In this document: piece after piece, positions 1 to 42,245 of the stretch | Numbering within the stretch: the first letter of the stretch is position 1 | Layout of the letters: each line of letters opens with the position of its first letter | From: Perkinsus olseni | Taxonomy: Eukaryota; Perkinsozoa; Perkinsida; Perkinsidae | Direction: 5' to 3' | Length of the DNA stretch: 42,245 bases | NCBI GenBank assembly: GCA_013115135.1 | Contig: JABANP010000461.1 | Span: forward strand, 1 to 42,245 | Translations under genes and position numbers: made by a program | The notes under the pieces: model-generated | The model's input: only the letters and a program-made list of their open reading frames with translations | What the model was told of the DNA's origin: nothing | Database searches by the model: none

Positions 1-224
1 CAGAAAGTGGGTGCCTTAGTACCGACTAACTGACAAGCTGGAACAAGGATCCCTCCTGGCTTTTTTAAGTGGATTTGAGCCGACTGCTATCGGGTTGAGT
101 ATGCGATGATGTCCCTACATTGTATATCGATTTACATCCTAAAAGTACCATGCGATGTTCACATATGCGACTCGTATTCGACGAGCAGCACCAATTTGCA
201 CCACACCTTGAATCACTGCCACCT

Positions 225-728
225 CATACACACACAGTGTCACCACCCTATGATGTGGTAACACGTCCACCTTATACACACACAGTGTCACCACCCTATG
301 ATGTGGTGACTCGTCCAGCTTATACACACACAGTGTCACCACCCTATGATGTGGTGACACGTCCAGTTTATACACAGAGTGTCACCACCCTATGATGTGG
401 TGACTCGTCCAGCTTATACACACAGTGTCACCACCCTATGATGTGGTGACGTCCACCTTATATACACACAGTGTCACCACCCTATGATGTGGTGACACTT
501 CCAGCTTATACACACACAGTGTCACCACCCTATGATGTGGTAACTCGGCCAGCTTATACACACACAGTGTCACCAGACTATGATGTGGTGACACGTCCAC
601 CTTATATACACACAGTGTCACCAGCCTATGATGTGGTGACACGTCCAGCTTATACACACAGTGTCACCACCCTATGATGTGGTGACACGTCCAGCTTATA
701 CACCCACAGTGGCACCACCCTATGATGC
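225..728. repeat. Tandem array of 46-48 bp units with internal hairpin
   Basis: Eleven units begin (at GTGTC) near 237, 285, 333, 379, 425, 471, 519, 567, 615, 661 and 709, the last one degenerate. Each unit holds an inverted repeat, GTGTCACCAC, an 8-nt spacer CCTATGAT, and GTGGTGACAC, followed by a CA-rich linker (TCCAGCTTATACACA). Period changes of 2 bp come from the CA run. The array is open in one frame over long stretches as a 16-residue repeat, but the 46-bp units break that frame, so I do not call a protein. Short copies of the same unit occur at 16960-17100 and 22243-22382 beside aldolase 3' ends. Function unknown. Confidence 0.95.
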
Positions 729-804
729 AAGGTTGATAGGAAGACAAGGCGCAGCCGAAGGCTGCAATGTGCCGGACTATCATTCGGTCGAAACCCGCAG
801 AAAT

Positions 805-1614
805 CAGGGGCCTATTTCACAAGAAATCCTAACTGGTTAGGATTCAGGACGTTATTAAAAATAGGATCCTAACCTTAGGACGTCCTTAAAAGAGTGAAGC
901 TGTTTCACATGAAAATCCTTGAAGGACAGTAGGATCCTAATTTCAAAGACGTCCTTATCTCAGGATAAAGACGTCCTAACCTACCATACCAAGCAAAAAA
1001 GGAGAAAAATGGGATTTACCAAGTTCGAACCGACGGTCACACGGGCGACAGTCGCGCTACTTAACCTACCGAGCTACAACACTTGAATCGCGGGCCATGA
1101 AGATGAGACCTTGTTGACTACCTCAGGCGCTGGACCTACGAGAAAAGTACTGCAATGATTGCAGTCTGCAACTCGCAGTGCACTTCCAGACAGACTGCAC
1201 AGCACGCCGCTGAAGTAACAGTAGCCGCTGTTACTGCCGCTGCAGTAACACAAGTCCCGAAGATTTGACATGTGCCGGGAGAGAACCAGGGAGCTTCTAG
1301 CGGAGCGGGACGTGTCACGGCTACCATTTTCGCGGTTAGGATGCCTATTAAGTACCCCCTGAGGTACTTTGAGATGTTCTCCTAAACAGCGCATCCTAAC
1401 GTTAGGAAAAGTGCCTTGTAAAATCCATACGTCCTAACGGCCTATCCTAATGTCATAACCGCGTCCTAATTCCTAAATCCTAAATGTTAAGATCCTAATG
1501 TCCTACCCTTATGTCTTAAGCTTAGGAATCGGTCCATGTGAAAGCCATAAAACCTAAAAAGGCGTCCCAATCCCTCAGGATCCTAAGGTAAATTGTTCTT
1601 TGAAATAGGCCCCA
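805..1614. mobile_element. Candidate non-autonomous TIR element rich in TCCTAA motifs
   Basis: The two ends carry a short inverted repeat: GGGGCCTATTTCA near 807-819 and its reverse complement near 1601-1613, with a further weaker match AAGAA inside. Between them TCCTAA or TTAGGA occurs many times in both orientations, often as local palindromes such as CCTAACGTTAGG near 1388-1400. No coding frame is recognisable. CAGGGG-type ends resemble hAT termini, but I see no clear target duplication, so the boundaries and class are tentative. An 8-1-8 odd-centred palindrome with partial re-entry lies at 1149-1165. Confidence 0.45.
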
Positions 1615-2235
1615 GGACGCTTCGGGGACAGCCTCCCCGAACTTTGCGCGAAGGAACACAACGTGACAACCCGCGCGCCCAGTGCTTATTACTATGAAAC
1701 GCTCGGGCCGGTGATACGAGCTATCGCTAGCCGCGCCTTTCTCAGGAACGTTTGCTCGACGCTCGATTTTTCCCCATCCCACGCCCGCCCGGGATACTTC
1801 TCTTCGCATGTCCTCGCTTTCGCTGAAGACGCTCCCAGAAACTGCCAACTTGTGACCGGCACCGCCGGTCAGCAGCAGGGAGCTGTGACCGCCGAGTACT
1901 CGAAGCCGCCGCCGCTTAGTATGCGCCACGTGCAGATTGTGCAGTACGCAAGCTAAACGGCCTAAGCGGCTCTGACTGTACTCAGCACTGCCGAGTCGGC
2001 AGCTCGCTGGCAGAAAGGCGAACTAGGGGCTCGGCACAGCGATGACATTGCCGGAGCGAGTCACTGTTCGAGATGGTTGTGAACGTCTTGGCCAGTAGGG
2101 CCAACTCAATATTCGTCGTCACAGGGCTCCCTTTCAAGACCAGCGCCGTCTCCGCACGGTGACGCGCTATTGTCCATCAGTTGGCTTGGTAAGGAGACGT
2201 TTAGGCGCCTCTGCTCAGTTGTTCACCTCCACAGC

Positions 2236-2257
2236 CTGTGGAATCCACAGTGTGGAC
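2236..2257. repeat. 14-nt palindromic insertion footprint (one mismatch)
   Basis: CTGTGGA, then ATCCACAG, then TGTGGAC. This follows the rule O(1-7), rc(O), O(2-8) with O = CTGTGGAC except for one base (A at 2243 where G is expected). Confidence 0.75.
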
Positions 2258-2282
2258 AACAGAAGCCGCCAGCTCAAATCGT

Positions 2283-2301
2283 CAGGCCCTGTCAGGGCCT
2301 G
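2283..2301. repeat. Odd-centred palindrome 9-1-9
   Basis: CAGGCCCTG, a single T, CAGGGCCTG. The single-base centre is the same as in the footprint family, but there is no direct re-entry copy, so the link is weaker. Confidence 0.5.
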
Positions 2302-2739
2302 TGGGCCAGGGTGGGTGTCTGGCCCAATCAGCGGCCAGTGACATCACCATCCGTAAGTCACCACCCACCGAGTATGGCCACCCGATCGGGTCGCGGTCTG
2401 TCCGCCTCTCTCACCCATTGTTTGGACAGTTCGTGATTTCGTTGCGGGTTTTGTGTGGTGACACAAGTTCGTTGGCCACTGATCGTTGCTGTGGGCGGTA
2501 TGCACTGGTAATTCGTCAACGGCGACTCTCAAGTCCAGAGGGGCTGCTAAGGGACCCATCGATATCCGTTTTCAGCGATACCACCGGAGCGTCTGTTATT
2601 GAAGAGTGTTTGGAATACCGACGGCGGGTGAATGTGCGATTACGCGCAACGATACTTCAACTATGAAACTGTATACGCAATTGAGCACGCATTTGAGCAA
2701 ACTGGTTTCTTCCCGAGGTTCACTCTGAACTGACTTGTA

Positions 2740-4292
2740 ATGATTCCTCCCCGTCCCACTCACGACGGACCTTCACATCGGGATGATGACCAAAGCGAAG
2801 ACGCCTGGTTGGCCACAGTCTTCCGCCAAGATGAGCTGAAAGCCCTGGAAGTGGACTCTGCCTTGGCAAAATTTAAGGGTACACCTGCGAGCTCGTACGA
2901 CTCGTCTTCGGTCATGGACTTGCTGGCCGACACGCTCGATCTAGTGCCGGAAGAGCACCGTGCACGCGGGATAGCTACGCTACAGGTGGTGACTCGTCAC
3001 CACCTGCACCTGGTCGAGGCCCTGTCCAAGGCCAGGTCTGTTTGCCCAACCGCCAGCGCTAGAGTCGGGCCCACCCATGAGGCGCCGTCCTCTGTTCTGG
3101 CCCCATCTCGCCCCATGGCTAGTGCTGCCAATGGGGCACCATCCTCTGTCCTGGCCCCTCCCCCGCCATCCACCCGTCAAGTGACACCCTTCCCCTCGCC
3201 ACCCTCGGGACCTACTGCTCCAAGGACGATAGTGGCTGTTTCGGCCACAGCCGCCGGCGGCAAGAGGCAACGCGTTGCTGGTGGAACACCGGACCACCCA
3301 CGCAGGATCGTAACCCCGGCCCCACCGGCGCCGAAAGCACAGGCGAAAGCCAAGGTAAACACCACACCTGGCCCGGTGAGAGCTGCCTTGGAGAAAGCCA
3401 AGAAATCTACCAAGCGCTCTTGCGTAATTGAGCTGAGGTCGAATGACCCCTATGCCCCAGAGATGATTCATCTGAATTTCGAGGCGTTCATCTCAGATGA
3501 ACGCCTCGAAATTCATGGGCTTCCGCAACCTGATCCTGGGTATGCTGGGAAGTAAGATCGTCGTTAACTCCACCTTTCCGCTGAAAGGAGGCATTGGTAT
3601 GGTGCTCAGCGACGACACTCAGGCCAAGGCATGCGTGGAAGCTCTCAACCGCGCCAAGGGTTACTCGGCCAAGGTCAGGTCTGGCCTCTGGCCGAGGATC
3701 ATCCTGTTCAACCCAGCCGTCAACCGCGGGGTCACGATCGACCATCTCGATCGCATGATCCGTGAATCCAACGTTGACTTGGTCAAGGACATCGGGGTCA
3801 TCAGCACATCGTCCTCGTCGACTGTGAACCCCCCCGCGACCGGGCTGGTCGGCACCATCTACTGGCGTGGCCAGCACTTGGTATTATCGGATCCTCTACT
3901 CTCGACTTTCTAGTCGCAAAGAGGGAAAGGGCCACCTGGTTTTGAACCACCTGCGCACCCGTTGGGCGACTTCCAAGTCCCCCGCGGTGTGCTTCAGGTG
4001 CTGCGGCATAGGACACATCGGTCCCGCTTGCCCTCACAAGCAGGACCCGTCCAAGGTGCGCTGCACCCGCTGTGCAGCCTTTAGTCACGAAAGGCAGTCC
4101 TGCCCTGCCCAAGCCATCACTGGTCCGGTACAGAAATGTGCCAACTGCTTGGACCACAATGCAGCACTCACTGGTACCGGGGGTCGCCGCAAGGTTGACC
4201 ACGAGTGTACCGATAGTGCTTGTGAGAGCCTGGCCGCATTTGTTAAGCGGCAATGGGGTAGGACGGACTTCGGATGTGCTGCCTCATTATAA
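2740..4292 (+). pseudogene. LINE ORF1, gag-like with CCHC zinc knuckles, frameshifted
   Basis: Starts at the ATG at 2740 with a low-complexity Ala/Pro/Ser-rich N-terminal half. The C-terminal part (about 3990-4200) has two perfect CX2CX4HX4C knuckles (CFRCCGIGHIGPAC and CTRCAAFSHERQSC) and a third Cys-rich segment, typical of a nucleic-acid-binding gag-like ORF1p. The frame breaks twice. The first break is at 3473-3515, a perfect 21-1-21 palindrome. The second is near 3860-3915, with no perfect palindrome. The stop TAA is at 4290-4292. A second, partial homologue at 10959 has about 80 extra residues in the N-terminal region, so this copy may carry an internal deletion. Confidence 0.88.
3473..3515. 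repeat. Perfect odd-centred palindrome 21-1-21 at an ORF1 frameshift
   Basis: Arms of 21 bp around a single central C at 3494. The ORF1 reading frame changes across it. It looks like a fold-back copy of the preceding sequence inserted into the coding region; removing about 25 nt would restore the frame. Tip geometry matches the 14-nt footprints. Confidence 0.9.
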
Positions 4293-4661
4293 TGGGGGTG
4301 TATTACGATTCGTACACTGAAAACTCGTACACTATCACTTTGTACACGGCTCGTACACTGAACACCCGTTCACTCATTGGATTCATACATCGTCATTTCG
4401 TACACTTGAGACTCGTACACGTAATACTCGTACTCAGGATACTCGTACATATAATACTCGTTCATGTAGTGAGTCGTACACTTGAGGTTCGTACACGTGA
4501 ATCTCATACACTGGCAACTCGTACACGAGCACGACTCGTACACTATGCTTGCTGAGTCGCATTTTTGGGCCGCGCGCTGGGTGCAATGACGGAGCGAAGG
4601 AAGTTATATTGTCTATAGGGAGCGAACTGTTCGGGCCACTCTGTGAGAAAAAGTTTAATAG

Positions 4662-4740
4662 TGTGAGTGGTATGGTGGTTAAGGTAGCGGACTCTCGATC
4701 GGAAGACCGCAGGTTCGAACCTATGTGCAGGGTCTCCCCT
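4662..4740 (+). other. tRNA-like (SINE-like) segment
   Basis: A perfect B-box GGTTCGAACC at 4712-4721 lies about 35 nt after an A-box-like TGGTTAAGGTAG, with AGCGGACTCTCGATC between them as in a tRNA anticodon region. The T-stem and acceptor stem do not pair well, so this is a tRNA-derived remnant rather than a functional tRNA. Confidence 0.45.
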
Positions 4741-4771
4741 AACAGGGAGGAAGTAGAGTGGCACTAAGGGG

Positions 4772-4790
4772 CGCGAGAGCGCCGGCGGAG
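4772..4790. repeat. GC-rich inverted repeat inside the MITE
   Basis: GCGCCGGC and GCCGGCGC-type arms around GGA, near 4779-4797, immediately upstream of the 28-bp hairpin. Exact borders are approximate. Confidence 0.5.
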
Positions 4791-4794
4791 CCGG

Positions 4795-4855
4795 CGCGAA
4801 AATTTTTTAGGCAAGTCGCGGAGCAGTTCCGCGACTTGCCTAAAAAATTTTCGCG
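4795..4855. repeat. Perfect 28-bp stem, 5-nt loop hairpin
   Basis: Left arm 4795-4822 and right arm 4828-4855 are exact reverse complements around GCAGT. Each arm runs CGCGAAAATTTTTT then AGGCAAGTCGCGGA. It sits at the centre of the nested element between its two inverted subterminal arrays. Its perfection implies recent origin or maintenance. Confidence 0.95.
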
Positions 4856-5455
4856 GAGTGTACGAGATGACGGCGTACGACTTGAAACTGGGGTTGTGTA
4901 CGAAATAAGAGTGTATGAAATGCTGGTGTACGAGTTGAAAGTGTACGACTATTATGTGTACGGGTGTTATATGTACGGGTATTACGTATACGAGCATCAT
5001 GTATACGAGTTTTATATGTACGAATCTCTCGTGTATGAGTATTTTGTGTATGACTATTCAGTGTACGAGTATTTCGTGTACGATTAGGAAGTGTATGAGT
5101 ATTGGAGACATGAGTCGGAAATGTACGACTATTTGGTGTACGAAACGTGAACATCCCTATAATGGTGAGGGTTTATCAGCACAACCAGGGTCGTCGGCCG
5201 GTGGCACTAGATCTTCTACAGTCCCGGCTGCGTAGCTCTTTCGTAGATTTTATTTGCCTCCAGGAGCCTTGTTCCTCCTCGCGTAAGCTCGTTGGTTACC
5301 AGTACCATGGCTTGCGTCGAGACGAGGAGGCAGCGGTTTTATCTAAACGTGGCACCATGTGCCACACGGTCTTTGCGTCCCGCGACCTCGCTGTGGTCAA
5401 GGGACGCAGCTACGGTATTGCGTCGCTCTACCTCCACGGCTCTGACGCGCCACGG

Positions 5456-5477
5456 GCGATGAGTCATCGCCGATGAC
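5456..5477. repeat. 14-nt palindromic insertion footprint (exact)
   Basis: GCGATGA, GTCATCGC, CGATGAC, so O = GCGATGAC. It lies in the LINE endonuclease; dropping 14 nt rejoins the frame through PRAMTEIEEV. Confidence 0.92.
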
Positions 5478-6016
5478 GGAGATCGAGGAGGTCATAAACT
5501 CATGGCCACCTACTATCCCACTTTATATCGTGCTGATGCTAACGCGTGGCACGTAGGGTGGGGCTCGGTCTACACTGCTGCCAACCAACACAGGCAGGCA
5601 TGGCAGCGTGGTGAGACGCTCGTGCGCTGGTGTCTGGACAGAGAAGTAAGGATCCTCAATGACGAGGTATCCTTGCCAACCTTCGAGTCCAATCGGTACC
5701 AATCGTGAGTCGATCTCACCCTATTGTACGGAGCCCCCAGAGATGGCATTGAGCCTAGATGGGGGGTGGTCGATGACCTCTGCGGATCAGACCACAGGCT
5801 TCTCTACGTCGAGTTCGGTGAGCAGGAGGCGGTTCCCGCTCCGAGACTGGCGCACCGTCTCGTAGACGTAGCCAAGGTCATTGACGGCGCCTCTCGGATT
5901 CCCCCTGATACCTCTCTCTCTGGTATCACGAGATCCTTGAGTGCCTTGGTGAAACGGTTCACGCCTCAGGCCCCAGCCCCATCTGACACCACCTGGTGGA
6001 CGGGGGAGCTGTCGAG

Positions 6017-6038
6017 GCTAAAGCCTTTAGCCTAAAGG
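6017..6038. repeat. 14-nt palindromic insertion footprint (exact)
   Basis: GCTAAAG, CCTTTAGC, CTAAAGG, so O = GCTAAAGG. It lies between the endonuclease and RT domains of ORF2; dropping 14 nt rejoins the frame through ELSRLKAKLRR. Confidence 0.92.
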
Positions 6039-7001
6039 CGAAATTAAGAAGGGCCCAGCGGGCGTTCTTCCGTCACAAGAGGTTGAACGGCCCTGATGCA
6101 TCATCCACGATGCATTGTCGGGGAGTCCGCGACGCTGCCACACGCAAGTTCAAGGCAGCGGCCAAAGAGGCCAAGCGGGTAGCTGCTCGCAGATTTTTCA
6201 CTGATCTACAGCACTACTCCCGCTGTGTTAAACGAGGATGCCCCCGGATTCCTCCTGCCGCTATATGCGAGCATGGAGTGAATCAGGCGGACTTCCTCCT
6301 ACGGCGGCTTTTCCCTCGTGATCCCGACAGGGACACAGAGGTCGAGGCCCTACGGTTAAGGCAGCGTACCGAGCCTGTGCCGGCGTTTACCTCCTCTGAA
6401 CTCAGAGAGGCAGCCAATGGACTCAGGCGAGGAGCTGCCCCTGGTGAGGACGACGTCAGTAATGACATAGTTCTCGACACGCTCGAGGTGTTAAAGGACA
6501 GCTGGTCTGTCCAGCTTACCGCAGCCCTCGAAGCTGGTACTTTTCCTGAAGAGTGGAAACACTCGAAGGGCGTGTTTATTCATAAAAGTGGCCGGGACCC
6601 AGCTCGCCCCAACGGCTGGCGTCCCATCTGTTTGGTCACTTCTGGTAGCAAGCTGTTCGAGCGAGTAATCCTCGAGCGGCTTGCCTCGTGCCCGCAGATT
6701 GGTGACCGCTTGGAAACTCCAGTGGTCCACGGTTTCTGCAAGGGTAAATCGGTGGACACTGCCGCCTCACGCATCGTCGAAGCGTTCAGGGCCGGTAGGA
6801 AGAGGAGTAAGCGCGCACCAGTAGCTCTCATCCAGCTCGATGTGCAAAATGCGTTTCCCTCGGTTAAGCACAGCCACATTCTGGCTACCTTGGCTCGATA
6901 CGGCGTGCCTCGATATTTAATCGACATCGCCGCGAGCTATCTTAAGGGACAGAGTGTGGCTGCTACGTACGGTAGCGACGAGGCCACGGTGGGTTTAGAA
7001 A

Positions 7002-7023
7002 GAGGGGTCACCCCTCAGGGGTG
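7002..7023. repeat. 14-nt palindromic insertion footprint (exact)
   Basis: GAGGGGT, CACCCCTC, AGGGGTG, so O = GAGGGGTG. It splits the conserved RT motif GVPQGSALGP; dropping 14 nt rejoins the motif, an independent check that it is an insertion. Confidence 0.95.
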
Positions 7024-7730
7024 CCTCAAGGCAGCGCCTTGGGCCCGTTCCTATTTCTGTTAAGCACCCTGCCGCTCATTGACGCGTTCGTGGGGATGGA
7101 AGAGAAGGGGGTAAGCCTGACCCTCTACGCGGATGACACGACGGTAGTGGTGTCTGCCGGTACTGGCCCGTCGCTGATAAAGAGGTGGCGGTCAGCAGAG
7201 GCTCTGCTGCTGACCTGGGCCGCCGATGCGGGAGTGTCCTATGAGCCGGCCAAAAGCCAGGCGCTCCTGCCTAGGACCATCGGGGAGAACGTCTTGTCCC
7301 TGGATGGAACGCCCGTTGACATTGTCAAGGTTGTCCGGGTGCTTGGTGTTTGGATCGATCACCGGTCATCGTTCCAACATCACATCAAGGTTAAATGTGC
7401 CGAAGCCAAAGCCAAGTTAGGCAGGCTGAGGCACCTGGGCTGGCCACGTGCTGGGATCACCGGAAAGAAAGTGATCAAAACCTACAAGGTGGCGATCGTT
7501 CCGGCCCTCAGTCACGCTGTTGCAGCATGGAAGGAGGGGCTAGAGTCAACCACGGCGAAGTCTGCCTTGTTGCAAGTTTCAGCTATGGTGGCGAGGATAG
7601 CCCTCCAAGCTCCACGGAATAGCTCCAATGCGGCACTCTGCGTCGCGGCTGGCATCTTGCCAGCAGACTTGGAGCTCCGGACCATCGCGGCCACCAGGCT
7701 CGCTGCGCTTGGGTGTGCTAAGGCCCTACT

Positions 7731-7753
7731 AGATTGGTCTAGTAGACCAATCT
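7731..7753. repeat. Odd-centred palindrome 11-1-11 at an ORF2 frameshift
   Basis: AGATTGGTCTA, a single G, TAGACCAATCT. The ORF2 frame changes here, between the RT and RNase H regions. Removing 13 nt would join the two frames. It has the same tip as the 14-nt family but no clean re-entry copy. Confidence 0.85.
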
Positions 7754-9141
7754 CTCTTGGTCAAGGGCTTGACTCTCTTTGAGGGTCGCGATGGCGCTGA
7801 TACGGTGCAGCGCTGGAGGGGATTGCCCACTCAACCTTGGCACCCCTGGGTCACGACTACCATCTCGGAACGTGAGGAGGCCAAGAACTACGCGCTCGAG
7901 GCTCTCCAAACTAAGAATGCCATCTTCACGGATGGCTCGGTAGTCAAGGACGTCAAGACCGGCGCTGCTTTGGTCGTTTATCGTGAGGGCGTAGAGGTCT
8001 ACTCCAATTTCTGGAAGCTCTCCCCTTACGCTACTATCACGGATTGCGAACTCCTAGGAGTTCTGGAAGCAGTCCGCTGGATTGTCTCGACAGCGGGTGA
8101 CGAGGCCTGGGAGATCTTCACGGACTCTCAGGCGGTACTCAAGATCCTGTCGTCCCGAGCATCCACGGCCCGGTGGGATAAGGCGAGACAGATCTATCTG
8201 TCATTGTCCGAAATCCCTGGTAGGGTATCCCTTCGATGGGTACCGGGGCACAGTTCTATCAGTGCCAACGAACGGGCCGATGAGCTGGCAGCCAAGGGTG
8301 CCTCCATGAGGGAAGTCTCTGCGGAGACGGAAATCAGTGTGAGGACTCTTCGGCGGTATCAAGGAGAAGCTGGCCGTCTGTCACTGCGCAAGTGGTGGTC
8401 AGACAAGAGAGCCAGCCTGGGCACTTCTGTCAACGACTTCTTTTACTGCGCTTCACTCGCTCGTTTGTGGATCCGCGGGGAAGTCACGGCAGCTAGCAGT
8501 GCCGTTGTATCCGGAAGGGCCCCAACCCCAGCCCATCTCTATAGATGCGGGGTGGTCAACTCGCCAGAGTGTGACTGTGGGGCGCCGGTGGGGAACACGC
8601 GGCACTACCTCCTCTCCTGTCCGCTCCTGGAGCAGGCTAGGAATAGGGTCAAAGGTGGTGTCCCCTACCATTTATATAAACTAATTGTTGATTTGAAGCG
8701 ACGCAAGTCCTTCAATCAACTTTGTTCGGCCCTCATGCAGTATCTCGATGCTCGCAGGGGCTTATTGCAGTGCCGGGTAGGCACAACTCTCGGTTTTCCG
8801 CCTCTGTTGTGTACGAGGGCCTCGTAACGAGGCCCACCGTTGGATATATGCTGAAAAAAAACAAAAAAAATAGCAGCAGCTGGAGCAAGCGTCGGAGGAC
8901 TGGCGACCGGGACGGTGACCGCGAGGATGGAGGAAGATGCAGATGAAGTCGGTCGAAGCCTTAGAGCAGGAAGACGTGATGAGTAATTCATGTATTGCTC
9001 GTTATTAAGGAACGTTTTAATCTGAGCAAATTGGTTGTCGCGTAGTAGGCGAATTGAACTGGCCAACACCTTCCCGCTTACGCGTGCTTGGAAACCTCTG
9101 GCTTCGGGGACGTGGGGGTAGAGAAACGCGGCTGACGTGCG

Positions 9142-9163
9142 GATCTGACTCAGATCATCTGAG
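9142..9163. repeat. 14-nt palindromic insertion footprint (exact)
   Basis: GATCTGA, CTCAGATC, ATCTGAG, so O = GATCTGAG. It lies in non-coding sequence downstream of the LINE. Confidence 0.92.
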
Positions 9164-9266
9164 ATTTCGGCAGCAACAGTACACAAAATGCGGCGCGGTG
9201 ACCGGAGGCCCACGTGGCACCCCTACGCCATCTCTGAATGTCAGCGTGTTTCGCATTGACAGTCAA

Positions 9267-9295
9267 TGGTGTGAGTCAATGATTGACTCACACCA
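9267..9295. repeat. Odd-centred palindrome 14-1-14
   Basis: TGGTGTGAGTCAAT, a single G at 9281, ATTGACTCACACCA. Perfect arms with no direct re-entry copy. Confidence 0.9.
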
Positions 9296-9740
9296 GTGTC
9301 AAAGCCATGCTCGAATAGTGTGGACAATGCTCTCCGAAAGCTCGGTTTATGCGTGGTGGGTGAGGTGGGCTCGCGAAACCGATCGGTTAGTCGGCGCGAT
9401 CCATGCGTCACCGCAGGGAAGCAGCACGAGACCAAAATGCCGACTGACGGCTCAACACCATAACATGTGGAAACTCTAGTCTACCTTACGTTCGTCACTG
9501 GCTATTTGAGGCACTCTGTCCCTATCTCGTCGGGCGGGAGCCGTATTTGTGAGAAAGACGTCCCCTCATAGAAGGCTCTCAACGGCAACAAAGGCAAACC
9601 TTTATCTTAGCAGTAAACTTTACACTACTCTACTCCACAGTATACTGTGTGTGCCAGTTTGATATGCAAATGACATTTATGCTTATATATAACTCGTTCT
9701 ATGGAATCTCGGGAAGAATCATACTTCAAATGGAAGGCAA

Positions 9741-10290
9741 TCACCAGAGCCCTGGTACTTGCCGAGTTGGGCCTCGGAGTTGGCTTTGGCACGAACGAGG
9801 AAAGATTCCTGGGCGGCCTTGGTGTTCTCCTCCTTGCCTGACCAGGTCTTGATGGCACTGGCTTGCAACGCACGACCATAAGAGAAGGTAAGAGCCCATG
9901 GGCGACGCTCCTTGGGGAGCTGGTTCATAGCCGACAGATTGACGGAGGCATCCTCCTCACTCTGACCGCCGGAAAGGAAGGTGACACCAACGAGAGCCGG
10001 AGGCAGGGTACGGGCGAGAGTTCGAACGGTCAACTCAGCGATCTTCTGAGCAGTGGGGCGCTCGGGACAGTCCACACCAGCGGTGACCATGTTGGGCTTG
10101 ACCAAGTAGCCCTCAAGAAGGACATGCTGATCATTCAAGGCCTTGAACACAGCGGACAAAACCCTCTCGGTGACGTAGGCAGAGGTCTCGAATCGAGACT
10201 CTCGATAGTATGAGTACCATCGGTCAAGATCTCGGGCTCAACGATGGGGACAAGACCGTTGGCCTGGCAGATGGTGGCATAACGATGCGT
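9741..10290 (-). pseudogene. Aldolase class I 3'-half fragment (copy 1)
   Basis: Reads on the minus strand as the C-terminal half of class I fructose-bisphosphate aldolase, including KPNMV around the Schiff-base lysine and [15 protein letters not shown]. It lacks the last codons (homology starts at about 9741) and everything upstream of the RYATICQ region, where it is joined to oligoribonuclease sequence. It is further broken by the 14-nt footprint at 10185-10206, absent from the other four aldolase copies in this window. Non-functional fragment left by segmental duplication. Confidence 0.92.
10185..10206. repeat. 14-nt palindromic insertion footprint (exact, proved by paralogues)
   Basis: GTCTCGA, ATCGAGAC, TCTCGAT, so O = GTCTCGAT. 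The corresponding sites near 17812, 23102, 25149 and 27059 have a single uninterrupted GTCTCGAT (GTCTCGAT then GG in the last), so 14 nt were added here. Confidence 0.97.
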
Positions 10291-10372
10291 TCAGGGAGAT
10301 CAAGCTCATCGACTGTGAAAAGAAAAAACGTCGAACAGTCTAACAGTCTGTGAATAGCTGAGTTCAGGGGGC

Positions 10373-10812
10373 CGAGGTCAGTTCAGTGACAGTAGTCTTC
10401 CGAAGTGAACCAATTGTTATCAGGTCGCGGCAAAATTTGTTAGTGAAGGCCAAGGGCTCCCCGCAGGCAGCACTGTGCATGTTGACAAGAGGTTCCTGGA
10501 GAAGTACATGCCGAAGTTCAGCGATAAGATACAGAAAGTCATCGACGTATTCTTTCCTGCCCGAGACAGGCTGCCTCGACAACTGGCCCATGACCGGACT
10601 CCAGGTGCATGTCATTCCCTCGTCGTCTCAGGCTAACTTCGTTATCGCGTACACGATGTGATCACGTTGAAGGAGCTTGCCAAGAGATGGGACCCCAAGG
10701 CTCTGGAGGCCTCCACTGGGAAAAGGGCAACGCATCGAGCATTGGAGGACGTCCAGGATAGTACCAACGAGCTGAAACACTACCGAGATTGCGGCTTCGT
10801 CAATTTGCAAGG
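10373..10812 (+). pseudogene. Oligoribonuclease 3' fragment (copy 1)
   Basis: Homologous to the intron and exons 3-4 of the oligoribonuclease at 12244-13030. The C-terminal signature is clear ([10 protein letters not shown] and HRALEDVQDS). It lacks the first two exons, which are replaced by the aldolase fragment. The start of exon 4 has TAA where the full copy has TAC, and the exon 3 donor GGTAAG is changed to CGATAAG, so it cannot encode the protein. Confidence 0.85.
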
Positions 10813-10958
10813 CCTCACATTAATAACTATTGTTTCTGAGGCTGACTCGGGCATGCCCGTGGGCGTTGCGTTTGGAAAGTGGAGACTACAGTACTGGTAA
10901 CACTGACAAGGATTTCTAGTTCTTTTTTTTCCTCTGGTGGTTCTCTTCGAACTAACTA

Positions 10959-11638
10959 ATGATTCCTCCTCGCCCCGCTAAGGACGGGCCTTCGCATCTG
11001 GACGACGTCGCAGACGAAGACGCCTGGCTGAGATCAGTCTTCCGGGAAGAGGAGCTGGAAGCCCCTGGGCAACAGCGAGGCCCATCGTCGGAGCAGTCCG
11101 ATGCAGCTCAAGATGTCGACATGGACCCTCAGCAGCGAACAACTGAAGACGCTCCCGACACTGTCATGGAGAATGTCCGTAGCAGTTGCCAGGGAGGTAA
11201 GGGGGCGGTAGAGCCGTCGGGCCAAACGGTATCTCTCTCAGATAACCCGTGTGAGGACGTGGATCTGATCCCTGCTCGTCGCACTGATTGGTATTCGATG
11301 TGGGATAAGGATGACCCCACCGAACTCGTTGACGCGGGGCTGGCTAAATTCAAGGGCTTACCTGCGAGTGCGTAAAACTCGTCTGACGTTTTGGATCTGT
11401 TAGCGGATGCGCTCGATCTACTACCGGATGAGCACCGTGCACGTGGGATTGCTGCGCTACAAGTGGTGACTCGTCACCACCCGTACTTGGTCGAGGCTCG
11501 GACTAAAGCTAAATCCGTTAGCCCTTCTGCTGGTGCCAGAGTTGGACCCGCCCATGAGGCGCCATCCTCTGTTCTGGCCCCTCCCTGCCCCACGGCTAGT
11601 GCAGCTGCTAGCGCTGCCAACGAGGCGCCATCCTCTGT
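10959..11638 (+). pseudogene. Second LINE ORF1 fragment, 3'-truncated
   Basis: Starts MIPPRPAKDGPSH, closely matching the ORF1 at 2740, and continues through LLADALDLLPDEHRARGI. It has about 80 residues that the first copy lacks (between the start region and GLAKFKG). A TAA at 11373-11375 replaces the Tyr codon of the first copy. Homology ends abruptly at about 11638, where it runs in frame into a GT61-like sequence. LINE copies are usually 5'-truncated, so a fragment retaining only the ORF1 start is unusual and points to recombination rather than simple retroposition. Confidence 0.85.
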
Positions 11639-11990
11639 TGAGGATGCTGAGGATCCTCGTACACTCTGGAGGAGAGAGCAGCTGGTCAAGTTCGGCAAGA
11701 TGAAGCTGCAGCAACAGTTGGAGGTGGCGGCCAACACCGACGTTCTTGTGGGAGTGCACGGCGCTGCCCTGTGGTGGCTGGTGCTTCTGGCGGACTGCGG
11801 ACGTGTGCTTGAGCTGGGCACGGGAGCTGATGGACACTATCGAAATCTAGCCACCTTCCGGGGCATCAGTCACACCTTTATTGACCAGAGAGTCGGCCAT
11901 ACGGCCAGGGAATTTGAGTGGGATCTCAAACGGCTCGATGCGTCTGTCACTGAGGCCTTGTCGAAATGGCATGAGTGCGTGCGCTCATGA
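11639..11990 (+). pseudogene. GT61-family glycosyltransferase C-terminal fragment, fused in frame to LINE ORF1
   Basis: The frame continues open from the LINE ORF1 fragment into about 116 residues ending at the stop at 11988-11990. The segment around TDVLVGVHGAALWW, then LELG and HYRNLA, is the conserved C-terminal block of GT61 (DUF563, EOGT/plant xylosyltransferase-like) enzymes, where the HGA motif is part of the catalytic region. The N-terminal two-thirds of a GT61 enzyme is missing. The junction GCCATCCTCTGTT/GAGGATGCT contains a small inverted repeat (ATCCTC/GAGGAT). I call it a chimeric remnant; whether the 11391-11990 frame is expressed is unknown. Confidence 0.7.
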
Positions 11991-12243
11991 AGGGCAATGA
12001 ATACTTGTAAATCCCCGAGTTTTGTGTTCGTGGTCGGGCCCTTTTCGTGGTTTTCCTTCTGGCCATCCGTTCAGTTGTTGTCCTTGGTCGTTTTGTGGCG
12101 TTTCTTTCGAAAGTGGACCACGGAGTTGTTCCCAAGCATGGCACCGAGAACTAAGACCAATAATGTGAGCTGGGCTGTCGTCTGCTCGTGCCATCCGCTA
12201 TCCGCTCTGAGTTCAGGGAGTCCTTCTGTGGGTTGATTGTGAG

Positions 12244-13030
12244 ATGACGAACCTTGGAGATGCTTATGGAGTCCTTGGCGAGACTGATCGTCTACTTGAA
12301 GTGGCGCTTATTGTTACTGATAAAGATCTCAACGTTCTACACGAGGTAGGCGGTTCCTCTCCTTGGCTCGGTCGTCTCGTTCACGAGTCTAACCGAGCGT
12401 CATGCTTGTGCTACTACTAGTGTCGCTCCTAGGGTCCGGATCTGGTGATCCATCAACCAAATGAGGTGTTGAACGGTATGAACAACTGGTGCCGGAAGCA
12501 GTTCGGTTGGGAGAACGGACAGCCCGTGCCCGGTCTGCTGGCTGATGAAGTGGTGAAATCGACAATCAGCGAGGGAGAGGCTGATCGCCAGCTGGCCGAG
12601 GTGAGTTCATTGGCGATAGCCTCCCGAAGTGAATTAATTGTTATCAGGTCGCTGCAAAATTTGTTAGTGAAGGCCAAGGGCTCCTCGCAGGCAACACTGT
12701 GCATGTCGACAAGAGATTTCTCGAGAAGTACATGCCAAGGTTCAGTGGTAAGAGCGAGAAAGTCATCGATGCATTTTACTGCCTGAGAAGGGCTGCCTCG
12801 GCCGGGTTCAAGCTGGGTGCCGTTCACTCATTTTCTCAGGCTACCTTCACTATCGCGTACTCGATGTGAGTACACTGAAAGAGCTTGCCAAGAGATGGGA
12901 CCCGAAGGCTCTGGAGGCATTCACGGGGAAGCGAGCGACGCATCGAGCACTGGAGGACATCCAGGATAGTATCAACGAGCTGAAACACTACCGAGATTGC
13001 GGCTTCATCAATTGCAAGGCCTCACATTAA
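12244..13030 (+). CDS. Oligoribonuclease (REXO2/Orn-like), first catalytic motif degraded
   Basis: Four exons with GT-AG borders and consistent phases: 12244-12345, 12433-12600, 12648-12747, 12840-13030 (186 aa; family about 180-200). The family removes short 2-5 nt RNA oligomers with a DEDDh active site. Visible: [38 protein letters not shown] (second motif Asp), [15 protein letters not shown] and HRALEDI (His and last Asp). The first motif, normally DLEMTG, reads NLGDAY: the Asp and Glu are lost through what look like compensating small indels. So the frame is open but the enzyme is probably inactive, unless another upstream exon supplies the motif. The source copy for the fragments at 10373 and 17995. 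Confidence 0.8.
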
Positions 13031-13391
13031 TAACTATTGTTTCTGAGGCTGACTCGGGCATGCCCGTGGACGTTGCGTTTAGAAAGTGGAAACTACAGTA
13101 CTGGTAACACTGACAAGGATTTCTCCTCGAGCGTGCAGGGACACGATTTCACCGATTTACGTCACCGAGTGACGGTTCTCCGGGAAAGCAGTTCGGATCA
13201 GAGGAAGAAGACCAGTTCGGACGTTGAACCGACTCGAAGTGGGTGGTGTAAGAGATAGATCGCTGTACCCGGACGATGTCACTGTCACAGCCCAGTCACT
13301 GACACGCCACGTCCGATCCGAGAACCCAGTGCATCAGTGCTCCGGAGTTTCCTATCAGAAGAAAGCACGGGAAGTTCTCAGCGGCAGGACG

Positions 13392-13422
13392 AGAAATCAA
13401 GACTAGGCTAGTCTTGATTTCT
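13392..13422. repeat. Odd-centred palindrome 15-1-15
   Basis: AGAAATCAAGACTAG, a single G, CTAGTCTTGATTTCT. Present unchanged in unit B at 18794-18824, so it predates the duplication and is not a sequencing artefact. Confidence 0.95.
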
Positions 13423-13424
13423 AG

Positions 13425-13481
13425 AGTTCACAAGCGTATCTTCCCGCTAGTCTGACTAGCGGGAAGACACGTTTGTGAACT
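13425..13481. repeat. Odd-centred palindrome 28-1-28 with two mismatches
   Basis: Left arm 13425-13452 and right arm 13454-13481 around a single T. In unit B (18827-18883) the centre is A. Two arm mismatches indicate age. Confidence 0.93.
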
Positions 13482-14437
13482 GTACTCACTTGTTCCCATA
13501 AGAAAGAAGTGCGATAAGAACGCGTCCGCGTGTCACGCACCGTGGTAAAGAACATGCGCCACGACGGCGCGGCATGTCCCACTGGCCCGGCCGTGACATT
13601 TCGCAAGGAGTAACCTCGTCCTTGAGCAAGCTGGACTCTAGCTACCAGGCAGTTGTTCCCAAGTTATAATACCACAGCGGAGGGATACGTTGCGACCCTT
13701 GATCGAGAAAATTACCAACGCTGGTTCATAGTCCTCCACGACAGCATCTTCTGCAAATCAGAGACACGGTGCGCTCCAAGTAGATCACGATACTTCGTCC
13801 ATTCGCCTACGCTATCAAGTCATACTTCTAGTCTTTTATTGACCACAGATGGCCGAGTGCTGCTTATCATATTTTATTCATGAACCATTTTTGTCGTAGT
13901 TAATGTAGGGAAATCCGGGATAATCGAGAGACGCTGCCTATTAGACATCTGGCTGTCGCCAGTCTGCCGGGTAGATACTGGAGGAGGAACGACGGCCATG
14001 TCCCAATGGCCCGGCAGCGACACTTCGCGAGGAATGAGTTCGTCCATGAGCAAACTGGACTGTGGTTGCTGGAGCGGATGTTCCCAAGTTATGATACCGC
14101 AGCTAAGAGACATCTTTCAACTCTTGGTCGAGCAAATTACCAATCATTTTTTCGTAATCAATGTAGGGATGTCCGAGACAATCGGTAGACACTCAGATAA
14201 TCTGGATCAGATTATACGCGTGAGAGGACCGTCACGCGTGCGACTCCGCCGGGAGATCTTGAACTTGTTGAATTCTGAGCCCTCGGAAGGCGATATTTCG
14301 ATCTCAAACCTACGTGTGGATCCACTTTGGCCCACACATGGAGTTCTCTCCTAGTCGTTAGCCAGCCGTGTTGATTCTATCTGATCACTCGTGTGGTACA
14401 AACCATAGCATAGTTACTTTTCATCGACTCCCCCCAT

Positions 14438-16115
14438 ATGCCTAGAGCTCTCGTTGGTATCATTCTACCCCTCTGTCTCGGTGTAGCAGTCGTTGGGATG
14501 GTCGTCGATGACGTGCCAGGAGCCCCTGGAGGATTTGATAGCGACAAGCTGAAGCCCATTCCCAGCACGTGTCTCGACAGATTTCTATCCCCTGCGTTCG
14601 ATGTGTGAGTTCAACGTCTGCGGTGCCCCCCAGTCACTCCAGTAGTGACTTGCGGAGCTCAAGTGATACGCTGCAATGGAAATTCATCCTCAGGAACGAA
14701 TGCCTCCCAGTATTATGGAACCAAATGGTGGTGAGTGCAGCCACCTCGAAGCTAAATGAGGAGCTCAAGCGACTGAAGTAAGAAGAAGTTCGATGCCGTT
14801 GTGAGCTGCATCCGTGCAGAAAGCAATACTGTCTTCTCAGACGAGACGTCAGCGACGAGACCTACTACACAGTCGAGCTCTACAATGTCGTTGTGAGAGA
14901 CAAAAGTGATTCTGCTTCAAGTGGACTCCATTTAGTGGGGTTAGCTCTCCTTTCCTGCGGCCTAACGACCGCCTTTAGTCCTGAGGACTAAAGCTTAGCC
15001 CTAAGGCCTATGACCGTCTACTTATGTCTCCCGTGTCAGGTGCAACTCACGTGAGTCAGCTCCGTGTACTCCCTCAAGACTACAAAATCTACACCGTTAT
15101 AACTGAGCCTCAGCAAGACCAGTCAGCCGACGCTCCCGAGTTCAGTGTCCGAGTTGTCGGCGACGTTTTGGTGGCCGATAGAAGACGCGCTGCGACTAAC
15201 ACGTCGTCAGTTCCTAGGAGGATGCAGACTAATGACATCCCAGAAAGTCAGAAGTTCAGCTTCGACATGAAGGTCTCTGAGAAACTCACTCTAACACGCT
15301 CTTATTATCGCCACCTGCCCCCCCCAAGTGTCGGGGTTAAGGGTATACTCATACAGTATCATGGTTGGGATGACACATGTGAGGAATGGGAGGCGTACTC
15401 CAAGACTACTGCCATCGCTGATAAGTATGGCCTGATACTGATCACTGCCTGTGGTAGTAACTATGGATGGTTCTCATCCCGGTTCAATAACAAGCACGGA
15501 TGGAATGCCGGTACATGCTGCATTCAGAGAAAAGACATCGACGATGTGGAGTACACGAAGACTATCATCAAGAGGGAGAATAAGAACAATTTGCCCGTCT
15601 ATGGTTATGGCTACAGTAATGGTGGTATGATGGTGGAAGCACTACTGTGTCATAAGGTCATCCAGAGCGCGGTGTCAGTAAACGGTGTATTGGCCCTGCC
15701 TCCTGGTCTGCAAGGATCTTTCAGGACTTGCTCGAAGTTGTACAAGGATGGTTCCCTGGGCCCGAAGCCTCTGGCGCCGAGAGTGGCGAGCGTGCACTGT
15801 CTTGATGATGAATATGTTCCCTACAAAGGTTCTTCTTGGTATGAAGGGTGGTTGTACGGGACATATTTCCCGAGGACTAACAGAGACCTCAGACATTGGG
15901 CTAGTAGGATCGGGTGCAAAGACGACGACACTACCAAGACGAAGATCAACGACTGGATAACACTGAAAGAGTGGAAGTGCCCGGCAGAGGAAAGGGTCGC
16001 CTTAGTCAAGAGGTTTGAGTGTAAAAGGTATGATAGCTCACCTCATAAAGTCGTTAGAACCTCTGACTTCAACCCCGCCGAGTGGGCGGCGAGATTCTTC
16101 CTTAGCGGAGGGTAA
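14438..16115 (+). CDS. Secreted esterase, PHB-depolymerase/feruloyl-esterase-like alpha/beta hydrolase (copy A)
   Basis: The main exon (about 15053-16115) encodes an alpha/beta hydrolase of the Esterase_phd type: GILIQYHGW (oxyanion region), GLILITACGSNYG, the nucleophile elbow GYGYSNGGMM, and HCLDDEYVPY, where the acid residue is expected. A catalytic His is not certain. These enzymes cleave ester bonds in extracellular polymers. An upstream exon, 14438-14604, encodes a signal peptide (MPRALVGIILPLCLGVAVVG), followed by short exons, roughly 14634-14779 and 14847-14912, with GT-AG phases that keep one frame. The first intron would be only 29-38 nt with two alternative acceptors. The join into the main exon is provisional. 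It lacks the 1-nt insertion that breaks copy B. Confidence 0.75.
14973..14993. repeat. Odd-centred palindrome 10-1-10 in an esterase intron
   Basis: CTTTAGTCCT, a single G, AGGACTAAAG, followed by a degenerate re-entry TTAGCCCTAAGG. Copy B (20355-20375) has one arm substitution. Confidence 0.8.
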
Positions 16116-16959
16116 GTATTTTATTGCTGTATTGAGGATTGATGCGCACTGACTGCCAAGTTCCACGCTGTTAATACTGGTATGAGGTGTCGCCTTGGTT
16201 CTACTGGCTACTAAGTCCAACTTTTCCCCCAAGGTGACAAAATCCTATACTATGCTCATCAACTTTTTAGTGTGTCCATCAAAGTGAATAATTGTCTGTT
16301 GCCACTATGTGTCAAATATGACTCGCACCTTGACTTAGCCGATGCTTAATAGCATCAGCATCTTTTTCGATGGACGGATTAGCTCCAAGAGAGGCTCTCT
16401 CAAAGAGCGTCGAACTCTGCGTCAACAGTTTCATGGGTATCATACTCTTTTTTTTATCTTTCCATTATCGCCACTGCAGTAGGGTGGATGGCAGGTTGTA
16501 GGTTCTATTAAGAGTCTACGATGATTTATTACGCCCATTTCTTCTGGCTGCTTTGTTAGGCCGAGTCATGGCCATTTTCCTATTTTGCGTGAAGTCCGAG
16601 TCGTAGAAGACCCATTCTCAGGCCCAAGCCCTAATAGTTAGCTGACTTTTTAACATGATGAAATGCCATGTGAGTCCCGTCGAAGCGGCGAGCCCAGTCG
16701 TAGTCTCACAGCTCATTTTCGCTTATCCTATGTCGCTTCACTAAGAAGCGAAGCTAAGTGGCGGACTATAAGAAGACAGCGGATTAAATATGGATTCCAG
16801 ATGGCAAACCCCCGGGTGTTGTGTTCTCAGTCAGCCAGTCTCGCCACACGGTCTTCTCATCTCTCAAACAACCTCTGATCTCCTCGGCCTCCATTCGGCT
16901 TTGTGTGATGCAGCCCGCCTGACTTTGGAGGATAGACGAATAGTAAGAAAGACTTTCGT
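16116..16959. other. Intergenic, no gene recognised
   Basis: Follows the esterase stop and is shared with unit B at 21502-22242, with indels. A hairpin GATGCT-TAAT-AGCATC near 16341-16356 is conserved in both units and could be a 3' UTR element. A degenerate footprint-like palindrome AGAGAG-G-CTCTCT lies near 16390, in sequence absent from unit B. Confidence 0.5.
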
Positions 16960-17100
16960 GTCACACAGTGTCACCACCCTATGTTGTGGTGACACGTCCG
17001 CCTCATATACACACACAGTGTTACCACCCTATGATGTGGTGACTCGTCCAGCTTATACACATGCAGTGTCACCACCCAATGATGTGGTGACACCTCCAGC
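16960..17100. repeat. Three-unit copy of the 46-50 bp hairpin array
   Basis: Units begin at 16968, 17018 and 17066 with the same GTGTCACCAC...GTGGTGACAC design as the array at 225-728. It lies just downstream (on the minus strand) of an aldolase 3' end. Confidence 0.93.
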
Positions 17101-17319
17101 GTCACCGCACTACGGTGTGCTCGCAGGTTGTATGACAATTTGCAACTATGAATTCCATCATTCTACGTGGAGGTCTCAGTACAAATCATTTAGCTTGCCT
17201 GCAGACCGCGAAACACAACAACAACGAAGGTATCAGCGCATCACGCGTACACTAGTAACTTACTAGAGTTACAGTCGTATATCACTGTTCGAGAAAAATT
17301 ATCGTCATCAAGTAGCAGT

Positions 17320-17934
17320 TTAGTAAACATAGTTCTTGACGTACAAGGACTTCTTAGCCGACTCATCACCAGAGCCCTGGTACTTGCCGAGTTGGGCCTC
17401 GGAGTTGGCCTTGGCACGGACGAGGAAAGCTTCCTGGGCGGCCTTGGTGTTCTCCTCCTTGCCTGACCAGGTCTTGATGGCACTGGCCTGCAAAGCACGA
17501 CCATAAGAGAAGGTAAGAGCCCATGGGCGACGCTCCTTGGGAAGCTGGTTCATAGCCGACAGATTGACGGAAGCATCCTCCTCACTCTGACCGCCGGAAA
17601 GGAAGGTGACACCAACGAGAGCCGGAGGCACGGTACGGGCGAGAGTGCGAACGGTCAACTCAGCGATCTTCTGAGCAGTGGGGCGCTCAGGGCAGTCCAC
17701 ACCAGCGGTGACCATGTTGGGCTTGACCAAGTAGCCCTCAAGAAGGACATGCTGATCATTCAAGGCCTTGAACACAGCGGACAAAACACTCTCGGTGACG
17801 TAGGCAGAGGTCTCGATAGTATGAGTACCATCGGTCAAGATCTCGGGCTCAACGATGGGGACAAGACCGCTGGCCTGGCAGATGGTGGCATAACGATCAT
17901 CGTTAAACGATGCGTTCAGGGAGATCAAGCTCAT
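17320..17934 (-). pseudogene. Aldolase class I 3'-half fragment (copy 2)
   Basis: The C-terminal half of class I aldolase on the minus strand, intact to the terminal YVKNYVY, with KPNMV and FLSGGQ. Upstream of RYATICQ the aldolase sequence stops and is replaced by the same junction sequence as in copy 1 (the segment 17912-18028 matches 10283-10396). A 14-nt footprint at 17891-17912 sits right at the join. It marks the boundary between duplication units. Confidence 0.93.
17891..17912. repeat. 14-nt palindromic insertion footprint (exact, proved by paralogue)
   Basis: TAACGAT, CATCGTTA, AACGATG, so O = TAACGATG. The same junction in copy 1 (near 10278-10285) has a single uninterrupted TAACGATG followed by the same GCGTTCAGGG. 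Confidence 0.97.
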
Positions 17935-17994
17935 CGACTGTGAAAAGAAAAAACGTCGAACAGTCTAACAGTCTGTGAATAGCTGAGTTCAGGG

Positions 17995-18432
17995 GGCCGA
18001 GGTCAGTTCAGTGACAGTAGTCTTCCGAAGTGAATCAATTGTTATCAGGTCGCTGCAAAATTTGTTAGTGAAGGCCAAGGGCTCCTCGCAGGCAACACTA
18101 TGCATGTTGACAAGAGGTTCCTGGAGAAGTACATGCCGAGGTTCAGTGGTAAGAGCCAGAAAGTCATCGATGCATTTTACTGCCTGAGAAGGGCTGCCTC
18201 GGCCGGGCTCAAGCTGGGTGCCGTTCACTCATTTTCTCAGGCTACCTTCATTATCGCGTACTCGATGTGAGTACACTGAAAGAGCTTGCCAAGAGATGGG
18301 ACCCCGAAGGCTCTGGAGGCATTCACGGGGAAGCGAGCGACGCATCGAGCACTGGAGGACATCCAGGATAGTATCAACGAGCTGAAACACTACCGAGATT
18401 GCGGCTTCATCAATTGCAAGGCATCACATTAA
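17995..18432 (+). pseudogene. Oligoribonuclease 3' fragment (copy 2)
   Basis: Carries exons 3-4 of the oligoribonuclease ([11 protein letters not shown], then [10 protein letters not shown]). The first two exons are absent, replaced by aldolase sequence. An extra C in GGGACCCCGAAGG (near 18300) shifts the frame inside exon 4 relative to the full copy. Confidence 0.9.
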
Positions 18433-18793
18433 TAAATATTGTTTCTGGGACTGACTCAGGCATGCCCGTGGGCGTTGCGTTTAGAAAGTGGAAACTACAG
18501 TACTGGTAACACTGACAAGGATTTCTCCTCGAGCGTGCAGGGACACGATTTCACCGATTTACGTCACCGAGTGACGGTTCTCCGGGAAAGCAGTTCGGAT
18601 CAGAGGAAGAAGACCAGTTCGGACGTTGAACCGACTCGAAGTGGGTGGTGTAAGAGATAGATCGCTGTACCCGGACGATGTCACTGTCACAGCCCAGTCA
18701 CTGACACGCCACGTCCGATCCGAGAAGCCAGTGCATCAGTGCTCCGGAGTTTCCTATCAGCAGAAAGCACGGGAAGTTCTCAGCGGCAGGACG

Positions 18794-18824
18794 AGAAATC
18801 AAGACTAGGCTAGTCTTGATTTCT
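18794..18824. repeat. Odd-centred palindrome 15-1-15 (unit B)
   Basis: Identical to 13392-13422. Confidence 0.93.
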
Positions 18825-18826
18825 AG

Positions 18827-18883
18827 AGTTCACAAGCGTATCTTCCCGCTAGTCAGACTAGCGGGAAGACACGTTTGTGAACT
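18827..18883. repeat. Odd-centred palindrome 28-1-28 (unit B)
   Basis: Same as 13425-13481, but the central base is A instead of T. Confidence 0.9.
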
Positions 18884-19819
18884 GTACTCACTTGTTCCCA
18901 TAAGAAAGAAGTGCGATAAGAACACGTCCAAGAACATGCGCCACGACGGCGCGGCATGTCCCACTGGCCCGGCCGTGACACTTCGCAAGGAGTGACCTCG
19001 TCCTTGAGCAAGCTGGACTCTAGCTACCAGGCAGTTGTTCCCAAGTTATAATACCACAGCGGAGGGATACGTTGCGACCCTTGATCGAGAAAATTACCAA
19101 CGCTGGTTCATAGTCCTCCACGACAGCATCTTCTGCAAATCGGAGACACGGTGCGCCCCATGTAGATCAGGAGACGTTGTCTATTCGCATACGCTATAAG
19201 GTCGTACTTCTAGTCTTGAATTGACCACAGATGGCCGAGTGCTGCTTATCATATTTTATTCATGAACCATTTTTGTCGTAGTTGATGTAGGGAAATCCGG
19301 GATAATCGAGAGACGCTGCCTATTAGACATCTGGCTGTCGCCAGTCTGCCGCGTAGACACTGGAGGAGGAACGACGGCCATGTCCCAATGGCCCGGCAGC
19401 GACACTTCGCGAGGAATGAGTTCGTCCATGAGCAAACTGGACTGTGGTTGCTGGAGCGGATGTTCCCAAGTTATGATACCGCAGCTAAGAGACATCTTTC
19501 AACTCTTGGTCGAGCAAATTACCAATCATTTTTTCGTAATCAATGTAGGGATGTCCGAGACAATCGGTAGACACTCAGATAATCTGGATCAGATTATACG
19601 CGTGAGAGGACCGTCACGCGTGCGACTCCGCCGGGGGATCTTGAACTTGGTGACTTCTGAGCTCTGGAAAGACGGTCTGTCGAGCTCAAACCTACGTGTG
19701 GATCCACTTTGGCCCACACATGGAGTTCTCTCCTAGTCGTTAGCCAGCCGTGTTGATTCTATCTCATCACTCGTGTGGTGCAAACTATAGCATAGTTACT
19801 TTCCATCGACTCCCGCCGC

Positions 19820-21501
19820 ATGCCCACTGCTCTCGTTGGTATCATCCTACCCCTCTGTCTCGGTGTCGCAGTCGTTGGGATGGTCGTCGATGACGTGCCA
19901 GGAGCCCCTGGAGGATTTGATAGCGACAAGCTGAAGCCTATTCCTAGCACGTGTCTCGAGGGATTTCTATCCCCTGCGTTCGATACGTAAGTTCAACGTC
20001 TGCGGTGCCCCCCAGTCACTCCAGTAGTGACTTGCGGAGCTCAAGTGATACGCTGCAATGGAACTTCATCCTCAGGAACGAATGCCTCCCAGTATTATGG
20101 AACCAAATGGTGGTGAGTGCAGCCACTTCGAAGCTAAATGAGGAGCTCAGGCGACTGAAGTAAGAAGAAGTTCGATGCCGTTGTGAGTTGCATCCGTGCA
20201 GAAAGCAATACTGTTTTCTCAGACGAGACGTCAGCGACGAGACCTACTACACAGTCGAGCTCTACAATGTGGTTGTGACAGACAAAAGTGATTCTGCTTC
20301 AAGTGGACTCCATTTAGTGGGGTTAGCTCTCCTTTCCTGCGGTTTAACGACCGCCTTCAGTCCTGAGGACTAAAGCTTAGCCCTAAGGCCTATGACCGTC
20401 TACTTATGTCTCCCGTGTCAGGTGCAACTCACATGAGTCAGCTCCGTGTACTCCCTCAAGACTACAAAATCCACACCGTTATAACTGAGCCTCAGCAAGA
20501 CCAGTCAGCCGACGCTCCTGAGTTCAGTGTCCGCGTTGTCCACGACGTGCTGGTGGCCAATAGAAGACGCGCTGCGACTAACACGTCGTCAGTTCCTAGG
20601 AGGACGCAAACTACTGGCATCCCAGGAAGTGAGAAGTTTAGCTTCGACATGAAGGTCTCTGAGAGTCTCACGCTAACACGCTCTTATTATCGCCATCTCC
20701 CCCCCAAGGGTGTCGAGGTTAAGGGTATACTCATACAGTATCATGGTTGGGGTGACACGTGTGAGTCATGGGAGGAGTACTCCAAGACTACTGCCGTCGC
20801 TGACGAGAACGGCCTGATATTGATTACTGCCTGTGGTAGTAACTATGGATGGTTGTCTAGCCGGTGGGCACCGATGCACGGATGGAATGCCGGTACATGC
20901 TGCATTCAGAGACAAAGACATCGACGATGTGGAGTACACGAAGACTATCATCAAGAGGGAGAATAAGAACAATTTGCCCGTCTATGGTTATGGTTACAGT
21001 AATGGTGGTATGATGGTGGAAGCACTACTGTGTCATAAGGTCATCCAGAGCGCGGTGTCAGTAAACGGTGTATTGGCTCTGCCTCCTGGTCTGCGAGGAT
21101 CTTTCAGGACTTGCTCGAAGTTGTACAAGGATGGTTCCCTGGGCCCGAAGCCTTTGGCGCCGAGAGTGGCGAGCGTGCACTGTCTTGATGATGAATATGT
21201 TCCCTACAAAGGCGAGGAATCTTCGTATAGCGCGTGGTTCTACGGGACATATTTCCCGAGGACTAACAGAGACCTCAGACATTGGGCTAGTAGGATCGGG
21301 TGCAAAGACGACGACACTACCAAGACGAAGATCAACGACTGGATAACACTGAAAGAGTGGAAGTGCCCGGCAGAGGAGAGGGTCGCCTTAGTCAAGAGGT
21401 TTCAGTGTGGCCGGTATAATACCTCACCTCATAAAGTCGTTAGAACCCCTGACTTCGACCCCGCCGAGTGGGCGACGAAATTCTTCCTTAGCGGAGGGTA
21501 A
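19820..21501 (+). pseudogene. Esterase copy B, frameshifted
   Basis: Close paralogue of the esterase at 14438-16115, with the signal-peptide exon (ATG at 19820) and the hydrolase exon to the stop at 21499-21501. Relative to copy A an extra C near 20911 (AGAGACAAAGAC versus AGAGAAAAGAC) shifts the frame between CCIQR and DIDDVEY. The downstream GYGYSNGGMM and HCLDDEYVPY parts are intact in the other frame. Either a recent pseudogene or an assembly error. Loop residues around the insertion and near 21215 differ from copy A. Confidence 0.82.
20355..20375. repeat. Palindrome 10-1-10 (unit B, one arm mismatch)
   Basis: Equivalent of 14973-14993 with CTTCAGTCCT in the left arm. Confidence 0.75.
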
Positions 21502-22242
21502 GTATTTTATTGCTGGTATGAGGTGTCGCCTTGGTTCTACCGGCTACTAAGTCCAACTTTTCCCCCAAGGTGACAAAATCCTATACTATGCTCATCAACC
21601 TTCTAGTGTGTCCATCAAAGTGAATAATTGTCTGTTGCCACTATGTGTCAAATATGACTCGCACCTTGACTTAGCCGATGCTTAATAGCATCAGCATCTT
21701 TTATCACACTCCTTTCTTATCTTTTCATTATTGCCACTGGAGTAGGGTGGATGGCAGGTTGTAGGTTCGATTAAGAGTCTTCGATGATTTCCGCTCATTC
21801 ATTGTGGCTGCTTTGTTAGGCCGAGTCATGGCCATTTTCCTATTTTGCGTGAAGTCCGAGTCGTAGAAGACCCATTTTCAGGCCCAAGCCCTAATAGTTA
21901 CCTGATTTTTCAACATGATGAAATGCCATGTGAGTCCCGTCGAGGCGGCGAGCCCAGTCGTAGTCTCACAACTCTTTGATGTTTCTCATTTTTCGCTTAT
22001 CCTATGTCGCTTCACTGAGAAACGAAGCTAAGTGGCGGACTATAAGAAGACAGCGGATGACAGATGGATTCCAGATGGCAAACCCCCGGGTGTTGTGTTC
22101 TCAGTCAGCCAGTCTCGCCACACGGTGCACCATCCCGTGTTCTTATCTCTCAAACAACCTCTGATCTCCTCGGCCTACGTTCGGCTTTGTGTGATGCAGC
22201 CCGCCTGACTTTGGAGGATAGACGAATAGTAAGAAAAACTTT
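21502..22242. other. Intergenic, no gene recognised (unit B)
   Basis: Equivalent of 16116-16959, shorter by two indels. Near 22125 unit B has extra bases, giving ACACGG...CCGTGT (an inverted copy of the preceding bases) where unit A has none. Confidence 0.5.
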
Positions 22243-22382
22243 CGTGTCACACAGTGTCACCACCCTATGTTGTGGTGACACGTCCGCCTCATATACACAC
22301 ACAGTGTTACCACCCTATGTTGTGGTGACTCGTCCAGCTTATACACATGCAGTGTCACCACCCAATGATGTGGTGACACCTC
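22243..22382. repeat. Three-unit copy of the 46-50 bp hairpin array (unit B)
   Basis: Same structure as 16960-17100, downstream (minus strand) of the complete aldolase at 22606. Confidence 0.93.
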
Positions 22383-22540
22383 CAGCGTCACCGCACTACG
22401 GTGTGCTCGCAGGTTGTGTGACAATTTGCAACTATAAATTCCATCATTATACGTGGAGGTTTCAGTACAAATTATTTAGCTTCCCTGCAAACTGCGAAAC
22501 ACAACAACAACGTAAGTATCAGCGCATCACGCGTACACTA

Positions 22541-22558
22541 GTAACTCACTAGAGTTAC
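22541..22558 (-). promoter_or_regulatory. Conserved 3' UTR hairpin of aldolase
   Basis: GTAACTC, ACTA, GAGTTAC forms a 7-bp stem about 50 nt after the aldolase stop. It is conserved at 24589-24606 and with one change near 17258. Role in RNA 3' end formation is a guess. Confidence 0.4.
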
Positions 22559-22605
22559 AATCGTATATCACTGTTTGAGAAAAATAATCGTCATCAAGCA
22601 GCAGT

Positions 22606-23691
22606 TTAGTAAACATAGTTCTTGACGTACAAGGACTTCTTAGCCGACTCATCACCAGAGCCCTGGTACTTGCCGAGTTGGGCCTCGGAGTTGGCCTTGG
22701 CACGAACGAGGAAAGCTTCCTGGGCGGCCTTGGTGTTCTCCTCCTTGCCTGACCAGGTCTTGATGGCACTGGCCTGCAAGGCACGACCATAAGAGAAGGT
22801 AAGAGCCCATGGGCGACGCTCCTTGGGAAGCTGGTTCATAGCCGACAGATTGACGGAAGCATCCTCCTCACTCTGACCGCCGGAAAGGAAGGTGACACCA
22901 ACGAGAGCCGGAGGCACGGTACGGGCGAGAGTGCGAACGGTCAACTCAGCGATCTTCTGAGCAGTGGGGCGCTCGGGACAGTCCACACCAGCGGTGACCA
23001 TGTTGGGCTTGAGCAAGCAGCCCTCAAGAAGGACATGCTGATCATTCAAGGCCTTGAACACAGCGGACAAAACCCTCTCGGTGACGTAGGCAGAGGTCTC
23101 GATAGTATGAGTACCATCGGTCAAGATCTCTGGCTCAACGATGGGGACGAGACCGTTAGCCTGGCAGATGGTAGCATAACGAGCAAGAGTGTGAGCGGTC
23201 TCCTCGATAGAGAGCTGAGAAGGCATTTGCTTGGCCTCGTCGATCTTCAGGACGGTTCTCCACTTGGCGAAGCGAGCGCCCTGCTCGTAGTACTTCTGGC
23301 AACGCTCAGCGAGGCCATCAAGTCCCTGAGTAGCAGTCTCACCGTCGGTACCGGCGAGCTGGACAAGTCCCTTATCGACCTTGATGCCGGGAATGATACC
23401 CTGCTTCTTGAGCAAGTCAACCATGGGGACACCCTCGGCATTCTTCTGGAAGAGAGTCTCCTCAAAGAGGATGGCACCAGAGATGTACTTGCCAGCATCA
23501 GGGGCGGTGAAGAGAAGGGACCTGTAGGCAGCACGGTGCTCCTCAGTGTTCTCGATACCAGCGGCATCGAAACGCTTCTTGATGGTGCCAGTGGACTCAT
23601 CAGCGGCCAAGATTCCCTTGCCGGGAGTGCAGATGGCGTTGGCAGTCTGGATGAGCTCAGCCTGATACTTGAGAGTCTCGCGAGCGGGCAT
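22606..23691 (-). CDS. Fructose-bisphosphate aldolase, class I (paralogue 1)
   Basis: 361 aa, single exon, ATG at 23691 ([10 protein letters not shown]). The frame is open further upstream, but the family start and the conservation among the three paralogues favour this Met. It splits fructose-1,6-bisphosphate into DHAP and glyceraldehyde-3-phosphate in glycolysis. Visible: [12 protein letters not shown] (active-site Asp), FAKWR (Lys), IVEPEIL (Glu), LLKPNMV (Schiff-base Lys), [11 protein letters not shown] and the C-terminal Tyr (YVKNYVY) needed for full class I activity. It is the intact source of the truncated 3' fragments at 9741 and 17320. Confidence 0.97.
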
Positions 23692-24588
23692 GTTTGAATA
23701 TGACAATACAATAACTGCCGAAACAGAAGTGTTAAACTCACTGTGCGCGCATACAGACCCAACTATAAACGATTCACCTGAAGGTGATAGAATACTGATT
23801 GTCACGCTGATCCGACATAAGCGTCCCTTGTGGCAGCGCTGTTGTACACTGAGCATTGTGTACACCTGTCCCCCCATGGCTTCGACACTAGCCTTCAGAG
23901 ATCACCGATCAGTCGACCATCCCTAGCGCTCTGAATAGTTACTATTTTGGAAGGGGAGCAGAACAGCTCAGCCGGCTATGCTACTTTGCCCTGAAAACTA
24001 GGCAGATCGCGCTTACACGAGGGTTCGTCGGAGCCTGTGCTTCTGGTTTGAGCGGGATAACTTACCAGGGGCCCATATTATCTGTTCTTCGTTCTGCGTA
24101 AAAGTGCATTCTCATCGACCAACGGTTGTCAATTGCCGAAACGTTCGTTTCAGAACCATCTAACCGTGGCGTGTTAGTAGAGTAGCCTGTTGGTCAACTG
24201 CCACCGCATCCCGAACACCGTTTCGCGGAAGTGAACCACGCGACAGGATACTCGCTCTTACGCTATCGATCCAACATTACCTTAAGAGACGTAATGAGAT
24301 TTCAGAACCGTAGACTCGGAAGACTCACGAGCAGTAGATCAGACAGATGGGCAACCTTCCCCACATCGGAGGGCAAATGATGAATCATGAGACGAAGCGC
24401 ACGTGTTGACGGTTCAAGGCTCCACCGACTGACAAGGCGACGTTGAGTAGGTAAGTGTTGCCGAACACTCACCAACCTCCTCAAAGGAGAATCAAACATG
24501 TGCAGGCGGCATTCCTCTTTCGCCGCATCCATGATCTTCTTCTACTGCAACACAACAGCGTTAGTATCAGCGCATCACGCGTACACTA
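23692..24588. other. Intergenic between aldolase 1 and 2
   Basis: Contains the upstream region of aldolase 1 (shared motif at 23837-23873) and then about 600 bp with no recognisable gene, up to the aldolase 2 3' UTR hairpin. Confidence 0.6.
23837..23873 (-). promoter_or_regulatory. Conserved upstream element of aldolase 1
   Basis: CGCTGTTGTAC.CTGAG.ATTGTGT.CACCTGTCCC (plus-strand reading) lies about 146 nt upstream of the aldolase 1 ATG and recurs at 25884-25919, about 145 nt upstream of aldolase 2. Flanks are diverged, so conservation suggests a promoter or 5' UTR signal. Confidence 0.5.
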
Positions 24589-24606
24589 GTAACTCACTAG
24601 AGTTAC
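24589..24606 (-). promoter_or_regulatory. Conserved 3' UTR hairpin of aldolase 2
   Basis: Same GTAACTC-ACTA-GAGTTAC stem as at 22541-22558, about 50 nt after the stop. Confidence 0.4.
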
Positions 24607-24653
24607 AATCGTATATCACTGTTTGAGAAAAATAATCGTCATCAAGCAGCACT

Positions 24654-25739
24654 TTAGTAAACATAGTTCTTGACGTACAAGGACTTCTTAGCCGACTCAT
24701 CACCAGAGCCCTGGTACTTGCCGAGTTGGGCCTCAGAGTTGGCCTTGGCACGGACGAGGAAAGCTTCCTGGGCGGCCTTGGTGTTCTCCTCCTTGCCTGA
24801 CCAGGTCTTGATGGCACTGGCCTGCAAAGCACGACCATAAGAGAAGGTAAGAGCCCATGGGCGACGCTCCTTGGGGAGCTGATTCATAGCCGACAGGTTG
24901 ACGGAAGCATCCTCCTCACTCTGACCGCCGGAAAGGAAGGTGACACCAACGAGAGCCGGAGGCACGGTACGGGCGAGAGTGCGAACGGTCAACTCAGCGA
25001 TCTTCTGAGCAGTGGGGCGCTCAGGGCAGTCCACACCAGCGGTGACCATGTTGGGCTTGAGCAAGCAGCCCTCAAGAAGGACATGCTGATCATTCAAGGC
25101 CTTGAACACAGCGGACAAAACCCTCTCGGTGACGTAGGCAGAGGTCTCGATAGTATGAGTACCATCGGTCAAGATCTCTGGCTCAACGATGGGGACGAGA
25201 CCGTTAGCCTGGCAGATGGTAGCATAACGAGCAAGAGTGTGAGCGGTCTCCTCGATAGAGAGCTGAGAAGGCATTTGCTTGGCCTCGTCGATCTTCAGGA
25301 CGGTTCTCCACTTGGCGAAGCGAGCACCCTGCTCGTAGTACTTCTGGCAACGCTCAGCGAGGCCATCAAGTCCCTGAGTAGCAGTCTCACCGTCGGTACC
25401 GGCGAGCTGGACGAGTCCCTTATCGACCTTGATGCCGGGAATGATACCCTGCTTCTTGAGCAAGTCAACCATGGGGACACCCTCGGCATTCTTCTGGAAG
25501 AGAGTCTCCTCGAAGAGGATGGCACCAGAGACGTACTTGCCAGCATCAGGGGCAGTGAAGAGAAGCGACCTGTAGGCAGCACGATGCTCCTCAGTGTTCT
25601 CGATACCAGCAGCATCGAAACGCTTCTTGATGGTACCAGTGGACTCATCAGCGGCCAAGATTCCCTTGCCGGGAGTGCAGATGGCGTTGGCAGTCTGGAT
25701 GAGCTCAGCCTGATACTTGAGAGTCTCGCGAGCGGGCAT
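24654..25739 (-). CDS. Fructose-bisphosphate aldolase, class I (paralogue 2)
   Basis: 361 aa, ATG at 25739, nearly identical in protein to paralogue 1 with the same catalytic Lys, Asp, Glu and terminal Tyr. The coding region, 3' UTR hairpin and immediate 5' leader (GTTTGAATATGACAATACAA on the plus strand) match paralogue 1, while further upstream diverges. Recent tandem duplicate, presumably giving higher dosage of the same glycolytic enzyme. Confidence 0.97.
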
Positions 25740-26567
25740 GTTTGAATATGACAATACAATAACTGCCAATAACAAAACCGTTAAATTCACTGCTGATGCC
25801 CGAATTCCCATCTATTAACGATACATCGAAATAAGTAGAACGCTGACTGCTATCCTGAACTGAGAATAGCGATCCTCAGAGCTGCGCTGTTGTACGCTGA
25901 GAATTGTGTGCACCTGTCCCATCGTGTCTCTCACTCGAGCTCACCAACGGTCATAGCTGATCGAGTACACCTTTCACAGTACTCGTTAGCAACTCCAAAG
26001 AAGAGGCTACATGAAGGTCGTCACTAAGGTTGAATCAACTTCGCTAGCTCTCTCACGCGGGTTCACCGAGAGCGGGACAATGATGTTCAGATAACTCAGA
26101 CAGCTCGTGGGAACGAGAATACTTCGCTTGGCTGCCCGAGCCCACGAGAAAGCTGGCGAGCTGTCCAGCGACGAACCAACCCACTTGATCTTCAAGCTAG
26201 GGACTCCAATTAACTGGCGCTACTTGTCGCCTCAACCACGAGCAACCTGGCGGGCCCACCACCAAGATTCTCGATTCTCCCCTCTATTTCCGACCATTCT
26301 CAACAGCAACGAAGCTGAGCCCCCCGCTAGATTTACACTAAATAGTGCCACCATATCGAAGCGTGTCTCAATATCGTTACAACCTTTAACAGTCCGAAGA
26401 AGATACTACTTTGATTAACGGGTCCACGAGAACTCGGCACAGGTACGCAACCGGTCTTGGAAAACTTTTAGCTTACACCATATTCTCTGAAAAAAGGAGG
26501 GCTCAAGGATCACGCGATAAGAATAGTGATCAATGGCCTTCAGTTCGAAGAACTTCTGTTATCATAT
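25740..26567. other. Intergenic between aldolase 2 and 3
   Basis: Holds the shared upstream element (25884-25919) and an inverted repeat CTCGTGGG...CCCACGAG near 26104-26149. No gene recognised. Confidence 0.55.
25884..25919 (-). promoter_or_regulatory. Conserved upstream element of aldolase 2
   Basis: Counterpart of 23837-23873 at the same distance from the start codon. Confidence 0.5.
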
Positions 26568-27650
26568 TCAATAGACATAGTTTTTGACATAAAGCGACTT
26601 ATTAGCAGCAGCATCAGCAGACCCCTCGTACTTCCCGAGTTGAGCGGCAGAGTTGGCCTTGGCCCGAGTGATGAAAGCCTTTTGAGCAGCCTCAGTGTTC
26701 TCACTCTTGCCAGCCCAAGTCTGGATAGCACTATGCTGAAGAGCACGGCCGAATGAGAAGGTCAACGGCCACGGGCGCGTCTCCTTCATCGCGTTCATAG
26801 CGTTGAGGTTGAGCGAAGCCTCTTCTTCGCTCTGGCCACCAGACAGGAACAACACACCAACTAGAGCTGGAGGGACGGTACGCTTGAGAGTGCGAACAGT
26901 CATTTCAGCGATCTTCTCAGGAGATGCGCGCTGGGGGCACTCTGCACCGGGCATGACCATATTGGGCTTGAGAACGCAGCCTTCAAGAAGGACGTGCTGA
27001 TCGTTCAACGCCTTGAACACAGCTGAGAGAACTCTCTCGGTGACATACGCGTCAGTCTCGATGGTATGAGGGCCATCGCTCAAGACCTCGGGCTCGACGA
27101 TAGGAACTAGACCGTTAGCCTGGCAGATACTGGCATAACGAGCAAGAGTGTGAGCGGTCTCCTCGATAGAAAGTTCAGACGGGACCTGCTTGGCCTCGTC
27201 AATCTTCACAACAGCTCTCCACTTGGCGAAGCGAGCGCCCTGCTCGTAGTACTTCTGGCAACGCTCAGCGAGGCCATCAAGTCCCTGAGTAGCAGTCTCA
27301 CCATCGGTACCGGCGAGCTGGACGAGTCCCTTATCGACCTTGATGCCGGGAATGATACCCTGCTTCTTGAGCAAGTCAACCATGGGGACACCCTCGGCAT
27401 TCTTCTGGAAGAGAGTCTCCTCGAAGAGGATGGCACCAGAGATGTACTTGCCAGCATCAGGGGCGGTGAAGAGAAGCGACCTGTAGGCAGCACGGTGCTC
27501 CTCAGTGTTCTCGATACCAGCGGCATCGAAACGCTTCTTGATGGTACCAGTGGACTCATCAGCGGCCAAGAGGCCCTTGCCGGGGGTGCACATAGCGTGG
27601 GCAGTCTGAATGAGCTCAGACTGATACTTTAGTTCATCACGAGCAGGCAT
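26568..27650 (-). CDS. Fructose-bisphosphate aldolase, class I (paralogue 3, divergent ends)
   Basis: 360 aa, ATG at 27650 ([10 protein letters not shown]). Catalytic features are intact: [28 protein letters not shown] and YVKNYVY. The C-terminal half and the first residues differ clearly from paralogues 1 and 2, yet about 27216-27590 is almost identical to them at DNA level, including silent positions. That mosaic suggests gene conversion from a neighbouring copy. The leader and 3' UTR are unrelated to those of the other two, so regulation may differ. Confidence 0.96.
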
Positions 27651-28203
27651 TAGGGAGTTGATAGATAACAAAATACTAACTTGAATTGATTCGGGGTCAG
27701 CGTTGCGAGCACTGCAGCAGGCACAGAGGGGCCGCCAATTGAGTATCCGGGGCTGCTTAAGGGTAACCATTCCCCCCGTGGACTTTATGATCCAGAGCTC
27801 TCAGGTAACCTGAGTCAGGTTAAAAAGGTTCACCATGAGCCTCGTCAAGGCTAGAAGATATCTAAGCGCCTTGTGATGGATTCTGTGCCATGACTGCGCA
27901 AGTAGAGGCGCAAGATACCCCTGAATTATTAGGCGCGCGCGATACACTTTCGACGACTTCGACTATTTGACAGATTCTGGTGGTCGCACGATTCTCGAAA
28001 ATCCCCTGAGCCCCCCCGTTGATGCCGCTCTCTCTACAACATGGATAGCCCCCTTCCGCCCACTGTTATGAGCGCGACATGTCCTCTTGCTCCCAAGGCG
28101 TAGACTAGCAATGCCTTCCGAATGGGCTGGCCGGTCGGCGCATGATTCAGCCTTGCCTGCTGACGGTGTCCTCGCTGGGACTGTATCAGTTCTAATCTTG
28201 TAA
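27651..28203. other. Divergent intergenic region with one footprint
   Basis: Separates minus-strand aldolase 3 from the plus-strand protease. No gene recognised; contains the footprint at 27800-27821. Confidence 0.6.
27800..27821. repeat. 14-nt palindromic insertion footprint (exact)
   Basis: CTCAGGT, AACCTGAG, TCAGGTT, so O = CTCAGGTT. It lies about 150 nt upstream of the aldolase 3 start codon, in unique intergenic DNA outside the duplicated segment. Confidence 0.93.
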
Positions 28204-29656
28204 ATGCTGCTATTCACTCTCACGACCTTCGCGTCCGGTTTAGTAGTCCATCATACTGACGCGCGTTTTATCGCTCCTTGTGCGTTGAAGTCGCGCAACG
28301 CCACTGAGGAGGTTTACACGCCTCTCCCTCGGTTCTCGGTAAGGCTTGGGAAGGGGACGGCGTATCTTGAGCTCACGCGGGGATGATACGAAATAGGTTA
28401 GGCTCCTCCCTCACCAATTCGCCTATTGGAGGTAGCCGAAGCCGTTCTTGGTCAGGCCGAAGACCTTCCCGTGAGCTGGGACTGGCGAGACGTCGATGGC
28501 GAAAACATGGTCACCACTGATCGGAGTTATTCCAACCCCAAGTAACCTTGCCCGCAGCACGCTGAGCCACACGACCCTCCCTGTTTCAGAGCGTGCGCTG
28601 GCTGCTGGGCCTTCGCTACTGTCCACACTCTGTCCGACCGAATCAAGATCCAACGGAAAGCCGCATTCCCAGAGGTTAACTTGTCACCTCAACCTCTGCT
28701 AACATGCGGCTATGATATCGGCAATGGCTGTCGTGGGGGAGGAGTCATCGACGCTATGCGTTACGTGAGTGGTCTGGGAGGGAAGTCGGGCAGAGTCTGC
28801 CCGGCAGACCTTCCGTCAACGCAGTGGATCTTGTACGGTTGCCTGCTCACTGGGAGAACTCAACGCCACTAATAACGCAGACTGGCGACACACTTCTGCC
28901 CAATTTTCTTCGGAGCCTGTTGAACTGAGAAGTTGTGCCTGGGTCCTTCTGGCCGAAGTATTTAGATTGATGCAGCAACTGGGAATCGAACCGGGGACCT
29001 TTTTTGTTAACTATGCTTTGTTTAGATTAAAGAGAAAGGTATTACTGATGAGACCTGCTCACCCTTTACCGGCAAGGGTCATGACACCGGCGACATCTGT
29101 CTTGGCTCCACCGTGTAAGTGGCTCCCCACCGTCATACCACTCCTCCGCCAAATCGCACGCTCTCCAGGTGCAGCACTTGCTCTGCTAACGGTGCGTGCG
29201 AGATACCGAAGAAATACGATACCTTCCATGTGGAAGAGTTTGGCACTGTCACAGGAGAGGACGCAATTAAATCGGAAATTAAAGCCCGTGGACCTGTAGT
29301 GTGCCACATGCACGTCAACGAAGCCTTTCGCTCCAAGTACGCGTCCCCTTCTCCCCTCCTCTGTGTGCCACTCGTTCTCTTCACAGTTACAGGCCCGGCG
29401 CCGTCTGGGACTTCTCGGTCCTCGATGAAGCAGCGGAACCCAACCATGCTGCTGAAGTTGCAGGCTGGGGTGTCGATGCTGACGGTATCTCGTCGCGGCT
29501 TTAGCGTCAACTACTCACCCACGCTCAGGCACACCGTACTGGATCGCCCGTTTTGCATTCGGTACGAACTGGGGCGAGCACGGTTGGGCCAAACTGCATC
29601 GCTCCGCCGATGGCCACATCGAAAAGGCTGGCTGTGTTTGGGCTACGGTGAAGTAG
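28204..29656 (+). CDS. Cathepsin Z/X-like papain-family cysteine protease (gene 1)
   Basis: Seven exons with GT-AG borders and consistent phases: 28204-28338, 28432-28541, 28590-28764, 29035-29114, 29169-29336, 29387-29484, 29529-29656 (297 aa, like cathepsin Z at about 300). Peptidase C1 acting in the secretory or lysosomal route. A signal peptide (MLLFTLTTFASGLVVHH) starts exon 1. The mature start is LPVSWDWRDVDG, the catalytic Cys lies in CAGCWAFA, the His in NHAAEVAGWG and the Asn in GTNWGEHGW. The short propeptide is typical of cathepsin Z. Right after the stop the same frame encodes a hydrophobic stretch (LLGRVLAILVVSVLMLG), meaning unclear. Intron 3 (270 nt) is longer than the others and holds a tRNA-like B-box. 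Confidence 0.88.
28981..28994 (-). other. tRNA-like B-box inside protease intron 3
   Basis: The reverse strand reads GGTTCGATTCC, a consensus RNA polymerase III B-box. No convincing A-box or cloverleaf surrounds it. Probably a SINE or tRNA remnant explaining the longer intron. Confidence 0.3.
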
Positions 29657-30547
29657 GGTGCAGGACTGCTGGGCCGCGTCCTCGCTATTCTTGTCGTGTC
29701 AGTTCTGATGCTTGGAAGGACTGGACGCTCTATCCCTCTATCAAGTAAGCACGCAGTTTTTGCTGGTCCCGACAGTATGCTTCCTCAGGTACACATCTCC
29801 CGCTGTGAGAATACCGTCGGACGGCTTGGGAGTGGTCAAGGCCGAGCCTGGATACCTCACTCTCCGCGGTTCAGATGTACGTGTCTGCCACGCCCGTTGT
29901 TCTATCTCTGCCTGTAGGGCAAGATGCACGAGTATTTAGTACAAGAACTTGGCGGTATGAGGCGAAGTAAGGCTAGACACGGCCACGCTATGGGTGGCGA
30001 GCAGGTGAGGAGCTCTGCTGGTACCGGCCGTGACGATCCTGCGCAGGCCGCTACGCCTGAGGACGGCTCCCCCGCCCAGGAGGAGGCTTCGATTGAATCT
30101 CCCAGTCCTCAGTATCTTATTGAAAGGCCCTTCATTATTGATGTAGTCATTCGCAGGGGGCTGGGGCTGTCGGCCAGCGGTGAGGGTGTTCAGGGGCATC
30201 ACTCGACAAGCGAGTACAACAAGCCGTCTAATAAGGCTGGCGGGCACAAAGCAGTCCGCAAACCTGAGAACTTATGTGGGCCGCTGTATTTGGAGATGAG
30301 GTGGAATTTCGTGGCGCGCGCAGGTTCGACCTACTCAATGGTATGCAGCGCGGACCCGTCTTGTGAATGCGAGACTGGCTACTATAAAGTGAGTTCTGTC
30401 CACGCTACTTCTTTGTGAGTTGGCTGTCTTGTCAGGCACTCGATTCGAGGGCTAAGGATAACTCCACCTGCTACCTTTGTGTAAGGCATTTTGTTACTAT
30501 TTCTCCTCCCTACCCGGCCGTTCCTGGTCGACTTGCTCGCTGTCTAG
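29657..30547 (+). other. Possible 5' exons of the second protease; unresolved
   Basis: Candidate exons with splice borders: 29789-29876 (YTSPAVRIPSDGLGVV...) and a long open stretch from 29918 to about 30390 ending CSADPSCECETGYYK. They may form the N-terminal extension of the protease below or a separate short gene. I do not recognise the sequence and cannot place a start codon. Confidence 0.35.
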
Positions 30548-32102
30548 GTGCCGAAGGTCCCCGGGATTCAAGTCTCGAACGAGGCCAATGAAATTCTGCC
30601 GGGTACTTTGGTCTGACCGTCCGACCGGTTCGAGGGTGAATGTGTGATTTTCTCAGAGTCCTGGGACTGGCGTAATGTTGACGGCAAGAATTATCTATCC
30701 TTTACGAGGAACCAGCACAATCCCAGCTACTGCGGTGGCTGCTGGGCGTTCGCATGTAAGACATTCCACCTGTCCCTGCCTCCTAGGACTTCCCTTCAGC
30801 GACCTCGGCTTTCGCCGACCGGTTGACGATCAAAGATGATCGACGATGGCCCAATAAGGCTATATCTCCTCAACAGGTAACGGTCGCTGCAGGTGGCCAC
30901 TTTCTGACTAACTCGTAGCAAGCAGAGGTGCCTCGCTCCGCTCAGATCTATCTTAGGCGTGTCTTAGTTGCCCGATAGTCGTCGCTTTGCAGGTTATTAA
31001 CTGTCGTGGTGGCGGGGACTGCTATGGCGGTGATAAGTACGGCGTTTATGATTTCTTTTATACTTACGGCGCGGTAGGTGGTCGCATCGCGAGCCTGCCG
31101 CTGTTGGGAGCTCGTCGATGGTGGCAGGTTCATGATACGTGCAGAGCGTATACCGCGACCAACTTTGATGATTTCTTGGGGTGGTGTCCGGCAGAGGCCC
31201 GCTGCATGGAGTGCACCGATGGTCCCGATGGGTGCAAGGCCACGGCCAACTACAGGACGTGGTAGGGAAGGGTGCTCGTAGGCGGGAGGGCAGGAGTGAT
31301 GCTGGCCAGGCACGTACGAGACTTCGCAAGGCTGGAGGGCGCCGACCAGATCAAGCGCGAAATTTGGAAGAGGGGCCCCGTGGGGTGCGGTGTGGATGCC
31401 ACTAAACAGATGGACGAGTGAGTCTGCCCTGCGGTGGAAGGGAGACGAGAAAATGAGTAATTTAGTTACGAAGGCGGAATATTTTACCAAGACAAGCCCA
31501 ATCCCGAGATCAATCATGAGGTCTCCCTGGTCGGCTGGGGCCAGGATCCTGACACTAAGGATGAGTAAGTTAGTCAACAGCGCCGCGTTCCACGCTCGCG
31601 GCTTCCTCTCCTCGCCGTGGCTGGTGCCCTCGCAAAGCATATATGGTGTGGTCTGAGCTGCTACAATACATTGCTTTGAAAGGTACTGGGTCATGCGTAA
31701 CTCCTGGGGCAGCTTCTGGGGAGAGCACGGCTACATGAGAATCAAGTTCGGCACACTGTTGATCGATTCGCAATGCAGGTGAGTGTCGATTGTCTTGCCT
31801 TTTGGTCGTCACAGACTTGCTGTGCTATTCAGCTGGGGAGAGCCTGGCGAGAATGTGAGAGGAAAGGTTGTCCCTAACGTGCCGTTTGCCGTCGGAAGTA
31901 AGAAGATTCCGATCTCCACTACAATCATCTCATCGTATTCTCTCCTCGTTGACTCAGAGGTGGACCGTGGTCCTATTGCTGTGTTGCAGATACGAAGTCT
32001 CTTGTTGTGGCAAATTACGTGGAGATGGACCCCAAGGGCAACGCCGTCGACCTCCACCCTGTCAGTGAATCGGCGGAGGAGTCCGTAGAGATAACAATAT
32101 GA
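30548..32102 (+). CDS. Cathepsin Z/X-like papain-family cysteine protease (gene 2), 5' end open
   Basis: Ten exons in phase: 30548-30610, 30659-30755, 30800-30876, 30993-31073, 31128-31261, 31310-31417, 31466-31564, 31683-31778, 31833-31897, 31990-32102 (310 codons before the stop). Motifs match cathepsin [21 protein letters not shown], catalytic Cys in [36 protein letters not shown], catalytic His in [11 protein letters not shown], Asn in [16 protein letters not shown] tail of about 55 residues beyond the usual end is acidic. It is a tandem, well-diverged paralogue of gene 1 with more introns. The start codon and signal peptide are not located. Exon 2's acceptor could also be 2 nt upstream. 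Confidence 0.85.
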
Positions 32103-32780
32103 TGTTATCAATGTCTTGACTATTATTATCACCTTCTCATGTACACCACCGTTCTGTCAAGGTGAATGGTATATGAGTCGGAGCAATGCTTTATCATTGT
32201 CTGTTGCTACTACTGCTGCTGATGATGATAGCAGTAGTAGCATGTACAAGCGTATGCCTGTTACCAGTGCATGGCACCACCTGACAGCGCAAACGCGCAT
32301 TTCTGTATTGTACAGTTGCCTTCTTGGCCTGATAACAATAATAATAAAAACAACAACAATAACACTATCAATATCAGCAATAGCAGCATGCCGTTAATTG
32401 CCATCTCTTATTTTTAATAATTCGGCGCATTCATGTCAGCGCCTCGTCTCAAATACGTTGCCATCGTTAATGATGATGGCGGTCAGCAGACTGCTAACCG
32501 CTACCGTTGCAGGATCGGTTATGACCGTTTGCTACTGCCTGTGCATTCTACACGACAGTTTACGGGGTACCATAGAATGTTGTAGTAATAGTACGAAGAA
32601 GAAGATGGCACTGATAGATGCTTTTGTTAGAGTGCTGGTGTTGCGTGCAAGTGGCGATTGAAAGTGGTAATCGTGAATCGCTTCGCTCCGCTAAGAAATC
32701 GTGACGGCGTCATTGTCGGCGTTTAAAACTCCCTTGTTGGTAGCAGTCAGTATTTTGTGATTCTGTAGCATCCACATCAT
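32103..32780. other. Intergenic with trinucleotide hairpin
   Basis: GCTACTACTGCT, GCTGATGATGAT, AGCAGTAGTAGC near 32203-32242 forms a 12-bp stem from triplet repeats. AT-rich microsatellite runs follow near 32335-32390. No gene recognised. Confidence 0.5.
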
Positions 32781-33986
32781 ATGAGTGGTCCAACTGGTGA
32801 TGGAATTATGAACGTGCCCGATGCCGCTGGTGTCGATAAGATCCTGCAGCAGATCGTCGGCAACGCCGCCGATCCTACCACCACCAACGGTGCCTCTGAG
32901 GGTGGCCCTGAAGGGTTCGTCAAGAATACATTTTTAGAGTTTGGTGTTAAGCCAAGCGTCTTTAATAGGGCCTCAACGTGTCCGCCTGGGACGATGGGCG
33001 CTGAGAAGGAGTCCGCAGCCGCTCCGGGTGTTGCGGGGACTGCTATGGCTCCTGTAGGGGCGGAGCTGGCTTCGATGGGCGGACTAGAGGCTGTCAGCGA
33101 GGAGCCGAAGAGCGGTTCAATTTCGCCGGCTCCACAGGTTGATACACCCCCATTCTCACCGGGGTTCGTTTCTGCTGGACATCAGCAGCAGCAAGAGGAG
33201 GGTGGCGGCGAGGCTGAGGAAGAGCTCACTACGGTCATGCTGAGGAACATCCCGAACAAGTACACTCAAAGTAGCCTGCTGGAGGCGATCGATGAGAAGG
33301 GCTTCAAAACGATGTATAATTTCTTTTACCTGCCGGTGGATTTCAAGAACGGTTGTAATATGGGCTACGCCTTCATCAACTTTGCTCATCATGATTACGC
33401 CGTGAGGTTCATGGAGGTCTTCGACGGCTACCAGTTGCCAGCTGTGCGCTCGGTCAAGATCTGCGCGGTGTGCTGGGCCAGGGTTCAGGGCCTTGAGCGT
33501 AATGTCGAGCACTACCGCAATTCTCCTGTTAACGAGTTGCCGGACCCTCAATACCGTCCACTGCTGTTCGGCGCTGACGGTAGCGATCTGCCATTCCCGG
33601 CTCCTGATCAGAGTTCTAAGAGAAGCAACGTTCGTCGTATGCTTGCAGCAGTCCCAGGAGGCGGTGGCCATGCTAGTCACGTTGAGAACGGCGGCGGCGG
33701 ACCCCGGGCGAACAGGCGTCACGGCAATGGCGCTCCCAACGCCGCTAACAAGCTTTTTATCGGTGGTTTGAGTCCTACTACTACTGATGATGACATCCGA
33801 GCACACTTCTCGCAATTCGGCCAAGTACTGGACTCTACCGTGGTTCGGGACAGGAAGACGGATGTGTCTCGAGGCTTCGGCTTCTGTACTTTTGCCAGTG
33901 AGGCTGTGGCAAGATACGTTCTTGAACAGCGCCATTGGATCGATGGCCAGAGTGTTGGAGTGAGGCTTTACTCGCAGGATAAGTAG
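32781..33986 (+). CDS. Mei2-type RNA-binding protein with RRM_2 and a C-terminal RRM
   Basis: 401 aa, single exon. Residues 1-148 are low-complexity. About 150-260 is a Mei2-family RRM_2 domain: TTVMLRNIPNKYTQ, FFYLPVDFKNGCNMGYAFINF and CWARVQGLERNVEHYRNS. About 323-401 is a canonical RRM with RNP2 LFIGGL and RNP1 RGFGFCTF. A Gly/Arg-rich linker joins them. Mei2 proteins bind RNA, and in fungi and plants act in meiosis. In plant Mei2-like proteins the RRM_2 domain is the last of three; here it precedes a classical RRM, an order less familiar to me. The ATG choice is supported by an acceptor-like CTGTAG just upstream. Confidence 0.95.
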   Translation: MSGPTGDGIMNVPDAAGVDKILQQIVGNAADPTTTNGASEGGPEGFVKNTFLEFGVKPSVFNRASTCPPGTMGAEKESAAAPGVAGTAMAPVGAELASMGGLEAVSEEPKSGSISPAPQVDTPPFSPGFVSAGHQQQQEEGGGEAEEELTTVMLRNIPNKYTQSSLLEAIDEKGFKTMYNFFYLPVDFKNGCNMGYAFINFAHHDYAVRFMEVFDGYQLPAVRSVKICAVCWARVQGLERNVEHYRNSPVNELPDPQYRPLLFGADGSDLPFPAPDQSSKRSNVRRMLAAVPGGGGHASHVENGGGGPRANRRHGNGAPNAANKLFIGGLSPTTTDDDIRAHFSQFGQVLDSTVVRDRKTDVSRGFGFCTFASEAVARYVLEQRHWIDGQSVGVRLYSQDK

Positions 33987-34319
33987 TCATGAGCTGGTCC
34001 ATGGGCGGCGGTTGACGGCGTCGTACGGTCGAGCGATGAAGTACTTTAGCATCATTTAGGTGTTGGGAAATGGTCTCTTTCTTATTGTTGGTAATGGTAG
34101 TAGTTTCGGTATGTGTTGAAGTGTCCGCTTGTCCTCTGGGCGAAAGGGAGTCGCCGTGTGTCGATGCTGTCGGCATTTCTCTATAACTATTCTCACCGTT
34201 GCCGCGCTTGCTCGGTTCATAAGATGATACTCCTTTGTCCACCACGCAGTCCTTGCGGTTGTAGTGTTAGTCGGAATGGTACGGATTTGAGGCCTGACCG
34301 AGGCGCCTGTTGCGTGTGA
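33987..34319. other. Intergenic, nothing recognised
   Basis: 3' flank of the RRM gene and 5' flank of the next gene. Confidence 0.6.
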
Positions 34320-35334
34320 ATGTCCGGCTCTCTGTTCTCTGATGAGCCCGAGTTCAGCCTTTTGTGGACTGACCAGGAGGCTAAGTCTGGCTACACCTCC
34401 TGCGTCAAGGCCGAGTTGTGCGTGCCCTACTTCTTCAGGGATGTGGGCAGATGTGAACGAAAGTAATGAGGGTGACTTCATTCGTCTTTGAGTCAGTAGA
34501 CACCGGTCGCCCGACACGCTTTGTAATTCTCTCTCGAACGATGAAGGCGAATGTGAATTTGAGCTGACCGCCGCTCGGCATTCTGCCTGCGTAGCCTATC
34601 GTGATTTTGCAGTACACTTTATAGCTTCATTACCAGTGGTAATAATAAGAATGAGGGCTTTATTATGAAGCTGCTGATGGCTCCATGGCAGTCTATCACT
34701 GTGTCGAGAAGTTGTGGCTGCCATACACGGAACATAGGCAATGGGGTCGTAGCTCGTGTGTCGTGTTATTAGCTAAGCCCTTAACACTGTTGAGTGCATA
34801 CGTCGAGTTTTCTAGCGGCTCGAGACGGTTTTGGGTAAGGACGGGGGCTCCGTCCTGAAGTGTCCGTCACGGAGCCTCCCGTCGCTTATCTGATGCGCTA
34901 TGTTGCTCATCGATTTTGGTGCTCAGGTACCCCGAGGGTCAACCGATAGGTCGCTCTGGTGTCTTTGACTACCTCTTTGATTTTTACAACTACTTCTTCC
35001 CTACACACCTCCCTCGGAACTGGTAAGGCAGCCCCTGTCGTCCGGAAAAGGGGACAGCAGCACACAAAGTGCTAGATGTCGGCCTTGGCCGTCATTTCTT
35101 AGCTAGTGCGAGGGCCCTTTTCCTTTTTTTAGTATACTCACCTACAGGGATATGACGGGCAAGAATCCTCGCATGAGCGATGTCGATAGACGCTCAGATT
35201 GTGTGACGCGGTGTGACAGGCAGGCCTGGGTTGAATGGAGTCGGTGGAGGTGTCACGAGCGTTGTTGGGATAAGTTTACGGAGGTCCCGGCTTCTACCGT
35301 TGTTGAAGATGGGGTTGCGGCTAGCGATGAATGA
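34320..35334 (+). CDS. Small protein with paired CX3C motifs, unknown function
   Basis: Three exons with GT-AG borders whose phases match: 34320-34462, 34927-35022, 35148-35334 (141 aa). The N-terminal part is MSGSLFSDEPEFSLLWTD. The middle is aromatic-rich (FDYLFDFYNYFFPTHLPRNW). The C-terminal part has CVTRC and CHERC separated by 12 residues (DRQAWVEWSRWR), a twin CX3C spacing like that of small mitochondrial intermembrane-space or respiratory-complex proteins with helical hairpins. I do not recognise the family; a mitochondrial accessory subunit is a guess. Intron 1 (464 nt) contains an imperfect inverted repeat, GACGGG.GGCTCCGT...ACGGAGCC.CCCGTC, near 34841-34885. Confidence 0.6.
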
Positions 35335-35505
35335 GAATGAGATTGATGTTTCGGATGAGCACGTGTTGATGATGATAATGTGGAAGTTTTCTTCTGTGAT
35401 TTTCTGTTGTTGTTGTTGTGGGGCACCGCCCTGTTGTTGGTAGTGTCGTCCGCGTTAGTTTCTTCGTTTTCCTTGTGTCCTATTTATTATCTGTAAATTG
35501 CTGCG

Positions 35506-36948
35506 ATGTCACCAATCTCGGCTGACAGCCATACGGTGAGTGATCTCGAAGAGGCCGCCACAAGGAGCCAGTCGACAGTATCGGTCGAAGTCGAGAAGCC
35601 CAAGGTGGACGACTCTGAGGTCGCCGATGCCTATAATGAACCGAAGACAAGAGGCAACTTCATCACTCGGAGTGGAGCCTGGAAATCTACCGCTCGAAAA
35701 CTGAATCAGTGGTGGACTAGCTTCAAGAAAGATCCTCGCTTCTTGCTTGACTTGGTTATCGTCTATGTATCGGTCATTGTTGACTTTATGGGCTACACTA
35801 TGCTCTCGCCAGTATTTCAACAAGTCGTCCGAACCCTCGGAAACGGAGGGTTAGGCGATAGCCTTGGTGCCTCCATGCTCATGACCTTCTACGCCATTGG
35901 GCAGTTCATTACAGCGCTTATCTACGGCCCCCTCTCTGATCGGTATGGTCGAAGAATTGTCTTTGTTATTGGTTACACGTTCGCTTGCGTATTTTATATA
36001 CTTTTGGCCGTTTCTTGGGATTACTGGTCCTATGCCATCTTCAGATTTTGCGGTGGCTTGGCAACTGGTACTAGGCCTGTCGTTTTCTCCTTCCTTGGAG
36101 ACATTGCCACCCCTGCGGAGATGCCCTTCTATTCTGCCTTCGTCTCCATCATGATCGCCATTGGCGCTGTGATGCCTATGGTCGGTGGGGCTCTCGGCGA
36201 CATTTGGTGGAGGGCCCCTGCGTGCTTCGGTGCGGGTTGGACGGGCTTCTGGGCTGTGGTCTGCATTCTTTGGCTTCGAAACCCGAAGAAGAACGACAGT
36301 GTTGGTGGTGGTGTTGTTAACGCTGAAGGCAAGGTGTCATTCCCTATTATGAAGACCTTCCTCTTTATCGTTGTGCTCAGCATGATTACCTACACCGGTT
36401 TCTGTACTCAGTACACAAACATGTCCATCATTACTATTTTCCCTTGGTTGCTCGAAAACAAGTTCAGGATGACAGAAAGTGATGTTGGTCTGATCATGGG
36501 TTCCGATGCTATCCCAACCTTCCTCAGTCTAGTGGTACTCTTCATGCCACTGTCGAGTTGTGGTGTACCGATGCCCTTGCTAGCCTGCTTGGGTATGATA
36601 TTCCATTCCGTTATGATAACGCTGCCATTTGTAAATAACGAAACTGGTGTCGTTTTCCTCCAGTATTCTCTTAACTTGGGCAATTCGCTCGCATATGCGT
36701 CCGTGCCGGTGATCGCTAAGCTGATAGCGCCAGCGCCTCGGCGTGGTTTCGTCAATTCCATTGTCCTCTCGGCCACTCTCGGTGCGGGTATATTTGGTCC
36801 CCTTATTTCCGGCCCTCTTTTCAATATTTGGTTGCCTCTGCCCTTCATTGTGTGTTTCTGTATCTCTGCTACTGGTGCAATATGTATGCTCTTCTGCTGG
36901 AAATTGGCTCCTATCCTGGTGAAGCGGCTGGAAGACGGATCGAATTAG
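35506..36948 (+). CDS. MFS transporter, 12-TM drug/solute antiporter-like
   Basis: 480 aa, single exon. A soluble N-terminal region of about 80 residues precedes the first membrane segment (LDLVIVYVSVIVDFMGYTML). Around 12 hydrophobic segments follow, with a charged central loop near residues 265-280 (RNPKKNDSVGGG). The loop 2-3 signature is clear: GPLSDRYGRR at residues 141-150, the MFS motif A. The family moves small solutes across membranes by uniport, symport or antiport; the layout is closest to TetA-type efflux carriers, but substrate cannot be read from sequence. Acts in the plasma or an organelle membrane. No introns, unlike its neighbours. Confidence 0.93.
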   Translation: MSPISADSHTVSDLEEAATRSQSTVSVEVEKPKVDDSEVADAYNEPKTRGNFITRSGAWKSTARKLNQWWTSFKKDPRFLLDLVIVYVSVIVDFMGYTMLSPVFQQVVRTLGNGGLGDSLGASMLMTFYAIGQFITALIYGPLSDRYGRRIVFVIGYTFACVFYILLAVSWDYWSYAIFRFCGGLATGTRPVVFSFLGDIATPAEMPFYSAFVSIMIAIGAVMPMVGGALGDIWWRAPACFGAGWTGFWAVVCILWLRNPKKNDSVGGGVVNAEGKVSFPIMKTFLFIVVLSMITYTGFCTQYTNMSIITIFPWLLENKFRMTESDVGLIMGSDAIPTFLSLVVLFMPLSSCGVPMPLLACLGMIFHSVMITLPFVNNETGVVFLQYSLNLGNSLAYASVPVIAKLIAPAPRRGFVNSIVLSATLGAGIFGPLISGPLFNIWLPLPFIVCFCISATGAICMLFCWKLAPILVKRLEDGSN

Positions 36949-37973
36949 GGTTCGATTCGGTGACGACCTGCCGACGCCGAAGTACGACGATTCACCTCGA
37001 AAGGCTTATTAAATTTCTTTACTCTATGTTGTTGTTGTTCTTGTCCTTGACTGCCACATCAATATACTGGACGACCATCATCATTGAGGGCGGTCCTCCT
37101 CCTGCTACTTATATCTAGTTCAAGCTATGTATGTCGCCAGTCCCATTATAGCAACGCATCGTAGTCATCGCTCTGCAATCTAATGGGAATATGTTCCTCC
37201 TAATTTATAGCGGAGCGATGCAGCTGCAGTTCGTCAAACGTTTGGACGACAGGCATGATGTACAGCAGGAATGTGGAAAAGTAGTCACTCCTCTATTATC
37301 ATTGATAAGATGAAGATGATGAAAACTGCTTAAGTCAATCGTTTTGGGTAGCTCTAGCCCCCTTACAACGAGTGTTACATAATAATCAATAAACCCTTTG
37401 TTGTGTTCTGTCAGTGGTGGTGAAGTACGCGAGTCAACAACATTAGTATACAGTCCCCAGGCGTTATTGCATACATCGGGATGAACAGCTTTTTTGAGTG
37501 GGTTCACGAATCGGAGTTCGCTAAAGAGGTGTTATTGAGTTGTTCTTCACGTACTGAGGTGTCCCAGAGGAAAGCTTCTTGATGAACTGTCCAATCGCAC
37601 TGCATATCAATGCTACAGAGATTCCCTAGCTGAGGACATCAGCAAGAGTCTAAGCCAGAATCGTCGTTGGACTAAACTTACACATACGGTGAGACCTCAC
37701 TTCCTGGACGTCTGTCAGTTGATTTTTGCGCTCAGTGATTTGGAAAGCACGTGTGCTTGGATGTACAGGTAGAGTCGGAATCGTTACCTCACCTTGCTGG
37801 TCCCCCTATGGCGTTTGGCACACAACTGTGGTGTCTTGTGTTCAAGTAGACGTTTGGCACGCGAATGCAATGAACTGTAATAGAGGTGTGCACCATAATC
37901 AAATGACGATGAAGCACATTTAAGTTTTGCATGGGCTCCAGCTCTCACACGAAGCTTCAATAGTCGTCGGTAC

Positions 37974-38148
37974 TCAGACAGGGATAACTTGTTTGATTTG
38001 TTCTCATACCGCTTTGCGGTCTGAAGGTGTCCTAAGAGTTGGTCATCATTTACCACATTGAAACAAGAGTGTAAATTCTCAGCCCCGAAAGATGATAATA
38101 CCATGTTCTTCACAGCCATGGGCTACTCTGGAACACGGACCAAGTATG
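37974..38148. repeat. Local tandem duplication, left copy
   Basis: Two blocks (37974-38051 and 38079-38148) match 38203-38280 and 38302-38371 almost perfectly, with an unrelated 20-30 nt between the blocks in each copy. The first block begins TCAGACAGGGATAACTTG. Confidence 0.93.
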
Positions 38149-38202
38149 TCTATCATCATCAAATCCACTGAATAACTCTACAGGTATTCACATTTGAAAG
38201 CT

Positions 38203-38371
38203 TCAGACAGGGATAACTTGTTTGATTTGTTCTCATACCGCTTTGCGGTCTGAAGGTGTCCTAAGAGTTGGTCATCATTTGCTCTCATGCAGTAATAGAA
38301 TTCAGCCCCGAAAGATGATAATACCATGTTCTTCACAGCCGTGGGCTACTCTGGAACACGGACCAAGTATG
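38203..38371. repeat. Local tandem duplication, right copy
   Basis: Partner of 37974-38148 at an offset of 229 then 223 bp. The central spacer differs while both flanking blocks are conserved. Confidence 0.93.
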
Positions 38372-38792
38372 CTTATCATCACTATTCTCATAATCATCAA
38401 TATGTACCAACTGCAACGTACTCACACAAGCACTAGCAAGCTAAGAGAGTATAGCGAGCAGAGGGTCCCTCTAGCCGTAGGTGAACGATGAGATAGGTTG
38501 AAGAGGCCCAATCCCAGATGCCTATAATACGGCCACAAAATCAATGCCAGATCTCAGTACTTCTTAGAGGTTAAATTTGGTTCCTCACCAACAATAGGAG
38601 GATTGACAGATAAAAGTGTCATCATAGAGAGGATTGCATTTAATAGATTGATAATGATGTTCTACGTGGATGAAATGAGGATTTGCGAAATCGATCAGCT
38701 AATCGATATTGTAGGAACAGCTTTCCCGGGCGAGCGCCAAAGTCAGCTCACTTTCCGTTCCCGTCTGTTTCGTTTTACTTTTTTGTGGTTAC

Positions 38793-40673
38793 ATGACTGA
38801 CGTGGCTGCGGTGCCGATCTCAGAGCTTCTGCATGATGCCGAGAAGGGAGGCTGCCAAGCTGGCATCACTTACTTGCAGCAGTTGAGACTCAGGAAAATG
38901 GTAGTACACAAATCTGCACTCAAATGCCGCTCTAGAACTACCATGTGAACTGAACTTAGCTCACGTGGATTGACATCGTGCTGCCAAAAAAGGGAATCTG
39001 ATCGTGCTGGTGTCCTCGAGGCTCCGAGTTTCTCGGCCAGCTGTTTGTTCATGCAGCCACAAAGCTCCATAGTCAAACAAAGGCACTTCAGTACTTCCCG
39101 TCTTTCTTAATCGCCCTAAGGCTGTACCCCATAATTCGAACTTACATGGTACGTCGAACACTAACAGTATGATTCCATTACGTTAAGCTCCAGTCCACCC
39201 GGACCGGGAGGGGCTCAGTTTCGTCGTAATTTATCGGTGAACATGCAAAATTTATATCAACTCAAACACTGGAGCTCCTCAACGTCGTTGCGCTCGCTGT
39301 GCTGCTATCTAGTGCCAAGCCTTTCGTTTGCTGACAGACACTCCTCCCTAATAAACTCAATCTCGAATTACGGGTAGCCTGCAAATGTTGAACATCGGTT
39401 GGGTGATATCGAGAGGGAGATCCTCCTCCCTTTCTCAGGTGGACCCACACAGCGTCTTGTGTATCGGCTCTCAGCTATTGACTAAGTACTCTGGCAAGCT
39501 CGGCGATGAAAAGTGGCCTGTAATAAATCCGGGGCATACTCGAGCTCCGGTCCAGCCCGCCCTAGGTGCTAGAGCAAGTTCTGTTGGCCTCGTTGCAAGC
39601 TGGCGCTGATGATTGGAGCGCGTATTGTTTGAAATCCTTGAAGAAAAGATTCCCGAAATCACACAGGGTCCAGCGATTGGTAATGATAGCGCGAATTGTC
39701 AGTTCGGTTGACGGGGTTCGTTCTCGGCAGGTTGGACAGTGTAACGAAGCAAGAGGAGACTATGACGCTGCTGAGGAAGTGTACGAGGGTATTATGGAGG
39801 AAGCTAGTGATGATATGGTCACAGAGAAACGCAAATTGGCGGCTAAATTGGGAGAGACTGGGGTAGTAGGCCGTCGTACCACTCCTTTCGGAACTCGTCC
39901 GACATATCATATGGTTGTTGTTCTGCTGCAGCCCACCACTGCTGGTGGTGTAGAGGCCTTGTCGAGTGATATCGCCAACTTCCAAACGGATACTGAAGTG
40001 TGGCAGCAAGTGGCAATGGCCTACGCTGCCCAGGGACAAGTACAGCAGGCGGCCTATTGCTTCGAGGAGGTAATTCATCGGACTGACCCGGTCGATAGAA
40101 GCTTTCCTTATCCATCGTGCTGTACATGCTGCAATCGCCACGTCTTCAGGACCAACGGGCGCCGGGTGTCACGTTAATTCTGCTCTGAGTGTCGCAGTAG
40201 TGGTCCGCAAAAACTCTCCCAGTCGCCAGTTGCTCCGCTTTGCGATCTGTCGCTCTAGCCTGGTCATCGTCATATGACCATTTCATCAGGTGCTCCTGGC
40301 GATGCCCCATAGCATCTACAACATTCTCACCTACGCTGAGCTTCTAGCCAGCGCCGGACAGTAATATCGTATGCAGTATTAGCAATCTTAACCTTCCTGT
40401 ATCTAGGACGGATGACGCTCGGAAGTACTACTGCTTAGCCCTCGAGCACGATGAGAATCATGTGAGGTAGTATAGTATGTTCAGCAAGCACTCAGGCCGT
40501 TGTAGTGATGTGTGCTCAGGGCTTTATGGGGTTTGCTCACGACCATACCGCCTAATGCTGATAACAAGACCGAAGCCAAGCTGCGGAATCTCGCCGTGGG
40601 TCGATTGCGCTCGATCTATAATCAGCAGCCAGCCAGCTCTACCAAAACTGCTATGCTCAAGCTCCTGGCGTAG
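38793..40673 (+). CDS. EMC2: ER membrane protein complex subunit 2 (EMC2/TTC35-like TPR protein)
   Basis: Eight exons with GT-AG borders and matching phases: 38793-38900, 39439-39519, 39566-39679, 39731-39862, 39932-40069, 40290-40360, 40407-40466, 40520-40673 (285 aa; human EMC2 is 297). EMC2 is the cytosolic TPR scaffold of the complex that inserts tail-anchored and multi-pass proteins into the ER membrane. Co-linear landmarks: LLTKYSGKLGDEKW, SLKKRFPKSHRVQRL, GDYDAAEEVYEGIM, EKRKLAAKLG, VWQQVAMAYAAQGQVQQAAYCFEE, MPHSIYNILTYAELLA and ARKYYCLALEHD. Exon 1 is the least conserved part and its assignment is by phase and position; intron 1 (538 nt) is far longer than the rest (mostly 46-70 nt). 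Confidence 0.87.
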
Positions 40674-40771
40674 ATATCTTCACTGAGTTTCCTTCGTCGC
40701 ATTCTTGTCGAGCTTGACGATCTCAGCGCCTTTAAGGTTGTCTTAGTTGGGTTTTTTATGTTGCCCAGTTC

Positions 40772-42245
40772 ATGGGTTGCGGCTCGTCCTCGGGAGCCAC
40801 TGGAGGGGCCGCTGTCAGCCAGGCGAAAGATGATATATCATCTGGGAGCTCTTCGGCCACTGGGGAAGAAGCAGCGGAGCTCAGAGGGAGGCTGGCAGAG
40901 CTAGGCGTGGTCACTGGCCAGGCGGATATTTCGACGCTGAGGGATCTACTGCGGGGCGTCGTAAGCGGATCGGAAGGAGGCCAGATGGCGCTGAGTGTAA
41001 TATATTGGTAGTTGTTTCGCGGAGTGTGTATGATTTCGCTAGTTGAGAGTTGAAGGGGCGGTAGTAGTTGACGGGAGGCATGCTTAACTCATGAGCATCG
41101 GCAATCACGGACTCGTTGCCGTTGCGTGGCCGATAGGGTCATTGGACCTGAGCGAGGTCAGCTTACAATTACTCCACCCTACATGCACTAAGGAAGTCGC
41201 TCTTCTTACTAACACTTCAGCGGGCATTCTTAACCGGTGTATAATGACAGAGTGCCTAGTCGATGTGGAAAAATCCATTCAAAGCTGTCACACTCAAGAT
41301 ACAATTCAATATCCTAGTGTATTCTAGCTTACCGAGTGATTGATTCGGACCTACCCTTTCCTCGCTTGCATGCTCTTGCCTATCAATTGTCAGTATCGTG
41401 TCTGGGGTGGGTGACATACTACTCATCTCCTTTCAGGAAGCTCACTCGGCGATGCTCCTCAAATGGTTAGTCATTGCCAGAGGCAGGCTGGCGCAGGGCC
41501 ATCATCAACTACCTTATGGTGATGATTCAACCAGTGAAGAGCAGAGTCTGGCTGACACCTCCAGGCCCACTACTCCGCTTCTTTTTAAGCGAACCCTTGC
41601 GAATGAGGTAAGGCCCATGTTGTATTAGGACGCCGAAGTTCGGAGTCGTGCAGGCCACGCCGCAGAACACCCCGCGGGTGGGTGGCAGACCACTACTAAG
41701 GATGGAGCTCAGAGAACGTGGAGGGTTGAGGTCGAGAATCAACGGCGATGAACCAAATTTCGTGCAAGAAATGTTGTCTACACGGCGGCGAGACATGGTC
41801 GGCCAGAGCATCCGACTTGGCCTGAATCGTCAGATGCCCCATAATTCCCAAGCCCGCACTGCACCAACGCAACCTCGAGGAGGTGAGATCGGGGACTCTC
41901 CGTCATGCGGTCTCCCGTCTAGTAGAACTCGGACGCTGTCTTTCGTGGCCCCTTTCACACAGGTTTTCCGTGCGCCGCGCTGGGGCTTCTGTAGCCTCAT
42001 GCTACCACATCGACCTCCCTGAAATTCATGAGCTCCTTACTCGGCGTTAAACCGAGCATACGCGTTCAGATTCCTCTGCGACCCCAGCATTCGGTGTGGA
42101 TACTCCTGGTTTCGGTGTGCTTGCAATCGACTCGGAACGGTCCCACCTCGCAGAGCTCGAAACTACCAGTGACTCCTCTCACGGAGGTCCAGCAGCCGGT
42201 GCCACTCCGCTGCATAAGGAAGTAGTCAAGGAGGATGAGCTCGAA
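40772..42245 (+). CDS. N-terminal part of a probable dual-acylated protein, runs off the window
   Basis: Five exons in one consistent phase: 40772-40994, 41437-41465, 41497-41607, 41654-41882, 42070-42245 (open at the edge), about 256 residues so far. It begins MGCGSS, the pattern for N-myristoylation at Gly2 with palmitoylation at Cys3, typical of membrane-tethered signalling proteins. The rest is hydrophilic and low in complexity, with Ser/Thr-Pro sites (SRPTTPLL, ATPQNTPRV) and an Arg-rich stretch (RERGGLRSR). No catalytic domain is visible yet. Introns are 31-442 nt; the 31-nt one (41466-41496) is very short. Function unknown from this part. Confidence 0.6.

Follow-up and report, generated by a model that had tools for sequence, protein, structure and literature searches.

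The genome of Perkinsus, a shellfish parasite, carries 14-nt insertions of a single geometry, and each of the resulting 22-nt units is very probably (at roughly 0.85) the healed excision scar of a hAT-superfamily transposon, left when predicted hairpin-capped flanks, each ending in a copy of an 8-bp target duplication (O), opened up, with O probably mediating their joining. Every unit has the architecture O(1-7), rc(O), O(2-8), where O is 8 bp long. Excision scars describe these units better than an inserted element of some new type would. The excision chemistry is already known, and the new part is one dominant product in such numbers.

Occurrence of the 22-nt units

In the window (the whole stretch of DNA that was analysed, 42,245 nt), scans with the rule found nine exact cases at a unit length (k) of 8, two cases with one mismatch and two with two mismatches. 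A preliminary description of this DNA had listed the one-mismatch case at 2236 and seven exact ones, all of which were recovered at the positions given there. The exact cases it overlooked lie at 8812 and 28788, and it also lacked the one-mismatch case at 1981 and the two-mismatch cases at 7194 and 16387. The sites, all unstranded (strand "."), are as follows.

1981..2002, strand., one-mismatch scar, O = CTCGGCAG, rule scan, absent from the preliminary description
2236..2257, strand., one-mismatch scar, O = CTGTGGAT, rule scan
5456..5477, strand., exact scar, O = GCGATGAC, within LINE copy
6017..6038, strand., exact scar, O = GCTAAAGG, within LINE copy
7002..7023, strand., exact scar, O = GAGGGGTG, within LINE copy
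7194..7215, strand., possible decayed scar with two mismatches, O = AGCAGAGC, mismatch scan
8812..8833, strand., exact scar, O = TACGAGGC, within LINE copy, absent from the preliminary description
9142..9163, strand., exact scar, O = GATCTGAG, rule scan
10185..10206, strand., exact scar, O = GTCTCGAT, rule scan
16387..16408, strand., possible decayed scar with two mismatches, O = GAGAGAGC, mismatch scan
17891..17912, strand., exact scar, O = TAACGATG, rule scan
27800..27821, strand., exact scar, O = CTCAGGTT, rule scan
28788..28809, strand., exact scar, O = GGGCAGAC, rule scan, absent from the preliminary description

The exact counts in the window were 19 at k=4, 1 at k=5, 0 at k=6, 0 at k=7 and 9 at k=8, with none at k=9 to 12, and in 100 dinucleotide-preserving shuffles of the window the mean exact count fell from 0.76 (k=5) to 0.09 (k=6) and was 0 for each of k=7, 8 and 9. 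A sample taken elsewhere in the 61.5-Mb genome, 130 kb in 13 stretches of 10 kb picked arbitrarily, contained 24 exact cases at k=8 and 6 at k=5, and none at k=6, 7 and 9 to 14; Markov-1 simulations (n=20, 172 kb each) gave a mean of 0 exact cases at k=8. Window and sample together thus hold 33 exact cases at k=8 versus 0 at 6, 7 and 9 to 12. This confirms that the 14-nt insertion pattern is real and stronger than first stated, and upholds the earlier claims that the cases lie far above chance and that the unit length is 8 only (lengths of 4 to 12 were tried in the window and 5 to 14 in the sample). Extrapolation from the 130-kb sample gives an estimate of roughly 11,000 exact scars in the genome, i.e. 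about ten thousand. The scar sites are clustered, as 6 of the 13 stretches contained no exact case and 19 of the 24 cases fell in three stretches. A genome-wide search for the pattern with O=GTnnnnAC returned 454 matches per strand, compared with 154 for the reversed control, and among the matches listed (50 distinct places) the full rule was obeyed by 32, where 0.0008 were expected.

Empty paralogous copies

In BLAST alignments of paralogous copies, with events merged, 14 nt was the commonest size among indels of at least 4 nt (24/64), and 23 of these 24 events were scars with at most two mismatches. Exact scars accounted for 17 merged 14-nt events, for 14 of which O was intact in an empty copy. 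Since paralogues that lack the 14 nt exist, the scars are insertions, and the geometry and its spread over more than one repeat family are as the preliminary description had them. Three paralogues of the scar at 7002 are shorter by 14 nt and carry O, and three paralogues of the scar at 6017 are likewise shorter by 14 nt, their O having been changed by substitution. For the scars at 10185 and 17891, another copy of the surrounding stretch within the window has an intact O and no scar. At 5456 two paralogues (L004 and L006) carry O, but the net gap of the alignment is 5, which indicates that a neighbouring difference is mixed into it. The scar at 27800 lies on the boundary of a minus-strand aldolase reading frame (26568-27800).

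Mismatches in the 24 one-mismatch scars are scattered over both arms, and some scars are common to copies at different loci. Polymerase template switching at hairpins, whose general product is inverted copies, or an artefact of assembly or sequencing, would predict neither of these observations, nor a length of exactly 8, nor the hAT-like motif described below, and is scarcely credible as the source of the units.

Proposed origin by hAT excision

The target duplication of hAT elements is 8 bp long. Insertion of such an element would produce the arrangement O-element-O. On excision, the transposase would nick one nucleotide outside the element, and on the left flank the 3' end at o7 would attack the opposite strand at o8', forming a hairpin with this single unpaired base as its tip; the right flank would fold likewise around o1'. 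A nick in each hairpin, 8 nt or more from the tip, would then leave one strand running from O(1-7) into rc(O) and, on the other flank, a strand carrying O. Since the flanks share O as their terminal sequence, the two duplication-derived 8-nt overhangs would be complementary and could anneal, and trimming of surplus or filling of gaps followed by ligation would yield O(1-7) rc(O) O(2-8), a gain of 14 nt over the empty site.

In all 33 exact cases from the window and the sample, the palindromes turn at o8' and o1', so that both turn on the complement of the base adjoining the putative element. For Ac/Ds footprints, one study describes P-nucleotide insertions that are palindromic about the complement of the element-adjoining base (PMC5873905), and complement-centred palindromes and a hairpin model are common to the scars and to Ac/Ds in yeast, Candida and Arabidopsis as far as the accessible parts of the reports describe them (PMC5873905, PMC1978519). 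The preliminary description held that no described element explains the rule; the geometry is instead the one predicted for hAT excision, provided that the hairpinned flanks open deep and join via the duplication. Hairpin-capped flanking DNA is also left by Kat1 of Kluyveromyces lactis, a hAT-type enzyme which, unlike the source proposed here, is domesticated for mating-type switching, according to the accessible text (PMC4763223); our hairpins are inferred from geometry.

Target motif of O

The O sequences, earlier said to share no sequence, have a weak common motif. Among 98 unique scars, o2=T or o7=A, an nTnnnnAn-type target preference, occurs at 82/196 positions (p=3e-8) and o1=G or o8=C at 76/196 (p=6e-5), while a middle-position control gives 51/196 (p=0.28). 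The motif is weak in the 33 scars of the window and sample alone (25/66, p=0.008, and 24/66, p=0.04). The tendency of O is towards GTnnnnAC, which resembles the targets of hobo and Hermes. The available portions of the insect literature give the motif GTNCGNAC for hobo (PMC3276498) and NTNNNNAN for Hermes (PMC2803484), both with 8-bp target duplications as in the scars, whose motif is weaker. The nTnnnnAn preference is not universal in hATs, as TcBuster favours nnnTAnnn (PMC3499496).

An 8-bp duplication and a GT..AC-like motif, GTCCGGAC, are also given for P elements in the accessible part of the hobo source (PMC3276498). An origin of the marks from P, Merlin or some other superfamily that makes 8-bp duplications is nevertheless improbable. 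Merlin has a transposase with 8- or 9-bp duplications, and a paper on Merlin elements reportedly names Perkinsus. When a P element is excised, some of its terminal bases stay behind, whereas the 22-nt unit is built from O and rc(O) alone; the 83 scars listed have no element sequence in common. Against both superfamilies, complement-centred turns are described for hAT in the portion of the Ac/Ds study at hand (PMC5873905).

Repair products and their uniformity

Two-armed combinations with at least 9 constraints were found 0 to 2 times each, versus 33 for the full rc(O). The classical 16-nt hAT footprint (4 observed, 2.9 expected) and tandem OO (3 observed, 2.6 expected) were rejected as products with counts near chance, and no other two-armed product tested clearly exceeded chance. 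One-armed variants that satisfy 10 or 11 constraints were seen 9 times in total, each between one and three times, and these counts have no simulated baseline. Loss of a repair pathway as the cause of the uniform product was also rejected as unsupported, because a weak Ku-like exon, an Mre11 domain and a DRMBL domain were found.

The near-chance count of tandem OO bears on aborted integration, in which an 8-nt staggered target cut is mis-joined in one step and the element is never resident. Few recognisable residents beside many scars fit such a course (one hAT-like structure in the set of loci screened, and none in the window or the 130-kb sample). A filled 8-nt stagger would, however, yield tandem OO, and the one-base turns require a cut one base outside the element end, which makes aborted integration very improbable.

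Given a hAT origin, the transposase or a dedicated nuclease might open the hairpins at a measured distance, the outer edge of the duplication, and the 8-nt cohesive ends be ligated with no homology search. One product far above the others agrees with this, as do the cohesive ends formed by target duplications, of 3 nt, in the mPing model set out in the available text (PMC4561436). Any nick at least 8 nt from the tip yields an identical product, however, so sequence cannot separate measured opening from annealing. We know of no hAT transposase that opens its own hairpins at a measured distance, and we consider such opening unlikely. Joining through O, as we propose, has a partial parallel in mPing/PIF, where the complementarity of two target duplications guides repair; that model, in the text accessible to us, differs in its 3-nt ends, in having no flank hairpins and in restoring the empty site, where the scars add 14 nt (PMC4561436).

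Most Ac/Ds joints in yeast and Arabidopsis show microhomology, a feature in keeping with the scars (PMC5873905, PMC1978519). The accessible part of one report gives 28 footprints among 128 revertants in Candida, with arms of at most 3 nt, and arms of up to 20 nt in yeast, 47% having at least 3 nt (PMC5873905). Single-site uniformity has a precedent in Arabidopsis, where one product arose in 11/17 Ds excisions at one site (PMC1978519). The products in yeast and Candida, so far as the sources consulted describe them, are mixed, whereas here one product via the whole 8-bp duplication recurs at thousands of unrelated sites by our estimate. The question of repair becomes testable as uniform hairpin opening and joining here against the mixed footprints in those yeasts.

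We give even odds to the joint proposition that hAT excision follows a single-outcome repair route here (deep opening, with the duplication as an 8-nt cohesive end), that the scars form a ledger and that a visit-and-leave cycle is a leading source of mutation. If so, the scars, numbering tens of thousands in fresh or decayed form, would be a near-permanent record of transposon visits, and the cycle would be a leading mutation source because scars would far outnumber resident elements and be the commonest class of small insertion in repeats. Varied repair normally makes a transposon excision difficult to identify. These scars identify themselves, as a sequence-free 22-nt rule finds them with almost no chance matches, and their arm mismatches give a rough age. 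If the excision reading is true, past excisions could be counted and compared with insertions, and target choice and selection against frameshifts could be mapped within one genome. Annotation of such genomes should expect frameshifting 14-nt insertions in repeats and decayed genes.

Resident hAT elements and transposases

The genome contains 35 matches to the hAT dimerisation domain, 32 of them above the Pfam cut-off, and an open frame that combines DUF4371 with Dimer_Tnp_hAT. Ends of hAT-like elements are present (CAGTG.., CAGGCC.. and TAGAGATGG..). Right junctions were sought for eight residents: end and duplication were intact in three, the downstream flank of a fourth was recovered without the duplication, and no right junction was recovered for the other four. 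Among 15 flank paralogues read (27 non-self matches), 13 were empty without a scar, 1 was filled and 1 was diverged, and no site combined a scar in one copy with an element in its sister. A 201-bp insert in a LINE copy, considered as a possible hAT resident, starts with TG, ends with CA and has a 5-bp repeat, and is therefore not hAT-like; the rearranged near-duplicates L054 and L055 have junctions that are not diagnostic; and L058, a paralogue of one resident's right flank, does not have the left flank in common with it. A search by structure for inverted ends of any sequence flanked by 8-bp duplications returned nine matches; a single tandem repeat of the window accounts for six, and a further one, L039, is weak, its ends being alike at 10/12 positions. 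Exact 8-bp duplications flank four resident hAT copies (GTCCGGAG, GTGTCGGG, CCTGATTC and TAGGGCTT), and for those with GTGTCGGG, CCTGATTC and TAGGGCTT uninterrupted empty paralogues exist.

Scar abundance

The scar is a 22-nt unit in which an 8-mer, O, is written as its first seven bases, its full reverse complement and its last seven bases, and it is 14 nt longer than the empty site. A scan of the whole window revealed nine exact scars, together with two that had one mismatch and two that had two. All seven exact cases of the preliminary description are present, but its list was incomplete, with exact cases at 8812 and 28788 overlooked. The controls that it proposed with other unit lengths and with shuffled sequence did not refute it: unit lengths of 6, 7 and 9 to 12 gave no exact case in the window, and none was found at length eight in 100 dinucleotide shuffles of the window.

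In thirteen arbitrarily chosen 10-kb regions of the 61.5-Mb assembly (968 contigs, of which the window is C403), there were 24 exact scars, 46 with at most one mismatch and, as a sum of per-region counts, 63 with at most two. The window and this sample (172 kb) together contained 76 scars with up to two mismatches and 120 with up to three, versus 1 and 6, respectively, in Markov simulations. Scaled to the whole genome, these counts correspond to about 11 000 exact scars, or 30 000 when up to two mismatches are allowed, which is only a rough estimate because exact scars were absent from 6 of the 13 regions and 19 of the 24 were located in three. A whole-genome pattern scan for O = GTnnnnAC returned 454 places (154 for the reversed control). 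Among the matches listed (contigs C1 to C34), 32 of 50 distinct places followed the full rule, which implies roughly 290 exact scars with such an O. As 3 of 98 unique scars belong to this class, the genome total again comes out near ten thousand, although the margin of error is wide. In 38 loci (119 kb), many of them paralogues picked for hAT or LINE matches, 68 exact cases were found at unit length eight, 8 at six, 7 at five, and none at seven or 9 to 12.

Scars as 14-nt insertions

Indels of at least 4 nt between the paralogous stretches compared were merged into 64 events, 24 of which were exactly 14 nt long, and the next most frequent size had six events (before merging, 29 of 78 were 14 nt). 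The 22-nt unit was present in 23 of these 24 (17 exact, five with one mismatch and one with two), in agreement with the earlier proposal that the scars are 14-nt insertions, and O was intact in an empty copy for 14 of the 17 exact events. The comparison at 5456 is blurred by a second difference mixed in with the scar, which leaves the paralogues a net 5 or 6 nt apart from it.

If the scars were an assembly artefact, they would not be expected to be common to copies at different loci. However, in the stretches analysed of four near-identical hAT copies (loci L034 to L037), five scars were found in each of three copies (99.3–99.6% alike), and four of these five are exact in the fourth, which indicates that a scarred hAT copy was itself amplified. 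The 24 one-mismatch scars, in which the changes are distributed over both arms, also argue against an artefact.

Probable origin from hAT transposons

Three features point to hAT transposons as the source of the scars. The first is the unit length of eight, which is that of the hAT target duplication. Exact 8-bp duplications were found at four resident hAT copies (GTCCGGAG, GTGTCGGG, CCTGATTC and TAGGGCTT), with uninterrupted empty paralogues for the last three. These three were obtained when the right junction was sought for eight residents; of the other five, one gave a downstream flank without a duplication and four gave no junction. The second feature is the one-base turns, o8′ and o1′, which are the complements of the element-adjoining bases, as expected from hAT footprint palindromes, the centre of which is reported to be such a complement (PMC5873905). 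The third is the target preference of O, with T at position 2 and A at position 7 (82/196, P = 3e-8) and G at position 1 and C at position 8 (76/196, P = 6e-5) in 98 unique scars, in which a middle-position control had no preference (51/196, P = 0.28). When the 33 scars of the window and sample are taken by themselves, O shows this preference weakly (P = 0.008 and 0.04). The published target motifs are GTNCGNAC for hobo (PMC3276498), NTNNNNAN for Hermes (PMC2803484) and GTCCGGAC for P elements (PMC3276498). The genome contains 35 matches to the hAT dimerisation domain (32 above the cut-off), several hAT families with typical ends, and one open frame that combines DUF4371 with the hAT domain.

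Excision of the hAT type is reported to leave hairpin-capped flanks (PMC4763223, PMC1978519). If each hairpin were opened at least 8 nt from its tip, the left strand would read O(1–7) followed by rc(O), the right flank would carry O on the complementary strand, and annealing of the flanks through O would produce the 22-nt unit. Because the same O ends both flanks, annealing would give the observed unit regardless of the exact nick. We consider this route likely. One result counts against hAT excision: among 15 inspected of 27 non-self flank matches, no site that is occupied by an element in one copy proved to be scarred in a sister copy (13 were empty without a scar, one was filled and one had diverged).

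Few resident elements can be recognized. When hAT-like ends and an 8-bp duplication were required together, the loci searched yielded one, which lay outside the window and sample; a search without the end constraint added a weak candidate from the sample (L039) and a plausible 200-bp element (L044, 803–1018) with perfect 12-bp inverted ends (GCAAAATCCAAG) that differ from the hAT families seen and an 8-bp duplication (ATCATGAT). Such searches would miss longer elements, those cut by locus ends and those with decayed duplications. A short repeat at window 343–726 (unit end CCTATGAT, several recurrences) imitates terminal repeats and duplications in structural searches.

Uniformity of the product

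The odd part is the uniform product. Across the 172 kb of window and sample, 33 copies of the full rc(O) product were counted, against 0 to 2 for each of the other two-armed combinations with at least nine constraints. The classical 16-nt footprint (4 versus 2.9 expected) and tandem OO (3 versus 2.6) are near expectation. One-armed variants (10 or 11 constraints, one side only) occur 1 to 3 times each, nine in total as raw counts with no simulated baseline, so minor products may exist. In contrast, the reported footprints are mixed in Candida (28 from 128 revertants) and in yeast, where palindrome arms reach 20 nt and are at least 3 nt in 47% (PMC5873905); in Arabidopsis, 11 of 17 excisions at a single site yielded the same product (PMC1978519). 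The uniformity is not explained by a missing repair pathway, as the genome retains an Mre11 domain (with one TAG in the matched stretch), a DRMBL domain and a Ku-like exon that scores 28.3 bits against a cut-off of 25. In the titles and abstract beginnings searched, most subscription papers being out of reach, such scars were not described genome-wide or in Perkinsus.

Scar gain between paralogues

At least one private scar was present in 20 of 60 partly overlapping paralogue alignments (88–99.9% identity). Some near-duplicates showed fast gain, namely L025/L027 (4 per 24 substitutions), L006/L007 (3 per 66) and L054/L055, where one stretch had 3 per 27 and another 4 per 40. Private scars were absent from two further L054/L055 stretches (13 and 23 substitutions), L012/L023 (38) and the 5.2-kb window duplicate (220). 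The LINE copy of the window has four exact scars; four others (L002 to L005, on C471, C842, C906 and C260; about 3.4 kb, 23 to 330 substitutions apart) have none, which would fit selection against frameshifts in lineages still coding. Another LINE copy (L079, C153:24935–25175) carries a 201-bp insert that starts with TG, ends with CA and has a 5-bp repeat on either side, much as in a solo LTR or another small element of that kind.

Other observations

The window contains four aldolase-like frames in duplicated blocks, one of them partial.

Aldolase-like frames in the window
17320–17964, minus strand, aldolase-like frame
22606–23901, minus strand, aldolase-like frame
24654–25811, minus strand, aldolase-like frame
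26568–27800, minus strand, aldolase-like frame

The source genus is probably Perkinsus. Three Perkinsus marinus proteins share 91%, 93% and 77% identity with the window aldolase, and P. olseni proteins share 83–84%. A dinozoan-type spliced leader had 84 exact matches in the genome versus 0 for the control, and spliced-leader-like sequences on contigs C268, C41, C270 and C871 form evenly spaced runs that resemble tandem gene arrays.
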